Program-made: the position numbers and the translations under genes
Part shown: positions 1 through 64,000 of the stretch, piece after piece
How positions within the stretch are numbered: position 1 is the stretch's first letter
Layout: each line of letters opens with the position of its first letter
The notes under the pieces: generated by a model
Database searches by the model: none
Told to the model about the DNA's origin: nothing
Seen by the model: the letters and a program-made list of their open reading frames with translations, nothing else
Source of the DNA: Adhaeribacter radiodurans
GTDB taxonomy: Bacteria > Bacteroidota > Bacteroidia > Cytophagales > Hymenobacteraceae
Assembly (NCBI RefSeq): GCF_014075995.1
Contig: NZ_CP055153.1
Location: 62,001-126,000 of the forward strand
Direction of reading: 5' to 3'
Length of the DNA: 64,000 nucleotides

Positions 1-1178
1 AAGGTGCTTTTATTAAAAGCTGTAAACTGGTTACCGTTGGTGGCATCATACACAAAAGCCCCTTTTATCTTAGATTCGTAGCCAATGGCAGCTACTTTTT
101 TTACAACGCTTTGTAAATTTACTTCGTCGGCGGCAACCAAATAAAATTCAGATTCAGGAGCTACCATGCTGCCCAACCAGGTTTCGAAAGCGCCCCCACC
201 TTGAATGTTAATGGCGTTGGTTAAATACGAAGCTTTAAAAGCAGCAGCCGGACGACTATCAATAATTAAGGCATTGGCCTCGGGTTGGTAATTTTTGGGT
301 AAGTACTTTATTTTGGCCAGGCTAGCTTTTAACTCAGGTGCCCCGATAATATTTAGGCCCACTGCATACGGGAAGTACTTGGGTATAAATGGCTGATCGC
401 TCAACAACAAGCTCACAAACTCCGCTTTGGTTCTTTTTTCGAAAGCGTAGTTATGCTGTTTTTCGTAGCCAATGGTGGAACTGGCAGCTTTCCGGATAGA
501 CCGGCCACACAAAGAACCCGCTCCATGAGCCGGATATAGAATAACGTCATCCTCCAGTTTGGCAAATTTTTCGTGAATGGTATCGTACATCATTTCAGCC
601 AGGCGTTGCCGCTGCGCATCCGTATTTTTTGAAAAATCGCGCAAATCAGGACGGCCTACGTCGCCAATCAGCAAAGAATCACCGGAAAATACCGCCCGGT
701 CTTTCCCGCTGTCATACAACACCACGGATATATGATCGGGTGCGTGCCCCGGCGTATAAATAGAGCGCAAACCTACTAAACCGGATAACTTTATGGTGCG
801 CCCTTCGTCGAAAGCAGTGCCTGGGTATTTGGGCTTAGTGAGGCTACTAGCATAAATCGGCACTTGCAGTTTTTGGTGCATTTCCAGGTGGGCGCTGGCA
901 AAATCGGCATGCGGGTGGGTTTCAATTACGCCAATAATCTGGGCGTTGTGCTTTTGGGCGAAATCATAGTAAATCTGTGGATTTCGTTGCGGGTCAATAA
1001 TTACTATTTTATTATCCGCCAGCACCGCGTACGAGTAATGCGCCAGTCCTTTGTCCTCGAATTGTTCAATTACGTAATTGCTGGCTACCGTTACGGTTTT
1101 ACTCAACAACTGGCCCGGCTTCACCAACGACAGCAAACCAACACCGCCCAGGTTAACTATAAATTTTCTTCTTTTCAT
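1..1178 (-). CDS. MBL-fold persulfide dioxygenase-like hydrolase with rhodanese domain (3' end outside window)
   Basis: The frame is open from an ATG at 1178 to the left edge, so the C-terminus is missing (about 392 residues visible). The N-terminus MKRRKFIVNLGG resembles a twin-arginine signal. The metallo-beta-lactamase domain follows: THPHADFASAH (H88, H90, D92), TPGHAPDH, SGDSLLIGDVGRPD and YPAHGAGSLCG. The last two are characteristic of the ETHE1/persulfide dioxygenase family. A rhodanese-like domain begins near residue 315 (ALIIDSRPAAAF). Family members oxidise glutathione or protein persulfides in sulfide detoxification. The usual HxHxDH carries Phe in place of its final His (F93), so metal binding may differ from ETHE1. 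Whether the rhodanese Cys is present cannot be seen because the gene is cut. Confidence 0.85.
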   Translation of the reverse strand, partial: MKRRKFIVNLGGVGLLSLVKPGQLLSKTVTVASNYVIEQFEDKGLAHYSYAVLADNKIVIIDPQRNPQIYYDFAQKHNAQIIGVIETHPHADFASAHLEMHQKLQVPIYASSLTKPKYPGTAFDEGRTIKLSGLVGLRSIYTPGHAPDHISVVLYDSGKDRAVFSGDSLLIGDVGRPDLRDFSKNTDAQRQRLAEMMYDTIHEKFAKLEDDVILYPAHGAGSLCGRSIRKAASSTIGYEKQHNYAFEKRTKAEFVSLLLSDQPFIPKYFPYAVGLNIIGAPELKASLAKIKYLPKNYQPEANALIIDSRPAAAFKASYLTNAINIQGGGAFETWLGSMVAPESEFYLVAADEVNLQSVVKKVAAIGYESKIKGAFVYDATNGNQFTAFNKST

Positions 1179-1336
1179 TTGTCAAAACAATCTGGGTAGC
1201 TCGTAATTTTTAAAAAATTCATCTGTTTCGCCTCTCAGGGCAATCAATCGAATACTTAAATGTACGAACTTATTTTCAAGATAATTCTCTTGCTCTTATT
1301 TCGACGTTACACGAAAAGTTTGAGTTCCTTTTGGGT

Positions 1337-2170
1337 CTAAAGTTCTATCGTTTCACCGTCCTCAGGAATGAGCAATTTGTCTTTACTAATTTTTAATTCT
1401 TCTGCTTTTTTACGGAGCGATTCTCTGGTGGTACGGCAATGGTCCAGAGCATTCATGTGCACCGCAATAATTTTTGCCTTACCGCTTTCCCGGATTAACG
1501 CCATGGTTTGTTCCTCATCCATTAAAATAGGCGTTTTCTCGAACTTTGGTATTACGGCTCCTCCGGAGTTAACAATGATATAATCGGGAGCAAATTTTTG
1601 AATATTCTTTTTTATCTCTTCTGTCCAGATACCATCTCCCACGATATAAACGGTAGGTTGATTCTTCGCCGTTAACACATAGCCGGAAGTCTTCCCCATC
1701 ATTTTTAGTACTTCCCCGGTGCCATGTTGGGCTTCTATCCGGTGAATGCTTATATTATTCCAGGCGGTAGTGTTATCCAGAGATACCGCGTTCGTAAAGT
1801 TTTCTTTTTTAAAAAAATCTGCATCCGCCGGTTGATTAATGAGTTTTATGGATTTATTTAAAATTTTGCTGGCTGCCTCATCAAAATGATCCGGATGGCT
1901 ATGCGTTACCAAAACCAAATCGAGCGCATTCACAATTTCATCGGTCGGCATCTTTAAATCAACTGTAGGATTTCTTTCGATTCCGGCAAAAGATTGCAGC
2001 GCGCCTTTTGCAGACAACATGGGGTCGACCAAAATTTTCTGCCCGGCATAGTGTATTACTAGGGTAGCATTTCTGATTAACTGCACACTTGTTTTGGTGT
2101 TGGTTTTACTTTGGGCAAAAGAAAAAGTAGCGAATAAGGCAAACGCTACAACTAAAAATACTCGTTTCAT
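1337..2170 (-). CDS. UlaG-like MBL-fold metal-dependent hydrolase, exported
   Basis: This is a 277-residue protein with a Sec signal peptide (residues 1-20, ending FSFAQS). The metallo-beta-lactamase core is compact: LVDPML near 48, THSHPDHFD giving H90/H92/D94/H95, AQHG (H149), VGDG (D179) and a late AVHMNALDHC. This pattern matches the UlaG/YtnP-like 'L-ascorbate-6-phosphate lactonase' superfamily, whose members act on varied lactones and phosphodiesters. The substrate cannot be read from the sequence. The gene follows the AraC-type regulator at 2288-3175 on the same strand after a 117-bp gap, so the regulator probably controls it. Export suggests a periplasmic substrate. Confidence 0.82.
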   Translation of the reverse strand: MKRVFLVVAFALFATFSFAQSKTNTKTSVQLIRNATLVIHYAGQKILVDPMLSAKGALQSFAGIERNPTVDLKMPTDEIVNALDLVLVTHSHPDHFDEAASKILNKSIKLINQPADADFFKKENFTNAVSLDNTTAWNNISIHRIEAQHGTGEVLKMMGKTSGYVLTAKNQPTVYIVGDGIWTEEIKKNIQKFAPDYIIVNSGGAVIPKFEKTPILMDEEQTMALIRESGKAKIIAVHMNALDHCRTTRESLRKKAEELKISKDKLLIPEDGETIEL

Positions 2171-2287
2171 GATTATCTTATTTAGATATGGATCTGGTTG
2201 ATTTTATTTCTTTTTATCAGGAGTTTTAAAGAAATAAAATATGGGGCAAAGGTCGGTATAACTCGGCTGGAACAACCTACCAAAGCC

Positions 2288-3175
2288 TTATTCCTTTATA
2301 CCATTTTGATAATCTATCATAAATTCGGTAGTAGTTAATCCGGTTTGGGTTTTAAAAAACCGCATTAAATGGTTTGGTTCGGAGAAACGAAGCTCGTGTG
2401 CTATTTCGGCCACGGTTTGGCCGGAATGGATCAGGTAGTTTTTAATTTCGAACAACAGCCGTTGTTTTAATAAATGGGTAGCCGTTACGTTAAATTGCGC
2501 CTGCACAGCTTTATTCAGCGTTATCCGGCTTATTCCTAAAAGCAGCGCGTAGTCAGTAATGCGTTGTTTTTCTTTAATATGGATTTCCAGCAATTTCTTG
2601 AACTGATAGGCATAATTATTCTCCGGTTTCTCCAAGGGCAAGTGGTTATGCTGGCCGTAATCCCGATTGAGTTTTAGCAGTAAATAATACAAAAGCGAAC
2701 GAATAATATGGTTGCTATCTACAAGCGGCTTTTTCAGTTCTGCTTTAATTTCGGTGAGTATCTCACAGGCTTTTTGAATATCCGCGTCCAGTACCACCAG
2801 GTTTAAAGCATAATCTAACTGGTAAAAATAGAGCAACTGGTACGTAAATAATTTGTCGGCAAAAAAGTCGTTCAGAAAGTCTTCCTGAAAAATCAGCAAG
2901 GTAAAATCTAAACAAGTAGGGTCTAGTTTGAATTGCCTTTTTTGAAAGGGAGATATAAAAACAATGGTATTATCTACAATGTTAATTTTTCGCTGGTTTA
3001 CGATTATAGATCCACTGCCTTTTTTAAAAAAGTAAATTTCGAAGGAATCTGAGTTATAAGCCTCCCCATTATTAAGATTTGTATCCGGAAAAATTTCTTT
3101 TAATTCTGTACCCGTGACTACGTTCAGTAGAAAATCTACACCGCATTCGGTTTTATGAAATTTTACGGTTTTCAA
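2288..3175 (-). CDS. AraC family transcriptional regulator
   Basis: The protein is 295 residues long. An N-terminal cupin-like effector domain (residues 1-150, with KKGSGSIIVNQRKINIVDN as a beta-rich jelly-roll segment) precedes a C-terminal AraC double helix-turn-helix of about 100 residues. The HTH contains ITDYALLLGISRITLNKAVQ and the signature helix VAEIAHELRFSEPNHLMRFF. This is the usual length and order for the family. It lies directly upstream of and parallel to the MBL-fold hydrolase at 1337-2170, which makes that gene a likely target. The effector is unknown. The start codon follows an AT-rich leader with no Shine-Dalgarno sequence, as is normal for Bacteroidota. Confidence 0.88.
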   Translation of the reverse strand: MKTVKFHKTECGVDFLLNVVTGTELKEIFPDTNLNNGEAYNSDSFEIYFFKKGSGSIIVNQRKINIVDNTIVFISPFQKRQFKLDPTCLDFTLLIFQEDFLNDFFADKLFTYQLLYFYQLDYALNLVVLDADIQKACEILTEIKAELKKPLVDSNHIIRSLLYYLLLKLNRDYGQHNHLPLEKPENNYAYQFKKLLEIHIKEKQRITDYALLLGISRITLNKAVQAQFNVTATHLLKQRLLFEIKNYLIHSGQTVAEIAHELRFSEPNHLMRFFKTQTGLTTTEFMIDYQNGIKE

Positions 3176-3265
3176 GTTTTAGAACTGGTGATATAAATTT
3201 AAGAAACAAGTGACAAATTCGCACTTTTAAATTTAAAAAATTAGCTACCATCTTGCCCAATTTTT

Positions 3266-3384
3266 GCCAGTCAGGAGACCAATGCCACTAATTTTACTGA
3301 AAATTATTTATTAAATAAAAAAGCGCGAAAGTTACTTTCGCGCCATAGAAATGCTGTTTCGCTCCGTTAAGACTTGCGCCAGAG
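3266..3384. repeat. composite dispersed intergenic repeat (REP-like)
   Basis: The 311-bp gap 3176-3486 holds no gene but three repeat pieces. GCCAGTCAGGAGACCAATGC at 3266 recurs with changes at 42920. A perfect 21-nt palindrome (GCGCGAAAGT-T-ACTTTCGCGC, 3323-3343) followed by CATAGA recurs in degenerate form at 7264. A segment reading GCTCCGTTAAGACTTGCGCC begins at 3361 and recurs at about 43094. The last part of the gap (about 3450-3480, TTCATAATTTCTAATTAAGC) recurs at about 7340-7360, also just beyond a stop codon. Together these look like a family of extragenic repeat units. Confidence 0.7.
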
Positions 3385-3486
3385 TGTAGCTCCAAAAGTA
3401 GTAATTCTGACTTATACCAAAATTACTATTTAGAACTCATTCCTAATTTTAAATTCATAATTTCTAATTAAGCGAAGCGCAAAAAG

Positions 3487-4413
3487 CTACCACGTTCTTT
3501 TACTCATTACTTTATCCAGTTCCGGGCGGGTCATTTTACCTAGTTCCGGGTGTTTTTCGAGCCATTGTAAAAAATCAGCTTTGATTTTGTCCGGCCATTG
3601 GCTATCGATTTCGCCGGTGCTGTATTTGCCGGTACGTACCATCTCAAAACCGAACTTATCTTTCCGGATCACAAATTCCGAAGTACTTACTACTTGCTCC
3701 GCCAAATGCGCTGGCACAAAAAGAACGCCTTCCGGTTGTACAATTACTAAATCGCCCGGAATCACCACGGCCCGGCCGATGCGGATAGGCGTATTAAGCC
3801 CCTGCAAGACCATTTCTTCGGTGTAGGAAGGATGAAAATCGCGCACTACGGCGTTAAATCCTTTTATCTGGCGGAGTTCCTGTAAATCGCGGGCGGCGCC
3901 ATCGAACACCACCCCGTTCCCCGATTTGCTGATAATCGAATTGGCTAAGGTAGCGCCCATAATACCGCCCCCACTTATTTTGCCAAAAGCATCGGCCACG
4001 TATAAATCGCCTTTGGCGAGAATATCAATGGGCCAGGCATTGGTATTTCCTTTGCGACCTTGCTTGGCGCCCCGGTCTTTAATTTGTTTTTCTAAATCCG
4101 GCCGGCTGGGCAGGTACATGGCAGTTACCGCGCGGCCCGTCATAGGCATGTCGTTCACACTTTTCCAGTTTCCTTCAAACTGGTTAACGTAGCCTTCGTT
4201 CTTTAAAACGCTCCAGGCATCATCGATCATGATTAGCTTGGCCCGCTCCAGCAAATTATCCGGAATTTTAGGACGCCCATCCGGAAACCGTTCGCCTTTC
4301 CAATCGGAGGTAAGATAGGTTAGTTCTTCTTTAGAAATGGTTTGGGCAGATAGCGGATTTTTAAAAAATAAACTACTTAATGCAATTAAAAGAATGGTAT
4401 GCTTTACTTTCAT
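3487..4413 (-). CDS. RraA-family (HMG/CHA aldolase-like) exported protein
   Basis: This is a 308-residue protein with a signal peptide (1-23, ending PLSAQ). The core is RraA/dimethylmenaquinone-methyltransferase-like: ADAFGKISGGGIMGATLA (about 140-157), then VVFDGAARDLQEL with the family's Arg175-Asp176 pair, and GDLVIVQPEGVLFVPA. Class II pyruvate aldolases of this fold use the Arg/Asp and a divalent metal to cleave 4-hydroxy-4-methyl-2-oxoglutarate-type acids. RraA itself inhibits RNase E and lacks such a leader. The N-terminal extension (about residues 24-110) and the signal peptide make this a periplasmic aldolase-like branch seen in Bacteroidota. It stands alone, with a repeat-rich stretch downstream. 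The exact substrate is unknown. Confidence 0.8.
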   Translation of the reverse strand: MKVKHTILLIALSSLFFKNPLSAQTISKEELTYLTSDWKGERFPDGRPKIPDNLLERAKLIMIDDAWSVLKNEGYVNQFEGNWKSVNDMPMTGRAVTAMYLPSRPDLEKQIKDRGAKQGRKGNTNAWPIDILAKGDLYVADAFGKISGGGIMGATLANSIISKSGNGVVFDGAARDLQELRQIKGFNAVVRDFHPSYTEEMVLQGLNTPIRIGRAVVIPGDLVIVQPEGVLFVPAHLAEQVVSTSEFVIRKDKFGFEMVRTGKYSTGEIDSQWPDKIKADFLQWLEKHPELGKMTRPELDKVMSKRTW

Positions 4414-4510
4414 GAGTGAATGGCCAATGATTTATTTTAAATTATTACAATCAAAACTCTAAAAATAAGAAATGATTCATCAATAATTGCCATATACCTC
4501 CATTTTCAAT

Positions 4511-5044
4511 TTATTTTTGATTCTTAACGGGGCTTAGTTTAGACTCGAAGAAGAGGTTCCAAGTCTGGCCATCATCCGCGCTACCTTCCCCTATTTGGTG
4601 CCATTGTCCTTTTTCGTTTAAAGTAATGGTGTACCGGATCAGGGTGTTTGGCAAAGGAAGCCGCCAAATCATTTTTTTATCCTGCACTTCTACATCCGCT
4701 TGTATTTGCATGCCACCATTGGTATAAGCCTGAATCGTGTATTTAGATTTTAGCGCATCGTACCCCAGCATTCCAATATTCTGAAAAACGGTATCCTGCC
4801 CCCGGTTAGCTGCTTCGGTGAATTGGAGTATTGAATTCTTTAATTTCGGTCTAAATTCCACGGTTTGTTGGTATTCCTGTTTGCTGCCATCGGGTCCCAT
4901 GATAGAAACGGTACCTTGCCATTTGCCGGTTACCCACTTTAAAGCTTGTATTTTTTGCTGCACTGCGGGCAAATAATTAGCGGACTGAGCAAACGTGAAG
5001 GTGCTAACCAATAAGCTGATTATAAGAACATAAAGGCATTTCAT
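4511..5044 (-). CDS. exported DUF1579-like / lipocalin-like beta-barrel protein
   Basis: The product is 177 residues with a signal peptide ending TFTFAQS at about residue 21. The body has the pattern of small heme-binding-like or lipocalin-like domains: LKWVTGKWQGTVSIM, YQQTVEFRPKL, NIGMLGYDALKSKYTIQAYT and WHQIGEGSADDGQTWNLFFE. The GKW/WxG motif and alternating strands suggest an eight-stranded barrel. Similar proteins (DUF1579/DUF6265 types) have no established reaction. It lies 97 bp upstream of the RraA-like gene on the same strand and may be co-transcribed. The function call rests on fold-like pattern only. Confidence 0.7.
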   Translation of the reverse strand: MKCLYVLIISLLVSTFTFAQSANYLPAVQQKIQALKWVTGKWQGTVSIMGPDGSKQEYQQTVEFRPKLKNSILQFTEAANRGQDTVFQNIGMLGYDALKSKYTIQAYTNGGMQIQADVEVQDKKMIWRLPLPNTLIRYTITLNEKGQWHQIGEGSADDGQTWNLFFESKLSPVKNQK

Positions 5045-5130
5045 AATTAGGTTTTTAGGCGTGAGACAATCAGGTTAAATTTTAAAATAGATAGACTGTA
5101 AGTTGGTATTTTGTATAGTGAAGCGCAGCG

Positions 5131-6018
5131 TTAAACCGTTTTTTCCAGATCGTTGGCTTTGGCCAGAGAAACCAAACCACCCATGGCACCTAAGTTCATG
5201 GAGTCCAGGGCGGAGCTCGGTACAATTACCATTGAGCCTTTTTCCTTTAACCCTTCAAACAACATATTCATACCGCGTAGGTGCAAAGCTACCGGGTTGT
5301 TGCGGTATTGTTCGCTGGCTTCGGCAAACTTAAAGGCAATCTCGGTTTCAGCGGTTCCCAGAATAACCCGGGCACGACGCTCTCTTTCGGCTTGCGCTTC
5401 CTTACTCATGGCATCGGCTAAGGTTTGCGGAATTATAATATCTTTGATACCCACGTTCTGGCAGGTAATACCCCAGGAATTGGTGTGGTGATCCATGATT
5501 TGTTGTAAATCTTCGGCTACTTTATCGCGTTCCTGCAGCAGGTCGGCCAATTCGTGTTTCCCGATCATATCGCGCAAGCCGGTTTGGGCAATGTAGAAAA
5601 TGGCGGTTTCGTACTCCTGCACTTCAAGGGCGGCCTTCTCTACGTCCCAAACGGTCCAGTAAACCACGGCATCTACATTAACCGGCACGGTATCTTTGGT
5701 TAAGGTTTGCTCGGCTTTAAAATCTGTTACCCGTACCCGCTGGTCGATGTAATTATCTATTTTGTCGATAATCGGAATGATAAAGAAGATGCCGGGACCT
5801 TTCAGACCCTGGTATTTTCCCATCCGCAGAACCACCGCTTTTTCCCACTGGTTAGCAATGTTAATGGCCCGGGCCACAAAAAAAGAAAGCAGCACGAGTG
5901 CCGCGAACCCCACCGGGTGGATGAGTTGAAAATATAACAGCGCTATGGAAGCGGCTAATAATACAATTAATACAGTGGCAGAAATCGGATTCCACCATCT
6001 ATCGGTATTTGTTTTCAT
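5131..6018 (-). CDS. slipin family SPFH/band 7 membrane protein
   Basis: The protein has 295 residues. Two hydrophobic segments (about 11-30 and 36-52) precede a band-7/SPFH domain: QWEKAVVLRMGKYQGLKGPG, FFIIPIIDKID, RVRVTDFKAE, TLTKDTVPVNVDAVVYW and LADLLQERDKV. A coiled helix rich in AQAERERRARV follows. This is the standard slipin/stomatin layout; such proteins oligomerise at the inner membrane and organise lipid domains or partner proteases. No NfeD partner is adjacent. The ATG overlaps the TGA of the GntR regulator (6015-6018, ATGA), implying translational coupling in a two-gene operon. Confidence 0.9.
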   Translation of the reverse strand: MKTNTDRWWNPISATVLIVLLAASIALLYFQLIHPVGFAALVLLSFFVARAINIANQWEKAVVLRMGKYQGLKGPGIFFIIPIIDKIDNYIDQRVRVTDFKAEQTLTKDTVPVNVDAVVYWTVWDVEKAALEVQEYETAIFYIAQTGLRDMIGKHELADLLQERDKVAEDLQQIMDHHTNSWGITCQNVGIKDIIIPQTLADAMSKEAQAERERRARVILGTAETEIAFKFAEASEQYRNNPVALHLRGMNMLFEGLKEKGSMVIVPSSALDSMNLGAMGGLVSLAKANDLEKTV

Positions 6019-6389
6019 CTGATTTTAAGTTTTTGAAGTTGCTGAATGATATCGTCTACCGAAAAACCATAGCTAAAAGCAATGGACGAAAACTCACTGC
6101 AAATTTCCTGGAGTTTGTTCTGCTTTTCTTCGGTAGGTATTTCAATTTTAATGTCACTGATAAAAGTACCGGTACCCTGTTGGGTTGCCAATACATTCTG
6201 AATTTCCAGTTCTTTGTAAGCCTTAGCTACGGTATTCAGGTTTACTTTTAAATCTACGGCCAAAGACCGGACGGTCGGGAGTTGTTCGCCCGTTTTCAGG
6301 TTTCCGGCCGCAATGCCAAATTTTATCTGGTCGATGATCTGCCGGTAAAAGGGCGAGCCAGATTTTGGGTCTAGTTTAAACTCAATCAT
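6015..6389 (-). CDS. GntR family (YtrA-type) transcriptional regulator
   Basis: I place the start at the ATG at 6389 (MIEFKLDPKSGSPFYRQI), giving 124 residues. An upstream in-frame ATG at 6461 would add a 24-residue stretch unlike any GntR N-terminus and would read through the candidate operators. The winged helix covers about residues 8-75 (QIIDQIKFGIAAGNLKTGEQ, LPTVRSLAVDLKVNLNTVAK, GTGTFI). Only about 45 residues follow, as in the YtrA subfamily, which regulates membrane-protein operons in response to envelope stress. It is the first gene of the operon with slipin, consistent with autoregulation and control of that membrane protein. Confidence 0.88.
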   Translation of the reverse strand: MIEFKLDPKSGSPFYRQIIDQIKFGIAAGNLKTGEQLPTVRSLAVDLKVNLNTVAKAYKELEIQNVLATQQGTGTFISDIKIEIPTEEKQNKLQEICSEFSSIAFSYGFSVDDIIQQLQKLKIR

Positions 6390-6394
6390 TATAC

Positions 6395-6432
6395 TATTGT
6401 TACAATATAATAATGTACTATATGTATAATAC
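6395..6432. promoter_or_regulatory. candidate GntR/YtrA operators
   Basis: Just upstream of the GntR start are two inverted repeats: TATTGTTACAATA (6395-6407, six-base arms) and GTACTATATGTATAATAC (6415-6432, 14 of 18 positions symmetrical). YtrA-type regulators normally autorepress from AT-rich palindromes of this size. The assignment is inferred from position and symmetry only. Confidence 0.45.
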
Positions 6433-6619
6433 AAACGTACAAGTTTTATTTTTGTTTGCAAATAATTGATATAAAATATTTTGCATTGCTGAGCAGAAGC
6501 ATATTTAATTGAGGTTAGCCTGATTGGTTATGCTTGAATAAGTACTATGTTAAAAGGTAGGAGAAAGATTAGGTGGAAATAGTAGGATAGTTAATTTTAA
6601 ATGTTTTGGAGTTTTCTTT

Positions 6620-6821
6620 GGAGCCGGTTCCCGTCTCCAGGCTCGGGTGCTATCTAGTTTGCTAATTTCAAGCTTTGCCTCGTGGCCGGCGGGCCTCGTT
6701 TGGCTCTTCCGCCCTCGCTAGCCTTCCTTTCCTCGACTCCGTCTGCGGAATTTTCCTCCGCAAAACCGGAACCCTAGCAGGTGCTTCACAGCCAAACTGG
6801 TGTCAGTTGCTCTTAGCTACT
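6620..6821. repeat. ~202-bp dispersed repeat, copy A
   Basis: This segment begins GGAGCCGGTTCCCGTCTCCA and ends TCTTAGCTACT. It recurs in the same orientation at 9298-9499 with roughly 85-90% identity by eye. A partly inverted mosaic copy lies at about 26239-26481. The core includes CCTCGTTTGGCTCTTCCGCC and CTTTCCTCGACTCCGTC. It is much more GC-rich than the flanking intergenic DNA. It carries no convincing reading frame and contains a small hairpin (TGCGGAATTTTCCTCCGCA). It could be a non-autonomous mobile element or a structured RNA. Confidence 0.75.
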
Positions 6822-6943
6822 GCTATTCTGTTTGCTTAGAAAAGAAGAAGATATCAGATTGGACGAAGAAAATAAAAAGAACTTGTGCTTTTTGACTCAA
6901 TATAACTTTATAATCGAGTGTTATTTTGAATATTATTTTGAGC

Positions 6944-6999
6944 GTCCTTCAAGAGGAACCTATTTAGCTACGTAGCCAAATAAGTTCCTCCTGAAGGAC
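6944..6999. repeat. 56-bp imperfect inverted repeat, hairpin family copy 1
   Basis: The arms GTCCTTCAAGAGGAACCTAT and the complement of its partner match at about 24 of 27 positions, with a GCTACGTAGC-like centre. Related hairpins with the same TCAGGaGGAA arm and GCT(A/G)CGTAG centre occur at 17406-17466 and 61105-61154. The copy lies in the 903-bp gene-free stretch 6462-7364, far from any stop codon, so it is not a simple terminator. Confidence 0.65.
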
Positions 7000-7092
7000 A
7001 CGGAAGGTAATTGCAAAAATGATGAAATTTTAAATTTTTAAAATTTTGAAAATCTACTATGCAACAGATAGCTTGAGCCAAGTGCAATAGTT

Positions 7093-7172
7093 GACGCTAA
7101 ACCGTTCGAGCGTTCAGCGAGTTTTTAGCGTCTTGACTTTTTTGGTTCTTTTTGTGTCAAGACAAAAAGAAC
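7093..7172. other. two adjacent hairpins in gene-free stretch
   Basis: GACGCTAAA...TTTAGCGTC (7093-7132) and GTTCTTTTTGT-GTCAAG-ACAAAAAGAAC (7145-7172, perfect 11-bp arms) lie side by side. The second resembles a bidirectional terminator, but no gene ends here on either strand within 170 bp. I see no coding sequence in 6462-7364. The stretch holds repeat copy A, the 56-bp hairpin, this pair and the palindrome at 7264. Confidence 0.5.
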
Positions 7173-7263
7173 AATTACCTCAGCAATGAAACAACTTCAG
7201 GTAGAAATTACAGCTACTCGGCCAGCTATGCGAACAAGTATTTCTATCTTGGCTCGAAAGTCA

Positions 7264-7290
7264 CGGAAGTAACTTCCGCGCCATAGATGC
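7264..7290. repeat. degenerate copy of the GCGC/CATAGA palindrome repeat
   Basis: CGGAAGT-A-ACTTCCG (7264-7278) is followed by CGCCATAGATGCT. It matches the unit at 3323-3355 (ACTTTCGCGCCATAGAAATGCT) with substitutions compensated on both arms, which implies that pairing is conserved. Confidence 0.55.
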
Positions 7291-7364
7291 TATAACAATA
7301 GAAGGAAGAAGCTAGAAGAAGGAAATTCTAATTTCTAATTCATAATTTCTAATTAAGCATAACG

Positions 7365-8285
7365 CTAATTAAATGATTGACGAAATTCCAGGGGAGACAA
7401 GTTAGTTTTGCTGCGGAATAATTTACTGAAGGATTGGGAATGCTCGAAGCCCAGGGTAAAAGCAATTTCGCTGACGGATAAAGCCGTGGTGGATAATTTT
7501 TCTTTGGCCTTTTCGATGAGTTTATCGTGGATGTGTTGTTGAGTACTTTGGCCGGTTAAAACTTTGAGCAAATTGCTTAAATAGGTAGGTGATATGTTTA
7601 GCTGTTCGGCAATATCATGCACAGTGGGTATGCCTTTTTCGGTTAAGGCATCACTGTTGAAATACGCATTTAAAAGTTCTTCCAGCCGGTTTAATATTTG
7701 GTGATTGGTGATTTTGCGGGTGATGAACTGGCGGTGGTAAAACCGTTCGCCGTATGTGAGCAGTAATTCCAGCTGGGCAATAATGACACTCTGGCTGAAC
7801 TTATCAATATTAGAATGGTATTCCTGGGCAATGTTTTGCAGCAGGTTCGTGAGCGTGTGTTCTTCTTTCTCCGACAGAAACAAGGCTTCGTTTACCGCAT
7901 AATCAAAGTACTCGTATTGTTTGATGGTTTTGGCTAAAGGCGTGTTCCATAAAAAGTCGGGATGAATGAGTAACATCCACCCCGACCGTTTTACTTCCTG
8001 ATCTGGACTAGCTTCAATGCCATACACCTGCCCCGGCGCTATAAAAAATAGGATGCCTTCATCAAAATCATATTCCTGCTGCCCGTATTTAAACTTGATA
8101 TTAAAATTGCGTTTCAGGGCAATGGAATAAAAATCCAACACCAAATTTTGCGGACTCTGCCCCGCCCAAACCGGCATGGTGCCCATATCGATCACGCTAA
8201 TTAATGGATGTTCCGGCTTAGGAAGTCCCATTTGCTGGTGGTACTCGCTAATGGTTTTAAAGCGGAGGGGTTGAGTGGTTGCCAT
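7365..8285 (-). CDS. AraC family transcriptional regulator
   Basis: The product has 306 residues. The N-terminal cupin-like sensor (FDEGILFFIAPGQVYGIEAS near 75-95) is followed by a C-terminal AraC HTH (about 205-306) with VHDIAEQLNISPTYLSNLLK and the second helix VSEIAFTLGFEHSQSFSKLF. It begins 12 bp after the stop of the NmrA-like gene on the same strand, so the two form an operon in which the enzyme is first. The regulator probably controls its own operon. Members with this N-terminus often respond to small organic effectors, but the ligand cannot be deduced. Confidence 0.87.
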   Translation of the reverse strand: MATTQPLRFKTISEYHQQMGLPKPEHPLISVIDMGTMPVWAGQSPQNLVLDFYSIALKRNFNIKFKYGQQEYDFDEGILFFIAPGQVYGIEASPDQEVKRSGWMLLIHPDFLWNTPLAKTIKQYEYFDYAVNEALFLSEKEEHTLTNLLQNIAQEYHSNIDKFSQSVIIAQLELLLTYGERFYHRQFITRKITNHQILNRLEELLNAYFNSDALTEKGIPTVHDIAEQLNISPTYLSNLLKVLTGQSTQQHIHDKLIEKAKEKLSTTALSVSEIAFTLGFEHSQSFSKLFRSKTNLSPLEFRQSFN

Positions 8286-8297
8286 AATCTAAGTTAC

Positions 8298-9197
8298 TTA
8301 CTTTTGCTGAAAAGATGCTGCAAATTCCTGGGCAAAGTCGGTAAGCTTTACTTTACCCATTTCCGCTGGCAGGTTCCGGTAATAATCTTCGGCTAACAAA
8401 CCACTGTGCAGACCAGCATACATTTCTACCAGCCCGGCCGCGATTTCGGGGTTCATACCAATGGCAGTTAAACCAGCTAAAGTTTGTTCATCGGAAATTA
8501 AAACCCATTGCAAATCGGGCTGGCCAATGGCGGAACCTAAAATCCGGGCGGTTTCGTTGCCGCTTAATTCCTGGCTGGCAATGTAACGCACTTTTCTATC
8601 GTTTTGAGAAGTAGTCAGTTCTTCCGCTACTACTGCGGCAATATCTTTTGTTGAAACCCAGGGAATCACATTGTCGGCTCCGTAGTTAGCAGCAATCACG
8701 TTCTGGTTTTTTATCAGGTCAGAGTAGCCAAATAAGTTATAATAGAAAGAAGTGGGGCGCAAGTGGGTAATGGATACATCCGGTGGTAGTTCGTTTAAGA
8801 TTTGCTCGACATCGTGCGCACCACGCAAAATGCCGTTACCTTTTTCTAAATGGGCGCCAATGCTGCTCAGGTTTACTACCCGCTTTACGCCAGATTCTTT
8901 AATGGCTTGGGCGTAACTATAGCCGAGTTGGCGGTAATATCCTAGCAAGTCCAGGTTTGGGTCGAAGTAATTGTTGGGGGGCACCATGGTGTACACAGCA
9001 TCGGCCCCGGTGAAAGTAGCGGTTAAGAAGGCAACATCTTCTAGGGAGCCAATGGCGGCGGTGGCACCTATAGCTGTAATTTCGGTTTGTTTTCCCGGGT
9101 TGCTGCTGATAACGGTAACGGTGTTTCCTTTATGAATTAACTCCTGGGTAAGTGGTTTGCTGATGTGGCCTAAGGAGCCGGTAACTACAATTTTCAT
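8298..9197 (-). CDS. NmrA-like NAD(P)-binding oxidoreductase
   Basis: This 299-residue Rossmann protein starts MKIVVTGSLGHISKPL. The GxxGxxG-like loop (residues 7-13) reads GSLGHIS, so it is partly degenerate. Later features are VYTMVPPNNYFDPN, VKRVVNLSSIGAHLEKGNG and SITHLRPTSFYYNLFGY. These are typical of the NmrA/QOR2 branch of atypical SDRs, which bind NADP(H) and act as redox sensors or quinone and flavonoid reductases. No YxxxK catalytic pair is evident, as expected for NmrA-like proteins. The gene leads an operon with the AraC regulator 12 bp downstream. The 202-bp repeat copy B lies about 100 bp upstream. Confidence 0.85.
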   Translation of the reverse strand: MKIVVTGSLGHISKPLTQELIHKGNTVTVISSNPGKQTEITAIGATAAIGSLEDVAFLTATFTGADAVYTMVPPNNYFDPNLDLLGYYRQLGYSYAQAIKESGVKRVVNLSSIGAHLEKGNGILRGAHDVEQILNELPPDVSITHLRPTSFYYNLFGYSDLIKNQNVIAANYGADNVIPWVSTKDIAAVVAEELTTSQNDRKVRYIASQELSGNETARILGSAIGQPDLQWVLISDEQTLAGLTAIGMNPEIAAGLVEMYAGLHSGLLAEDYYRNLPAEMGKVKLTDFAQEFAASFQQK

Positions 9198-9297
9198 TTT
9201 TTTAATTTTTTAGTTTCTGCAAAGGTCAACCGTAACTAAAAAAAGGATGTAGCCAAATCTATGGTTGTTGTAGCCGTTTCTATAAAGCCATTTCATT

Positions 9298-9499
9298 GGA
9301 GCCTGTTCCAGTCTCCAGGCACAGGTGCTATCTAGCTGGCTGGCTTCACGTTTTGCCTCATGGCCAGCGGACCTCGTTTGGCTCTTCCGCCCTCGCTAGC
9401 CTTCCTTTCCTCGACTCCGTCGGCGGAATTTTGCTCCACAAAACCGGAACCCTAGCAGGTGCTCCTCAGCCAAACTGGTGTCAATCGCTTTTAGCTACC
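9298..9499. repeat. ~202-bp dispersed repeat, copy B
   Basis: This is a direct copy of 6620-6821, with the same left end (GGAGCCTGTTCC) and right end (TTTTAGCTACC). It sits between the NmrA-like gene and the MFS gene. A 68-codon open frame crosses it but is not conserved in copy A, so it is not treated as a gene. Confidence 0.75.
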
Positions 9500-9574
9500 T
9501 GATTTAATAATTTATGATTGAAGCTTAAAATTTAGCTGCTGAGTGATCAGGTAGAAAAGCCATTATTTTCTATT

Positions 9575-10759
9575 TTATTCGGATTTGCCTAGTTGTAATT
9601 TATTGGCGTTGCTTGTGGAGGTGACTACATTGATAATGGCTATTAAGGCGAGTAAGGCCATGAACGCGGTGGCTGCGGGCCAACCGCCAGATTTATAAAA
9701 CTGAATGGCAAAGTAAGAACCCAGGGCGCCGCCGATGAAATAACTGGTCATGTAAACGGTATTGATTCGGCTGTTGGCTAAAGAATCGAGGGTGTAGATA
9801 ACCGCAATGTTGGTTACCTGGGTGGCTTGTACGCCTATATCCAGCAGAATTACCGTAATCCAGATGGCTACGATAGCTCCGGGAGCTACCTTCAATATTA
9901 CTATGCTCAATAGCGTTAACCCAGTAGAAAATAACAGCGACCGAACCGAACTACCTTTATCCGCTAGTTTGCCAAATAAAGGAGCAATTAAAGCGCCGGC
10001 GGCAGCTAATAAGCCAAACAAACCAATGGCCGAAGCGGAATAATGAAAAGGTGCCTCGCTCAGGTATAGGGTAAGCGTAACCCAAAATGCACTTAATGTG
10101 CCAAAGGCCAGCATTCCGGTTAAAGCAGTTCGGCGCAGTACGGGAAAGCGGCTCCATTGAGCAATGGTGGACTTTAACAAACCAGCGTAGGTCCCGGTAA
10201 ACCGCTCGGGTACAGACCGAAAATCTGTTTGCATCAGGATAGCGGTACCGGCTACCAGAACTGCCGAAATTAAATACACGTATTGCCAGCCCAACCAATT
10301 AGTTATAAAACCGCTGAACACGCGGGCTAACAAGATACCCACTAAAATTCCCGTAAAGATTTGCCCTACAATCTTGCCCCGGTTTTCTTTTACCAAACTG
10401 GCAGCCATGGGCAATATTACCTGCGCTACCACCGAAAACACGCCAATGAGCAAACTGCCGATATATAATATCATTATATTAGGCGCAAAGGCTACGAGCA
10501 GAAGCGATAAAACCAGGGCTGCCTGCAGGTACAAAATAAGCTTTTTCCGTTCGATCATATCCCCAATGGGCGTTAGAAAGAACAGCCCGATGCCATAGCC
10601 AATCTGAGCTAAAACCGAAATGCTACCGGCTTTTTCCAGGGTAGTATGAAATTGAAGGGAAATTTCGTGCAGAATGGGTTGGCTGTAATATACATTGGCT
10701 ACGGCTATTCCGGCGGTAGCGGCCATTATAAGTACCTGGGTATTTTTAAGAGGTGCCAT
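9575..10759 (-). CDS. MFS transporter (drug:H+ antiporter-1-like)
   Basis: I choose the ATG at 10759 (MAPLKNTQVLIMAATAGIAV), giving 394 residues. An in-frame ATG at 10840 adds a charged, non-membrane 27-residue stretch. About twelve hydrophobic helices follow. After the first comes the MFS loop segment QIGYGIGLFFLTPIGDMIERK, where GDMIERKK corresponds to the DRxGRR motif. A second copy, LFGKLADKGSS, sits between the halves. This matches the DHA1/AraJ-like efflux branch (COG2814). The Crp/Fnr-type regulator at 10891-11484 lies directly upstream on the same strand and may control it. The substrate is unknown. Confidence 0.87.
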   Translation of the reverse strand: MAPLKNTQVLIMAATAGIAVANVYYSQPILHEISLQFHTTLEKAGSISVLAQIGYGIGLFFLTPIGDMIERKKLILYLQAALVLSLLLVAFAPNIMILYIGSLLIGVFSVVAQVILPMAASLVKENRGKIVGQIFTGILVGILLARVFSGFITNWLGWQYVYLISAVLVAGTAILMQTDFRSVPERFTGTYAGLLKSTIAQWSRFPVLRRTALTGMLAFGTLSAFWVTLTLYLSEAPFHYSASAIGLFGLLAAAGALIAPLFGKLADKGSSVRSLLFSTGLTLLSIVILKVAPGAIVAIWITVILLDIGVQATQVTNIAVIYTLDSLANSRINTVYMTSYFIGGALGSYFAIQFYKSGGWPAATAFMALLALIAIINVVTSTSNANKLQLGKSE

Positions 10760-10840
10760 CTTAATTATTTTTAAAATTTTTAACTTTTTATTGCTGTTGG
10801 TAACAATGCAAAGTTGGCACCGGTAAGGTCCATTTTTCAA

Positions 10841-10898
10841 TGAACTGGATTAGGAAATAAGCCCGAACTAGTTCAAGGAAAAAGGTTGAACTAGATTA
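10841..10898. promoter_or_regulatory. three TGAACTnGATT/GAACTAGTTC motifs between regulator and MFS gene
   Basis: TGAACTGGATTA (10841), the palindrome GAACTAGTTC (10865-10874) and TGAACTAGATTA (10887, overlapping the regulator's stop) lie within 58 bp. TTGAACTAA also occurs at about 11508, just upstream of the regulator itself. Their repetition around a Crp/Fnr-type gene suggests operator half-sites. This is inferred from pattern only. Confidence 0.4.
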
Positions 10899-11484
10899 AC
10901 TTTTTGGGGATAGTTTTTTTATTCCGCAGCCGGGAGAGGTATTCGGTAGTCATGCCCAGGTAAGAAGCCAGCGCGTATTGCGGCACTTTGCTTCCGATTT
11001 GCGGGTAGCGCTCCATAAACGTATCGTACCGTTGTTCGGCGGTTTTAGTAAGGTTGGTGATTACCCGGCGGGCCATGTGCGCTGCGGTAGCTTCGGCGAG
11101 TATCCGAAAGTACGTTTCGAATACATGGCGGCGCTGCTTTAAGGCTTGCTCCGTTTCGTAATCAATTTGCAGCAGGGTACTGTCTTCCAGCGCCATTATA
11201 AACATGGAGGCAGGTTGCTGCAAAAGGTAGCTGTTGTAATCCGTTATCCACCAATCATCAATGGCAAACTGAATGGTATGTTCCTGGCCTTCATCGCCGA
11301 TTACGTAAGCCCGAAAACTGCCTTGTACCACGTAAAATCGGTAGCGGGGTACAAATTCGGGCTGCACCACAAACTGCCTTTTCTTTACTTTTACCAGTTT
11401 AAAACTCTGGCAAAATTCATGTAGCTCTTCTTCCGTAAAAGAAACACGTTTGCTTATGTGCTGTTTTAAATTATCGAAGTCCAT
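10891..11484 (-). CDS. Crp/Fnr family transcriptional regulator
   Basis: The protein is 197 residues. An N-terminal cyclic-nucleotide-binding-like barrel (about 20-120: VKKRQFVVQPEFVPRYRFYV, VQGSFRAYVIGDEGQEHTIQ) is followed by a C-terminal winged HTH (YALASYLGMTTEYLSRLRNK). The phosphate-binding cassette is not recognisable, as in the many Bacteroidota members that probably do not bind cAMP. No Fnr-type cysteine cluster is present. The gene precedes the MFS exporter at 9575-10759 on the same strand with a 131-bp gap. Together they look like a regulator-exporter unit. Confidence 0.88.
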   Translation of the reverse strand: MDFDNLKQHISKRVSFTEEELHEFCQSFKLVKVKKRQFVVQPEFVPRYRFYVVQGSFRAYVIGDEGQEHTIQFAIDDWWITDYNSYLLQQPASMFIMALEDSTLLQIDYETEQALKQRRHVFETYFRILAEATAAHMARRVITNLTKTAEQRYDTFMERYPQIGSKVPQYALASYLGMTTEYLSRLRNKKTIPKKLI

Positions 11485-11711
11485 TAATATTCTGCCATTT
11501 ACTTTTTTTGAACTAACCGCCTGGCGAGGGCATCCGGTATTTACCGGACAAGTTAACTTTTCCGCTTTACTTAAGAGAAACTATTTTGGCAGCTTCTATT
11601 TCGGAAATGAGACTAAGTAAAGTTCTGCGGTATTTATCCGCTACTTTCCCAATAGAATTTATGATGAAGAAAATAATAAAATGAGTACCTTTTGGTAGCC
11701 TGAAAATTTAA

Positions 11712-11751
11712 AAAATGGGCAGATAAAGATTTAACTCTATCTGCCCATTTT
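11712..11751. terminator. bidirectional intrinsic terminator
   Basis: The perfect 14-bp arms AAAATGGGCAGATA / TATCTGCCCATTTT enclose a 12-nt loop and give a T-run on either strand. It lies 35 bp beyond the stop of the minus-strand SDR gene (11786-12550). The rest of 11485-11785 shows no gene. Confidence 0.8.
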
Positions 11752-11785
11752 GTCTGGTATCCTGAACTAGCTAGATTTCTAAAAT

Positions 11786-12550
11786 TTATAAATTCACGCC
11801 GCCCGAAACTTCAATGCGTTGGCCGTTAATCCAGCTGGCTTCTTCGGTGCATAAAAAGGCCACTACGCCACCAATATCTTCGGCCACCCCTACCCGGCCC
11901 AGAGCCGTTAAACTAGATAAGTGGTCGTTTAGGTCTTGGTTGTCGCGTACCCGGCCGCCGCCAAAGTCGGTGGCAATAGGCCCTGGTGCTACAACGTTGG
12001 CTGCAATGCCGCGCGCACCTAATTCTTTGGCTAAATAGCGGGTAAGTACTTCCACAGCACCTTTCATGGAGCCATACGCCGAGGAACCCGGATTAGAAAA
12101 ACGCGCCAAGCCCGAAGAAATATTAATGATGCGTCCACCATCGTTCAGAAAAGGTAAAGCTTTTTGGGTTAAGAAAAACACACCTTTGTAGTGAATGTTT
12201 AAAGCCGTATCAAACTGTTCTTCGGTGGTGTCGGCGAAATTAGCGTAAAGTGCAGTGCCGGCATTGTTAATTAAAAAATCGAAATTGGGGTTGCCGGTTT
12301 GTTGTTGTAAATGGGTAGTTACTTTTTCCAGGAACCCATCAAACGACGGAATGTTGCCGGCATCTAATTGAAAGGCATAAGCTTTTTGCCCTAATCCTTG
12401 TAGTTCCGTTACTACTTTTTCGGCTTCTTGCTGGTTGCTGTGGTAGGTGAGCACCACATCAATGCCTTTTTTTGCTAAACTTAGCGCCATGTCTTTGCCT
12501 AGTCCGCGGCTCCCGCCGGTTACTAATGCGATTTTATTATTTGTAGCCAT
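11786..12550 (-). CDS. SDR family oxidoreductase (classical)
   Basis: This is a 254-residue classical short-chain dehydrogenase. The cofactor loop is TGGSRGLG (11-18), NNAG is at 95-98, the catalytic Ser is in NISSGLAR (S145/S146), and the YGSMK motif gives Y159/K163. ConservedAPGPIATDF-like and ASWINGQRIEVSGG segments close the fold. The charge pattern after strand 2 (TYHSNQ) fits NADP(H) preference. It follows the AraC regulator 12644-13576 on the same strand after 93 bp, a common arrangement for inducible carbonyl reductases. A strong terminator lies just downstream. The substrate is unknown. Confidence 0.9.
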   Translation of the reverse strand: MATNNKIALVTGGSRGLGKDMALSLAKKGIDVVLTYHSNQQEAEKVVTELQGLGQKAYAFQLDAGNIPSFDGFLEKVTTHLQQQTGNPNFDFLINNAGTALYANFADTTEEQFDTALNIHYKGVFFLTQKALPFLNDGGRIINISSGLARFSNPGSSAYGSMKGAVEVLTRYLAKELGARGIAANVVAPGPIATDFGGGRVRDNQDLNDHLSSLTALGRVGVAEDIGGVVAFLCTEEASWINGQRIEVSGGVNL

Positions 12551-12643
12551 TTTTTTTAAATTTTATACTACAAAGTTCGCGCAATTAACCGGGCAGGTGT
12601 TTGCGCGTTTCAATCTATTATTTGCAAAAATCAAATCAGCTGT

Positions 12644-13576
12644 TCAGGAACGAAAAGCCAGAGGCGATAAGCCGGCCTGTTTTTTAAAAAAATTAGAAAA
12701 ATGCGCTACTTCTTCAAAACCCAAGGAGTACGCAATTTCCGAAACATTCCAGTCGGTTTGCTTAAGCAGGATTTTAGCTTCCTGGGCCAGACGGCTGCTA
12801 ATAAAATCGGTGGTGGTTTTGCCGGTATTTTCTTTTAAAACCTTGTTGAGGTGGTTCACGTGAATGGCTAACCGTTCGGCGTAATCTTTGGCGGCCCGCA
12901 GTTCTAATTGTTGCCCCGGCGAAGCTATCGGAAACTGCCGTTCCAGCAATTCCACGAACAAACCGGCAATACGGGTAGTGGCATTATGGGCGTTATACTG
13001 GGCAATATCGGGTTGTAATTTCTGGCCATAGTGGATTAACTCTAACACGTAATTGCGCAGCAAATCGTATTTATAAGGATAGTCCGAGGCCAGTTCCTGA
13101 AACATCTTCTCGAACAATTGTTTCAATTCTGCTACTTGGTTCTCCGTTAATTCGAAAACCGGGTAACCGCCTGGTTTAAAAATAGGCAGTTCGTCCAGAA
13201 TTACGCCACTCCGCGAAGTTGCCAGAAACTCATGGGTGAAAATGCAAAAGTAACCCGACTGGTTTTCGTCTTGGGGCAGGTAGTTGTACGGCACTTTGGG
13301 CGAGGCAAACAACAAACCGTGTTGCTGGATGTCGATGGATTTGTCGGCGTATTCGGCGCGGTTGTGGCCGTTGATCAGGCTTATTTTGTAATAAGTACGC
13401 CGGTTGTAAGGCATTTCTTTGGTTTCCTTCAACTTTTTCCGGGTACTGGCAATGTTAAACACGTTAAAGTGCCCAATTTCTTTATTAATGCCGCTGGGTA
13501 AAATGGTTTCGAGCTGGTTATTGGCTACAAACCCCATTTCCCGGTAAAAATCCTGCAACGAAGTAATGCCTGTCAT
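12644..13576 (-). CDS. AraC family transcriptional regulator
   Basis: The protein has 310 residues with an N-terminal cupin-like sensor (about 30-190: YKISLINGHNRAEYADKSID, LLFASPKVPYNYLPQ). Its C-terminal HTH includes YAERLAIHVNHLNKVLKENT and the second helix VSEIAYSLGFEEVAHFSNFF followed by KKQAGLSPLAFR. It is immediately upstream of and parallel to the SDR at 11786-12550, which is the likely target. Its N-terminus (ITSLQDFYREMG) resembles that of the 7365-8285 regulator (TISEYHQQMG), so the two are probably paralogues serving different oxidoreductase genes. Confidence 0.88.
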   Translation of the reverse strand: MTGITSLQDFYREMGFVANNQLETILPSGINKEIGHFNVFNIASTRKKLKETKEMPYNRRTYYKISLINGHNRAEYADKSIDIQQHGLLFASPKVPYNYLPQDENQSGYFCIFTHEFLATSRSGVILDELPIFKPGGYPVFELTENQVAELKQLFEKMFQELASDYPYKYDLLRNYVLELIHYGQKLQPDIAQYNAHNATTRIAGLFVELLERQFPIASPGQQLELRAAKDYAERLAIHVNHLNKVLKENTGKTTTDFISSRLAQEAKILLKQTDWNVSEIAYSLGFEEVAHFSNFFKKQAGLSPLAFRS

Positions 13577-13696
13577 TTTTCTTAGCTATTTGCGAAAATC
13601 AAATATAGTAAATATCAGGCAAGTGGAGTTTAAAAATTAAAGAAATAACAACCACTTTCTCGCGGGCTTTTCAGAACTGTTAATCAACGATATAAT

Positions 13697-14443
13697 TTAT
13701 CGACCTCCGGTCACGTCGATAATTGTTCCGGTTGAGAAAGAGGCTTCGTCTGATAATAACCATAAGATTGCTTTCGCCACTTCTTCGGGGTGGCCGCCTC
13801 TTTTCATGGGCAGAGAGCTTTTTATCCGGTTAACCCTATCGGGTTCTCCGCCACTTGCATGAATATCCGTATAGATAAATCCTGGCCTAACGGCATTTAC
13901 TCTTATTCCTTCTGTAGCTACTTCTTTTGAAAGCCCGAATGTAAGCGTATCAATGGCACCTTTCGAAGCGGCATAATCTACATACTCATTAGGAGAACCG
14001 GTTCGGGCGGCAATGGAAGAAACATTAACGATGGCTCCACCTTTACCGCCATAAAGAGTTGACATTCGTTTAATTGCTTCTTTCGAACACAAAATGTAAC
14101 TAATAATATTACTATTTATCACTCGGGTAAGCCGCTCTACATTCATATTATCTACTCGCGATTGCGCTTCTAAAATGCCTGCATTGTTTACTAAGGCTGT
14201 TAATCTTCCGAAATCTTTATCTATTTTACTAAAAAGCGCGGTTACATCTGCTTCAGAAGATACATCTGCCTGATACGCAATGGCCTGGTCGCCTTGTTGG
14301 TTTATGGCATCCACAATTTGTTCGGCGGCTTTCTTATTTTGCAAGTAGTTTACACAAACATTATAACCTTGTTTTGCGGCTAACAAAGCGGTTGCCGCTC
14401 CAATGCCTCTGCTACTTCCAGTTATGAGAATTGTTTTATCCAT
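13697..14443 (-). CDS. SDR family oxidoreductase (FabG-like)
   Basis: This 248-residue classical SDR has the cofactor loop TGSSRGIG (8-15), NNAG (86-89), Ser in VNVSSIAAR (S142/S143) and YAASK (Y157/K161). The C-terminal SFSTGTIIDVTGGR is the usual family ending. Residues after strand 2 (VNYLQNKK) suggest NADP(H). It resembles proteins annotated as glucose-1-dehydrogenase or 3-oxoacyl-ACP reductase, but no fatty-acid synthesis genes are nearby. It is probably a stand-alone carbonyl reductase. It is only about 33% identical by eye to the neighbouring SDR at 11786, so the two are not a recent tandem duplication. Confidence 0.88.
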   Translation of the reverse strand: MDKTILITGSSRGIGAATALLAAKQGYNVCVNYLQNKKAAEQIVDAINQQGDQAIAYQADVSSEADVTALFSKIDKDFGRLTALVNNAGILEAQSRVDNMNVERLTRVINSNIISYILCSKEAIKRMSTLYGGKGGAIVNVSSIAARTGSPNEYVDYAASKGAIDTLTFGLSKEVATEGIRVNAVRPGFIYTDIHASGGEPDRVNRIKSSLPMKRGGHPEEVAKAILWLLSDEASFSTGTIIDVTGGR

Positions 14444-14595
14444 GTAGCTATTTTCAGTTTGTTTTTTCCTAAATTATTTTCTTCCTCATCCTATTTATCC
14501 GATAGCATAAACTAAGATTGAATAGATACAAAGCATAAAAGTTTACAGATGAGTAAACGTATTGGTTAAATTTAACCTTATAAGGAGAATATCTT

Positions 14596-14952
14596 TTAGT
14601 ATTCCTGAATGAGCACGTTTGTCGGAATATTCAAGGTTTTGTGAAGGTTCCGGATCATTTCTAAAGAAAGTTTTCTTTTTCTATTTAACACCTCACTTAC
14701 TCTACTTTTAAAACCTAAGACTTCAGCTAAGTCTTTCTGCTTTAATCCTAATTGTTCCATTCTAAACTTTACTGCCTCAATGGGGTCTGGGGCAGTTATA
14801 GGGAAATGCTCCTTTTCATAAGAATCAATCAGAAAGGAAAGCAACTCGAGCTCGTCGCCTGCTAGCGTACCTGGCTCCGCGTCAAATATTTCTTCCAGCC
14901 TTTGCAAGGCTAATTGATAGTCTTTTTCGGTCTTTATTAATCTAATATTCAT
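14596..14952 (-). CDS. higA: HigA-type antitoxin (HTH XRE)
   Basis: The protein is 118 residues. An N-terminal acidic helical part (DYQLALQRLEEIFDAEPGT, DELELLSFLIDSYEKEHFPI) resembles the toxin-wrapping region of HigA proteins. A Cro/C1-type HTH follows (GLKQKDLAEVLGFKSRVSEV, about 73-95). It begins 11 bp after the toxin stop codon. In this toxin-first order HigA represses the operon and neutralises HigB. The palindrome at 15290-15310 upstream of the pair is its likely operator. Confidence 0.9.
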   Translation of the reverse strand: MNIRLIKTEKDYQLALQRLEEIFDAEPGTLAGDELELLSFLIDSYEKEHFPITAPDPIEAVKFRMEQLGLKQKDLAEVLGFKSRVSEVLNRKRKLSLEMIRNLHKTLNIPTNVLIQEY

Positions 14953-14963
14953 CTTTGTTTCAC

Positions 14964-15257
14964 TTAAATTTTAGTAGCATCAACTTTATCATATTCGGCG
15001 TGCGTACCTATAAATCGTATCCACACAATGCTAAACGGGTAATTTATTCTGACGATTAACCTGTAACTATTGCCCTTAATGTTAAAGACTATTCTGTTGT
15101 CTTCCAGAATACTAGCAGAAGGGTAGTGTTTCTTGATATCGTTGGGAGACTTCCAAGTAGCTTGCTCCGCCTCATTGTACCAGGCTTTTAATTGTTGCTC
15201 ACTGTTGGCGTGCTTCTCCCAGAAATCACGTAATGTTCGTTTTGCTATTACCCTCAC
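14964..15257 (-). CDS. higB: HigB-type toxin (RelE-superfamily mRNA interferase)
   Basis: The product is 97 residues, the usual size. Features are an N-terminal helix (TLRDFWEKHANSEQQLKAWY), a WKSPNDIKKHYPSASIL segment, VFNIKGNSYRLIVRINY and the C-terminal FIGTHAEYDKVD, all hallmarks of the HigB_toxin (DUF2136) branch. Members cleave mRNA on the ribosome; the RLIVRI Arg and the terminal His/Tyr/Asp region correspond to the active surface. It is encoded ahead of its antitoxin. Both genes appear intact. The addiction role is inferred from family and layout. Confidence 0.9.
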   Translation of the reverse strand: MRVIAKRTLRDFWEKHANSEQQLKAWYNEAEQATWKSPNDIKKHYPSASILEDNRIVFNIKGNSYRLIVRINYPFSIVWIRFIGTHAEYDKVDATKI

Positions 15258-15289
15258 TTATTTATTTTATAACTTAAAGATAAAGAATT

Positions 15290-15310
15290 AAGTTACCAAT
15301 ATGGTAACTT
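15290..15310. promoter_or_regulatory. palindromic operator of the higBA operon
   Basis: AAGTTACCA-ATA-TGGTAACTT has perfect 9-bp arms and sits 33 bp upstream of the higB start. This is the expected position and size for HigA dimer binding and autorepression. The arms were read directly; the binding is inferred. Confidence 0.75.
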
Positions 15311-15412
15311 TAATGAAATTTTTAATGCAGGTATCCATTATCGAATGAAATAATACAATAATTTATTCTCGAAATTTTGTCGAAAATGCTACCCAATAAT
15401 ACTTAAAACAAA

Positions 15413-15447
15413 AAACCTGGAACCAGCTACATGCTAATTCCAGGTTT
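15413..15447 (-). terminator. intrinsic terminator
   Basis: The arms AAACCTGGAA / TTCCAGGTTT are perfect 10-mers. On the minus strand a T-rich tail (TTTTTTGTTTT, in part within the stem) follows. It lies about 160 bp beyond the aldehyde dehydrogenase stop. A second hairpin, GCTGGTTGTG-TCCG-CACAACCAGC (15553-15576), lies between them without a T-run. Confidence 0.65.
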
Positions 15448-15607
15448 GTAAATTTTTTAAATTTTAGTCTAAAAGCAATTTATCAGCAGCACTTCTTAAA
15501 CCCAGAGCTTTCGTGAAAGTTGTCTGTGTCTTCACGAACAATGGCCAATGCCGCTGGTTGTGTCCGCACAACCAGCCTGCAACAGCTTCTGCAAAAATTC
15601 TATGTTT

Positions 15608-17152
15608 TTATATTTTCTCCGGCAACAAGGTGGCATCCTGGTAATTACCCAGAACAAGCTCCGATGGGGCACCTTGCGTAACGGCTTCTACCAGCAGTTT
15701 ACCACCTACAAAAGCACCTTTCCACGATTCGCCGAGGCCGCCGAATACTTCTTCGCGGTCGCCACGGGAGCGAAGTTTGTTGATGCCTACTTTAAAGGCC
15801 CGCACTTCTTTGGCGGTGCGTTGCGCCCATTTGGTATCGTCGGAAGCTACGGCCGCTACTAAGGCACCGTTGGAAATATTCATTTCCCCTACCAGTTCTT
15901 CTACGCGGTCAACCAGTACAACGGAATCGATTGGCCCGAAAGGTTCTTTAAAGTACAATTCGCTCTGGCGCGGCAAATCAACTAACGCCCGCGGGGCGCG
16001 GTAAGCTGAACGGTCCTGGTTGGGTAAGAACAACGAATCGTCTAATTTACCTTCGTAAAAAGGCGTAGCGCCGGTTTTAAGCGCATCGGCGTACAAGCGG
16101 TCCAGATCTTCGGCTTGCCGGCTGTTAATTACCGGTCCAAAATGCAAGTCGGGTAGTTTATCACCTGGGTTGTCTACCAAAGTAGGATTGCCTATTTTGA
16201 GGCTGCGGATAGCGGTCCAGTAGGTTTCCAGGAATTGCGGAAATAAGCGGCGTTCTACCACAAAACGCACGTAAGCGGTGCAGCGTTGTTTACCGTAGTC
16301 GTAGCCTTTTTTAAGTTGATCGCCCAGGCTGTCCCAATCCGAGAAATTCCAGATACCGTAGGTGTTTACGCCTTCCATTTCCAGCATATAACGTTTGTGT
16401 ACCGAAGCCAGCGCGTCGGCAATGTTGCGGCCGTTGTAGCGCCCGCCCACAAAAGAAAGACATTCAATGGCCTGGTCTTTTACCAAAACGTCACTTAACT
16501 CGCCACCGGAGCCACTAACCAAAGTTACGGGTAAACCGCAGCGACGGGCAATGGCAAAAGTTACACTAAGTGAGATAAATCCACCATCAGTAGGCGTTTT
16601 GGCGATGGCCGCGTTGCCGCAAAGCACCTGCACCAATACCGCGTGCATCAGCACCGACATGGGGTAATTCCAGGAAGCAATGTTAGATACCACGCCCAAA
16701 GGTTCCCGACGACCGAGCATTTCCTCGATATTATCTACGTACCATTGCACGCCATCAATGCAGCGGTCGATGTCGGTAAAGCCTAGTTTGTAGGTTTTGC
16801 CAATTTCCCACATGAGCAGTTTGCCAATCAGTTCTACGTTATCGAGCAGCTGGTCCAGGCAGTCTTGCACGCGTTGCTTGCGCTCGTCCAGGTCTACGCG
16901 ACACCAATCGGCTGCTTCGCGGTGGGCGCCATGTACGGCCCGTAGGGCGGTAGCTTTATCCAGAAAGGGCAAGCTGCCGAGTACGGAGCCATCAATAGGA
17001 GTTACAAATTCACGGGTAGTGCCCGGCTCCTGCCAGCGGCCTTCTAAAAGGTTGAGGTAGTTACCCTGTTGGTCATAAATTTCGGGGGTTACCTGCTTTA
17101 CCTGCCGGATTAGTTCGGCGAAGTCAACTTGCGGAGAAACAATTTTTGCCAT
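15608..17152 (-). CDS. atypical aldehyde dehydrogenase family protein
   Basis: This is a 514-residue ALDH-superfamily protein. The catalytic Cys is C291 in GKQRCTAYVRF and the oxyanion Asn is N162 in ASWNYPMSV. K185 (AIAKTPTDGG) and the cofactor loop SGSGGELSD are also present. The general-base Glu is E258 in MLEMEGVNT, where the usual ELGG has become EMEG. The NAD-phase motif SFVGGRYNGRNIA lacks the usual TGS. These changes put it in a divergent ALDH branch found in Bacteroidota. The substrate is unknown. It is monocistronic, with two hairpins downstream. The AhpD-like gene lies about 400 bp upstream. Confidence 0.85.
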   Translation of the reverse strand: MAKIVSPQVDFAELIRQVKQVTPEIYDQQGNYLNLLEGRWQEPGTTREFVTPIDGSVLGSLPFLDKATALRAVHGAHREAADWCRVDLDERKQRVQDCLDQLLDNVELIGKLLMWEIGKTYKLGFTDIDRCIDGVQWYVDNIEEMLGRREPLGVVSNIASWNYPMSVLMHAVLVQVLCGNAAIAKTPTDGGFISLSVTFAIARRCGLPVTLVSGSGGELSDVLVKDQAIECLSFVGGRYNGRNIADALASVHKRYMLEMEGVNTYGIWNFSDWDSLGDQLKKGYDYGKQRCTAYVRFVVERRLFPQFLETYWTAIRSLKIGNPTLVDNPGDKLPDLHFGPVINSRQAEDLDRLYADALKTGATPFYEGKLDDSLFLPNQDRSAYRAPRALVDLPRQSELYFKEPFGPIDSVVLVDRVEELVGEMNISNGALVAAVASDDTKWAQRTAKEVRAFKVGINKLRSRGDREEVFGGLGESWKGAFVGGKLLVEAVTQGAPSELVLGNYQDATLLPEKI

Positions 17153-17405
17153 AATTCATTTAATTTCGGTGTAGCAATCAGAAAAAAGCTCAACGGGCAG
17201 CGATTCAATTAACCAAAACCAGTAGAGCCTTTGCAATTTTTTAAATTTTTCGCCAAGTACATGAATTTGAGAATCAGTTTCAAATAGAATCGGCGAATAT
17301 TTTACTAGGAGTGAGCCGTGGGCGAAAGTGATTAATTAAAAATACTCCTTATTTAGGGCAGAGAGCCTTTATTTTTAGTATAGCCGGACGTAAGAAACTT
17401 TTTCA

Positions 17406-17466
17406 GTTCATTCAGGAGGAAACACTTTCGCTACGCAGCCAAATAGGTCCTTCTGGATGAACTGGA
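17406..17466. repeat. imperfect inverted repeat, hairpin family copy 2
   Basis: The arms begin CAGTTCATTCAGGAGGAA and end with GGTCCTTCTGGATGAACTG, around a CGCTACGCAGCC centre. It is related to the copy at 6944-6999. It lies in the 403-bp gap 17153-17555, about 90 bp downstream of the AhpD-like gene's stop, so it could also act as that gene's terminator. Nothing else is evident in this gap. Confidence 0.6.
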
Positions 17467-17555
17467 AAATGACAACTAAAATGACAACTGAATAACAAAA
17501 AGATAAATAACAGCAAAATGATAGCGCTATTTTACTTTTTTCTGTTTTTAATTCC

Positions 17556-18095
17556 TTAAACCAACTTTGGAGCGGCCGGGTAATCTACTGGTATTTGGGT
17601 AGCAGCAAATACGTAGTTGGTAAAAATACGAACAGTTACCAGGCCAATCAGTTCAATTAAACCGTCTTCTTTAAAACCGGCGGTGTAAAAGTTATCCACC
17701 AGAGCAGCATCTGGGTGGCCTTTGGATTCGGCAATGGCTTTGGCAAGTTGTACAATAGCGTTTAATTTATCGTCGGTAGCGGATCCGCGCCGGAAATCCA
17801 GAGTTTCCTCCAAGGTAAAGCGGTATTTTAAAGCTGCCTGGGTATGAGCGGCTAAACAGTAATCACAATGGTTTACTTCGGATACTACCAAGGCAATGGC
17901 TTCGCGTTCTTTGGCGCTAAAACTGCCTTTGTTTAAGGTTGCTTCAAAATCCAGAAAGCCTTTTAAAGCGTTACCGGAATAACCAATGGTAGCATATAAA
18001 TTAGGCACTTTACCTAATCTTTTGGTTAGTTGCGCGAATATTTCCTGCGATTCAGGGGCTACCTGTTCGGCGGTGGGAACGTTGATCTTTTTCAT
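17556..18095 (-). CDS. AhpD-like carboxymuconolactone decarboxylase family protein
   Basis: The start is set at the ATG at 18095 (MKKINVPTAEQVAPESQEIF), giving 179 residues. An in-frame ATG at 18218 would add a basic, low-complexity 41-residue stretch that does not belong to the family. The active-site motif EVNHCDYCLAAH provides E73, the C77xxC80 pair and H84, as in AhpD/CMD peroxidases that reduce organic hydroperoxides with a thiol partner. The Crp/Fnr regulator 18501-19082 lies upstream on the same strand after about 400 bp (18096-18500) with no gene or clear signal in it. The role in peroxide defence is inferred from the motif. Confidence 0.88.
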   Translation of the reverse strand: MKKINVPTAEQVAPESQEIFAQLTKRLGKVPNLYATIGYSGNALKGFLDFEATLNKGSFSAKEREAIALVVSEVNHCDYCLAAHTQAALKYRFTLEETLDFRRGSATDDKLNAIVQLAKAIAESKGHPDAALVDNFYTAGFKEDGLIELIGLVTVRIFTNYVFAATQIPVDYPAAPKLV

Positions 18096-18500
18096 GGTTT
18101 TAATTTTAAATATTTTTATTTGAATTCTAGTTTTGGTCTTTGTTTCTGAAAGGGGCCTATCTTCTCTATTTGCAGCAGAAACCTGTGCGTAGGTGGCGGT
18201 TTTTATGAACCAGGTCAAGCTGGTGGGGTTATCTTATAAAGATTTACTATTACTCACCGGGGCTTAAAGGAACAATCAGCGAAAACTTTGGGGGATGGCC
18301 GAGAAAGTTATTGGTCTGCATTACCCGGAATTTGATTAAGTGTTCTTTTACCTTCTTTTATAAATCAAAAGTAAAAGCCTAAGGCAAGTACTAGATTGAA
18401 GGCATTCTTTCTGAATTTACTTAGTTTCAATTAGACCTTTTTAAAGCAAAGATTTACTTTAATGGCCTTTTAATCATCAGAATATTGGTTTCTGCAAAAA

Positions 18501-19082
18501 TTAAATTCTAGCTCGGATGCGGCTCAGCGTTTCCGGCGTAATGCCCAGGTAAGAAGCAATGTACACCAAAGGCACGCGTTGCAAGATAAAGGGTTGCCGT
18601 TGTAACAACTGCTGGTATCGATCTTCGGGGGTATCGAGTAAGAAAGATTCTTCACGGAGGGTTTTGCGGTTAAATAATCCTTCTATCACCAATCTTCCTA
18701 GCTTTTGCCAGTTCGGATAGCGCTCATATAAATCTAGTACGGTGTTCCGGTTAAAAGTTATAAGGGTAGTAGGCTCCATAGCCACAATGTTAAACCGCAC
18801 CGGAGTTTGGGTAATAAAACTCTGGTAGCCACCCGTAGACATGTACTCGAAATTAAAATCATTGGTAATTTCTTTGCCGTCTACGAGGTAGTAATGCCGT
18901 ACATAACCCTTCGCTACGTAAGCGCAATGCTGGCATACGGTTCCTTGCTTTAAAAAATGTTCTTTCCGCTGCAGGTAACGGATTTGCGTTCGTTCCTGAA
19001 AAAATAGCCATTCTTCTTCGGTAAATTTTACCAATCGTGCATAACTCTCCCGCGCTTGCGCAAAAATTTCGTTGTTTGTCAA
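18501..19082 (-). CDS. Crp/Fnr family transcriptional regulator
   Basis: The protein has 193 residues, with a cNMP-binding-like barrel (about 25-120: HFLKQGTVCQHCAYVAKGYV, NDFNFEYMSTGGY) and a C-terminal HTH (LVYIASYLGITPETLSRIRA). The canonical phosphate-binding cassette is absent. A CxxC pair (CQHC, about 49-52) in the barrel could sense redox state, which would suit the AhpD-like gene downstream, but this is inference. It is divergent from the MBL-fold lipoprotein gene at 19215. The 57-132 bp between the two starts must carry both promoters. Confidence 0.87.
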   Translation of the reverse strand: MTNNEIFAQARESYARLVKFTEEEWLFFQERTQIRYLQRKEHFLKQGTVCQHCAYVAKGYVRHYYLVDGKEITNDFNFEYMSTGGYQSFITQTPVRFNIVAMEPTTLITFNRNTVLDLYERYPNWQKLGRLVIEGLFNRKTLREESFLLDTPEDRYQQLLQRQPFILQRVPLVYIASYLGITPETLSRIRARI

Positions 19083-19214
19083 GGATTTAAAAATTTAATA
19101 TAATTTAATTATATACTCATTTATTGATAACGGTAAATCTTGATTTTAATCAAGGTTTCTGGCCAAATGCTTCGCTTACTTTGTCTTGTTAAATTAATTA
19201 ATCCACAAGTATTT

Positions 19215-20213
19215 ATGAGACAAATAGGAAAAATTTTCGGCTGCGTTTTGCTGATAAGTTTGAGCAGTTGTTATTCTCCTCAACCAGTAGCGGGGCCGGA
19301 AGTGCCGGCCATTTTAGCTAACAAGAATTGGGTACACTACGCAAATTTAAAGTTGCACGTGTTTAACACAGGTACTAACCGGGTACCCGATCTGCTGGCA
19401 GGCCCAAACCAACCCTGGCGTCCGGTGCCGGCTTTTGTTATTGAACACCCGCAACGCGGTTTAGTAATTTTTGATTGCGGCTTAGGGCCGGAAATTGCAG
19501 ATAAGCAAGAAGGTGCTTTGCACCCGGTGGTAGGTTTATTATTTAAATCGAGGTCGGCAACGGGTGGTGATTTGGCCAGCCAGATGCGCCATGCTGGTTG
19601 GCACCCAGAAAAAGTAAATACCGTTATTTTGTCGCATTTGCATTTTGATCATACCGGAACTGCACCCGCTTTTACCAATGCTACTTTTGTAACCACCAAA
19701 GGAGTAAAATTGAAAAATACTTCCCGATTCGATGGGCTGGAACCCGCTCATACAGCTTGGATTGCCCCGCAACAGCAACAAGAAATTGATTTTACGAAGG
19801 GAAAACCTTACGCCACTTTTCTCCGCACAATCGACCTTTTTGAAGATGGTAGTATTATTCTGGTAGAGGGCGAAGGCCATTCTGAAGGTGACATGGCAGC
19901 TATTGTGCAGTTACCGCAAGGCCCTGTTTTATTAACCGGCGATGCCGTAGTTCATTTTGATTGGCTTAACTCGCAAGACGTGCAAAAAATAGCGCACCAC
20001 CCGGATAAAGCCGCTGCTATACGTAATCAAGTTCGGGCATTGCAGAAAGCTGAGCCTACCATTGTTGTTATTCCCGGTCATGATCTTGCCAGCGTTCCGG
20101 GTAACCGCACAGGCATAATTTTGCACCAAAAACAATTGTTTCAACCCGAAGCTTGGCTTAATAACCCTACTCTCTCTGCCCAATTGGCTTCAAAAGATTT
20201 GATAGCAAAGTAA
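19215..20213 (+). CDS. MBL-fold metallo-hydrolase lipoprotein (lactonase-like)
   Basis: I start at the ATG at 19215 (MRQIGKIFGCVLLISLSSC), because this gives a lipobox with Cys19. An upstream ATG at 19140 would bury the signal. The mature part of the 332-residue protein holds SHLHFDHTG (H141, H143, D145, H146), GHSEGDM, LTGDAVVHFDW and VIPGHD, the full metallo-beta-lactamase metal set. The order and spacing resemble AHL-lactonase/AttM-like enzymes. The acyl-homoserine-lactone specificity is not proven, so quorum-quenching is only a possibility. It is anchored in the periplasm or outer membrane. The cupin gene follows 156 bp downstream on the same strand. Confidence 0.82.
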   Translation: MRQIGKIFGCVLLISLSSCYSPQPVAGPEVPAILANKNWVHYANLKLHVFNTGTNRVPDLLAGPNQPWRPVPAFVIEHPQRGLVIFDCGLGPEIADKQEGALHPVVGLLFKSRSATGGDLASQMRHAGWHPEKVNTVILSHLHFDHTGTAPAFTNATFVTTKGVKLKNTSRFDGLEPAHTAWIAPQQQQEIDFTKGKPYATFLRTIDLFEDGSIILVEGEGHSEGDMAAIVQLPQGPVLLTGDAVVHFDWLNSQDVQKIAHHPDKAAAIRNQVRALQKAEPTIVVIPGHDLASVPGNRTGIILHQKQLFQPEAWLNNPTLSAQLASKDLIAK

Positions 20214-20369
20214 AATTTACTAAATAGAAGAAAGTATTCCCTCGGGTACAAAGCGCAAATTCCCTGGAGTTATTTACCACCAGAAAACAGGTACTTCTTT
20301 TAAATAAAATTTATCTATAAAGTAATTTATCAGTCTTTATTTACCCCAATTAATTAACCCAATACCAAC

Positions 20370-20921
20370 ATGGCCTATCCAAATAAAACTATTCGTCATC
20401 CAAAAACAGGGCAGGAAATTCAGTTTCTGTTAACTGCCAAAGAAACTAACGGACAACTGCTGCACATGCAAACCACTTACCAGGCACACTCCACAGAACC
20501 TCCGGCTCATTATCACCCTAACCAGGAAGAAGATTTTAGGGTACTGGAAGGAGAAATAAAAGTAAGAATAAACGGCCAAGTTAAACTTTTAAAACAAGGC
20601 GAGGCACTGCATATTCCGCGAAACACCATTCATACTATGTGGAATGCGACGGAACGTCCCGCCGTAGTAGATTGGCAAGTACGCCCGGCCCTTAATACCG
20701 ATCATTTTTTCGAAACCCATATGGGGCTGGCTAATGAAGGCAAAACCAACGAAGCAGGTATACCCAATATCTGGCAAATAGCCTTAATAGCCCGTTATTT
20801 CGCAGATGTTTTTCGGTTAGCAAAACCTTCGTTTATGGTACAGCGCGTGTTATTTGCATTGCTTACGCCCATTGCCTATTTGCTTGGGTACCGGCCTACG
20901 TATAAAAAGTATCTGGATTGA
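20370..20921 (+). CDS. cupin-domain protein with C-terminal hydrophobic segment
   Basis: The protein is 183 residues. A single cupin barrel covers about 10-110, with metal-site motifs PPAHYHPNQEEDFRVLEGEI (His, His, Glu) and HIPRNTIHTMW. After the barrel is a hydrophobic stretch (FMVQRVLFALLTPIAYLLGY) that may be a membrane hairpin. The likely roles are binding or oxidation of a small metabolite. The ATG follows an AT-rich leader. A terminator-like hairpin lies 37 bp past the stop. The link to the upstream MBL-fold gene is positional only. Confidence 0.8.
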   Translation: MAYPNKTIRHPKTGQEIQFLLTAKETNGQLLHMQTTYQAHSTEPPAHYHPNQEEDFRVLEGEIKVRINGQVKLLKQGEALHIPRNTIHTMWNATERPAVVDWQVRPALNTDHFFETHMGLANEGKTNEAGIPNIWQIALIARYFADVFRLAKPSFMVQRVLFALLTPIAYLLGYRPTYKKYLD

Positions 20922-20958
20922 TAGTTTATTCAGATGATTTCGCGAAAATAGCGTTAGG

Positions 20959-20987
20959 AGCCGGGTGTTTGAACCTGGCTTTTGTTT
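20959..20987 (+). terminator. intrinsic terminator after cupin gene
   Basis: The imperfect stem AGCCGGGT...ACCTGGCT is followed by TTTTGTTTT on the plus strand, 37 bp downstream of the cupin stop. Confidence 0.6.
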
Positions 20988-21126
20988 TCATAAAATTTTG
21001 CCTAACAAGTATTTGGGCTGAAAATGAGTAGTACTGCTTAGTAATATGAGTGCTATTTCTTATTTATTTCGGGTAGGAGAGGGAGTAGTTTTGCAGGAAC
21101 TTAGTTAACGAAAAATAAACCCTGCC

Positions 21127-21884
21127 GTGAAAAAATTACTTGTTCTACTTTTGGCCGCCGGATTATTTAGTTATACCAGTTGTACCGAAAAAGATGATCC
21201 CCAACCCCAGTTAAACGATACTTCACAGCCGCAAAAAGGATATGTAATTGGGAAAGCAATAGATACTAAAGGTAAGCCATTAGCTAATGCAGCTATTGTG
21301 GTGAATAATAGCCAGTTTTATAACCATAATATTCTGGGAACCACCGATGCCAACGGCACCTACAAAATAGCTTTAACACCGGGTTCCTGGTACGTGCGGG
21401 GTACAGTGGTAATTCCGTTTGATAGTAAAACGTACATTCTGGATCTACAACCCGAAACCGAAGGTGCTTTTGCCGGAACAGAAGGTGCCATACGCAACCT
21501 GCACTTAAAAATTTCAGGAGCAAAAACACCGGAATTTGGCATGGGCGGTTACTACGGGGCAGCGTAGAAATTTATGCTTCTGGCGGCGAGTTTTTCGATT
21601 CGGATGGGGTAGAATTAACTTTAGAACCGGTTGGTGTTTTACTGGATGGTAGTACCGGTAACAAGATTATTCAAAATCCCGAGGGTAACATTTTGTACGA
21701 TGCTCCTTTAGGTAAATATAAAATCTCGGCCCGATATGTACCAGAAAACCGGCCTTTGCAAATTCGCCTTCGCAATAAAGGACAAAATTTTGCTACCTCG
21801 GTAACTTCCAGTTTTGACCCGGCTTACCCAGGAGCTACCGGCAGCTACAGCCTGGCAGTAGAGGTACAACCAGATTCCTTTTGA
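21127..21884 (+). pseudogene. lipoprotein gene (carboxypeptidase-regulatory-like domain) split by a one-base frameshift
   Basis: The first part (from the GTG at 21127) encodes a lipoprotein signal (LLAAGLFSYTSC) and a carboxypeptidase-regulatory-like fold: GYVIGKAIDTKGKPLANAAI and GTTDANGTYKIALTPGSWYV. It stops at TAG 21565-21567. Coding continues without a break in the -1 frame from GSVEIYASGGEF through LYDAPLGKYKISARYV to the TGA at 21882-21884. The shift point is the GGGG run at 21556-21559. One extra G would restore a continuous product of about 252 residues. Possible causes are a real mutation, a slippery -1 site or a homopolymer read error. The tail has the same beta-sandwich style as the head, so both halves belong to one gene. 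Confidence 0.8.
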
Positions 21885-22012
21885 TTTTTAACATTCTGCA
21901 GTAAGATTGTCTTTTAACTATAAAGTTTTAAAGATAATCTTGCTTTATTTTGCTGCTTAGGCGATTGCTATTTCTGTTTTTTAGCTATCTTGTATACTAC
22001 TAACCCGTATGT

Positions 22013-25000
22013 ATGCAGCCTAAAAAGTGCCGGATGGAAAGTTCGCGGCAGGTAATCCTGATTTTATTATTCTTATTTTTTTTATCCGGTCAGGCGGCCG
22101 GCTTGCCTTTCGGTTATTTTTATACTTCACCTGGTAGCAATTTTCAAGGGCTACCCTTTATTCAGAACTTTAATCCCAAAGAATACCTGCACTTAACGCC
22201 CAGTTTCGAGCATTCTACCATTTTACAGGATAACCGGGGGGTAATGCTGATCGGGAGCCACGGGGGCATATTGCAGTACAATGGTACTACCTGGCAGTTT
22301 ATTCAAATTCCGGGCAGCAACATGGTGTGGGGATTAGGAAAAGATAAGTCGGGACGCATTTACGTAGGCGCTTCGGATAACTTGGGCTATTTAGCGCCCG
22401 ACGTAAATGGTAAAATCCGGTTTGTTTCCTTATTGTCTAAATTACCAAAAAATATGCGGACGTTAGGAGATGTTTGGGATGCTTTGGTTACTCCCGAAGG
22501 GGTTTATTTTAAATCTAACCAGTATCTTTTGCGTTGGCACCAAGGCAAATTTAAAGTATGGCAAGCAGAAACGGCTTTTGGTCTATTACAATGGCTTAAT
22601 AATAAATTACACGTTCAGGTAGCAGATAAAGGCCTTTTTGTGCTGCAAAATAATGCACTCCAGCTTTTTTCCGACGATACCTTTTTTACAGAAGGCCGGC
22701 TTCAGTTTTTGTTGCCGCTAAAAGATAAACGCTGGCTGGTAGCTAACTCAAATAGCGGCCTTGCCTATTTTACTGGGAAAACTATTGTTCCGGTACAAGG
22801 GGCAGCAGCCATTTACTTACGCAATAATGTGCTGTTCCAGGGTAAATTATTGCCGGATAGTAATGTGGCTATTACAACTTTAAAAGGTGGCGTCGTTATT
22901 TTAGATCAGGCCGCAAATATTAAAACTATTGTTAACCAGGAGAGTGGTTTGGTAACCAACACCACGTATAGTTTAGGCACCGACGACCAGGGCGGTTTGT
23001 GGATTAGCCTGGAGAAAGGATTAAGCCGAATAAGGTTAAATTCTCCATTTTCGTACTTTAACGAGCGCGTAGGTTTGCAAAGACAGACCTACGCCGTATG
23101 CGAACACCAGGGGCAGTTATTTGCCGGTACCACGGCGGGCTTATTTCAACTCACCGAAAAATTGCCTTTAAATCCCTCAGCCAGTTTCCGCAACGTGGCC
23201 GGATTTACTTCCAGCATCTGGAGTCTTCAATCAATAGGTATATCTTTGTTGATTGGCAGCGAAGAGGGTTTGTTTGAGTGGCGCAACGGCAAAATTACTG
23301 CCTTACCCATTACCGTTGCACCCTGGGATAATTATTGCCGGGATATTCAACCCAGTAAATACGATTCTACGGTTGTATTTATTGCTTCTAAGAACGTATA
23401 CGCTTTCCGGCGGGTAGGCAATCAATGGAGAAACGAAGGCGCACTACCAGGGTTACCAGATAATATTTCGCAGTTAATTGAGTCGCCTATCGGTGATTTG
23501 TGGCTACCCACCCGTGCAGGCATTACCCGGGTTCAATTTCCGGAAGCAAAACTTAAAAATGGCCAAGCTTTTACTAAAAATACGGTTATTAACCGGTATG
23601 GTCCGGCTCAAGGTGTTCCGGCAGGCATTACCAACCTATATTATGTAGGTCAAGACTTAATTGCCCAGATAGGGGAGGGTAACTACCAATTATTCCGGTT
23701 CCGGGAAGACCGCAATGTGTTTGAGCCCTTAAAAGCTTACGAAACCCAGTTTAACTTACCCCGTCAGCAAGTACAACCAGCCACAGAATATTCCGATGGC
23801 GGGCAAGTGTGGCTATGGACAAAAAAGTACGAAGATCAGCGTTGGCAATTGCAGTTAGCCCGAAAACAACCTAACGGAACTTACACCACCCAATCTTTTG
23901 ATTTTAGTGGCAGCTCGTACCCTTTAAAACAATTTGTTTACCAGCAAGCGGCTAAGGCAGTTTGGTTTAGCGGAGTAGATGGGTTGGTGCGTTTTGAGTG
24001 GCCAGCTGCCGAGGAGAAAAGCCCATCGTTTTTTACCTTGCTCCGCCGCGTTGTTTTACCATCTGGTTCGGTTCTTTACTCCAATAATCAACAACAGGTG
24101 CAATTGCCTTTTCGGGAAAATTCGTTGCATTTGGAGCTGGCAGCACCCAGCTATAATGGCGCCGAAAATAATAAATTTCAATTTTGGTTGGAAGGCTACG
24201 ATAAAAACTGGTCGGCCTGGACCAAAGAATCGGTTAAAGAATATACCCGTTTGCCAGAAGGCACTTATACCTTTCACGCCCGGGCTGTAAACGCGCAAGG
24301 CCACTTAGGTAGACCTGTGTCGTATACTTTTACTATTTTGCCGCCGTGGCCCCGCACCTGGTTTATGTATGGGCTGTATCTGTTGGGTGCGGGTATTTTA
24401 TTTTGGTTGTTGGTGCGGTGGCGTTCGGCGAAATTAAAAGCGGAGAAAGAGCAATTAGAAAAATTAGTAGCCCAGCGTACTCAGGAAGTAGCGCTTAAAA
24501 ACGAACAGCTACGTCAACAGGCCGAGGAACTTGCCGCACAAACCGAAAAGCTCCAGGAACTGGACCAAGTAAAATCCCATTTTTTTGCCAATATTTCGCA
24601 CGAGTTCCGGACGCCGCTCACTCTTATCTTAAATAATGTACTGGATAAACTATCCGGCACAACTTCAAATTCAGAACAAACGCTGGTTCCGGTAAAAGTA
24701 TCGGAGCTGAAAGTAATGTCGCGTAATGCCCGGCGATTGCTGCAACTTATTAATCAATTGTTGGATTTATCTAAAATAGAATCGGGACAATTGCTTTTGG
24801 AACAACAAACCGGGGATTTTAAGCAGCTACTAAAAGTAATATATTCGTCGTTCTCCTCTTTAGCCGATTACCAGCACATAAAGTTCGAACTCCAATTGCC
24901 TGATGAACCATTGGTTTGCCGGTACGACGAAGATAAGGTAGAGAAAATACTGTATAATTTATTATCCAATGCCTTTAAATTTACGCCGAATGGCGGGAAA

Positions 25001-26182
25001 GTATTTTTAAAAACCGAACTTCTTCCGGTTACAAATAGTACAGCGACTTCAGTAATCCAAATTACAGTGCAAGACAGTGGCCCGGGTTTAAATCCGGAGC
25101 AATTAAATAAAGTGTTTGAACGGTTTTACCAGGGTCAGCAATATTACGCCGATGCCCAGGGTACGGGTATTGGGCTGGCGTTAGCTAAAGAACTAACAGA
25201 GCTGCAGCAAGGCCGGATATGGGCCGAAAGTGAACCGGGCAAAGGAGCAGCTTTTATCGTGCAGCTACCGTTTATCTCTACTAATGAAGAAGTCTTATCA
25301 AACAATAAAGGAACCTTACAAAAAGAAGTATTTTCTGATTTATCTGCCCTTCCCGAAAAAATTACTTCCTTGCCAGAAGTTAGCAAATCGCCCGTAACTT
25401 CTAACAGTTCGGAGGAATTGCCACTTATATTGGTAGTGGAAGATAACGATGATTTACGGGCGTATATCTGCGCGCACCTGGAAGGAAGTTACCGGGTAGT
25501 AGAAAGTATTAACGGAGTGCAGGGCTTAACTGTAGCGCAGGAAACTATTCCTGACTTGATTATCACAGACTGGATGATGCCGGAGATGGACGGTATTGCT
25601 TTATGCGGACAGCTGAAAACAGATATGCGCACCAGTCATATCCCGGTAATAATGCTTACAGCTCTGACAACTGCAGCGGCGAAAGTAAAAGGCCTGGAAA
25701 CTGGTGCCGACGATTACCTGACTAAACCGTTTGACTCCAAGGAGCTGGTAGTTCGAATTGCTAATTTAGTTGAAAACCGCCGCAAATTACGCGAGTATTT
25801 TAGCCGGGAAATCCGGCTGGAACCCACTAAAATGGTAGTAAGCTCCGTAGATGAGAAGTTCTTGCAGCAGGTAATGCGAGTAGTAGAAGAACGGCTCAGC
25901 GATTCTGAATTTAGCGTAGATGAGTTTAGCCGCGAAATTGGTTTAAGCCGGGTGCATTTACACCGCAAACTTAAGGCGCTTACCGGCCAATCACCCAGTG
26001 ATTTTATTCGGATGATGCGTTTAAAGCAAGCCGCCCAACTGCTCGAAGCCCGTGCCGGTAACATTGCCGAAATAGCCTACCAGGTTGGTTTTAATAATTT
26101 GTCTTACTTCTCCAAATGCTTTCGGGAGCAGTTTGGCGTTCTCCCAAACGAGTACATCGCTCGCCAACCTGCCAATTCCTAA
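22013..26182 (+). CDS. hybrid two-component system sensor kinase/response regulator (propeller sensor, HTCS type)
   Basis: The protein has 1389 residues. The order is: signal peptide or anchor (about 8-30); periplasmic two-component-regulator propeller repeats (about 60-690, for example DNRGVMLIGSHGGILQYNG and DDQGGLWISLEKGLSRIR); Y_Y_Y domain (about 700-775); TM (about 782-803); coiled coil; HisKA with phosphorylated His in ISHEFRTPLT (about 863); HATPase with N-box YNLLSNAFKFTP and GTGIGLALAKEL; REC with Asp in LIITDWMMPEMDG (about 1185); and AraC HTH (about 1283-1382). All catalytic motifs are intact. HTCS proteins usually sense polysaccharide fragments and activate adjacent loci, but no SusC/SusD pair is in view. 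The ATG at 22034 (MESSRQ) is an alternative start. Confidence 0.93.
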   Translation: MQPKKCRMESSRQVILILLFLFFLSGQAAGLPFGYFYTSPGSNFQGLPFIQNFNPKEYLHLTPSFEHSTILQDNRGVMLIGSHGGILQYNGTTWQFIQIPGSNMVWGLGKDKSGRIYVGASDNLGYLAPDVNGKIRFVSLLSKLPKNMRTLGDVWDALVTPEGVYFKSNQYLLRWHQGKFKVWQAETAFGLLQWLNNKLHVQVADKGLFVLQNNALQLFSDDTFFTEGRLQFLLPLKDKRWLVANSNSGLAYFTGKTIVPVQGAAAIYLRNNVLFQGKLLPDSNVAITTLKGGVVILDQAANIKTIVNQESGLVTNTTYSLGTDDQGGLWISLEKGLSRIRLNSPFSYFNERVGLQRQTYAVCEHQGQLFAGTTAGLFQLTEKLPLNPSASFRNVAGFTSSIWSLQSIGISLLIGSEEGLFEWRNGKITALPITVAPWDNYCRDIQPSKYDSTVVFIASKNVYAFRRVGNQWRNEGALPGLPDNISQLIESPIGDLWLPTRAGITRVQFPEAKLKNGQAFTKNTVINRYGPAQGVPAGITNLYYVGQDLIAQIGEGNYQLFRFREDRNVFEPLKAYETQFNLPRQQVQPATEYSDGGQVWLWTKKYEDQRWQLQLARKQPNGTYTTQSFDFSGSSYPLKQFVYQQAAKAVWFSGVDGLVRFEWPAAEEKSPSFFTLLRRVVLPSGSVLYSNNQQQVQLPFRENSLHLELAAPSYNGAENNKFQFWLEGYDKNWSAWTKESVKEYTRLPEGTYTFHARAVNAQGHLGRPVSYTFTILPPWPRTWFMYGLYLLGAGILFWLLVRWRSAKLKAEKEQLEKLVAQRTQEVALKNEQLRQQAEELAAQTEKLQELDQVKSHFFANISHEFRTPLTLILNNVLDKLSGTTSNSEQTLVPVKVSELKVMSRNARRLLQLINQLLDLSKIESGQLLLEQQTGDFKQLLKVIYSSFSSLADYQHIKFELQLPDEPLVCRYDEDKVEKILYNLLSNAFKFTPNGGKVFLKTELLPVTNSTATSVIQITVQDSGPGLNPEQLNKVFERFYQGQQYYADAQGTGIGLALAKELTELQQGRIWAESEPGKGAAFIVQLPFISTNEEVLSNNKGTLQKEVFSDLSALPEKITSLPEVSKSPVTSNSSEELPLILVVEDNDDLRAYICAHLEGSYRVVESINGVQGLTVAQETIPDLIITDWMMPEMDGIALCGQLKTDMRTSHIPVIMLTALTTAAAKVKGLETGADDYLTKPFDSKELVVRIANLVENRRKLREYFSREIRLEPTKMVVSSVDEKFLQQVMRVVEERLSDSEFSVDEFSREIGLSRVHLHRKLKALTGQSPSDFIRMMRLKQAAQLLEARAGNIAEIAYQVGFNNLSYFSKCFREQFGVLPNEYIARQPANS

Positions 26183-26238
26183 TAAGGTTTTAAAACTAAT
26201 TTGAGATTATAAAAACTTACGGTTATTGGTTTGTCGTT

Positions 26239-26481
26239 GGAGCTGGTTACCCACTTCCTGCTGCGGTGCTAACTAGTTTGAATCGTAATCTACTTGCCTC
26301 ATTTAAAGTCTTTCCCTTCGGGACCTCCCCTAAGAACAGGAAGGAGAGGCAGCTATTACTTTCTCATCCTTCCGCAGGCGGAGTCGAGGAAAGGAAGCTT
26401 AGACCCGCCCGAGAGAGCCAAACGAGGCCTGCCGGCCATGAGGCAAATGGGTAACGGTGCAAACCGCATCAGCACTGCTTA
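26239..26481. repeat. dispersed repeat, mosaic copy C (core inverted)
   Basis: The left end (26239-26280, GGAGCTGGTTACCC...GGTGCTAACTAGTTT) matches the left end of copies A and B in direct orientation. The segment 26370-26447 (GCGGAGTCGAGGAAAGGAAG, GAGAGCCAAACGAGGCCTGC) matches their core in reverse complement. The outer parts GGTTACCCA and TGGGTAAC are themselves inverted. No reading frame is shared with copies A and B. Confidence 0.65.
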
Positions 26482-26563
26482 AAGAAGATTTGAAAGATCT
26501 TCTATGTAATAACTTTATAACTTTCCTTGTAATTACTCACCAGAAAGGCTTCTTATTACCACA

Positions 26564-26663
26564 GGTTACCCCTGTGTTATAAAATGTAACCTGCCTGTTA
26601 AAGCACTTCTAAGCTTTGGAGGAGCTATTTTATTAATGTTACCTGCCTGTTATAAGTTGTAAC
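26564..26663 (+). promoter_or_regulatory. paired GTTAC-N16-GTAAC inverted repeats
   Basis: GGTTAC...GTAACC (26564-26591) and GTTAC...GTAAC (26638-26663) have the same arm sequence and nearly the same spacing. Each is linked to an ACCTGCCTGTTA unit (26589 and 26641). They lie 190-290 bp upstream of the small secreted protein gene and may be binding sites for a dimeric regulator. The rest of 26183-26851 beyond repeat copy C shows nothing else. Confidence 0.4.
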
Positions 26664-26851
26664 TACGCTGTTAGACAAATGGTGGCAGGTAATTGTACTT
26701 TTGCTCAGCACCAGGATATAAAAAAATCTACTCAGAGTAATAGGAATGTAGCGGGCAATAGAAGAAAAATTCTAAAAAGAAAGCCATCCAAATACAACCA
26801 AATAACAACTAAACATTTAAACCTAAACCCAACCACTAAAATTATTGCATT

Positions 26852-27223
26852 ATGAAAATTAAAATTCTATCCCTCTCTTTCGCTTGTGTTGTAACGCAAC
26901 TTTTTGCCGGTAATACTTCGCAAACTACCGAAGTTAGTTTAGTAGGAAAATGGAACAATTCCGGATTGATCTGGTCGTTAAATGCTGACCATACTTTCAA
27001 GTTTTTAAACGGAGATTCCTCTATTTCCGGGAAATATACCGTGGAACGCAACCAGATAACTATTGTGGATGAAGCTGCTACCGGCTTTGCCCAAACCTGT
27101 GGCTCGGATAAGAAAGGAATTTACGAATTCAGGATAGATGGTAAAACCCTGACTATTACAGAAGTGAAAGATACCTGCACTGACAGAATAGGCGAAGTAA
27201 TTGGAACTTATAACCTCCAGTAG
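26852..27223 (+). CDS. small secreted lipocalin-like protein
   Basis: The product is 123 residues with a signal peptide (about 1-20, CVVTQLFAGNT). The mature part reads LVGKWNNSGLIWSLNADHTF, SISGKYTVERNQITIVDEAA and KTLTITEVKDTC, a pattern of short beta strands with a GKW start like lipocalin-like (DUF4488/DUF5004-type) domains. The Cys pair (QTCGSDKK and KDTCTD) may form a disulfide. The two repeated inverted motifs upstream suggest regulation. It is the first plus-strand gene after the hybrid regulator. A strong terminator follows about 160 bp downstream. Confidence 0.72.
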   Translation: MKIKILSLSFACVVTQLFAGNTSQTTEVSLVGKWNNSGLIWSLNADHTFKFLNGDSSISGKYTVERNQITIVDEAATGFAQTCGSDKKGIYEFRIDGKTLTITEVKDTCTDRIGEVIGTYNLQ

Positions 27224-27381
27224 TTAATTAATTTTAAAATAGGTTAGCTATTGTTTTATATACCCCAACAACCTAAATGCTTTCTTATCTCAACTCCAAT
27301 AATTAATCCTCTTTTAAATCTTTAATTTCTAACAAGCCGTGTTTAATGTTGAAAAACATGGCATTAATAGGCGAAAAGGTA

Positions 27382-27419
27382 AAAAACAGAAGCGGGCTCT
27401 CACGTCCGCTTCTGTTTTT
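27382..27419. terminator. bidirectional intrinsic terminator
   Basis: Perfect 14-bp arms AAAAACAGAAGCGG / CCGCTTCTGTTTTT sit between the convergent secreted-protein gene (ends 27223) and the permease array (last gene ends 27500). The A-run on one side and T-run on the other allow termination from both strands. Confidence 0.85.
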
Positions 27420-27499
27420 ATACTTCAGAAATTATAGCAAATCAAAGGAATAGTAGCGTATAATTTAAATATCTCGATAAGCCTGGATAAATGTTTTGA

Positions 27500-29878
27500 T
27501 TACTCTTCTTTCAGGCAATGTACCGGGTTAATTTTAGCAGCTCGGGCGGCTTGCAGGCCCACCGTCAGCCAAGCCACTACCAAGGCTAATAAACCAGCTA
27601 CGCCAAAGTACCAGGGGTTTAATTCAATCTGGTAAGCAAAACTATTCAGCCAGTGTTTTACAAGTAAGTAACTTAGCGGTAAGGCCAGACAAATAGCGAT
27701 AATAACCAGTTTAGAAAACTCACTGGATAACAGATACACGATACTAAACTCACTAGCCCCTAAAACTTTGCGTACACCAATTTCTTTACGCCGGCGTTCG
27801 GCGGTAAAAGCCGCTAAACCAAATAAACCCAGACAGGAAATTAAAATAGCCAAACCGGCAAAGTACCGCGATAGAGCCGCTACCCGTTGTTCGGCTACGT
27901 ACTGGGCCTGGTAATCGGCATCGAGAAATTGGTAATCGAAAACAAAGCCGGGGTTAAATTCTTTGTAAAATTGCTGCAAGCGGGCCAATGTTTCTTTCTC
28001 CTGACCCGCAGCTACTTTAGCCAGAACAACGGTGGCTAACTCGGGTTCTAAAGTAAACAGCAAAGGTTCTACTTTTTCGTGCAACGATTTATAATGAAAA
28101 TCTTTTACGACGCCAATAATTTCAAATTCCATTCCGTTCGGACCTTTTACTATTTTGCCAACGGGTTCCGGTAAACTCAAAGCCTTCACGAAAGCTTCAT
28201 TTACTACTCTCTTTTTTGTATCCGCGCCAAAATCCCGCGAAAAAGTGCGGCCAGCCACTACCGGAATACCCAACGTTTCTATCAGGCCGTAATTTACCCG
28301 GATGTTATGAACAGGAATTTGTTTGCCGTCTAAAGTAATCGGGGTATTTTCGGCAGCAGCCCCAAACCCGCCAATAAATTTGTCAATCTTGCCGGAGGCG
28401 TTTACCACGCCCGGTATTTTCTTAATTTCCGATAGAAAAGTTTTTACGTTAGCGGTTACTTTTCCTTCTATCTCGAACGTAATAATCTGATCTTTGTCGT
28501 AGCCCAGGTTTTTATTTTGTACATACTGAATTTGCCGGTACACCACCAGCACCGATACAATAAAAATAATAGATAAGGCAAACTGAAACACTACCAAGCC
28601 TTTACGGGCCCATACCTCGTTGCCCGAACGGTTGAGTTTTCCTTTAAGAATAGCCACCGGATTAAAACCCGACAGATACAAGGCCGGGTAACTGCCCGCG
28701 ATAATTCCGGTGATGAACGTAATACCAAGCACCGATAAAATTAGATTACCATCGAAATGCAACGCCAACTGTTTGCCGGTAATCTGGTTAAACTGCGGCA
28801 GAAAAAGCACCACCAGCACAATAGCCAGCACCAGGGACAAACTGGTGAGCAGCAAAGCTTCGCCTAAATACTGAGAAATTAAAATTTTACGGCTGGCGCC
28901 CAGCGTTTTCTGGATACCTACTTCTTTTAAACGGCGCGAAGCTCTGGCCGTAGCTAAATTCATAAAATTAATGCAGGCAATTACCAGAATAAACACCGCA
29001 ATTAACGAAAACAGCTTTACATACTCCAGGCGCGTAGGAACGGGTACGCCATTTTCGTATTTACCATATAAATAGTGGCGGGAATAAGGCTCCAGAAATA
29101 AGGTGCGGTGCTGCGCTTTGCTGCTTTTATTTTTTAAAAAATTGGCAATTTTCTGGTTAAACAATTCCAGGTTAGTGCCTTTTTTTAAAACGACGTAAGT
29201 GTAAAAAGGCTCCGGCATGTCCCAGTTTACGCCCATGTTCATTACATCTTTCTCAAAAGCCTCAAAGTTTAAAATAAAGTCAAATTCTTCGGATGAATTA
29301 GCCGGAATGCCTTTAAAAATGCCCGAAATAAAAACCGTTTTCTTCACGCCCATGGTTTCCCATTCCACCGGTTTTCCCAGCACATTTTTAGTAGTACCGA
29401 ATAGCCTTTGCGCCATAGCTTCCGAAATAACCAAAGCATTTTTATCAATTAAAACCTGGTTTTTATCGCCTTGAGTAAGCGGAAAAGAAAACATTTTAAA
29501 ATAATCTTTCCCCACGAATTTGCCGGTAGCCCGAATGTTATTACCCTTATAATTTAAAGTAAACTTTGGAAAAAAAGCCGGGGGAGTAACCGTAGCGGCG
29601 TATTCTACTTCCGGCATTTCGGCCGCTAAGGCGGTGGCTAATTGGTGCGGCGTTTCGGGTTTAGTAGTTATGCCGTTGGCATCACGCCAGTTTTCCATTA
29701 CCCGGAAAAGCTGTTTGTCCTGCTCGTGAAATTTATCAAAATGCCACTCATCGTACACCCACAAATAAATAGCCAGCGCACAAGCCAACCCCGAAGACAA
29801 CCCAATTAAATTAATTAAGAAAGTACCTTTAAACCGGAGGAAATGGCGGTAAATAAGAAGGAAGGTATGCCGGATCAT
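27500..29878 (-). CDS. MacB/FtsX-type ABC transporter permease (array 1, gene 6)
   Basis: This is a 792-residue permease. TM1 is in INLIGLSSGLACALAIYLWV (about 21-43). A MacB-type periplasmic domain follows. Then come an FtsX domain (about 280-400) with INFMNLATARASRRLKEVGIQKTLGAS, a further helix pair (VVFQFALSIIFIVSVLVVYR), a second periplasmic domain and the C-terminal FtsX domain (RRRKEIGVRKVLGASEFSIV). The tail KINPVHCLKEE departs from the ANPV..LRSE ending of its neighbours. It is the last gene of the array, 150 bp beyond the next, and is the most diverged at its C-terminus. Substrate and ATPase partner are unknown. Confidence 0.9.
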   Translation of the reverse strand: MIRHTFLLIYRHFLRFKGTFLINLIGLSSGLACALAIYLWVYDEWHFDKFHEQDKQLFRVMENWRDANGITTKPETPHQLATALAAEMPEVEYAATVTPPAFFPKFTLNYKGNNIRATGKFVGKDYFKMFSFPLTQGDKNQVLIDKNALVISEAMAQRLFGTTKNVLGKPVEWETMGVKKTVFISGIFKGIPANSSEEFDFILNFEAFEKDVMNMGVNWDMPEPFYTYVVLKKGTNLELFNQKIANFLKNKSSKAQHRTLFLEPYSRHYLYGKYENGVPVPTRLEYVKLFSLIAVFILVIACINFMNLATARASRRLKEVGIQKTLGASRKILISQYLGEALLLTSLSLVLAIVLVVLFLPQFNQITGKQLALHFDGNLILSVLGITFITGIIAGSYPALYLSGFNPVAILKGKLNRSGNEVWARKGLVVFQFALSIIFIVSVLVVYRQIQYVQNKNLGYDKDQIITFEIEGKVTANVKTFLSEIKKIPGVVNASGKIDKFIGGFGAAAENTPITLDGKQIPVHNIRVNYGLIETLGIPVVAGRTFSRDFGADTKKRVVNEAFVKALSLPEPVGKIVKGPNGMEFEIIGVVKDFHYKSLHEKVEPLLFTLEPELATVVLAKVAAGQEKETLARLQQFYKEFNPGFVFDYQFLDADYQAQYVAEQRVAALSRYFAGLAILISCLGLFGLAAFTAERRRKEIGVRKVLGASEFSIVYLLSSEFSKLVIIAICLALPLSYLLVKHWLNSFAYQIELNPWYFGVAGLLALVVAWLTVGLQAARAAKINPVHCLKEE

Positions 29879-30028
29879 ACGCGTAGGGTTTACAGTTGAT
29901 GAGAATAGTATGGACAGAAGTAATCTAAATTAAAGGAGCAACAACACGCCGATTTTCCATAAAGAATAAAAAGAAAAACTTAGAATTTTCCTGATAATAC
30001 TACTTCATCTATTTGTTCTTCAGTCAGC

Positions 30029-32434
30029 TTACTCGCTCCGTAATGCATCTACTGGGTTAGCCACGGCTGCTTTAATGGCTTGAAAGCTTATCGTGATTAA
30101 GGCAATAGCTAAGGAGCCAACTCCGGCTACCGCAAATACCCACCAGCCCATATTAATCCGATAGGCAAAATTCTGTAACCAGGCATGCATGCAGTACCAG
30201 GCAACCGGCGAAGCCAGGAAAATGGCCACCAGTACTAATTTTACAAAGTCTTTCGATAAAAGAAAAGCAATTTGATTAATACTGGCTCCTAATACTTTCC
30301 GGATACCTATTTCTTTCCGGCGGCGTTCGGCGGCGTAAGCGGCTAAACCAAACAAGCCCAAACAAGAAACAAAAACGGTAATAGCGGTAAAAATCCCGAG
30401 AAGGGATTTCAGGTTATCTTCGGCTTTATACATGGTGGCAAAGCTTTGGTCCAGAAAAGTATATTCCAGTGGATAATCCGGTGCGAATTGGTCCCAGACT
30501 TCTTTTACCTGGTTAACGGTTGCGCCGATATCCGTTGATTTGAGTTTTACGGCTACCTTCCAGTAAGCTTGCGGATAAATATGCAAAACGGCTGGCTCTA
30601 CTTTATCATACAAACTTTTGTAATGAAAGTCTTTTACCACTCCAATAATTTGTCCTTTTTTAATCAGGTCGGGTTTTCGCCAGGTAGGCCATAGCAATGT
30701 ATGGCCCAAGGCTTGTTCGGGAGTGGTAAAGCCTAATTCTTTAGCTGCGGTTTCGTTAATAATGTAAGCGGCGGAAGTATCCGTTTTATACTCCCTGGAA
30801 AAATCCCGGCCAGCCAATAACTGCAAACCTAAAGTTTTAATATAATCATAATCTACCATTACCTGCGTAGCTTTTAACGATTTTTGCTCCCCCTGCACAG
30901 GTACTGTTATAATGCCATCACCAAACATATCACCCGGAAAACCATAACCTACCGATGCAGCCGCTACTCCCGGTACTTGCAATAACTCATTTTTAAAGGT
31001 TTCGTAGTTGTTGGTCAGGTTATCGCCCCGCATCGGGAAAAACATGATTTCTTCTTTATTAAAACCTAGGTCTTTCTGGTGGAGGTAATTTATTTGGGTG
31101 ATGACCACCAAGGCACTAATAATTAGTAAAACCGATAAAGTAAATTGTACTACTACCAACCCGTGCCGCAGCCACGGAATCTTACCCGGCCCAACATCTG
31201 CCAAAGCAACTCCTTTTAAAACTTTTAACGGCTGAAAACCTGATAAAACCAAGGCCGGGTAAAAGCCCGCTAAAAGCCCTACCACCAATGTTAAACCCAA
31301 CCAAAAAAGCAGTGTAAACGGATTACTGACGGGGTGAAACGAGATTTGTTTAGCCGTAAAATTATTTAGCCAGGGAAGGGCCAGGTAAGTAAAAGCAAGG
31401 GAAATAGCTACGCTAATAAAGGTAAGCAGCAAAGTTTCACCAATAAATTGCGCAATTAGTTGTGAACGGCTAGCTCCAATGGTTTTACGCACGCCTACCT
31501 CTTTTGCCCGCTGCAGCGATTTAGCCGTAGCCAGATTAATAAAATTAAAGCAGGCAATTAGTAAAATAAAAACGGCAATCAGGCTTAAAGCACGCACGTA
31601 CGTTATATTGCCCCTTACGGCTATATCATATTTAAATGCGGCGGAATATAAATGAATTTGAGGCAGAGGTTGTAAAAGAGGCAGATATGTGGTACGCTTA
31701 TCTTTAATGAAGGCGCGGGTATAATCCTGAAATTTGCGTTCTAAGATCGAGCTATTCACTTCCCTTTTAAGTTTTACATAGTTATGGAAGGAATACCAAT
31801 CCCAGCTTTTCAACTGTTCGTCGGATAAGCCCGTTGCTGCTAAAGGTAGTATATATGTAACTGGTAAATGAAATTTTGGATTGTTCTGAAACACTCCCGT
31901 TACCCGGAATAAATCTTTGTCTAGTCGAATTTCCTTGCCGATTGCATTTTCAGAACCAAAGTATTTCTGTGCCATAGACTGGGAAATAACAATGGCATTA
32001 GGGGTAACCAAAGCCTTATCAGCCGAACCGTATTTAAAAGAAAGTGGAAAGAAATTGAAAAAAGTAGGCTCCGCGAATATTCCCCCTTCTTCGTACAGTT
32101 CTTTACTATCCGTTTGAAAGAGAACTTTAGAAGGAATATTTAATATACGAAGGGTTTGTTCTACTTCCGGAAAATTCTGCTGCAAGGCAGTTGTAAACAT
32201 AGGTGGCGTGGTAGCAATATTGCTCACACCCTCGTTATTGGTTATTTTATAATAAAGGCGGTATACTCGTTCCCCTTCCGGAATAAAGTTGTCAAATTGC
32301 TTTTCGTCACGCACAAATAAACCAATCAGTAAACACGCCGTCAGGCCCAGCGTTAATCCGGCAATATTAATAAACGAAAATCCTTTGTTTTTCAAGAGAT
32401 GCCGCAGCGCTACTTTTAAATAGTTGTAAAACAT
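30029..32434 (-). CDS. MacB/FtsX-type ABC transporter permease (array 1, gene 5)
   Basis: This 801-residue protein starts MFYNYLKVALRHLLKNKGFS. It has the duplicated layout TM1, periplasmic domain, FtsX domain (INLATAKSLQRAKEVGVRKT), helix VVVQFTLSVLLIISALVVIT, periplasmic domain and FtsX domain (RRRKEIGIRKVLGASINQIA). It ends ANPVDALRSE. The gap to the upstream permease is 46 bp, consistent with co-transcription. Its first periplasmic domain carries a long insert (LQPLPQIHLYSAAFKYDIAV is the conserved exit). It shares the RRRKEIG form of the C-terminal motif with gene 6, so the two may be nearest relatives in the array. Confidence 0.9.
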   Translation of the reverse strand: MFYNYLKVALRHLLKNKGFSFINIAGLTLGLTACLLIGLFVRDEKQFDNFIPEGERVYRLYYKITNNEGVSNIATTPPMFTTALQQNFPEVEQTLRILNIPSKVLFQTDSKELYEEGGIFAEPTFFNFFPLSFKYGSADKALVTPNAIVISQSMAQKYFGSENAIGKEIRLDKDLFRVTGVFQNNPKFHLPVTYILPLAATGLSDEQLKSWDWYSFHNYVKLKREVNSSILERKFQDYTRAFIKDKRTTYLPLLQPLPQIHLYSAAFKYDIAVRGNITYVRALSLIAVFILLIACFNFINLATAKSLQRAKEVGVRKTIGASRSQLIAQFIGETLLLTFISVAISLAFTYLALPWLNNFTAKQISFHPVSNPFTLLFWLGLTLVVGLLAGFYPALVLSGFQPLKVLKGVALADVGPGKIPWLRHGLVVVQFTLSVLLIISALVVITQINYLHQKDLGFNKEEIMFFPMRGDNLTNNYETFKNELLQVPGVAAASVGYGFPGDMFGDGIITVPVQGEQKSLKATQVMVDYDYIKTLGLQLLAGRDFSREYKTDTSAAYIINETAAKELGFTTPEQALGHTLLWPTWRKPDLIKKGQIIGVVKDFHYKSLYDKVEPAVLHIYPQAYWKVAVKLKSTDIGATVNQVKEVWDQFAPDYPLEYTFLDQSFATMYKAEDNLKSLLGIFTAITVFVSCLGLFGLAAYAAERRRKEIGIRKVLGASINQIAFLLSKDFVKLVLVAIFLASPVAWYCMHAWLQNFAYRINMGWWVFAVAGVGSLAIALITISFQAIKAAVANPVDALRSE

Positions 32435-32480
32435 AATGGTAGTTGCTTTTAGATGAGGGTCTCAATAAAAATTTTATTTA

Positions 32481-34952
32481 TTACTCATTTCGCAAGGCTT
32501 CTACTGGGTTAGCTATTGCCGCTTTTATCGCCTGAAAACTAACCGTAAGCAACGCCAATCCCAACACCAGTAAAGTGGGCACCACAAACAGCCAGGCGCT
32601 TATCGGAATGCGGAAAGAATAGTTTTGCAGCCAGGTTTGCATGCCCCAATACGCCAATGGCCAGGCCAGCACATTCGCCACTAACACTAGTTTTAAAAAA
32701 TCACGGGATAGCAGGGATACAATGTTGGCCACCGAAGCGCCCAGTACTTTGCGGACACCAATTTCTTTGGTGCGCTGCGTAATAGTAAACAGGCACAAAC
32801 CAAATAAACCTAAACAAGCCACAAAAATGGCTAACCCCGTAAATAAACCAAAAATGTATCCGAATTGCTGGTCGGTTTGGTATTGTTGGTTAAAAAACTC
32901 ATCCAGAAAGAAATGCTCAAACGGACTATCTGGGAATAAACTCCGGTAAGTGTTTTCAATTTGCGCTATAGTATGGCTTAAATCAGAAGAATTTACTTTT
33001 AAGGCGTAATGTGTAATAGAGCTCGCATCTTCCGAAATTAAAAAAATAAGCGGGGTGTACGCTTCTTTCAGAGAACGCTGGTGAAAATCGCGTAAAACTC
33101 CAACTACTTCGTTTTTAAAGTTTTTACCGCTTCCATTCCGCATAAAAAGTGTCTGCCCGATTGCTTTTTCCGGGCTGGCAAATCCACAGGCCCGTACCGC
33201 CGCTTCGTTCAGCATAATGGGTGCTACTTCCCGGGCAGTCATTTGTTTGGCTTTTTCCGACGAAATTTTATCTCCGGCAATCACGGTTAAGTTAAACTGG
33301 TCGATAAATTCTGGCCCAACGGCCATAGTGGGGCGGTTTACTGCTGCACTGTTGGGGGCATTGGCATTACTAAAATAACGGGGTGCCCAATCAATAGCTA
33401 TGCCTGGTACGTTAGAGGTAAGCGTAACGCCACTTATGCCGGGGTAGCGACTTATTTCTGTTTTAAAAATGCTGCTTTTTTGGTAAAAAGCTAGTTCTTG
33501 TTCCAGCGTTTCCCGCCGGGCTTGCGGCGCAGCAATTATTAAGGTTTGGGTAATATCAATACCTAAATCTTTGCTGCGCATGTACTGTAATTGCCGGTAA
33601 ACCGTAAAGGTGCCCGTCATTAAACTAACAGAAGCCACAAACTGAAAAACAACTAATGATTGCCGGAGTGTTATTCCCTGCTTTAACTGACCGAGTTTGC
33701 CTTTAAGGACTTGCACTGGCTGGTAAGCCGAAAGAACCAGCGCCGGATAAAGTCCGGAAAGCAAAGCGCCAACTGTTAAAATTCCTAAAAATGCTCCTCC
33801 AAATAAGTATGGATGTTCTAGTGAAAAGGATGAAGGAATACCTACTACTTGGCTAAACCAAGGCCAACCTACTTGAACCAGCGCCAAAGCAAATGCGGCA
33901 CTCAACAAATTAAGTAAAAACGATTCCAGAAAAAACTGGCGGATTAAGTGGCTCCGCTGCGAACCTAAAACTTTCCGGATTCCTACTTCTTTTGCTCTTT
34001 CGGTAGCCTGAGCGGTTGCCAGATTAATATAATTTACATAAGCAATAAGCAAGATAAATCCCGCAATAACAGTTAAGAACCAAATTGTTTTGCCATTGCC
34101 GCTTCCAGGCACTTCGTCGGCTAGGTTAGAATATAAGTGAATACTGGTTAAAGGCTGTAAAGAAAGAATTTGTTTGTTTCCCTGATTTCCGGTTTGGTTA
34201 CCTGGGTATTTCTGCATAAACCGATGCAACTGCGTTTCCAACGCATTCACGTTTGTTTTGGGAGCTATTAAAACGTAAGTGTACCCCGCCCAGGTATGCG
34301 GCCCGCCTTCCTGCCCGGTAACGTGGCGTGAAACCAGAAATTTAAATTTTAAATGCGAATTAGCCGGCACGTCGCGGCATATACCCCGTACGGTAACTTT
34401 AAAATGATGCCCTTGGTTATGGTTATCGAGCGTAAGCGTTTTGCCCAATGGGTTTTGCTCGCCAAAGTATTTTTTAGCGGTTTGTTCCGTAATAATTACC
34501 GTATTGGGCTCATCCAGAGCAGCTGCTGAACCTTTAATAAGTGGAAAAGAAAACAAGCGCAAAAAAGCCGCATCCACAAAAAGTAAATTTGATTCGTTGA
34601 AAGCTTGTTGTGGACCATTTGTTCCTACGGTAGATACTACCCCACCAATCCAAGGGGTGGCCCGCGTAACTTCTTTTATTTCGGGAAAGCTTGCTTTTAA
34701 GGCGGTCCCAAGTTCGGGCTCTGTTTTGGCGCTCTTTTCGGTTAGTCCTTCCGCCGGGTTTTTCTCCAGTAGTAAGCGGTAAATCTGATTGCTGTTTACA
34801 TGAAAGCGGTCATAACTCCACTCAAAGCTGGTATACTGCAAAATGAGTAAACAAGCTGCCATGCCCAAGGCCAAACCAAAAAGATTAATCCCCGCTACAA
34901 ACTTATGACGCCACAGCGTACGAAAGGCTATTTTAAGAGAATGGTAGAACAT
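32481..34952 (-). CDS. MacB/FtsX-type ABC transporter permease (array 1, gene 4)
   Basis: At 823 residues this is the longest paralogue. It starts MFYHSLKIAFRTLWRHKFVA. The middle FtsX domain contains INLATAQATERAKEVGIRKV and the C-terminal one TQRTKEIGVRKVLGASVANI. It ends ANPVEALRNE. The extra length is in the periplasmic domains, for example the segment around PRYFSNANAPNSAAVNRPTM, which has no counterpart in the neighbours. The 27-bp gap to gene 3 and the 46-bp gap to gene 5 argue for one transcript. No ATP-binding protein is encoded nearby. Confidence 0.9.
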   Translation of the reverse strand: MFYHSLKIAFRTLWRHKFVAGINLFGLALGMAACLLILQYTSFEWSYDRFHVNSNQIYRLLLEKNPAEGLTEKSAKTEPELGTALKASFPEIKEVTRATPWIGGVVSTVGTNGPQQAFNESNLLFVDAAFLRLFSFPLIKGSAAALDEPNTVIITEQTAKKYFGEQNPLGKTLTLDNHNQGHHFKVTVRGICRDVPANSHLKFKFLVSRHVTGQEGGPHTWAGYTYVLIAPKTNVNALETQLHRFMQKYPGNQTGNQGNKQILSLQPLTSIHLYSNLADEVPGSGNGKTIWFLTVIAGFILLIAYVNYINLATAQATERAKEVGIRKVLGSQRSHLIRQFFLESFLLNLLSAAFALALVQVGWPWFSQVVGIPSSFSLEHPYLFGGAFLGILTVGALLSGLYPALVLSAYQPVQVLKGKLGQLKQGITLRQSLVVFQFVASVSLMTGTFTVYRQLQYMRSKDLGIDITQTLIIAAPQARRETLEQELAFYQKSSIFKTEISRYPGISGVTLTSNVPGIAIDWAPRYFSNANAPNSAAVNRPTMAVGPEFIDQFNLTVIAGDKISSEKAKQMTAREVAPIMLNEAAVRACGFASPEKAIGQTLFMRNGSGKNFKNEVVGVLRDFHQRSLKEAYTPLIFLISEDASSITHYALKVNSSDLSHTIAQIENTYRSLFPDSPFEHFFLDEFFNQQYQTDQQFGYIFGLFTGLAIFVACLGLFGLCLFTITQRTKEIGVRKVLGASVANIVSLLSRDFLKLVLVANVLAWPLAYWGMQTWLQNYSFRIPISAWLFVVPTLLVLGLALLTVSFQAIKAAIANPVEALRNE

Positions 34953-34979
34953 GACTTACTAATTTAAATAAGAGATTGC

Positions 34980-37337
34980 TTACTCGCTCCGCAAGGCTTT
35001 TACCGGATTTGCCACTGCGGCTTTAACTGCCTGCAAGCTAACCGTACACAGCGCGATAAGTAAAGTAACGGCTCCGACCAAAGCAAATATTCCCCAGTCA
35101 AGCTCGGTGCGATAAGCAAAATCCTGTAACCAGCGGTGCATCGCCCATCCGGCCAGCGGCCAGGCAATTACATTAGATAATAACACCAGTTTCAGGAAAT
35201 CTTTGGAAAGTAGCGTAACAATTAGGCGCACCGAGGCCCCCAAAACTTTGCGAATACCAATTTCTTTGGTGCGCTGCTGCACCGTAAATGTGACCAATCC
35301 AAATAAGCCTAAGCACGAAATAAAAATGGCGATAAAAGCAAACCCAGTGGCTAGCTTACTCACCAGCAAATCGCTATGGTACAAGCGTTCAAAGTTTTGG
35401 TCCAGAAAATGGTATTCAAACGGCGCTGCCGATTCAAATTTCGGATGCAGTTTTTGCAAGCTGGCAATTGCTTGCTGGGCTTGTCCGGATTTAGTTCGCA
35501 CATACACCATTCCAGCTTCTTTCGGGCGAAGCGTTATCATAATCGGCATAATAGGATTGTGCAAACTGCTAACATGAAAATTTTGCACCAAGCCAATAAT
35601 TTTACCTTCCTTGCCTTGAAAGCGCACTTTCTGCCCAATAGGTTGCGATAGGCCCATTGCTTTTAAAGCTTCTTCATTAATAATATAATTTAAACTATCC
35701 GTAGAGAAATCCACGGAAAAATTCCGTCCGTCTTTCAGCTTTGCTCCCATGGTGGGCAAAAAATTAGCATCGGCATTAATAATCTGGAAAGAAATTATTT
35801 CGTTGGGGTTCTTTCCTTTCCAATCCAGGCTCTGTGAAGTAGTAACTCTCCCTAACAATTCCTGGCTGGATTGAGCCACTTTACCTATGCCTGGTTGAAC
35901 CAGCAATTCTGTTTTATAAGCTTCAAAATGATTTAAAATACCGCCTGAACCCGGAAAGTAAATCAGGTTTTCCTGGTTTAAGCCTAAATCCTTATTTTTC
36001 ATGTATTGAATTTGCCGGTGCACGACTACCGTAGAAATAATAAGGCTCGTAGAAAGTACAAATTGAAAGATAACTAATCCCTGACGCAGATAAGCCGTGC
36101 CGGAACCAGCCTTAATAATTCCTTTTAATACCTGCACCGAACGAAACGCCGATAAAAAAAAAGCCGGATAACTGCCAGCAAGCAGACTGGTAAATAAGGT
36201 TATACTTAGTACTGCCAACAAAAAAGTTGGATGAAGAAAAGGAAGGAAAATGCTTTTTCCGGTAAGCTGATTAAAAAATGGCAAGGTGTACGCAACTATT
36301 GCTACTGCAATAACCATCGAAAGCAGGGACAGCAAAAAAGATTCAGTCAGGAATTGACTAACAAGGGAAGTCCGGCTAGCGCCGATTACTTTGCGTACAC
36401 CCACCTCCTTTGCCCGGTGCGCCGACCGGGCGGTGGCCAAGTTCATGAAATTAATGCAGGCAATTAACAGAATAAAGCCAGCTACTACCGAGAATAAACG
36501 CACATACACAATCCGCCCACCTGCTGGCTTGCCATTTTCAAACTTATCATATAAGTAAAATTCTTTTAATGGCTGAAGCATTAAAGTAGAGATAGAACCT
36601 TTCGCTTGCGTTTTTACAAAATTTTCTATTTTGCTACTCACGGCATCGGCCTGGGCATTCTCTTTTAGCAACACAAACGTCTGGATAGAACTGGCGCCCC
36701 AATCGCGGAGCCAATGATTATGCTGGAATAGCACTTCAAAAGGAAGCACGTAATCAAATTGCAAAGAAGAATTTTTAGGTACATCCTGGAATACGCCCGA
36801 TACCATAAACTTGTCTTCGTCGCCTATCTGAATTACTTTGCCTAAAGCCTGCGGCACATTCCCGAAGTGTTTTTGGGCGAACGATTGCGAAATAACAATA
36901 GCAGAAATACCCTGCAAAACGGTTTTACTATCCCCGGCTATTAAAGGAAAGGAAAACAACTGAAAAAAATTAGGATCAGCAAAGTGGCCTTGTTCTTTAA
37001 AAGCTTTGTTGCCTATTTTAAGTATTCGTTCCTGGGCGAAAGAAACCCGCGTGGCATCCACTATTTCAGGGAATTTTTCTTTTAGTGCGGGAGCCAATAA
37101 GCCCTGCGTATCCGGGCCAGTTCTCACTTCGCCGTTCGTAAAATTCAGATGGTGCAGCACTACATAGAGCCTATCAATCCGTTTATGAAAGCCATCGAAT
37201 TGCAGCTCATCTACTACCCACAACAAAATAAGCAAACTGGTGGCCAGACCCAGCGAAAGCCCGGCAATATTCAGGAAAGAGAAGCCTTTTTGCCGTATTA
37301 AAGTACGAACAGCGATTTTTAAATAATTATACCACAT
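34980..37337 (-). CDS. MacB/FtsX-type ABC transporter permease (array 1, gene 3)
   Basis: The 785-residue product is the shortest of the set. It starts MWYNYLKIAVRTLIRQKGFS. The middle FtsX signature is MNLATARSAHRAKEVGVRKV and the C-terminal one QQRTKEIGIRKVLGASVRLI. It ends ANPVKALRSE. The periplasmic domains have their own sequence (for example PFEVLFQHNHWLRDWGASSI), while the membrane parts are closely shared with its neighbours. Gaps of 26-27 bp on both sides place it in a tight operon with genes 2 and 4. Confidence 0.9.
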   Translation of the reverse strand: MWYNYLKIAVRTLIRQKGFSFLNIAGLSLGLATSLLILLWVVDELQFDGFHKRIDRLYVVLHHLNFTNGEVRTGPDTQGLLAPALKEKFPEIVDATRVSFAQERILKIGNKAFKEQGHFADPNFFQLFSFPLIAGDSKTVLQGISAIVISQSFAQKHFGNVPQALGKVIQIGDEDKFMVSGVFQDVPKNSSLQFDYVLPFEVLFQHNHWLRDWGASSIQTFVLLKENAQADAVSSKIENFVKTQAKGSISTLMLQPLKEFYLYDKFENGKPAGGRIVYVRLFSVVAGFILLIACINFMNLATARSAHRAKEVGVRKVIGASRTSLVSQFLTESFLLSLLSMVIAVAIVAYTLPFFNQLTGKSIFLPFLHPTFLLAVLSITLFTSLLAGSYPAFFLSAFRSVQVLKGIIKAGSGTAYLRQGLVIFQFVLSTSLIISTVVVHRQIQYMKNKDLGLNQENLIYFPGSGGILNHFEAYKTELLVQPGIGKVAQSSQELLGRVTTSQSLDWKGKNPNEIISFQIINADANFLPTMGAKLKDGRNFSVDFSTDSLNYIINEEALKAMGLSQPIGQKVRFQGKEGKIIGLVQNFHVSSLHNPIMPIMITLRPKEAGMVYVRTKSGQAQQAIASLQKLHPKFESAAPFEYHFLDQNFERLYHSDLLVSKLATGFAFIAIFISCLGLFGLVTFTVQQRTKEIGIRKVLGASVRLIVTLLSKDFLKLVLLSNVIAWPLAGWAMHRWLQDFAYRTELDWGIFALVGAVTLLIALCTVSLQAVKAAVANPVKALRSE

Positions 37338-37363
37338 GACATTATAGTATTAACAAAATTCCT

Positions 37364-39766
37364 TTACTCGCTGCGCAGCGCATTAACCGGGTTAGCCACG
37401 GCTGCTTTAATGGCTTGAAAGCTGATGGTAGCTAAAGAAATCAAAATAGCCAGTGCGCCGCCAATGCCAAAGATCCACCAGGTAATGGAAGTGCGGTACT
37501 CAAAGTTTTGTAGCCAGGTTTGCATGCCCCACCAGGCCAGTGGCCAGGCAATCACGTTGGCCAGCAATACTAATTTTAAAAAATCACGGGATAGCAACGA
37601 TACAATACTGGTTACGGTAGCGCCTAATACTTTGCGCACGCCAATTTCCTTGGTGCGTTGCTGGGCGGTAAAAGCCATTAACCCAAATAAACCCAAACAA
37701 CTGATAAAAATGGCTACCCCAGCAAAAGCTTTAAACAAGCGCAGCATTTTTTCGTCTTGCGCGTAATATTGGGCTAGTTTATCGTCGACGAATTGGTAAT
37801 CAAACACCTTTTGTGGGAAAGTTTGCTGCCATTGCTGCTTGATTAAACCGAGCGTTTGTGACATATTCTGGGTGCTGATTTTTAAGCTTAAGGTTTGGTA
37901 TCTTTCCGTTAGGGTACTCATTACTATGGGCGAGATTTCGTTGTGCAGCGATTGGTTATTAAAATCTTTCACTACGCCCACAATGGGTAAAGCGGGACCA
38001 CCATAAAAACGAAGTGTTTTACCAATGGCTTGCTCCGGGCTTTGGATACCCACTTTCCGCAGGAATGTTTCGTTTACTACTACTTCCCGCAGTGTATCGG
38101 CGGCTTGGTATTTTCGTCCGGCGAGTAATTGCAGGCCATAGGTCCGGAAGTAAGCGGTATCAGCCAGCTTTACCTGCGGTTCCAGGTAAGCCGGTAAGCT
38201 TTTATTATCAAACTGTTCAATGCCCCAACTGGAGTTAAAGTCCATATCGGAAGGCAAAGCCCGGCTATAGCTAGCTTGCTGAATTTGCGGATTTTGTAGC
38301 AATTGTTCTTTAAAGGTTCGGAATTTTAATTGGCTCAAACTGTCGCTGTCCATGCGCAGAAAAACCAAGGCGTCTTTTTGAAAGCCTAAATCCTGGTTCC
38401 GTACAAAATTCATCTGATTTATAACCAGAATAGTCCCGACAATAAGCACTTGTGAAATACTAAATTGCACCACTACCAAAGCCTTGCGCAACGAAACCCC
38501 GCCTACGGTTTGCGAAACGCCTTTGCTTTTTAAGGCCAATATTGGCTGGAATCCGGATAATACCAAGGCCGGATAAGTACCGGCGAGTAAGGTAACCAAC
38601 CCTATAATACCCAACGCAAACAACAGCAATTCCCCGGAAAAAAGCGGCAAAGTTTCGGGTAGTTTTAATAATTGTTTTAACCACGGAAAACTCTGGTAAG
38701 CCAGCGCGAGGGCCAGTACCATGGCTACCAAAACCACTAAGCCGGTTTCGGTTAATAACTGCCGGAACAACTGCCAACGGCTGCCGCCCAGTACTTTGCG
38801 CACGCCAATTTCTTTCGAACGTTTCGCGGCCAAAGCGGTGGCTAAGTTTATAAAGTTAACGCAGGCCATAATAATAAGAAAAACGCCTATGCCCGTAAAT
38901 AACCACAAAGTCTGGCGCGAAATATTAGAACCGGTAAAAGAATCGTACTCTTGGTTAAAGTGGATATCCGTTAAGGGTTGAAGCGTAGGAAAAGTAATTT
39001 TAGGAGGAGCTACGTTTTTATCGTGCGCAGCAGTGAGCAGTTGTTGAAACCGCTTGGCCGACATGTTTTCCGGCAAGGCCACATAACCCTGAAAATCGCT
39101 GTCGATGCCATCCCAGCCTTTTGTTTTTACATAATTCTCCATCGTGGCAAACGATACCAGCACTTTTAAAGGGAAATTGGTATTAGCGGGCGGGTTCTGC
39201 AAGATGCCCGATACCTGTAAGGTTTTATCATCTATTTGAATAAACTTACCCACAGCCGTTTGCCAACTACCAAAATATTGCTCCGCTGCTTTTTGAGTAA
39301 GCACAGCTTGGTTAGGAGCCGAAAGCGTGGCTTTAGGATTACCCTGTAAAAACGAGAAATTAAAAATTTTAAAAAATTCCGGTTCCAGAAAAAATACACC
39401 CACCTCTTCCCGGAACATTTTGGGAGTAGCGTTCTTTTGCTCGTCCAGAACGGTAACCTGGCTGCCGGCGTAATGCGATAACTGCGTTACTTTTACTTCG
39501 GGGAAATCGGTGCGCAGCACTTCCGGAAACGGCACGTGCACCCCAGATTGATGGCCAATATGGTCCTCGAACCGCAATTCGGTTACTACCCGGTAAATAC
39601 GCTCCGGATGCGTATGAAACAAATCAAAACTACTTTCAAACCGCACAAAAACCCAGATGAGTAAGGCACAGGCTAAACCTACGGCCAAACCCACCACGTT
39701 GAGCAAGGTATAATACCGGTGACGAAGCAAGTTCCGGATGCCCACGAGAAAGGATGTACTCAGCAT
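37364..39766 (-). CDS. MacB/FtsX-type ABC transporter permease (array 1, gene 2)
   Basis: This 800-residue permease starts MLSTSFLVGIRNLLRHRYYT. That extreme N-terminus differs from the M(F/L)xNYLK pattern of the other paralogues. The middle signature is INLATALAAKRSKEIGVRKV and the C-terminal one QQRTKEIGVRKVLGATVTSI. It ends ANPVNALRSE. It follows an intrinsic terminator (39855-39883) and a 148-bp gap, so it probably opens a new transcript that continues through genes 3, 4 and 5 with gaps of 26-46 bp. No sigma-54-like element was found in its leader. Confidence 0.9.
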   Translation of the reverse strand: MLSTSFLVGIRNLLRHRYYTLLNVVGLAVGLACALLIWVFVRFESSFDLFHTHPERIYRVVTELRFEDHIGHQSGVHVPFPEVLRTDFPEVKVTQLSHYAGSQVTVLDEQKNATPKMFREEVGVFFLEPEFFKIFNFSFLQGNPKATLSAPNQAVLTQKAAEQYFGSWQTAVGKFIQIDDKTLQVSGILQNPPANTNFPLKVLVSFATMENYVKTKGWDGIDSDFQGYVALPENMSAKRFQQLLTAAHDKNVAPPKITFPTLQPLTDIHFNQEYDSFTGSNISRQTLWLFTGIGVFLIIMACVNFINLATALAAKRSKEIGVRKVLGGSRWQLFRQLLTETGLVVLVAMVLALALAYQSFPWLKQLLKLPETLPLFSGELLLFALGIIGLVTLLAGTYPALVLSGFQPILALKSKGVSQTVGGVSLRKALVVVQFSISQVLIVGTILVINQMNFVRNQDLGFQKDALVFLRMDSDSLSQLKFRTFKEQLLQNPQIQQASYSRALPSDMDFNSSWGIEQFDNKSLPAYLEPQVKLADTAYFRTYGLQLLAGRKYQAADTLREVVVNETFLRKVGIQSPEQAIGKTLRFYGGPALPIVGVVKDFNNQSLHNEISPIVMSTLTERYQTLSLKISTQNMSQTLGLIKQQWQQTFPQKVFDYQFVDDKLAQYYAQDEKMLRLFKAFAGVAIFISCLGLFGLMAFTAQQRTKEIGVRKVLGATVTSIVSLLSRDFLKLVLLANVIAWPLAWWGMQTWLQNFEYRTSITWWIFGIGGALAILISLATISFQAIKAAVANPVNALRSE

Positions 39767-39854
39767 ATTTTTAATAATTACACATTTACGACTTATTATT
39801 CTAATTCAGCTGCCGCTAAAACTGAAACCTATAAGCTTGTATTAACGACTGTTG

Positions 39855-39883
39855 GGACGGACAATTTTAAAAATTGCCCGTCC
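39855..39883 (-). terminator. intrinsic terminator between permease genes
   Basis: The arms GGACGGACAATTTT / AAAATTGCCCGTCC match at 13 of 14 positions with almost no loop sequence between the AT parts. It follows the stop of the 39915-42320 permease by 32 bp, and would separate that leading gene from the four-gene operon downstream. Confidence 0.65.
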
Positions 39884-39914
39884 TAACATCATCCAACTCG
39901 TATTTATTTACTAT

Positions 39915-42320
39915 TTACTCACTGCGTAAAGCCTTTACCGGGTTAGATACTGCCGCTTTAAGCGAATGCACGCTAATGGTAGCCAGAGCAATAAGTAAGG
40001 CTGCTCCCGCGGCAATACCAAAAATCCACCACGAAATAGAAGTGCGGTATTCAAAATCCTGCAACCACTGGCTCATGCCGTACCAGGCAATAGGCCAGGC
40101 AATCAGGTTAGCTACTAAAACCAGTTTCACGAAATCTTTGGAAAGCATTACCATAATGTTGCCCACGGAGGCTCCTAAAACTTTGCGGATACCAATTTCT
40201 TTGGTGCGCTGCTCAGTGGTAAAGGAAGCTAAGCCAAACAAACCTAAACACGCAATAAAAATAGCCAACCCAGCAAATACCGCGAAGATGCGACCTAGAC
40301 GTATTTCGGCCTGGTACTGGCTTTGCAACCGCTCGTTCATAAAAGTAAAATCGAAGGGATGTTTGGCGTCAAAAGCATTCCATTTTTGCTCTAGTTTGGC
40401 CAGCGTACCGGGCAAATCAGCGCTTTGCACTTTTACCACCAGAAACGTAGCGCGGTTAGAGCTGGCATTAAATATTAAAGGCTCTACCTTCTGGTGCAAC
40501 GACTGAAAATTAAAATTTTTGAGTACACCTACTACCACGCTGCCAATAGAATCCTGACCGCCATAACTAACCCGTTGCCCCAGGGCATCTTCGGGTTTTT
40601 GCCAGCCAAAGCCTGCTACGGCTGCTTCGTTGAGCATAATAGCCCGGGAAGTGTCGGTAGCAAAGCTTTTATCCAGAAAACGGCCCGCTTTTAATTCTAA
40701 ATTAAAGGTTTTAGCAAAATCAAAATCGGCCGGTAATACAAACCCGATAATCGAATTTTCCTCGGAATTACCTTTTCCTATGGGGCGCATAGGAGCACGC
40801 CACCAGTTATCGTCGGCGGGGATAGAACCCGTAAGCGTGGCTTGTTTTACATCTGGTAATTGCAGCAAATCTTCTTTTAAAGTTCGGGATTTTTTAAAAT
40901 CCAGGTTGCCCGGGATGTTCACTACCAGCATTTGCTCCTGGTCAAAACCCAGGCGTTTATTCTGCACGTACTGCATTTGGTTATACACTACGGCCGTACC
41001 CACAATCATGGCAATGGAAATAGCAAACTGCAACACTACTAGCCCTTTGCGCAAAGAGGCGCCATTGGTACTACCCCCAAACCGGCCTTTTAAAACCTGC
41101 ACTGGCCGGAAACCCGACAAGTAAAAGGCCGGATATAAACCGGCTACTATGCCGGCAAAAAACGTTAGGCCCATTAACCCCAGCCATAACCCGCCATTCG
41201 TCAAAAAATTGATTGTAATAAACTTGCCGGATAGTTGATTGAATAAAGGCATCGCCAGGTACACCATTACAATAGCCAGTATTAAAGCAAAACCCGAGAT
41301 AATCAGCGATTCGCTCAAAAACTGCCGGATTAATTGGCTGCGGGTAGCGCCTACTACTTTCCGCACGCCTACTTCTTTCGAGCGGTTCTGCGAACGGGCC
41401 GTAGCCAGGTTCATGAAGTTGATGCAGGCCAGTAAAATAATAAATAGTGCTAAAGCCGAGAATAAGTACACATTTTTAATGTCGCTCACCGGAGCTATTT
41501 GCCCGCCGTACTCCGCATTTAAATGCACATCTAATAAAGGCTGAATGTGCAGCGATGGCGGCGGCGGATTACCGGGTTGGTTGGGTTGGTATTTTTTAGT
41601 AAAAGCGGGTAATTTTTGTTCAAAAGCAGCGGCATTAAAGTGATCGTTTACCAGAATATAAGAGGCAAACCCGTAAGCGTACCATTGGCTCAAAAAGCCG
41701 CTGCCTACTAAACGCATAGGCACCAGAAAATCCGGACGCACCTGGGTAGTACGGGGTATCTCGGCCAGAATACCGGTTACTTTTAAAGTGTTAGCTGATT
41801 GGGTTTCGAGTTCTATAATTTTACCCATCGGGTCTTCGGCACCAAAATACTTTTGGGCCAGTTCCTGGCTCAGTACAATGGAGTTGGGTTCGTTTAATGC
41901 GGTTCTAGAATTTCCGGCAATTAACGGATAATCAAATATTTGGAACACCGTAGAATCTACGAAATAGCCGTTGGTTTCGTAGAGCGCCTTATCGTTGTAC
42001 CGAATCAGGGACTGGTTACCGGTACTGAGGAACCGGACAAATTGCTTTACTTCCGGGTAGTCTTGTTTGAGCTGCGGCGCAATGGCCGGCGAAGTTATAG
42101 CCGCTTTTTCTAAGGTACCGCTGTTATCCACGGTAATCGTGAGCCGGTAAATATTTTCGGCTTTGTTGTGGATTTTCTCAAAAGAAAGTTCGTCTTGCAC
42201 AAATAATAAAATAAACGTGCAACAGGCAATACCCACCGCCAAGCCAGCAATATTTATAAAAGAATACCCTTTGTGGCGGAGCAAATTTCGCAACGCGATT
42301 TTTAGATAATTTTTTAACAT
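39915..42320 (-). CDS. MacB/FtsX-type ABC transporter permease (array 1, leading gene)
   Basis: The 801-residue product starts MLKNYLKIALRNLLRHKGYS. It is the leading gene of array 1. The middle signature is MNLATARSQNRSKEVGVRKV and the C-terminal one EQRTKEIGIRKVLGASVGNI. It ends SNPVKALRSE. Its closest relative in the window is the permease at 56118-58499. The two share GLAVG-ACC TM1, IENIYRLT-type and EPNSIVLSQELA segments and NVYLFSALA(L/V)FIILLACI. Upstream are a sigma-54-like element and tandem motifs that recur before the first gene of array 2. It probably has its own transcript ending at 39855. Confidence 0.9.
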   Translation of the reverse strand: MLKNYLKIALRNLLRHKGYSFINIAGLAVGIACCTFILLFVQDELSFEKIHNKAENIYRLTITVDNSGTLEKAAITSPAIAPQLKQDYPEVKQFVRFLSTGNQSLIRYNDKALYETNGYFVDSTVFQIFDYPLIAGNSRTALNEPNSIVLSQELAQKYFGAEDPMGKIIELETQSANTLKVTGILAEIPRTTQVRPDFLVPMRLVGSGFLSQWYAYGFASYILVNDHFNAAAFEQKLPAFTKKYQPNQPGNPPPPSLHIQPLLDVHLNAEYGGQIAPVSDIKNVYLFSALALFIILLACINFMNLATARSQNRSKEVGVRKVVGATRSQLIRQFLSESLIISGFALILAIVMVYLAMPLFNQLSGKFITINFLTNGGLWLGLMGLTFFAGIVAGLYPAFYLSGFRPVQVLKGRFGGSTNGASLRKGLVVLQFAISIAMIVGTAVVYNQMQYVQNKRLGFDQEQMLVVNIPGNLDFKKSRTLKEDLLQLPDVKQATLTGSIPADDNWWRAPMRPIGKGNSEENSIIGFVLPADFDFAKTFNLELKAGRFLDKSFATDTSRAIMLNEAAVAGFGWQKPEDALGQRVSYGGQDSIGSVVVGVLKNFNFQSLHQKVEPLIFNASSNRATFLVVKVQSADLPGTLAKLEQKWNAFDAKHPFDFTFMNERLQSQYQAEIRLGRIFAVFAGLAIFIACLGLFGLASFTTEQRTKEIGIRKVLGASVGNIMVMLSKDFVKLVLVANLIAWPIAWYGMSQWLQDFEYRTSISWWIFGIAAGAALLIALATISVHSLKAAVSNPVKALRSE

Positions 42321-42434
42321 ATTTTCTAATTAAATTTTTTATGATGGCTGATCGGGCAGTTAAGTAATCAGAAACCTTCCGGCTTAGTTTAATAAAGCAA
42401 GCACATTGATGCCTTTGCTTAACCCTACTTTTAA

Positions 42435-42550
42435 TAATAAAAATGCCACATTTATATCTTATTGATTTGTAGGTGATTATAGCTTTATTTTCGTGATTTA
42501 GCTAGAAAAGCGTTCGCTTTTGATACAACTTTTTGTTCAGTTTTGTAACA
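42435..42550 (-). promoter_or_regulatory. sigma-54-like promoter with two upstream tandem motifs (array 1)
   Basis: On the minus strand TGGCATTTTTATTAT (42448 to about 42434) resembles a -24/-12 promoter: GG is followed by exactly ten bases and then the -12 position, which here reads AT instead of GC. It is about 115 bp before the start codon. Starting 63 bp further upstream are CGTTCGCTTTTGATACA (42511-42527) and TGTTCAGTTTTGTAACA (42534-42550), 23 bp apart. The same layout precedes the first gene of array 2 (63759-63878). Confidence 0.5.
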
Positions 42551-42703
42551 GGTTTAACTAAATAAAACCACGGCTTTTAGCTAAGAATAAAATACTTGCC
42601 GCACGTATTCTTGATAATAGATAAGTAGCAGAGAATCAAAGTGCCACGCATAAGAAGAAAGCTCTTAATGCTTGTTTAAGTATTTGAAAATGTATTGGTT
42701 AAG

Positions 42704-42810
42704 TGGCAATCTCCCGATTAGATTGTACCAGCGCCCGTGTTAAGCATAGCGTCACTGGTGCTTATTAACAAAAGTCAGTCTCCCGACTGACGGGTATTTA
42801 AACTAGTATT
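42704..42810. repeat. REP-like hairpin cluster
   Basis: Three small stem-loops lie close together: CAATCT-CCCGATT-AGATTG (about 42706), CACCAGTGACGC-type arms around 42731-42760, and GTCAGTC-TCCC-GACTGAC (about 42774). CTCCCGA in the loops is shared. The same CAGTCGGGAGAC core appears at 42921. This is part of the 1-kb gene-free stretch between the permease array and the P1 peptidase gene. Confidence 0.5.
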
Positions 42811-42919
42811 TGGTGCCATTGCAATAGATATTGCTGCCGGAACGAGCCGATAGCGTGTGCTTTTTGAAATTTAATAAATTCTGAGCCATAAACTCGCTTC
42901 AGCAAAGAGGTTAAGTTTC

Positions 42920-43069
42920 GCCAGTCGGGAGACCAATGTCATTAAGTTAAGCTAATCGAAAGAAAAAAGTCCCCCTTTGAAGGGGGTAGGGGGATGATTA
43001 ACCGTATTGGATTACGTTTTCTTAAAGTTTTCCATTCCTTAACTTAATGACATTGGAAAGGAGACTGGC
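42920..43069. mobile_element. ~150-bp MITE-like element with long terminal inverted repeats
   Basis: The ends are GCCAGTC(N)GAGACCAATG-type sequence. The inner 19 bp (CCAATGTCATTAAGTTAAG, 42933-42951) is perfectly repeated in inverted form at 43038-43056. The outer seven bases GCCAGTC / GACTGGC also match. The interior holds GTCCCCCTTTGAAGGGGG and no reading frame. Size, terminal repeats and lack of coding fit a miniature inverted-repeat element. Target-site duplication was not resolved by eye. Confidence 0.6.
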
Positions 43070-43092
43070 TCTTGTCTGTTCGTTACCAGTCT

Positions 43093-43117
43093 CGCTGCGC
43101 TAAGACTTGCGCCAGAA
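43093..43117. repeat. copy of the AAGACTTGCGCCAGA repeat
   Basis: CGCTGCGCTAAGACTTGCGC followed by CAGAA matches 3360-3384 (CGCTCCGTTAAGACTTGCGC). In both places it lies beside a GCCAGTC..GGAGACCAATG unit, which suggests that the two pieces travel together. Confidence 0.6.
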
Positions 43118-43322
43118 GTTGCCAGAGTTAGTTAGAGTCTGTAAAGGCAAAAAGATTTACCAGGATGACGGGTTACGAGAAAAGTCCGCGGCCACTTTTC
43201 TAGAAATTTATAAATATTCTTCCGGTAAATACGCGGATAGTTTACAAGAGAAAGCTGGGACGATTTAGTTAAATATTCTACTTATATTAGAAGGTATTAT
43301 TTAAATTTATTTACTAAATAGA

Positions 43323-43351
43323 GCGATATTTTTAAAATTTAAAAATATCGC
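43323..43351. promoter_or_regulatory. 29-bp near-perfect palindrome upstream of peptidase gene
   Basis: GCGATATTTTTAAA / TTTAAAAATATCGC form 14-bp arms around one base. It ends 33 bp before the P1 peptidase start. It could be an operator or a hairpin that blocks upstream transcription. The rest of 42321-43384 beyond the listed repeats shows no gene. Confidence 0.45.
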
Positions 43352-43384
43352 GAAAAATTATCTTTAGAATACCTCCTGTTGTCC

Positions 43385-44517
43385 ATGTCTAAAGTCTTTT
43401 TTTTACTTTTATTATTTACTATGGTAAGTTCGGTACAGGCCCAGGAGAGAAAGCGCGCCCGCGAATACGGCCTGAAAACTGGTATTTTACCTACCGGTAA
43501 AAACAACGCTATTACCGATGTGCTCGGCGTAAAAGTAGGCCACGTAACTTTAAATAACGGCGAAAGTATCCGGACGGGAGTAACAGCGATTGTGCCGCAC
43601 GCGGGTAATTTGTTTCAGGAGAAAGTGCCGGCCGCCGTGTACGTAGGCAATGGTTTTGGTAAACTGGCCGGCAGTACGCAAGTACAAGAACTAGGCAACT
43701 TAGAAACCCCTATTTTACTTACCAATACTTTAAACGTGGCCAATGCCATGAACGCTCTGATTAGTTATACGTTACAATTGCCGGGCAACGAAAAGGTGCA
43801 ATCGGTAAACGCGCTGGTCGGCGAAACCAACGATGGTTACCTCAACGACATTCGCGGTAGGCATGTAACCGAGGCACACGCGCTGCAAGCTATTCAACAA
43901 GCCAAAGACGGACCGGTGGCGGAAGGAAACGTGGCGCGGGCACTGGTACGGTTTGCTTTGGTTTTAAAGGCGGTATTGGCACGGCTTCGCGCCAGGTTAA
44001 ACCAGAACAAGGCGGCTACACCGTAGGCGTGCTGGTACAAACCAATTTTGGCGGCGTATTGCAAATTAACGGCGCACCGGTGGGCGAAGAATTAAAAAAT
44101 TACCTGACCGAACAAATGAAAGCTAAAGCCGATGGCTCTTGCATGATAGTGGTAGCCACCGATGCTCCCGTGGACGCGCGCAACCTGGAGCGGATAGCCA
44201 AACGAGCCATGCTGGGCTTAGGCAAAACCGGCGGCATTGCGGCTAATGGCAGCGGCGATTACGTAATTGCTTTTTCCACGCATCCCAATTTACGCATTCC
44301 TCATAATTCGGAGTCAAAAACGCAAACTGTAACTTTACTGCGCAACGATGAGGTAACACCTTTGTTTCTGGCTACTATCGAGGCTACCGAAGAAGCTATT
44401 TTAAATTCGCTTTTTAAAGCTGAAACTTCAACCGGTCGCGACCAGCATCGTATTCCAGCTTTACCCATTGATCAAACCCTTAAAATTTTAAAAAAGCACC
44501 ATGTCCTCCAGCCCTAA
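43385..44517 (+). pseudogene. P1 family peptidase (DmpA/L-aminopeptidase-like) split by a one-base frameshift
   Basis: The start is the ATG at 43385, followed by a signal peptide (VFFLLLLFTMVSSVQAQ). The N-terminal part carries GLKTGILPTGKNNAITDVLG and ALVGETNDGYLNDI, typical of the DmpA family. The frame breaks at GTGG 43931-43934. The downstream -1 frame gives the expected family continuation GAGTGTVCFGFKGGIGTASR, then GVLVQTNFGGVLQINGAPVG and the nucleophile site AANGSGDYVIAFST (Ser codon at 44251; DmpA self-cleaves at this Gly-Ser). Adding one G restores a protein of about 377 residues. Family members cleave N-terminal amino acids or beta-peptides. As read the gene is inactive, unless frameshifting or a sequencing error is involved. 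Its 3' end overlaps the next gene by 17 bp. Confidence 0.85.
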
Positions 44518-45358
44518 CCTGTACGTTTACCACCACGGCGAAATAATTTTACTGCAAGATGCTTTTTTGCACATTAGCGATTTGGCGGTGCAACGTGGCT
44601 ACGGGATTTTTGATTTTTTTAAAATTCAAAACAACGTGCCTTTATTTCTGGATGATTACTTGGCGCGTTTTTATGAATCGGCTAGGCTCATGGATTTATC
44701 GGTACCTTTTGCGCCGGCAGAGCTTAAAAAAGTGCTGTATCAGTTAATGGAGAAGAATCAAATACCAGAATCGGGCATTAAAATGGTTCTCACGGGTGGT
44801 TATTCTGAAGATGGTTTCACCCCGGCTGCTCCTAATCTGATTATTACCCAGCAACCCGTTTCTCTGCCCCCCGCAGAAGTGGTAGAGCAAGGCATTAAAA
44901 TTATTACATATTCCTTCGTCCGGGAATTGGCGCAGGCTAAAACCATTAATTATACCACCGGCATCCGGCTAATGAAAGAGGTAAAAGCCCAAAATGCTAC
45001 GGATGTTTTATACCACCACAACAATGTAATAACCGAGTTTCCGCGCTGTAATTTCTTTATTATAACCCAAGATAACCAGGTACGCACCCCGGGGGAGGAT
45101 GTGCTGAAAGGTATAACTCGTAAAAATGTACTGGAACTCGCCGCTAAAAAATACCCCACTGAAGCAGGAGCCATAACCCTCACCGATCTCGCCCAAGCCA
45201 AAGAAGCTTTCCTGACCAGTACTACTAAACGCATTATCCCTATTGTGCAGGTAAACGACCAGTTGATTAGTAATGGCAAACCCGGTTCTGTAACACTTGA
45301 TTTGCTACAAGATTTAGCAGCTTTAGAAAATCAACAGGCAATGCTAAACGTTCTATAA
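44501..45358 (+). CDS. class IV PLP aminotransferase (D-amino acid / branched-chain type)
   Basis: The 285-residue protein starts at an ATG inside the last codons of the peptidase gene (17-bp overlap), which implies translational coupling. The fold-type IV pattern is DLAVQRGYGIFDFFKI, FLDDYLARFYESARLM, then AQAKTINYTTGIRLMKEVKA with the PLP lysine at about K147. ITEFPRCNFFII corresponds to the conserved (V/I)TEGxxxN segment with EG changed to EF. TSTTKRIIPIVQVN follows. The family covers BCAT, D-alanine transaminase and aminodeoxychorismate lyase, and I cannot choose among them. The coupled peptidase suggests processing of (D-)amino acids or peptides. Confidence 0.87.
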   Translation: MSSSPNLYVYHHGEIILLQDAFLHISDLAVQRGYGIFDFFKIQNNVPLFLDDYLARFYESARLMDLSVPFAPAELKKVLYQLMEKNQIPESGIKMVLTGGYSEDGFTPAAPNLIITQQPVSLPPAEVVEQGIKIITYSFVRELAQAKTINYTTGIRLMKEVKAQNATDVLYHHNNVITEFPRCNFFIITQDNQVRTPGEDVLKGITRKNVLELAAKKYPTEAGAITLTDLAQAKEAFLTSTTKRIIPIVQVNDQLISNGKPGSVTLDLLQDLAALENQQAMLNVL

Positions 45359-45484
45359 ACTTTATTGAAAGCAGTTGCATTACAATATCTTTTTTTCTTT
45401 TGTATAGCATAGCATTACCTACGGCCTAACCAGAAAAGAAAGAATGGTGAAAGGATGAGCTAATTATTAAATAAATAAAAAAGA

Positions 45485-45513
45485 CGCTCCTGTGGTTAAC
45501 AAACCCAGGAACG
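45485..45513. terminator. terminator-like hairpin between convergent genes
   Basis: CGCTCCTGTGG / CCCAGGAACG pair imperfectly around TTAACAAA, between the aminotransferase stop (45358) and the end of the beta-helix lipoprotein gene (45545). It could serve either strand. Confidence 0.45.
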
Positions 45514-45544
45514 CCGTTTGGCTAAAGCAGTTTAGAAAAAGTAA

Positions 45545-46999
45545 TTAGTGGTTATAGTATACTTTGCCTTGAGTATTGTTGGTGAAGGTGTTAACAGTTT
45601 CTACATCGGCATTTACCGTAACATCGTCGCCGTTTACATGAATTCCGTAGCCGCCGCTATTATTAATGGTGGATTTCCGGATAGATAGGCTACCACCATG
45701 GGTTACTGTAACGGCTGCTTTTATTCCACTAATTCCGTCACCACCAGCATAACTAATTTGTACATTCTCCATTATATTATTAGCACTTCTGGGGTAAATA
45801 ATTATTCCATTCCAGGCACCCGTGGCTTTTGTTACTCCGGTAAAAGTAATTTTTCTTTCAGCAGTACCTATTGCTTTTAAATAGCCAGCGCTAATATCAA
45901 AATAAGTATCGTCGGCTACTTCAATCGTTACCCCTGGCATTAGTTTCCAGCCGGTTTCTACCCCTATAAACTCCACAAAACGGTAAGGCGTGTTATCGTT
46001 AAAAGCTGGCCAGGTAATTTCAGCGGCGCCCTCTATGATGGAGCGTTGCACTTCGATTACGTTTTTGCCATTGTTGCTGCTAAAAACCGATGTGGCATCT
46101 AGTTTAGGCACGTTGGCAGCATAGGTAACCAACGGAGCGGCGGCATTATTTTTAAAAGTATTATTAGCAAAAGCTACCAGCAAAGAACCTTCGTTCAGGA
46201 ACATACCGTTGGCCCCACTTTCGGCGATAGTAGTGTTGTTTATGGTTAGGCGGGCCCGGTCGGCTAAGGTTATGGCGGCTCTTACTCCGCTTATTATTTC
46301 TTCGCTACCGGCATATAAAACTTCCGCCTGAGAAATTTCATTTAAACTATTGGTAGAGTAAATTAAAATACCCGCCCAATGGCCCCGGTTGGCTAGTTTA
46401 CCGGTAAATTTTACTTTCTTGTTCGCCTCTCCTTTAGCTACGAAGGCGGCATTTTCGTTTACAAACATAAGAGCATCCTCGGCAAAGGCTATTACTACTC
46501 CTGGTTTAATCGTCAGGTCGGCGTCTACGTTAATATCATCATTTACGTAATAATCAGCTGCGTTCGGATCAGGCGTGCGATCTTCCAAAACGGTTACGGC
46601 CTCAATATCAGTAAGAACGATTGGCGCAAAAGTAACTGAAACCAGTACTTTATCTTTGGCAGTAACATCTCCGGCCGTTATTGTTAATTCAAGTTCGTAT
46701 TCTCCTGGTAAATCGGGGATGAAGCTAGGATTAACCGTGTTGGCGCCAGTAAGAGTTACCTGGCTGTTGGTGGGTTTCCGTAAAAAGGTCCAGGAATACG
46801 TTACCGTGTTGTTTTCATTATTATTGGCGGTGCTCCCCGTTAAGGTTATTACTTGACCTGTATTTACAGCCTGGTCGGTGCCGGCATTTGCGGTAATTAC
46901 CGTAGGCTTAGGATTGGTAGTTTTATCTTTCGTCTCGCAGGACTCTAATAAAAGAGTTGCCGCTAATAAAAACAAGGGTAATCTTTTAATCAATGACAT
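45545..46999 (-). CDS. PKD-domain / right-handed beta-helix surface lipoprotein
   Basis: The 484-residue protein has a lipoprotein signal (LLAATLLLESC, Cys about 21). A PKD-like domain covers about 35-125 (ANAGTDQAVNTGQVITLTGS, TYSWTF, PGEYELELTITAG). The rest is a parallel beta-helix built of repeated turns such as LTIKPGVVIAFAEDALMFV, GHWAGILIYS, ARLTINNTTIAESGANGMFL and SLSIRKSTINNSGGYGIHVN. Two halves of the helix repeat the same series (GVVIAF/GVTIEV and WAGILIY/WNGIIIY), indicating internal duplication. Similar proteins bind or cleave polysaccharides, but no catalytic residues are evident. It is convergent with the aminotransferase gene. Confidence 0.82.
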   Translation of the reverse strand: MSLIKRLPLFLLAATLLLESCETKDKTTNPKPTVITANAGTDQAVNTGQVITLTGSTANNNENNTVTYSWTFLRKPTNSQVTLTGANTVNPSFIPDLPGEYELELTITAGDVTAKDKVLVSVTFAPIVLTDIEAVTVLEDRTPDPNAADYYVNDDINVDADLTIKPGVVIAFAEDALMFVNENAAFVAKGEANKKVKFTGKLANRGHWAGILIYSTNSLNEISQAEVLYAGSEEIISGVRAAITLADRARLTINNTTIAESGANGMFLNEGSLLVAFANNTFKNNAAAPLVTYAANVPKLDATSVFSSNNGKNVIEVQRSIIEGAAEITWPAFNDNTPYRFVEFIGVETGWKLMPGVTIEVADDTYFDISAGYLKAIGTAERKITFTGVTKATGAWNGIIIYPRSANNIMENVQISYAGGDGISGIKAAVTVTHGGSLSIRKSTINNSGGYGIHVNGDDVTVNADVETVNTFTNNTQGKVYYNH

Positions 47000-47613
47000 A
47001 AGGCTAAGTTTAGAAATGAATAATTAAATTTTACAGGATTGTGTTTTAGATGGAAATTGGATTAATTGGAGTATGATTAATTTTTTTATTTACTTTTTTT
47101 AAAGAAGAAAAACAAAGTTTAACTGCAGTGGTATCTAAAAGGCGCGGTGTAGAATTAAATATTCTAAATAGAATTACTGATAAATAATGGGTATTAACCT
47201 CAATTTTCAACCTTTTGAGTTGTTTAGGGAAGATAGTAATAGCCTCCTATTAAAGTATTTTATCTAAAAATAAACTTGAGAGATGATTTGTCTTCATGTG
47301 TTTTTATTTTGTATTAATTTTATATTATTATGAAGACAAAGTTATAGTGTGAAGTAGGAAAAAACTTATGTAGAAACTACCAAAATTAAAATTAAGTAGT
47401 ACTACGTAGTTCTGTTAAGGCTGGGAAAATGAAAACAATAATGTAATTACAAAGGGAACAGACCTGTTGTCCTGTGAGCTAAATTGGAGTATTGTTATTG
47501 AAGGAGAATTTTAAAGTAATCTGTCTGCCATGTAGCAGGTTCCGTAAATCCGTCCCTTCTGAAAACAGGTTTAAAGCAGGTGTAGCTGTTCTGTTTTAAT
47601 AAACATAAAACTG

Positions 47614-47753
47614 GCGCGAGGGTCTGGCCTCGTGGTTAACTATGTGGTAGGCATCTGGCCGGGTAAACGGATGAACGGTACTTAAGAGTAACCAAGTAAA
47701 TTTCTACCGGCTAGAAGCCAGGCGGTATACATCACGAGCGAGGACGCTCGCGA
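47614..47753. repeat. ~140-bp inverted-repeat element
   Basis: The left arm (47614-47662) contains GCGCGAGGGTCTGGCCTCGT and CATCTGGCCGG. The right arm (47708-47753), read in reverse complement, gives CGCGAGCGTCCTCGCTCGTG and CTTCTAGCCGG. The arms align over about 46 bp with mismatches. The right arm contains its own stem CGAGCG-AGGA-CGCTCG. It has no reading frame. It lies in the 824-bp gap 47000-47823, in which nothing else is evident. Confidence 0.55.
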
Positions 47754-47823
47754 TAGGAATGGAAAATACCCTTCGGATGGGATTAAAATTTAGATATTTC
47801 TTCCGTTAATAAGTCAAGGCGCT

Positions 47824-48474
47824 TTAATCTATCAAGCCTCTTTTTATAGCTTCTTTTACCAGCGAAACCGTGTTTTTGGCTCCAAGTTTTTGAGTTAGGT
47901 TAAACCGGTGGGTTTCTACAGTACGTAAGCTCAGAAAAAGCTTATCGGCTATCTCCTGATTGCTGTTTTCTTCGGCAATAAGTTTTAAAATTTCTTTTTC
48001 CCTTTTCGTAAGCGGAATTTCGAATAAAGACCGTCGTTGGCCAGTGATGCTTTCCTGTAACAGTATATTTTTTATTGCCTCATCTATAAATTCTTCACCC
48101 CGGTTTACTGCTTTTATAGCTTTCAACAGAGTTGCTAAATTGGCATTTTTTAGTAAATAACCGGAAGCGCCGTTGCGCAAAACTTGTTTTACGTATTGCG
48201 ATTCGGCAAAACTGCTAAAGGCAATTATTTTTACCTGCCGGTGTTGCTTCAGAATTTGTTTGGTTAAATCTACCCCATTTACTTCCGGCATCTGAATATC
48301 CAGAATAATTATATCGGGTTGCTCGTGCTGCAAATACTGCAGCAATTCCTGACTAGAAGTAGTTGTAAAAGCAATATTTACTTCAGCCGAATCAGCAAAC
48401 ATGGCCAACATTCCATTTATTACCACCTGGTGATCGTCTATAATGGCTAGTTTAACGCTGCTCATACATTTCAA
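47824..48474 (-). CDS. NarL/FixJ family response regulator
   Basis: The 216-residue protein has a receiver domain with the acidic pair D13/D14 (AIIDDHQ), phosphoacceptor D59 in IIILDIQMPEVNG, S87/S88 in IAFSSFAES and K109 in GYLLKNAN. A LuxR-type HTH follows (LTKREKEILKLIAEENSNQE, LFLSLRTVETHRFNLTQKLG). All receiver residues are present. No histidine kinase is adjacent, so it is an orphan in this window. Translation could begin at the ATG three codons in (MSSVKLAIIDDHQ). It is divergent from the small Cys-tailed peptide gene at 48837 with a 362-bp gap, in which no clear promoter was recognised. Confidence 0.9.
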   Translation of the reverse strand: MKCMSSVKLAIIDDHQVVINGMLAMFADSAEVNIAFTTTSSQELLQYLQHEQPDIIILDIQMPEVNGVDLTKQILKQHRQVKIIAFSSFAESQYVKQVLRNGASGYLLKNANLATLLKAIKAVNRGEEFIDEAIKNILLQESITGQRRSLFEIPLTKREKEILKLIAEENSNQEIADKLFLSLRTVETHRFNLTQKLGAKNTVSLVKEAIKRGLID

Positions 48475-48836
48475 TTAAATAAAATTATTCAGGAGGAACA
48501 ATTTAAATATTCAATAAGCCTCTCAAAAAATAAAATTTAAATTTTTTATGCAGCAGACAACCTTTTAAGATCCTGTCTGGTCTTACCTAAAAATTTGATC
48601 CTAAATCAAACGGAAGTAGGAGAACATATAGCTGAAAAATTTCTAAAGCCTGCGTCTTATTTAAAGTAAACGCGTCTTTCTATAAAAATTTAGATTAAAG
48701 AAAAAATTTTGTAAAAAATATGGTAACAAAATAAGATACTTTGGTATCTAAGTCAGAGATTAAGGTTAGCATTAAAAATAAATAATAAACTAATAGAAAA
48801 TTATACTTTAAACTCCAATTAATCCGTCCAAAAACT

Positions 48837-49034
48837 ATGAAAAAAGTACAAGCCTCTTCTGTTCAAGAGGTTCTAAAAGGTTCGTTGCCCCTGTTTCCTC
48901 TTCGTCCCATTCACTTAAAAGAAAACAAGCTTGTTGTATGGATAGTAGATACCTTTCTATCAACAATTTTACTTTCCATTGTGGTAAGCTTGATGCCAGG
49001 TAAAAGAGCTCCTTTCACTTATTGTTGTTGTTAA
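48837..49034 (+). CDS. small peptide with hydrophobic segment and terminal CCC
   Basis: The ATG at 48837 is preceded by an AT-rich leader (CCAAAAACT) like that of real genes here. The 65-residue product begins MKKVQASSVQEVLKGSLPLF, has one strongly hydrophobic stretch (VVWIVDTFLSTILLSIVVSL, about 33-52) and ends KRAPFTYCCC. I do not recognise it. The amphipathic leader-like start and the Cys cluster at the end resemble ribosomal-peptide precursors, but no modifying enzyme is in view. A small membrane protein is equally possible. It stands alone; 49035-49494 downstream holds no gene and no clear signal. Confidence 0.45.
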   Translation: MKKVQASSVQEVLKGSLPLFPLRPIHLKENKLVVWIVDTFLSTILLSIVVSLMPGKRAPFTYCCC

Positions 49035-49494
49035 GGAAAACCTGTTTTTACGGGTATTCTTCGGCTAAAACTTCGTTTAACCAACCTTGCAGAGCCTTAA
49101 CCAAAAGGCGCGTTTAAAGGAAATTACTGTTAAAGGTTAATGGACTATTTATAGAATGTTACAAAAGCGAGCTTTGTCCGGTTCTTCCTTTCTGCAACGC
49201 CTGGAATAGTACACGCTTCTTAATTTTTACGGTTAATTCTATAGAAGTAAAAGTTGGTTATGAAACCAGTCTCGTGTCTCTTTTAATCCCTGACCTGCTG
49301 ATTTATTAATCTAGTTTATTTTTTAACCATTAAACCAGAGTAAAATTTGGTTACCGGTTATCTGTGGCCTTATTTCTAAAATAGCTATTTATAAAAGTAT
49401 GGAAATGAATTGCTTAAGTTATTGACGCTTAACCTTAATCTATAACCCTAATCTACCATTTAACCCTTTTCCAATCCAAAACAATTAACAATCT

Positions 49495-52400
49495 ATGAAA
49501 AAGTTTAACCTTACACTATTACTTATCATCTTACTTTGGAGGCTAGGTGGTTCTGCCTATGCTCAGAAGCCCATTTATCTCGGAAAAATTAAGGATGTAG
49601 CCGCAACCTATAAGCATAAATCTACGGTAGCGGCAAAAAGTAGCAGCGGTCCGGAAACACATATCAGCTATTCACGGTCAGGTAAACCACCTTTAAAACT
49701 TAAACTAAACGCTAGTAAACAGGATGGAACAGCTGAATTCTTTTATGGCGAAGTGTTTAATACTAAGTCCAGTAGCTTTTACTTGAAAATCACCAATTCT
49801 GAAGTTTCAGGTTCTATAATCTTATTAAAACAAAAAGAGTTTTATCGTTATTCTACTATGCCTGATGGCTCAGTATACCTGACAGAAGAGGATATTGATA
49901 AAGTGTTATGCGTAGGCCTGCCGAAAGCCACGGAAGAACAAAAAACAAAAAAACAGAAAGAACAGGAAAGAATTCAAGGCCGAACCAGACTAGCAGCTAC
50001 TGCTGCTGCCATTCCTGCCCTGGAAAGTTTACCTGGGGTGGGTGCTGTGGTGTACCTTGACTTTGATGGCCAAACGATTACCAATACTATGTGGAATAGC
50101 GCCTATACCCAAGGTAAACCTATTGTGGCGGAACCCTCTACTTATACAGCAACCGAAATAGCTGGAATTTGGAAACAGGTGAGTGAAGATTTCCGACCCT
50201 TTGCGCTAAATATAACTACCAGCGAAGCTGTTTTTAATAAGGCACCGGTTAACCGCCGGATGCGGGTGATTTTTACTCCTACTGATTATTTTTATACGGA
50301 TGTGGCGGGAACAGCTATACATGGCTCCTTTGATGCGGGAGGTACCTCCTTTGGCGAACAGCCTTGCTGGGTGTTTACTTATGGCACCAATTATATATTA
50401 GCCGGAAGGACCGGTTCCCATGAAGCAGGGCATACCTTAGGTTTAAGTCATGATGGCCGTATCTCTCCGTACGAAGAATATTTTCAGGGGCAAGGTGCCT
50501 GGGCTCCTATAATGGGTGGGGGGCGACACCTGGGTGTCACTCAATGGAGCAAAGGCGAGTACCCTTCTGCCAATAACCAGGAAGATGATCTGAATAAAAT
50601 AGCTACTCTGAATGGATTTAGCTATCGTGCCGATGACCACGGCAACAGTATAAACACCGCAACGCCGCTAGTAAAAGATGCCAATGGTAATGTGTCGGGA
50701 TTGGTGAATAAAGGTATTATCTCCACTCCAACCGATGTAGATGTTTTTACTTTTACTCACAATGGCGGCCCAATAGCACTTACCGTTAATACGGAATTAA
50801 GTTTTTCTAATCTGGATATCTATCTTACCCTGCGTAACCCAACTGGTACCGTTGTAGCTACGGCCAATCCTGCAACCTTAGCCGCTACCCTGGAGACTAC
50901 CTTACCAGCCGGAACCTATTACCTCACTATTGATGGAACTACCGGAATATTAGGAGCTAATTCAGACTACGGCTCTCTCGGAGGATACTCCATTTCCACT
51001 AAAGATTATGGGGTGCCTTTATATGCTATGGGTTGCTACAAGGGAGAGGAAATTAACAATTTTAGTTTTAACACCTTATTCAATAATAATTCTGGTTGCG
51101 GTGGCGGAACGACAACCGGATACACCAATTATGCTCCTACCGGCACTTTTACTACTTCCGTGAACAGAGGTCAAAGTTATACTATGAAGTTGCAGGCTGG
51201 CGCAATCTATCATCAGTTCTTTGGCGTATGGATAGACTATAACCAGGATAAGGATTTTGATGATGCCGGTGAATTTGTATATGCCTCTCCTAAAGCAGAA
51301 ATAAGTGTTATTACGGCTAATATCACAATCCCAGCAATTGCAGCTTTGGGTAACACGCGTATGCGGGTAAGAAGCATCTCAGATGTTCCTATTACGAGCA
51401 CCGAATCCTGCACTCTAATCCATGAAGGGGTAGGAGAAGCAGAGGATTATACCATTACCATAGTAGAACCAGTAAGTGCTTATTGTACACCTGTTTATAC
51501 CATTGGTTGTCGCAATGATGATTATATTAATAATTTCAGTTTTAATAATTTAGTTAATAACAACACAGTTTGTGGTAGCGTAACAGCAAACGGATATACA
51601 GTTTATGCCCCTCGTGATACCCGTACCACTTCTGTGAACAGAGGCCAAAGCTATACTATTCAAATGCAATCTGGTGCTTTTGCAGAGTACTTTGGCGTAT
51701 GGATAGATTATAACCAGGATAAGGATTTTGATGATCCTGGTGAATTCGTGTATGCCTCTCCTTCTACTGGAACGGGTGTTTTTACGGGCAATATTACCAT
51801 TCCTGCTACTGCTACATTAGGTGCCACGCGTCTGCGGGTGAGAAGTAGCTACGAAGAGCCTATGACAAGCACAAAATCCTGCAAAGATATTTTAAGCGGG
51901 GAGGCAGAAGATTATACCATTACTATAACACAATCGGTAAATCAATGGAATGCCCGGTTCGGAGGCTCTGGCACCGATGCTTTTTCAACGGTTATCAAAA
52001 CTTCTGATGGCGGCTATTTATCTGGGGGTTATACTACTTCCGGCATTAGCGGCGATAAGAGCCAAAACAGCCAGGGTAAAAACGATTACTGGATTGTGAA
52101 ATCGGATGCTGCGGGTAAAAAGCTTTGGGAAAAACGCTATGGCGGCAGCAGCGATGATTACCTGAATACCATTATTCAAACTTCTGATGGCGGATACCTC
52201 TTAGGCGGTAGCTCTCTCTCTGGCGTAAGTGGAGATAAAACTCAAGCCAGCCGCGGCGATCGCGATTACTGGGTAGTAAAAGTTTCCGGAACCGGGATAA
52301 AACAATGGGATAAACGTTTTGGCGGCAGTGGTTACGACGAGCTGAAGAAAATGCTGCAAATCACTAATGGCAATTACTTATTAGCTGGTACCAGCAGTTC

Positions 52401-53526
52401 ACCGGCGGGCGGCGACAAGAGTCAGGGCAGCCAAGGCGGACAAGATTACTGGATTATTCAAATTAATGCCAGCGGTACCAAAGTTTGGGATAAACGCTAT
52501 GGTGGTTCCTCCAACGAAAACCTGGAAGGTTTAGCACCAACCTTGACCGGTGGCTTTTTACTGGGTGGTAGCTCGGCTTCGGGCATTAGCGGCGATAAAA
52601 CCAAGAGCAGCTGGGGTGGCAATGATTTCTGGCTGGTTCGCATTACGGGCACCGGTCAAAAAGTTTGGGATAAGCGTTTCGGTGGCTCGGAAACCGATGA
52701 TTTAATGGATCTGGGTAGCACTGGCACTTCTACAGGTAACTTCTATATTGCCGGTCATAGTACTTCGGGCGTGAGCGGGGATAAAACCCAACCAACCCAG
52801 GGCGGTAAAGATTTTTGGATGCTGAAAATCAATGGCAACGGAGATAAGATTTTTGACAAGCGTTTTGGCGGGAGCCAGGACGAAGGATTACGGTCTATTA
52901 TACTCACCCAAGATGGCGGTTACTTGTTAGCTGGCAGGTCACAATCCGGTGTTAGCGGCGACCGCACACAAGCTAGCCAAGGTAGTAATGATTACTGGAT
53001 TGTAAAAACCAGCAGTACCGGTATGGTGCAATGGAATAAGCGTTTTGGTGGCAGTGGAGAGGATGAACTTCGGGCAGCCTTCCAAACCAGCGATGGTGGT
53101 TATGTATTGGGCGGTAAATCCAACTCGGGTGTAAGCGGCGACCGTACTCAACCCAGTCAGGGCGACATGGATTATTGGCTGGTAAAAGTGGCCCCGGTAA
53201 CCACGCCGGTTCCAGTAGTAACTCAGCCTGCTGCTCCCGTAGAAGAAACAAAACAGCTAACCAGTAAAGTAGATTTAATTGCGTATCCAAACCCTTTCTC
53301 CCATAAATCTACGGTTCGGTTCTCTATACCCGAAACGCAAACTATAACGGTGAAAGTGATCGATAACCAAGGCCGGGAAGTGGCTGTTTTGTTCCAGGGC
53401 GAGGCAAAAGCCAACCAAGAGTATGAAGTAGACTGGAAGGTACAAAATCAACCGGCTGGTATTTATTTATTAGAACTGCAAACTCCGGCCAAACGCTACC
53501 CTTTTAGACTAATGCGGAGTAATTAA
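49495..53526 (+). CDS. secreted metallopeptidase-like protein with propeller repeats and T9SS sorting domain
   Basis: The protein has 1343 residues. The order is: signal peptide (1-24, GGSAYAQ); peptidase region (about 180-385) with a zinc site at about 309-319 (HEAGHTLGLSH, the HExxHxxGxxH motif); PPC-like domain (about 385-500); two GEVED domains (about 507-660 and 661-815), each with WIDYNQDKDFDD; seven repeats of about 60 residues (816-1225) of the form W(D/N)KRFGGS...GGYLLGGSS.SGVSGDKTQ...DYW(I/L)VK, which should fold as a seven-bladed propeller; and a C-terminal type IX sorting domain (IAYPNPFSHKSTVRFSI). The metal ligands are intact. It is probably exported and cell-surface attached or released. 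The substrate is unknown. Confidence 0.9.
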   Translation: MKKFNLTLLLIILLWRLGGSAYAQKPIYLGKIKDVAATYKHKSTVAAKSSSGPETHISYSRSGKPPLKLKLNASKQDGTAEFFYGEVFNTKSSSFYLKITNSEVSGSIILLKQKEFYRYSTMPDGSVYLTEEDIDKVLCVGLPKATEEQKTKKQKEQERIQGRTRLAATAAAIPALESLPGVGAVVYLDFDGQTITNTMWNSAYTQGKPIVAEPSTYTATEIAGIWKQVSEDFRPFALNITTSEAVFNKAPVNRRMRVIFTPTDYFYTDVAGTAIHGSFDAGGTSFGEQPCWVFTYGTNYILAGRTGSHEAGHTLGLSHDGRISPYEEYFQGQGAWAPIMGGGRHLGVTQWSKGEYPSANNQEDDLNKIATLNGFSYRADDHGNSINTATPLVKDANGNVSGLVNKGIISTPTDVDVFTFTHNGGPIALTVNTELSFSNLDIYLTLRNPTGTVVATANPATLAATLETTLPAGTYYLTIDGTTGILGANSDYGSLGGYSISTKDYGVPLYAMGCYKGEEINNFSFNTLFNNNSGCGGGTTTGYTNYAPTGTFTTSVNRGQSYTMKLQAGAIYHQFFGVWIDYNQDKDFDDAGEFVYASPKAEISVITANITIPAIAALGNTRMRVRSISDVPITSTESCTLIHEGVGEAEDYTITIVEPVSAYCTPVYTIGCRNDDYINNFSFNNLVNNNTVCGSVTANGYTVYAPRDTRTTSVNRGQSYTIQMQSGAFAEYFGVWIDYNQDKDFDDPGEFVYASPSTGTGVFTGNITIPATATLGATRLRVRSSYEEPMTSTKSCKDILSGEAEDYTITITQSVNQWNARFGGSGTDAFSTVIKTSDGGYLSGGYTTSGISGDKSQNSQGKNDYWIVKSDAAGKKLWEKRYGGSSDDYLNTIIQTSDGGYLLGGSSLSGVSGDKTQASRGDRDYWVVKVSGTGIKQWDKRFGGSGYDELKKMLQITNGNYLLAGTSSSPAGGDKSQGSQGGQDYWIIQINASGTKVWDKRYGGSSNENLEGLAPTLTGGFLLGGSSASGISGDKTKSSWGGNDFWLVRITGTGQKVWDKRFGGSETDDLMDLGSTGTSTGNFYIAGHSTSGVSGDKTQPTQGGKDFWMLKINGNGDKIFDKRFGGSQDEGLRSIILTQDGGYLLAGRSQSGVSGDRTQASQGSNDYWIVKTSSTGMVQWNKRFGGSGEDELRAAFQTSDGGYVLGGKSNSGVSGDRTQPSQGDMDYWLVKVAPVTTPVPVVTQPAAPVEETKQLTSKVDLIAYPNPFSHKSTVRFSIPETQTITVKVIDNQGREVAVLFQGEAKANQEYEVDWKVQNQPAGIYLLELQTPAKRYPFRLMRSN

Positions 53527-53542
53527 GATTTTTAGAAAATTT

Positions 53543-53578
53543 AAAAAGCCGGATAGAAAAGTTCTGTCCGGCTTTTTT
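53543..53578 (+). terminator. intrinsic terminator
   Basis: AAAAAGCCGGA / TCCGGCTTTTT form perfect 11-bp arms followed by a T-run, 16 bp after the stop of the metallopeptidase gene. The rest of the gap to 53915 shows no gene. Confidence 0.88.
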
Positions 53579-53915
53579 GATGTCTCCAATTTTCAATACG
53601 GCTATTATGGATGATGATAAATATGATTGCTGTTTAAAGTACCCTTATTAAACTACTTGAAGATTAATACCAAAGTGTATAAAGTAAATGCCTAAGGGCT
53701 TTTCTTTGGAGATTTGCAAAGACTCCAAAGAAAAAGGCAAATGAGTTTAAGTATTTTAAAAAAGTTTAAAGCTAGGCCTTCCCTTTTTCTTTAAAATATC
53801 TGTTACACGATTTGGTATAAAAGGATAGAATATAATTATTTTAGAAAAAGGCGCAAAGCTTGAAATTTTTAAGAAAAATGATGCTACCTGCTTAACGATT
53901 ACGTACTAACCCCGG

Positions 53916-54290
53916 TTAACTTTCTTTTTCAGAAACAGCAAACATTCTTTTCCGGTGCTGTATTCCCCATTGCGCTAATTCTTCTATTACGTTTTGCAGG
54001 GTTTTCCCGTATTCGGTTAATTCGTATTCTACGGTTATTGGTTTGGTATCAAATTCAACGCGTTTAACCAGCTCGTTTACTTCCAAGTCTTTTAATTCTT
54101 TCGATAGCATTTTACTTGTAATCCCATCTATTACCAATTCCAATTCGCTGAAGCTCCGGTTGCCAAAACTCAGGGCCGCAATAATAGGTACTTTCCATTT
54201 TCCATTTAAAACATCCAAAGTGTCCCGGATGGCTACAATGCGGTTCCGGCACTTAGAAAGAACAAAGAGCGGTTTTAATTCTTCTTTCAT
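53916..54290 (-). CDS. HxlR family transcriptional regulator
   Basis: The 124-residue winged-helix protein has the HxlR pattern IRDTLDVLNGKWKVPIIAAL, RSFSELELVIDGITSKMLSK, ELKDLEVNELVKRVEF and VEYELTEYGKTL. A single Cys (C14 in VLSKCRNR) sits where many members carry a redox-sensing Cys. It is divergent from the STAS-like gene at 54409, with starts 118 bp apart, and HxlR proteins typically control the divergent neighbour. An antisense open frame covers part of this gene but belongs to the 5' side of the divergent frame and is not coding. Confidence 0.88.
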   Translation of the reverse strand: MKEELKPLFVLSKCRNRIVAIRDTLDVLNGKWKVPIIAALSFGNRSFSELELVIDGITSKMLSKELKDLEVNELVKRVEFDTKPITVEYELTEYGKTLQNVIEELAQWGIQHRKRMFAVSEKES

Positions 54291-54369
54291 TTTTTGCTTC
54301 CTAATATGGGTTTCCTGGAGTATACCCCTAAAAGTGAGAGGCTTCCGGGTAAAAATAAGATTCCTGTTC

Positions 54370-54377
54370 TACATTTG
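54370..54377 (+). promoter_or_regulatory. Bacteroidota -7 promoter element
   Basis: TACATTTG matches the TAnnTTTG -7 consensus of Bacteroidota promoters and lies 31 bp before the ATG at 54409. No clear -33 TTG partner is seen. Confidence 0.45.
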
Positions 54378-54408
54378 TTTCATCAAATTAAAGTTAATAA
54401 TCAGGATA

Positions 54409-54915
54409 ATGGAAGCAACGCAAATAACGCGTACCAACTGGTACCCCAATCAAAGTTTAATTATTACCCAACTTAGCGGCAACGTAGACAGCGCCGCCAT
54501 CAGCCGGTGGGAACAATCTTTACACGAAAGTTTAAATTTGGTGGAAGACAAAGGCACTTTTAAAATTTTAGTAAATCTTTATGGCTTTAAAGCCACCGAT
54601 ATTGCAGCGCACAAAAAATTTAGAACTATTATTCCGGAAACTTTGGCCACATACGGCTGGAGAACGGGCTATTTAGATTTGTTTGAAGAAGCAGCCGATC
54701 TGAAACTAACCAACAACCGGGGGATTCAATGTATCGCGGCGGCCCACGTGCACCAGGACGAAACCAAAATAGAAAAGTACGAAACCTTGTTTGGGAAAGA
54801 AAATGAACATTTTTTTACGAATCCGGAAGTAGCCGAAGCCTGGATTAAAGAGTATCCTGCGGGTGCCGGCAAAGTGAAAGTTAATGAAGGGTTAGTTCCG
54901 GAGTTCTGCCACTAA
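54409..54915 (+). CDS. SpoIIAA/STAS-like small cytoplasmic protein
   Basis: The start is the ATG at 54409 (MEATQITRTNWYPNQSLIIT), giving 168 residues. Earlier in-frame codons run antisense through the HxlR gene and are rejected. The pattern LIITQLSGNVDSAAISRWEQ, then GTFKILVNLYGFKATDIAAH, has the strand-helix alternation of SpoIIAA/STAS-like domains. The C-terminal half (TNNRGIQCIAAAHVHQDETK) is less typical. No enzyme motif is visible. The divergent HxlR gene and the promoter element between them suggest it is the regulated target. Function unknown. Confidence 0.72.
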   Translation: MEATQITRTNWYPNQSLIITQLSGNVDSAAISRWEQSLHESLNLVEDKGTFKILVNLYGFKATDIAAHKKFRTIIPETLATYGWRTGYLDLFEEAADLKLTNNRGIQCIAAAHVHQDETKIEKYETLFGKENEHFFTNPEVAEAWIKEYPAGAGKVKVNEGLVPEFCH

Positions 54916-54967
54916 TGTTTATGAAAAACCATAAAATATCTATAAAAAAGCAGTAATCAGGTTATAG

Positions 54968-55005
54968 CAACCCAAATCGCGTAAGTAAATATGCGATTTG
55001 GGTTG
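54968..55005. terminator. bidirectional terminator
   Basis: Perfect 13-bp arms CAACCCAAATCGC / GCGATTTGGGTTG lie between the convergent STAS-like gene (ends 54915) and head-GIN gene (ends 55020). T-runs are weak. Confidence 0.65.
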
Positions 55006-55019
55006 TACGGCTGTTTGCC

Positions 55020-55751
55020 TTAAATTTTACTAACTGTACCGGAGCCGCTTTTAACCACATTCACCTTTGCATTGCCGGAATATGTAACTTTTCCGGAGCC
55101 ACTTAAAGTGGCATTTAAAGTTTCTTCGGCCTGGATGGAAGCTTTACCGGAACCACTCACGGTAATTTTAGCGGTTTTGGTATTTAAATCTTCACCCTCA
55201 AACTTGCCGGAGCCACTTATATCGATGTGCGCTTCATTGGCCTTGCCTTCTAACTCCATGCCCCCGGAACCACTTATAGAAGCTGATAAGCTAGAGGAAG
55301 CTACCGCAGCAGAAAGATGACCGGAACCACTTACATCGGTTGTTACCCGTTCTCCTTTTACGGTTCCTTTCACCTCCATATTGCCGGCCCCACTCACCGA
55401 TAATTTGTTCAGGCTAGGAGCTGTTATATAAATAGTTGCTTTTTTAGAACCCCCAAACCATCGTTCGCTGCCTTTCTGCATTTTTATATGTAAAACGCCG
55501 TTTTTTACGGCTGTTTCAATTTTGTCGAGCAGGTCGGTATCGCCTTCTAAACGCAGGCTTTCTTTAGGGCCAATGGTAACAAACACGTTAAAAGGAACCC
55601 CCGAAGCTACTCCGGTAAAGGAATCTACCGGACGGGTTTGCTCGTCTATTCGGCTGGAATAACTGTTGGATTTTTTAGTTAAATTGGCTGCTTCACTTTT
55701 AAGTGAGAATAGGAGCAGGGCACAGGTAATAAATAAAAATGCTTTTTTCAT
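55020..55751 (-). CDS. head GIN domain (DUF2807) exported protein
   Basis: I start at the ATG at 55751 (MKKAFLFITCALLLFSLKSE), giving 243 residues with a signal peptide. An earlier in-frame ATG at 55823 would begin inside the permease remnant. The mature protein has SFTGVASGVPFNVFVTIGPK, then RLEGDTDLLDKIETAVKNGV and seven (V/I/L/K)SG(S/A)G turns at intervals of about 16-20 residues. This is the right-handed beta-helix signature of DUF2807 proteins. Their function is unknown; they are periplasmic or surface-exposed. It lies immediately downstream of permease array 2 and its remnant on the same strand. Confidence 0.87.
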   Translation of the reverse strand: MKKAFLFITCALLLFSLKSEAANLTKKSNSYSSRIDEQTRPVDSFTGVASGVPFNVFVTIGPKESLRLEGDTDLLDKIETAVKNGVLHIKMQKGSERWFGGSKKATIYITAPSLNKLSVSGAGNMEVKGTVKGERVTTDVSGSGHLSAAVASSSLSASISGSGGMELEGKANEAHIDISGSGKFEGEDLNTKTAKITVSGSGKASIQAEETLNATLSGSGKVTYSGNAKVNVVKSGSGTVSKI

Positions 55752-55780
55752 AAGAGTTAAATTTAATTTTAAGAATTTTC

Positions 55781-55932
55781 TTATTCGGAGCGTAAGGATT
55801 TTACCGGGTTGCCCACAACCCAATAAAAAGGGCTACTGCCATACCCGTACCTAAACCCAGACTGTTCTGAGCACTATAACCTTTGTTCCTAAGAATATGC
55901 CGCCAGGCCGTTTTAAAATAGTTTTTAAACAA
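55781..55932 (-). pseudogene. internally deleted remnant of a tenth FtsX-type permease
   Basis: On the minus strand, 55932-55806 encodes LFKNYFKTAWRHILRNKGYS, then GLGTGMAVALFIGLWA, the TM1 region of a permease. The frame then breaks, and the next 30 bases, in another frame, read GNPVKSLRSE followed by TAA: the invariant C-terminus of these permeases. About 2.2 kb between them is missing. The start codon is TTG where the family has ATG. The KTAWRHILRN N-terminus is unlike the nine intact paralogues here, so this was a distinct member. Confidence 0.85.
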
Positions 55933-56117
55933 AGGAGTTGTGGTTTATAATGGTCAGAACTTTGATTAATTTGATGTAAGGCTTACCTGGTTACTTTGGC
56001 GGAACCATAGCTTAGCTGAGTTCAGGATAAAGGGGTAACTTTGGCATTTTAAATTGGTTACTGGCTTTTTACTAAATTTTGTTAATCCTTATAATCAAAT
56101 AAACAATGGGATAAGTA

Positions 56118-58499
56118 TTACTCGCTACGCAGCGATTTTACCGGATTGGCAATTGCGGCTTTCACTGTTTGGAAGCTGACTGTAAGCAAAGCAATAAATA
56201 AAGCTAAGGCACCTGTGAGCGCAAATATCCACCAGCTAATGGGAGTCCGGTATTCAAAATCCTGTAACCATTGTTGCATTGCCCACCAGGACAAGGGCCA
56301 GGCTAGAACATTAGCCAGTAAAACTAATTTCAGGAAATCTTTGGAGAGTAGTGAAACAATGTTGGCGAGGGAAGCGCCTAATACCTTGCGGATACCAATT
56401 TCTTTGGTGCGCTGCTCCGTAGTAAAAGAAGCCAAACCAAATAAACCTAAACAGGCAATAAAAATAGCTAAGCCCGAAAATACGCCTACTATTTTGCCAA
56501 AGCGCATTTCTGACTGATACAGGTTGTTTAGGTTTTCATCGACAAAGCTAAATTCAAACGGGTGCTGATTATCGTGGGTGTTCCATTTCTGGCTTAAAGC
56601 TGCTAAAGTAGCCGGTACTTGCTGGGGTTGCAACCGTAGAACCAGGTAGTAAACTGGTTCGCGGGCAATTATAAAAATAGCCGGTTCTACCTTCGAGCGT
56701 AGCGTTTTAAAATTAAAATCTTTAACCACTCCTACCACGCTACGTAGATTACCGCTGTTATTAAAGTCTATTTTTTTACCAATAGCTTCAGTTGCGGATG
56801 TCCAGCCGAATGCTTTAATAGCTGCTTCGTTTAATAAAACTGACTTAGTAGTATCCGTAGCAAAATTGCGGCTTAAATCCCGGCCAGCCGCTAATTCCAT
56901 TCCCATGGTTTTCAAATAATCAAAATCGGATTGAAACACGTGCCCGATAATGGATTGCTTGCTTTCTCCGGTGGGTTTAATGTCGGTTTGCCACCAACCC
57001 CGGTTACCCGGTATAGCAGTAGTTGCAGTGCCGCTAATTACTCCCGGTACATTTAAGAAACTATTTTTAATGTTATTGGCCTTAGCCTGAGTTACTCGGC
57101 CGCTTAGGGGTATGGAAAGTAGTTGTTCTTTATTAAAACCTAAACGCTTTTGCTGGATGTATTGCATCTGGCTGTACACTACCACCGTACCCACAATTAA
57201 AGCAATGGAAATAGTAAACTGTACTACCACTAAACCTTTACGCAAAACAGCTCCTTTTAAACTGGTAATTAGCGGGCCTTTTAGCACCTGCACCGGCTGA
57301 TACCCCGACAAGAATAAGGCCGGGTACAAACCTGCTGCTAATCCTACCAATAGCATTAAAGCAAACAAGCTGGCTACTAAACCACCATTAGTAAAGTAAT
57401 TTACCTGTATTAATTTACCCGCAAGCGCATTAAATGCCGGTAACGATAACTGTACCAACACCAGAGCTAATAGCAGACTTAGAAAAGCCAGTAAAATGGA
57501 CTCGCTTAAAAACTGACTGATTAATTGTTTACGGGAAGCACCAATTACTTTACGTACACCTACTTCTTTCGAGCGGGTTTGCGAACGGGCCGTAGCCAAA
57601 TTCATAAAGTTGATGCAGGCAAGTAAAATAATAAATACCGCCAGCGCCGAGAATAAATACACATTTTTAATATCGGCGGGTGCGTCTAAATGGCTTCCGT
57701 ACTCCGAAGCAAAGTGAACATCCCGTAAAGGTTGCACGTGCAAAGCCAGCGGGGTACCTTCCGGTTCCGGGAAGTATTTTTTTGCGAAACCGGGTAGTTT
57801 GGCTTCAAAATTTTTAACGCTAAAATTAACTTCTACTAAAATGTACGAATAATAAGCAAACCCCCACCAATTGGTGCGGTTATTCGATACCATATGGAAG
57901 GGTAACAGAAAAGTAGGCCGGATGTGCGAATTACCCGGAACTGGAGCCAGAACACCCGTAACTTTTACTTGCCGGATGGTGTCCATTGCCAGTTCCAGGA
58001 CTTGCCCCAGTGGGTTGGTGTTGCCGAAATACTTGATGGCTAGCTCCTGGCTTAATACAATAGAATTAGGCTCGGCTAAAGCAGTTTTAGGGTTACCGGC
58101 CGTTAGCGGAAAAGTAAAAACAGCGAACAAAGTAGAATCAGCGAATAAACCACCTTCTTCGTAACTGCGGATTTCGCCGTGCCGGATTAAACTGCGGGAA
58201 GGATTTTTTAAACGAACTACTTTTTTTACCTCCGGAAAATCGGCTTGTAACTGCGGGGCAATGGGCGGGGAAGTAACCGGAGCTTTTTCTAAAGTACCAT
58301 TATTTTCTATTTCAACGGTAAGCCGGTAAATATTTTCAGCTTGCTGGTGGTGCGTATCGAAGCTAAGTTCATCCTGCACATATAGCAGGATAAGGGTACA
58401 ACAAGCCATGCCTACCGCTAAGCCAATAATATTAATAAAGGTATAGGCTTTGTGCCGTAGCAAATTTCGGACGGAAATTTTAAGGTAATTTCTAAGCAT
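56118..58499 (-). CDS. MacB/FtsX-type ABC transporter permease (array 2, gene 3)
   Basis: The start is set at the ATG at 58499 (MLRNYLKISVRNLLRHKAYT), matching its relatives; another ATG lies five codons upstream. The product has 793 residues with the two-FtsX layout. The middle signature is MNLATARSQTRSKEVGVRKV and the C-terminal one EQRTKEIGIRKVLGASLANI. It ends ANPVKSLRSE. It is the closest relative of the leading gene of array 1 (39915-42320), though 14 kb away. A strong hairpin 50-85 bp upstream (58549-58584) suggests a separate transcript from the preceding permease. Confidence 0.9.
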   Translation of the reverse strand: MLRNYLKISVRNLLRHKAYTFINIIGLAVGMACCTLILLYVQDELSFDTHHQQAENIYRLTVEIENNGTLEKAPVTSPPIAPQLQADFPEVKKVVRLKNPSRSLIRHGEIRSYEEGGLFADSTLFAVFTFPLTAGNPKTALAEPNSIVLSQELAIKYFGNTNPLGQVLELAMDTIRQVKVTGVLAPVPGNSHIRPTFLLPFHMVSNNRTNWWGFAYYSYILVEVNFSVKNFEAKLPGFAKKYFPEPEGTPLALHVQPLRDVHFASEYGSHLDAPADIKNVYLFSALAVFIILLACINFMNLATARSQTRSKEVGVRKVIGASRKQLISQFLSESILLAFLSLLLALVLVQLSLPAFNALAGKLIQVNYFTNGGLVASLFALMLLVGLAAGLYPALFLSGYQPVQVLKGPLITSLKGAVLRKGLVVVQFTISIALIVGTVVVYSQMQYIQQKRLGFNKEQLLSIPLSGRVTQAKANNIKNSFLNVPGVISGTATTAIPGNRGWWQTDIKPTGESKQSIIGHVFQSDFDYLKTMGMELAAGRDLSRNFATDTTKSVLLNEAAIKAFGWTSATEAIGKKIDFNNSGNLRSVVGVVKDFNFKTLRSKVEPAIFIIAREPVYYLVLRLQPQQVPATLAALSQKWNTHDNQHPFEFSFVDENLNNLYQSEMRFGKIVGVFSGLAIFIACLGLFGLASFTTEQRTKEIGIRKVLGASLANIVSLLSKDFLKLVLLANVLAWPLSWWAMQQWLQDFEYRTPISWWIFALTGALALFIALLTVSFQTVKAAIANPVKSLRSE

Positions 58500-58548
58500 A
58501 TTTAAGGGTTGCATGAACCAATATATAAATTAACAACTTAAAACAGGG

Positions 58549-58584
58549 CCAGGCAGGATACCTGAATGCGGGTATCCTGCCTGG
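58549..58584 (-). terminator. intrinsic terminator
   Basis: Perfect 14-bp arms CCAGGCAGGATACC / GGTATCCTGCCTGG enclose an eight-base loop, 34 bp beyond the stop of the 58618-61044 permease. TTTTAT follows on the plus side; on the minus side the tail is GCCCTGTTTTAAG. Confidence 0.75.
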
Positions 58585-58617
58585 TTTTATAGTTGACGCA
58601 GCTTTTTATTCTACAGG

Positions 58618-61044
58618 CTACTCGCTGCGCAAGCTTTTCACCGGATTTGCAATGGCTGCTTTAATAGCCTGGTAACTAATAGTAAGCAAAGCGATCAACA
58701 AAGCTCCCACACCGGCCAAACCAAATACCCACCAACCAATAGTAGTGCGGTACTCAAAGTCTTGCAGCCATTGGTGCATGGCCCACCAAGCTAACGGCCA
58801 AGCCAGCAGATTGGCGATGAGTACTAACTTTAAAAAATCTTTAGAGAGCAGGGATACAATGTTAGGCAGGGAGGCCCCCAGTACTTTGCGGATGCCAATT
58901 TCTTTGGTGCGTTGTTCGGCGGTGAAGGTAGCCAAACCAAATAAACCTAAACACGCTACAAAAATGGTAAGTCCCGAAAAAATACTTAGAATTCGACCCA
59001 CTTTTTGCTCCGCCTGGTACGTTTCGGCAAAACGCTCGTCCATGAAAGTATACGCAAAGGGCGCATTGGCGGTAAAGCTGCCCCATTGTTGTTTCATGGA
59101 AGTTAGTAAGCCCGCAATATCTTTAGTTTTGGCTTTTACTATAATGGAGCCGGAATTATTACCCAGAATCATAAGCAGCGGGGTAATGCGTTGGTGCAAC
59201 GACTCGAAATGAAAATCTTTTACAACCCCAATAACCCGGTACTCTGCCTTATCGCCCGCGTTATTAATAAACCGCGAAACTTTGCGACCCAAAATGTTAT
59301 TCCCCCAGCCAAAAGCTTTCGCGGCGGCCTCGTTAATAACCATAGCAGTAGAGTCAGAGGCAAAATCCTTGGAAAAATTACGACCGGCTACTATCTGCAT
59401 GCCCAGCGTAGGAATGTAGTTATGGTCCACAAAATATTGCCGGGTACTTACGCTTTGCGCCGCGTTATTTTCGGGTAATACTACCGAGTTCTCGGAACTG
59501 GTAGGCCCAACGGGCACAAATCCCGAAACGCTCGCATTAACAACTCGGGGGTCTTGCAAAAGCTGCTGCCGGAAAACTTCTTCTTGTTTGCCTAACACGT
59601 AGGTATCGTGCAGCACAAAAGTTTGATCTTTATCAAACCCTATTTTCTTGTTCTGAATGTAGTTGAGTTGCTGGTACACCACGGTAGTGCCAATCATTAA
59701 AGCCACCGAAATAAAAAACTGAAACACTACCAACCCGCTGCGTAGGCTCAAACTTTCTTTACCCGCCGTAAGAGTACCTTTTAACACTTTAACCGGCTGA
59801 AACGAAGACAAGAAAAACGCCGGATAGCTACCCGCTAATACGCCCACAATTAAGCCAAATAGTAACAAGGCTGGTATTAACCACAAGTTAGCGATAAACT
59901 GTAAAGCAAGTTCTTTGCCGGCCAAATCGTTAAACAGCGGTAGCGCCAGATAAACCAACACAATACCTAGTACCAGTGCAATAATGGTAAGCAAAATAGA
60001 TTCGAGCAAAAACTGCTGCACCAGTTCTTTTTTTACCGAGCCGAGCACCTTTCTTATTCCTACCTCGCGGGCCCGCTTAGAAGCACCGGCCGTTGATAAA
60101 TTCATAAAATTTATGCTGGCAATAAGCAGCATAAAGAGCGCAATTGCCCCGAAAATATACACATATCGCATGTCACCGCCCGGTTCCAGGTCATTATTTA
60201 AATTGGAGCGCAAGTGAATATCGGTAAGTGGTTGCAGATACAAACCTACATCGTCGCCTTTTTCCCGGAATTGCTTTAAGGTCATGCCCATGGCCTTCTG
60301 CACTTCTGGGCCCATGTATTTTTCAATTACCTGCGGCAATTTGGCTTGCAGTTGCTTGTAATCGTAGCCGGGGCGCAACACCAGATAAGTGTTAAAGTTA
60401 TTACTCATCCAAGTGGTTTGACGGGCTTCTTCTAAACCGGCCATAGAGGCAAAAAAGTTAAAATGAAAGTGCGAATTGGTAGGCACTTTGTCGATGACGC
60501 CGGTTACTTTGTAGGTAGTTTTTTCGTTTTTCAATTGTAGCATTTTGCCTACGGCGTTGTGGTAGGTACCAAAGTATTTCTGCGCCATGGCCTTGGTAAT
60601 AACAATAGTATTAGGCTCGCGCAAAGCCGTTTTGGCATCGCCCTGGATGAAAGGCAGCGTAAATACCTGAAAAAAGTTGGCATCCACGTAAGCAAACTTG
60701 TCTTCCTTAAAGGTTTTATCCTGGTAGGTAATAAAAGGAGCGCTGTTTACCCGCACCCGGGTAGCTTCTTCTACTTCGGGGTAATCGCGCACGAGCGTTT
60801 GCCCGGTAGGTGCCGAAGCGGTAGGTGTTTCCAGGGTTTCGCCGTTTAACGAAACCTTAAACACCAGCCGTACTATGCGGTCGGCTTTTTGGTTAAAGCG
60901 ATCGTAGCTTAGTTCGTCTACTACAAACAGCATAATTACCAGACAGGTGGCAATGCCAATCGCCAAACCAAAAATATTAATGGCCGAAAACGCCTTGTTG
61001 CGCCACAAATTGCGCAGTGCGATTTTAAAGTAATTTCGAAACAT
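58618..61044 (-). CDS. MacB/FtsX-type ABC transporter permease (array 2, gene 2)
   Basis: The 808-residue permease starts MFRNYFKIALRNLWRNKAFS. The middle signature is MNLSTAGASKRAREVGIRKV and the C-terminal one EQRTKEIGIRKVLGASLPNI. It ends ANPVKSLRSE. It is closely similar to the next gene upstream (61232-63652): both have AGASKRA(R/K)EVGIRKVLGS, a shared VKKELVQQFL segment and the same periplasmic KYMGP block. They are a tandem duplication within this array. The gap between them (187 bp) holds a perfect 20-bp-arm hairpin. The terminator at 58549 lies beyond its stop. Confidence 0.9.
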   Translation of the reverse strand: MFRNYFKIALRNLWRNKAFSAINIFGLAIGIATCLVIMLFVVDELSYDRFNQKADRIVRLVFKVSLNGETLETPTASAPTGQTLVRDYPEVEEATRVRVNSAPFITYQDKTFKEDKFAYVDANFFQVFTLPFIQGDAKTALREPNTIVITKAMAQKYFGTYHNAVGKMLQLKNEKTTYKVTGVIDKVPTNSHFHFNFFASMAGLEEARQTTWMSNNFNTYLVLRPGYDYKQLQAKLPQVIEKYMGPEVQKAMGMTLKQFREKGDDVGLYLQPLTDIHLRSNLNNDLEPGGDMRYVYIFGAIALFMLLIASINFMNLSTAGASKRAREVGIRKVLGSVKKELVQQFLLESILLTIIALVLGIVLVYLALPLFNDLAGKELALQFIANLWLIPALLLFGLIVGVLAGSYPAFFLSSFQPVKVLKGTLTAGKESLSLRSGLVVFQFFISVALMIGTTVVYQQLNYIQNKKIGFDKDQTFVLHDTYVLGKQEEVFRQQLLQDPRVVNASVSGFVPVGPTSSENSVVLPENNAAQSVSTRQYFVDHNYIPTLGMQIVAGRNFSKDFASDSTAMVINEAAAKAFGWGNNILGRKVSRFINNAGDKAEYRVIGVVKDFHFESLHQRITPLLMILGNNSGSIIVKAKTKDIAGLLTSMKQQWGSFTANAPFAYTFMDERFAETYQAEQKVGRILSIFSGLTIFVACLGLFGLATFTAEQRTKEIGIRKVLGASLPNIVSLLSKDFLKLVLIANLLAWPLAWWAMHQWLQDFEYRTTIGWWVFGLAGVGALLIALLTISYQAIKAAIANPVKSLRSE

Positions 61045-61104
61045 CCCGTTTTATATTTAGCAGTTTTAAATGCCCGAGGGCTATACTTTGAATTAAATAA
61101 CTGT

Positions 61105-61154
61105 CCTTCAGGCGTAAATTATGGCTGCGTAGTTCCATAATTTACGCCTGAAGG
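61105..61154. repeat. perfect 20-bp-arm inverted repeat, hairpin family copy 3
   Basis: CCTTCAGGCGTAAATTATGG and its exact complement flank CTGCGTAGTT. It shares CCTTCAGG and the GCTGCGTAG centre with the copies at 6944 and 17406. It sits between two tandem permease genes. It could act as a terminator or a stabilising hairpin in a shared message. Confidence 0.65.
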
Positions 61155-61231
61155 CAACAAAGTTTATATGTTGAACCTTAAATTATTAGTAATCATTTTC
61201 TGGTTGCTAATTCGTACTCACGCATTAATAG

Positions 61232-63652
61232 CTACTCGTTGCGAAGCGAATTTACTGGGTTGGCTACTGCCGCTTTTATAGCCTGGAAACTAACGGTGAA
61301 CAGCGCAATTACCAGGGCCATTACGCCCGCTAAGGCAAACACCCACCAACCTAAATTTATGCGATAAGCAAAATCTTGCAGCCAGCGATGCATCAGCCAG
61401 CCGGCTAACGGCCAGGCAATGAGGTTAGCTAGTAAAACCAGTTTCAGGAAATCTTTAGAAAGTAAGCCGATAATATTGGTTACCGAAGCCCCCAGCACTT
61501 TGCGAATGCCGATTTCTTTGGTGCGCTGCTCGGCAGTAAAGGTAGCCAGGCCAAATAAACCCAGACAAGCCACAAAAATGGTTAAACCGGCAAAGATGCC
61601 CAGCACCTGCCCGATTTTTTGCTCAGCCTGGTAGGTTTGGTGAAAGCGCTCGTCCAGAAAAGCGTAATTTAAGGGTTCTTCAGCGGTTAATTGGTTCCAG
61701 TTATTTTTAGCGGTGGCCAAAAGGCCGGCAATATCCTGCGTTTTTACTTTTACAATCAGAGTGCCTGAGTTATTTCCCAGTGTCATGGCTAAAGGCGAAA
61801 TAGGCTCGTGCAACGATTTAAAATGAAAATCTTTAACAATACCAATTACCCGGTAAGTTACTTTTTTGCCTTCATTATCGGAATGGGTTACTTTCTGGCC
61901 CAGCGGGTTATTGGTCCAGCCTAAAGCTTTAGCAGCCGTTTCGTTTAAAATTATACCGGTAGAATCGGTAGCAAATTCTTTCGAAAAGTTGCGTCCGGCA
62001 ATTACCTGCATGCCCAAAGTAGGAATGTACCTTTCGTCCACTTCATAGCGCAGCGCTTTCATAAACTGCGCCGGATTATCTTCCGGAGAAACCATAAAAT
62101 TATTATTATAGCTGGGGCCCGCCGGCAAATAACCCGACATACTAACACATTTAACCCGGGAGTCTTGCTGAATTTGCTGCTGAAACACTTCCGCCTTTTT
62201 GCCTAATAAATATAAATCGGGTATTAAAAGTACCTGATCTTTGGTATAGCCTAATTCTTTATTTTGAATGTAGCGCAGTTGCTGGTACACCACGGTGGTG
62301 CCAATCATTAAAGCAATGGAAATAAAAAACTGAAAAACTACCAAACCGCTTCGTAAGCTCAAACTGTTTTTACCGGTGGCAAACCGGCCTTTTAACACCG
62401 CCACTGGCCGGAACGAAGAAAGAAAGAAGGCCGGATAGCTGCCCGCTAAAATACCTACTAGTAAGCCAAACAGTAACAAACCGGGCATTAACCAAGGGCT
62501 TGAAATAAAATTTAAAGTAAGTTGGGTGCCAGCCAGATTATTAAAAATGGGCAAGGAAAAATACACAATGCCAATAGCTATAATTAACGAGATAGCCGTT
62601 AAAAGCACCGACTCGGTTAAAAATTGTTGTACCAGCTCTTTCTTTACCGAACCTAAAACTTTGCGGATACCCACTTCTTTGGCGCGTTTAGAGGCTCCGG
62701 CGGTAGATAAATTCATAAAGTTAATGCCTGCAATTAAGAGCATAAACACGGCAATTGCCCCGAAAATGTACACGTATTGTAAATTGCCACTGGGCTTTAA
62801 CTCACCCATTAAATGCGAGCGCAGGTGAATATCGGTGAGGGGTTGTAAAAACAAACCTAAGTCGTTGCCGGCTTGCCGGAACTGCGCTAAACTCACGCCC
62901 ATGGATTGCAGTATTTGCGGACCCATGTACTTCTCGACTACCTGCGGTAATTTAGCTTCCAGTTGCTTGTAATCGTAACCCTTGGGCAGAACCAGGTAAG
63001 TATAAAACTCCGATACTAACCAGGAGGGAGCTTTCGCATCCGGAAAGCTGGCCATGGAAGCAAAAATATCGAATTGGAAGTGTGCATTGGCGGGTACTTT
63101 CGCCATTACCCCAGTCACTTTTAAAGAAGTATTGTAATCTTTAAAAAACAAGATTTTGCCCATAGGATTGGCTTTGCCAAAGTACTTATGCGCAACTTCT
63201 TCTGAAATAACAATGGTATTGGGTTCTGCCAAAGCGGTTTTAGGATCGCCTTGCACGAAGGGTAACGTAAACACCTCGAAAAAATTAGAATCTACGAACG
63301 CAAACGCATTTTCCCGGAAAGATTTGTTCTGGTAAATTACGCGGGGAGATCCGTAGTTGCGCAAACGGGTGGCTTCCTGCACTTCGGGATAGTCGGCGAG
63401 TAGGGTTTGGGCTACGGGTGGCATTACGTGCGCTTCGGCCATTTTTTCGCCCTGAATCGAACCTTTAAAAATTACCCGTACCATCCGGTCGGCTTTTTGA
63501 TTAAAACGGTCGTAGTTCCATTCGTTGGCCACGAACAAGGTAATTACCAAACAGGTAGCCATACCCAGGGCCAACCCAAAAATATTAATAGCCGAAAAAG
63601 CTTTGCGGCGCAACAAGTTGCGGATTGCTATTTTAAAGAAATTCTGGAACAT
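61232..63652 (-). CDS. MacB/FtsX-type ABC transporter permease (array 2, leading gene)
   Basis: The 806-residue permease starts MFQNFFKIAIRNLLRRKAFS and leads array 2. The middle signature is MNLSTAGASKRAKEVGIRKV and the C-terminal one EQRTKEIGIRKVLGASVTNI. It ends ANPVNSLRNE. The first periplasmic domain includes QILQSMGVSLAQFRQAGNDL, shared with the next gene but absent from array 1. Upstream (63759-63878) is the same sigma-54-like element and paired motif as before array 1. The 348-bp right-hand edge of the window shows no other gene. Confidence 0.9.
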   Translation of the reverse strand: MFQNFFKIAIRNLLRRKAFSAINIFGLALGMATCLVITLFVANEWNYDRFNQKADRMVRVIFKGSIQGEKMAEAHVMPPVAQTLLADYPEVQEATRLRNYGSPRVIYQNKSFRENAFAFVDSNFFEVFTLPFVQGDPKTALAEPNTIVISEEVAHKYFGKANPMGKILFFKDYNTSLKVTGVMAKVPANAHFQFDIFASMASFPDAKAPSWLVSEFYTYLVLPKGYDYKQLEAKLPQVVEKYMGPQILQSMGVSLAQFRQAGNDLGLFLQPLTDIHLRSHLMGELKPSGNLQYVYIFGAIAVFMLLIAGINFMNLSTAGASKRAKEVGIRKVLGSVKKELVQQFLTESVLLTAISLIIAIGIVYFSLPIFNNLAGTQLTLNFISSPWLMPGLLLFGLLVGILAGSYPAFFLSSFRPVAVLKGRFATGKNSLSLRSGLVVFQFFISIALMIGTTVVYQQLRYIQNKELGYTKDQVLLIPDLYLLGKKAEVFQQQIQQDSRVKCVSMSGYLPAGPSYNNNFMVSPEDNPAQFMKALRYEVDERYIPTLGMQVIAGRNFSKEFATDSTGIILNETAAKALGWTNNPLGQKVTHSDNEGKKVTYRVIGIVKDFHFKSLHEPISPLAMTLGNNSGTLIVKVKTQDIAGLLATAKNNWNQLTAEEPLNYAFLDERFHQTYQAEQKIGQVLGIFAGLTIFVACLGLFGLATFTAEQRTKEIGIRKVLGASVTNIIGLLSKDFLKLVLLANLIAWPLAGWLMHRWLQDFAYRINLGWWVFALAGVMALVIALFTVSFQAIKAAVANPVNSLRNE

Positions 63653-63758
63653 AACCTTAGCCGTAATTAGTAAGACAGATATTTTGCCTAGCCGGTAGTA
63701 AGCTCAGGCAATTAATTATGCCGTTTACACTTGAGCCATTACCTGCTGGGTAAAATTA

Positions 63759-63878
63759 AGGAAGAAAAATGCCAGAAATGCAGTGTGTTAATTATCAGTA
63801 TTTTGTATCCTAAACCTGGTAGATGTGGGTGTAAAGTTGTCCGGTTTTGATACATATCTCGTTCGCTTTTAGCACAAC
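63759..63878 (-). promoter_or_regulatory. sigma-54-like promoter with two upstream tandem motifs (array 2)
   Basis: On the minus strand TGGCATTTTTCTTCC (63774 to 63760) resembles a -24/-12 promoter, with ten bases between GG and the -12 pair (CC here, GC in the consensus). It is about 107 bp before the start codon. Starting 62 bp further upstream are GTTGTCCGGTTTTGATACA (63836-63854) and CGTTCGCTTTTAGCACA (63860-63876), with their TTTT cores 22 bp apart. Spacing and motif match the array 1 leader. Confidence 0.5.
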
Positions 63879-64000
63879 TCTTCTTACTATTAACTAGATC
63901 AGGATTAACCGGTAAAATTCTTTAAATATCAGCTTAAAAAGCCTGATCCCAACTTTATAAAGGCTTCTAAATTATTAATAATAATCTATGTAAAACTGTT

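Follow-up and report, generated by a model that had tools for sequence, protein, structure and literature searches.

A candidate dispersed MacB/LolCDE-like exporter in Adhaeribacter radiodurans: one ATPase-adaptor-TolC core predicted to serve many permeases under a shared sigma-54-type switch

Transporters of the MacB superfamily usually handle peptides, lipids or lipoproteins, and MacB itself carries a fused ATPase. The ADOP family (NCBIfam TIGR03434), whose members have ~800 aa, a duplicated MacB_PCD-FtsX layout, many paralogues and often no adjacent ATPase, is described as being without linked ATPases. In the darobactin exporter (NF038008 and NF038007) the permease is likewise duplicated, the LolD-type ATPase is separate and each set has one permease. 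We know of no YbbAP, MacAB-TolC or LolCDE case in which one ATPase serves dozens of permeases. Among importers, ATPase sharing is established: MsmK energises several streptococcal sugar importers, three of which are named for S. pneumoniae in that report (PMC4519317). The Aat system secretes lipoproteins with a combination of MacB-like and Lol-like components (PMC7943197). A 2025 survey describes an enrichment of sigma-54 promoters ahead of COG0577 permeases in Bacteroidia and calls this the first evidence for the family (PMC12316311), while a study of Dyadobacter notes that such "orphan" permeases occur there in many copies, without a function (PMC11573002). Our search of the literature, which ran without preprints and most subscription journals, returned no paper linking these permeases to a shared ATPase. 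Permeases of the ADOP type have thus been described before, as has the sharing of an ATPase among importers; what the current analysis adds is a putative export regulon with one core and many permeases.

The window, meaning the whole 64,000-nucleotide stretch of A. radiodurans DNA analysed here, encodes nine intact permeases of 785-823 aa, all on the minus strand and arranged in two arrays with intergenic gaps of 26-187 bp. An earlier note, made from the sequence, had described these nine genes and one remnant, and both the open reading frames and the Pfam matches bear this out. Array 1 (27500-42320) comprises, from its first gene to its sixth, 39915-42320 (801 aa), 37364-39766 (800 aa), 34980-37337 (785 aa), 32481-34952 (823 aa), 30029-32434 (801 aa) and 27500-29878 (792 aa), whereas array 2 (56118-63652) has only 61232-63652 (806 aa), 58618-61044 (808 aa) and 56118-58514 (798 aa). 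The remnant, also on the minus strand, is small (55804-55944) and retains ~41 N-terminal residues. Between the arrays, a peptidase S58 gene (43379-44517, plus strand) lies in two frames (43379-44026 and 44029-44517) and looks like a frameshift.

All nine proteins match Pfam MacB_PCD and FtsX above the cut-offs, with most domains appearing as two stretches. ADOP is the top NCBIfam match for every one of them and its traits, namely internal duplication and a length of ~800 aa, are present, yet the scores of 288.8-350.7 bits fall below the curated cut-off of 622.3. The second match, DarB (NF038008), gives 117.3-171.2 bits against a curated cut-off of 700, such that none of the nine is a member of either family by the curated rules. 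Further differences from the darobactin exporter are the score of the best ATPase in the genome on the corresponding model (298.7 versus 375 bits) and the presence of many permeases rather than one. The window proteins are best read as type VII (MacB/LolCDE-like) ABC permeases of the duplicated kind, with both halves of the membrane unit in every chain. A structural model of 39915-42320, built from 45 sequences (mean pLDDT 87.1, pTM 0.82), agrees with this assignment, as it predicts two halves that together have eight long membrane helices and two periplasmic domains, as well as two short helices that each sit between membrane helices. Over its full length, the closest structure is that of E. 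coli YbbP in the YbbAP complex (9ge7; E 2.4e-19), although the whole-chain match is loose (TM-score 0.46, 13% identity), and its separate halves match MacB and LolC/E.

No ABC_tran, HlyD or outer-membrane efflux protein match was found among the 30 other window ORFs of at least 120 aa that were scanned, a set which leaves aside six entries of the 45-ORF list (five lying antisense to permeases and one to other genes) as well as ORFs shorter than 120 aa or running off the window ends. The flanks, 20 kb before and 19 kb after the window, likewise encode no relative of the ATPase, adaptor or TolC-like protein described below. Hence, the statement in the earlier note that the window holds no ATPase, adaptor or TolC-like gene stands for the ORFs covered, and its description of the permeases as orphans without a partner is accurate locally. 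It does not extend to the genome as a whole, where an adaptor-ATPase operon and a TolC-like gene share the promoter type of the arrays.

A genome-wide MacB_PCD search led to 25 permeases of the window type. Besides the nine in the window, there are two at ~131.9-136.9 kb (locus L002, the flank after the window), eleven at ~6.488-6.519 Mb (L003-L005) and one each at L006, L007 and L008. The last two (L007:7267-10352 and L008:8377-11091) are located outside the arrays, are longer (897 and 904 aa) and have an N-terminal extension, and a PadR gene precedes the former. Among the loci examined, which for L007 and L008 means 18 kb each, the L006 permease is the only one of the 25 adjoining an ATPase gene, which it overlaps. 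Two MacB-like permease genes of another size (415-419 aa; L010:8759-10006 and L012:8086-9345) are unlinked as well and, together with unlinked LolD-like ATPases, raise the possibility that separation of ATPase and permease genes is common in this genome.

The LolD/MacB-class ATPases of this genome were ranked with the DarD model (NF038007), in line with a suggestion of the earlier note, and the top match (298.7 bits) is a protein of 230 aa encoded at C2:6764479-6765171, within a locus at ~6.76 Mb (L016, from C2:6756000 onward); the L006 ATPase (278.8 bits) and a third candidate (255.5 bits) follow. By sequence, the L016 ATPase matches MacB, LolD and YbbA, the best being 5xu1 of S. pneumoniae. 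Just upstream lies the gene of an HlyD-type adaptor of 420 aa and, divergent from this operon, a histidine kinase and an NtrC-type response regulator with Sigma54_activat and Fis-type HTH domains; rpoN is also encoded in the genome. The permease gene behind the ATPase is broken, as about ten N-terminal codons are fused to the C-terminal region with a stop inside, and 147 codons remain open. A TolC-like gene, recognised by its match to Pfam OEP, is found at C2:6485635-6487101 (L003:5636-7102), on the same strand as the eleven-permease array and after it. Comparison with three relatives yielded dN/dS values of 0.022-0.028 for the L016 ATPase and 0.022-0.039 for the adaptor. The ATPase is thus under strong purifying selection although its adjoining permease is broken. 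Since the ATPase and adaptor genes are intact beside a broken permease, service in trans is the simplest reading. Overall, we assign a probability of roughly 70% to a dispersed MacB/LolCDE-like exporter in which the ATPase-adaptor-TolC core would energise many permeases in trans under a shared sigma-54-type switch. The earlier note had offered one ATPase encoded elsewhere as a possible partner of many permeases, and this is now the best-supported option given the operons, promoters and reciprocal best hits, with a second ATPase perhaps taking a share.

The promoters connect these scattered genes. Sites of 17 bp (TGTATCAAAACCGGACA), mostly paired 22-23 bp apart, occur upstream of array 1 and of the adaptor-ATPase operon, and a TGGCATTTTTCTTAC-like (sigma-54-like) element lies at a near-fixed distance from them. 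Across the fetched loci, the most frequent of these distances are 63-64 and 86-87 bp, and a minor set at 53 and 75-76 bp is shorter by about one helical turn. In the window, all on the minus strand, the element (TGGCAT...) of array 1 is at 42433-42448 and its two activator-like sites at 42511-42550 (42511-42527 and 42534-42550), while array 2 has its element at 63759-63774 and its sites at 63838-63876 (63838-63854 and 63860-63876). A composite matrix of sites and element was trained on 27 sites from relatives; applied at a threshold of 14 bits to 428 kb of the A. radiodurans genome (stretches chosen around ABC genes), it gave eight matches of 39.6-55.7 bits. All eight are ahead of genes of the proposed system: window arrays 1 and 2, L002, two places in L004, L005 (a match given by position to the 6.519 Mb permease), the adaptor gene and the TolC-like gene. 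Three shuffled copies of the same 428 kb gave no composite match. As the motif had first been noticed in this very genome, the test with the held-out matrix is not fully independent. Composite matches at other spacings also occur at places distant from system genes, with examples in L005, L006, L008, L010, L013, L019, L052, L055, L079 and L081.

The 17-bp site by itself is a weak marker, being found singly with up to two mismatches at 34 places genome-wide compared with 28 for a reversed control. With at most one mismatch there are nine places, six of which precede system genes; the other three (C2:711086, 4325346 and 4460681) lack a TGGCAT element at the expected spacing, according to a lookup that read loci in contig orientation and is meaningful for plus-strand sites such as these. 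The sigma-54 -24/-12 consensus carries GC at -12. This GC is mostly missing from the elements described here, whereas activator domains, RpoN and a fixed spacing are all present. A plain sigma-54 consensus scan demanding GC at -12 returned nothing useful, and the promoter emerged from direct comparison of upstream sequences. We infer that the L016 regulator binds the shared 17-bp sites. Two further genes are perhaps members of the regulon: a DUF4097 gene in the vicinity of the adaptor-ATPase genes (L016:2380-3423, minus strand), which has a similar upstream site with two mismatches (L016:3605), and a DUF2807 gene (window 55020-55823, minus strand) directly after the permease remnant.

In other genomes, the ATPase and permease genes that are dispersed in A. 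radiodurans are typically encoded together. In all six same-genus genomes inspected (G003, G009, G014, G019, G024 and G029), intact permeases come next to the adaptor-ATPase genes, downstream on the same strand, and in G029 the ATPase leads an array of seven permeases, one of which contains a stop. A kinase-regulator pair accompanies the adaptor in G014, G019 and G029; in G003, G009 and G024 there is none within the fetched stretch. On a broader scale, a permease starts behind the ATPase at 28 of the 30 loci around top ATPase matches drawn from 60 family genomes, and in this respect these permeases depart from the ADOP family as described. The two exceptions are the studied genome and G059, which presents a second natural separation, with its adaptor-ATPase and its sole ADOP match at E<=1e-80 on different contigs (L120 and L121). 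Thus, the ATPase in the same operon that the earlier note had named as evidence against its view is absent from the window arrays and present among their relatives. Two or three permeases behind an adaptor-ATPase are also seen in Mucilaginibacter limnophilus, a Sphingobacteriaceae bacterium and a Balneola MAG, whereas the fetched stretch of Olivibacter sitiensis (L115) contains an adaptor relative with neither ATPase nor permease.

The window permeases themselves are kin to those encoded in such operons. Reciprocal best hits against all nine G029 permeases pair 56118-58514, 58618-61044 and 30029-32434 with the second, third and fifth permeases of the ATPase-led array (65, 71 and 60% identity); both G029 pairs obtained with a smaller set (107 permeases, four of them from G029) persist in this comparison. 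The partner of 34980-37337 is a G029 permease located away from that array. A tree was built from 107 fetched permeases, with 24 labelled by hand as adjoining ATPases (one such operon, in G006 at L063, has no adaptor gene), and in it seven of the nine window permeases group with ATPase-operon permeases. Six do so within their three smallest clades, including 27500-29878 (with G055 and G016) and 61232-63652 (with G016, G019 and G024), and 39915-42320 within a seven-member clade that includes a G029 operon permease. No labelled permease falls within the three smallest clades of 32481-34952 or 37364-39766.

The alternative that survives best, even if we consider it unlikely, is that the permeases depend for energy mainly on another ATPase, either that of L006 or one of two unlinked LolD-like proteins (L017:7703-8371 and L018:7525-8238). 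Several observations are compatible with it: the L006 ATPase scores close to that of L016 on the same model, the coupling helices of the L006 permease resemble those of the arrays, a related site with an 86-bp spacing to the TGGCAT element precedes the L006 regulator gene (L006:11518; also L068:6388), and neither L017 nor L018 has a nearby FtsX-type permease of the array kind. The L016-type and L006 regulators may therefore read similar DNA. On the other hand, the starts of the L006, L017 and L018 ATPase genes are not among the eight composite promoter matches. Furthermore, with the L016 ATPase as query, same-genus ATPases that adjoin relatives of the window permeases score 439-494 bits, compared with 324 for the L006 ATPase. 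It is conceivable that both contribute, in that the L006 ATPase could share the energising load with the L016 core.

A second alternative, raised in the earlier note for sensors, gives the permeases a role in the envelope that needs no ATPase, as sensors or scaffolds. Such a role would fit the finding that a single permease of the 25 adjoins an ATPase gene. However, the most conserved segments of these proteins are 313-324 and 705-718 of the modelled permease (mean entropy 0.58 and 0.34), coupling helices which, from MacB and LolCDE, we take to be the place of ATPase docking. By comparison, entropy is 1.2-1.8 in the membrane helices and reaches 2.35 and 2.34 in the periplasmic domains, the highest among the segments compared, which upholds the earlier description of these domains as diverged and would fit varied ligands. 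The coupling-helix motif is common to the 25 permeases with small changes and differs from that of the YbbP-like protein of the same genome. Equally difficult to reconcile with stand-alone sensing is the promoter type common to the arrays, the adaptor-ATPase genes and the TolC-like gene.

The distribution of the genes among the 60 family genomes also argues against stand-alone sensing. With 40 ATPase candidates scored in each, 51 of them have a match that reaches 268 bits or more, and 47 of these 51 have an ADOP match at E<=1e-80 (at most 23 candidates were scored per genome, so counts of 23 mean at least 23). In the other four (G020, G028, G035 and G039) a permease stands beside the ATPase, with only its N-terminal part inside the locus in all except G028. 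Seven of the nine genomes under 268 bits have no ADOP match at E<=1e-80; also among the nine is G038, in which an ATPase scoring 259.7 bits adjoins a permease of 810 aa. G026 was considered as a case of permeases without an ATPase and rejected, as its split pair (449 and 415 aa) adjoins an ATPase. Consequently, every genome of the 60 with an ADOP match at E<=1e-80 also has a related ATPase gene, a criterion that leaves aside weaker matches (7.8e-46 to 1.1e-52) in six genomes lacking strong ones. Much of this co-occurrence is due to gene adjacency alone. Based upon the conserved coupling helices and the co-occurrence of the two genes, ATPase-independent sensing is set aside as very improbable. 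That the arrays consist largely of duplicates which a recent amplification left behind and which now drift with little function is more improbable still, for despite the two permease remnants (55804-55944 and that of L016), dN/dS against relatives is 0.044-0.146 in eight of the nine window permeases (four of these values being approximate), the frames remain open over ~800 codons and the promoters are conserved.

Returning to a core shared in trans, several steps of its operation can be proposed. Firstly, the histidine kinase and NtrC-type regulator encoded beside the adaptor probably sense an envelope signal, upon which the regulator would turn on the adaptor, ATPase, TolC-like gene and permease arrays jointly via the upstream sites and sigma-54-like promoters. 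Secondly, each permease would contribute its own periplasmic recognition domain, while a shared ATPase dimer would dock at the coupling helices. Lastly, ATP-driven movement would presumably pass a substrate from the periplasm or outer leaflet to the adaptor and TolC, as in MacAB-TolC. We lean somewhat towards the further proposal of a combinatorial exporter, in which one core and more than 20 permeases with diverged periplasmic domains are placed under a single two-component/sigma-54 switch, such that the whole set of specificities is deployed together. If true, the "orphan" permease families of the Bacteroidota, and perhaps of the Acidobacteriota, would be specificity modules, and linking a permease set to an ATPase, adaptor, TolC and regulator would turn a "function unknown" label into a testable export regulon. 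ATPase sharing, established for importers by the MsmK case, would be extended to tripartite export, the likeness being one ATPase for several transporters and the difference being importers there and a predicted exporter with more than 20 permeases here (PMC4519317). Similarly, the anatomy described here would supply a concrete system for the COG0577 sigma-54 signal of the 2025 survey (PMC12316311).
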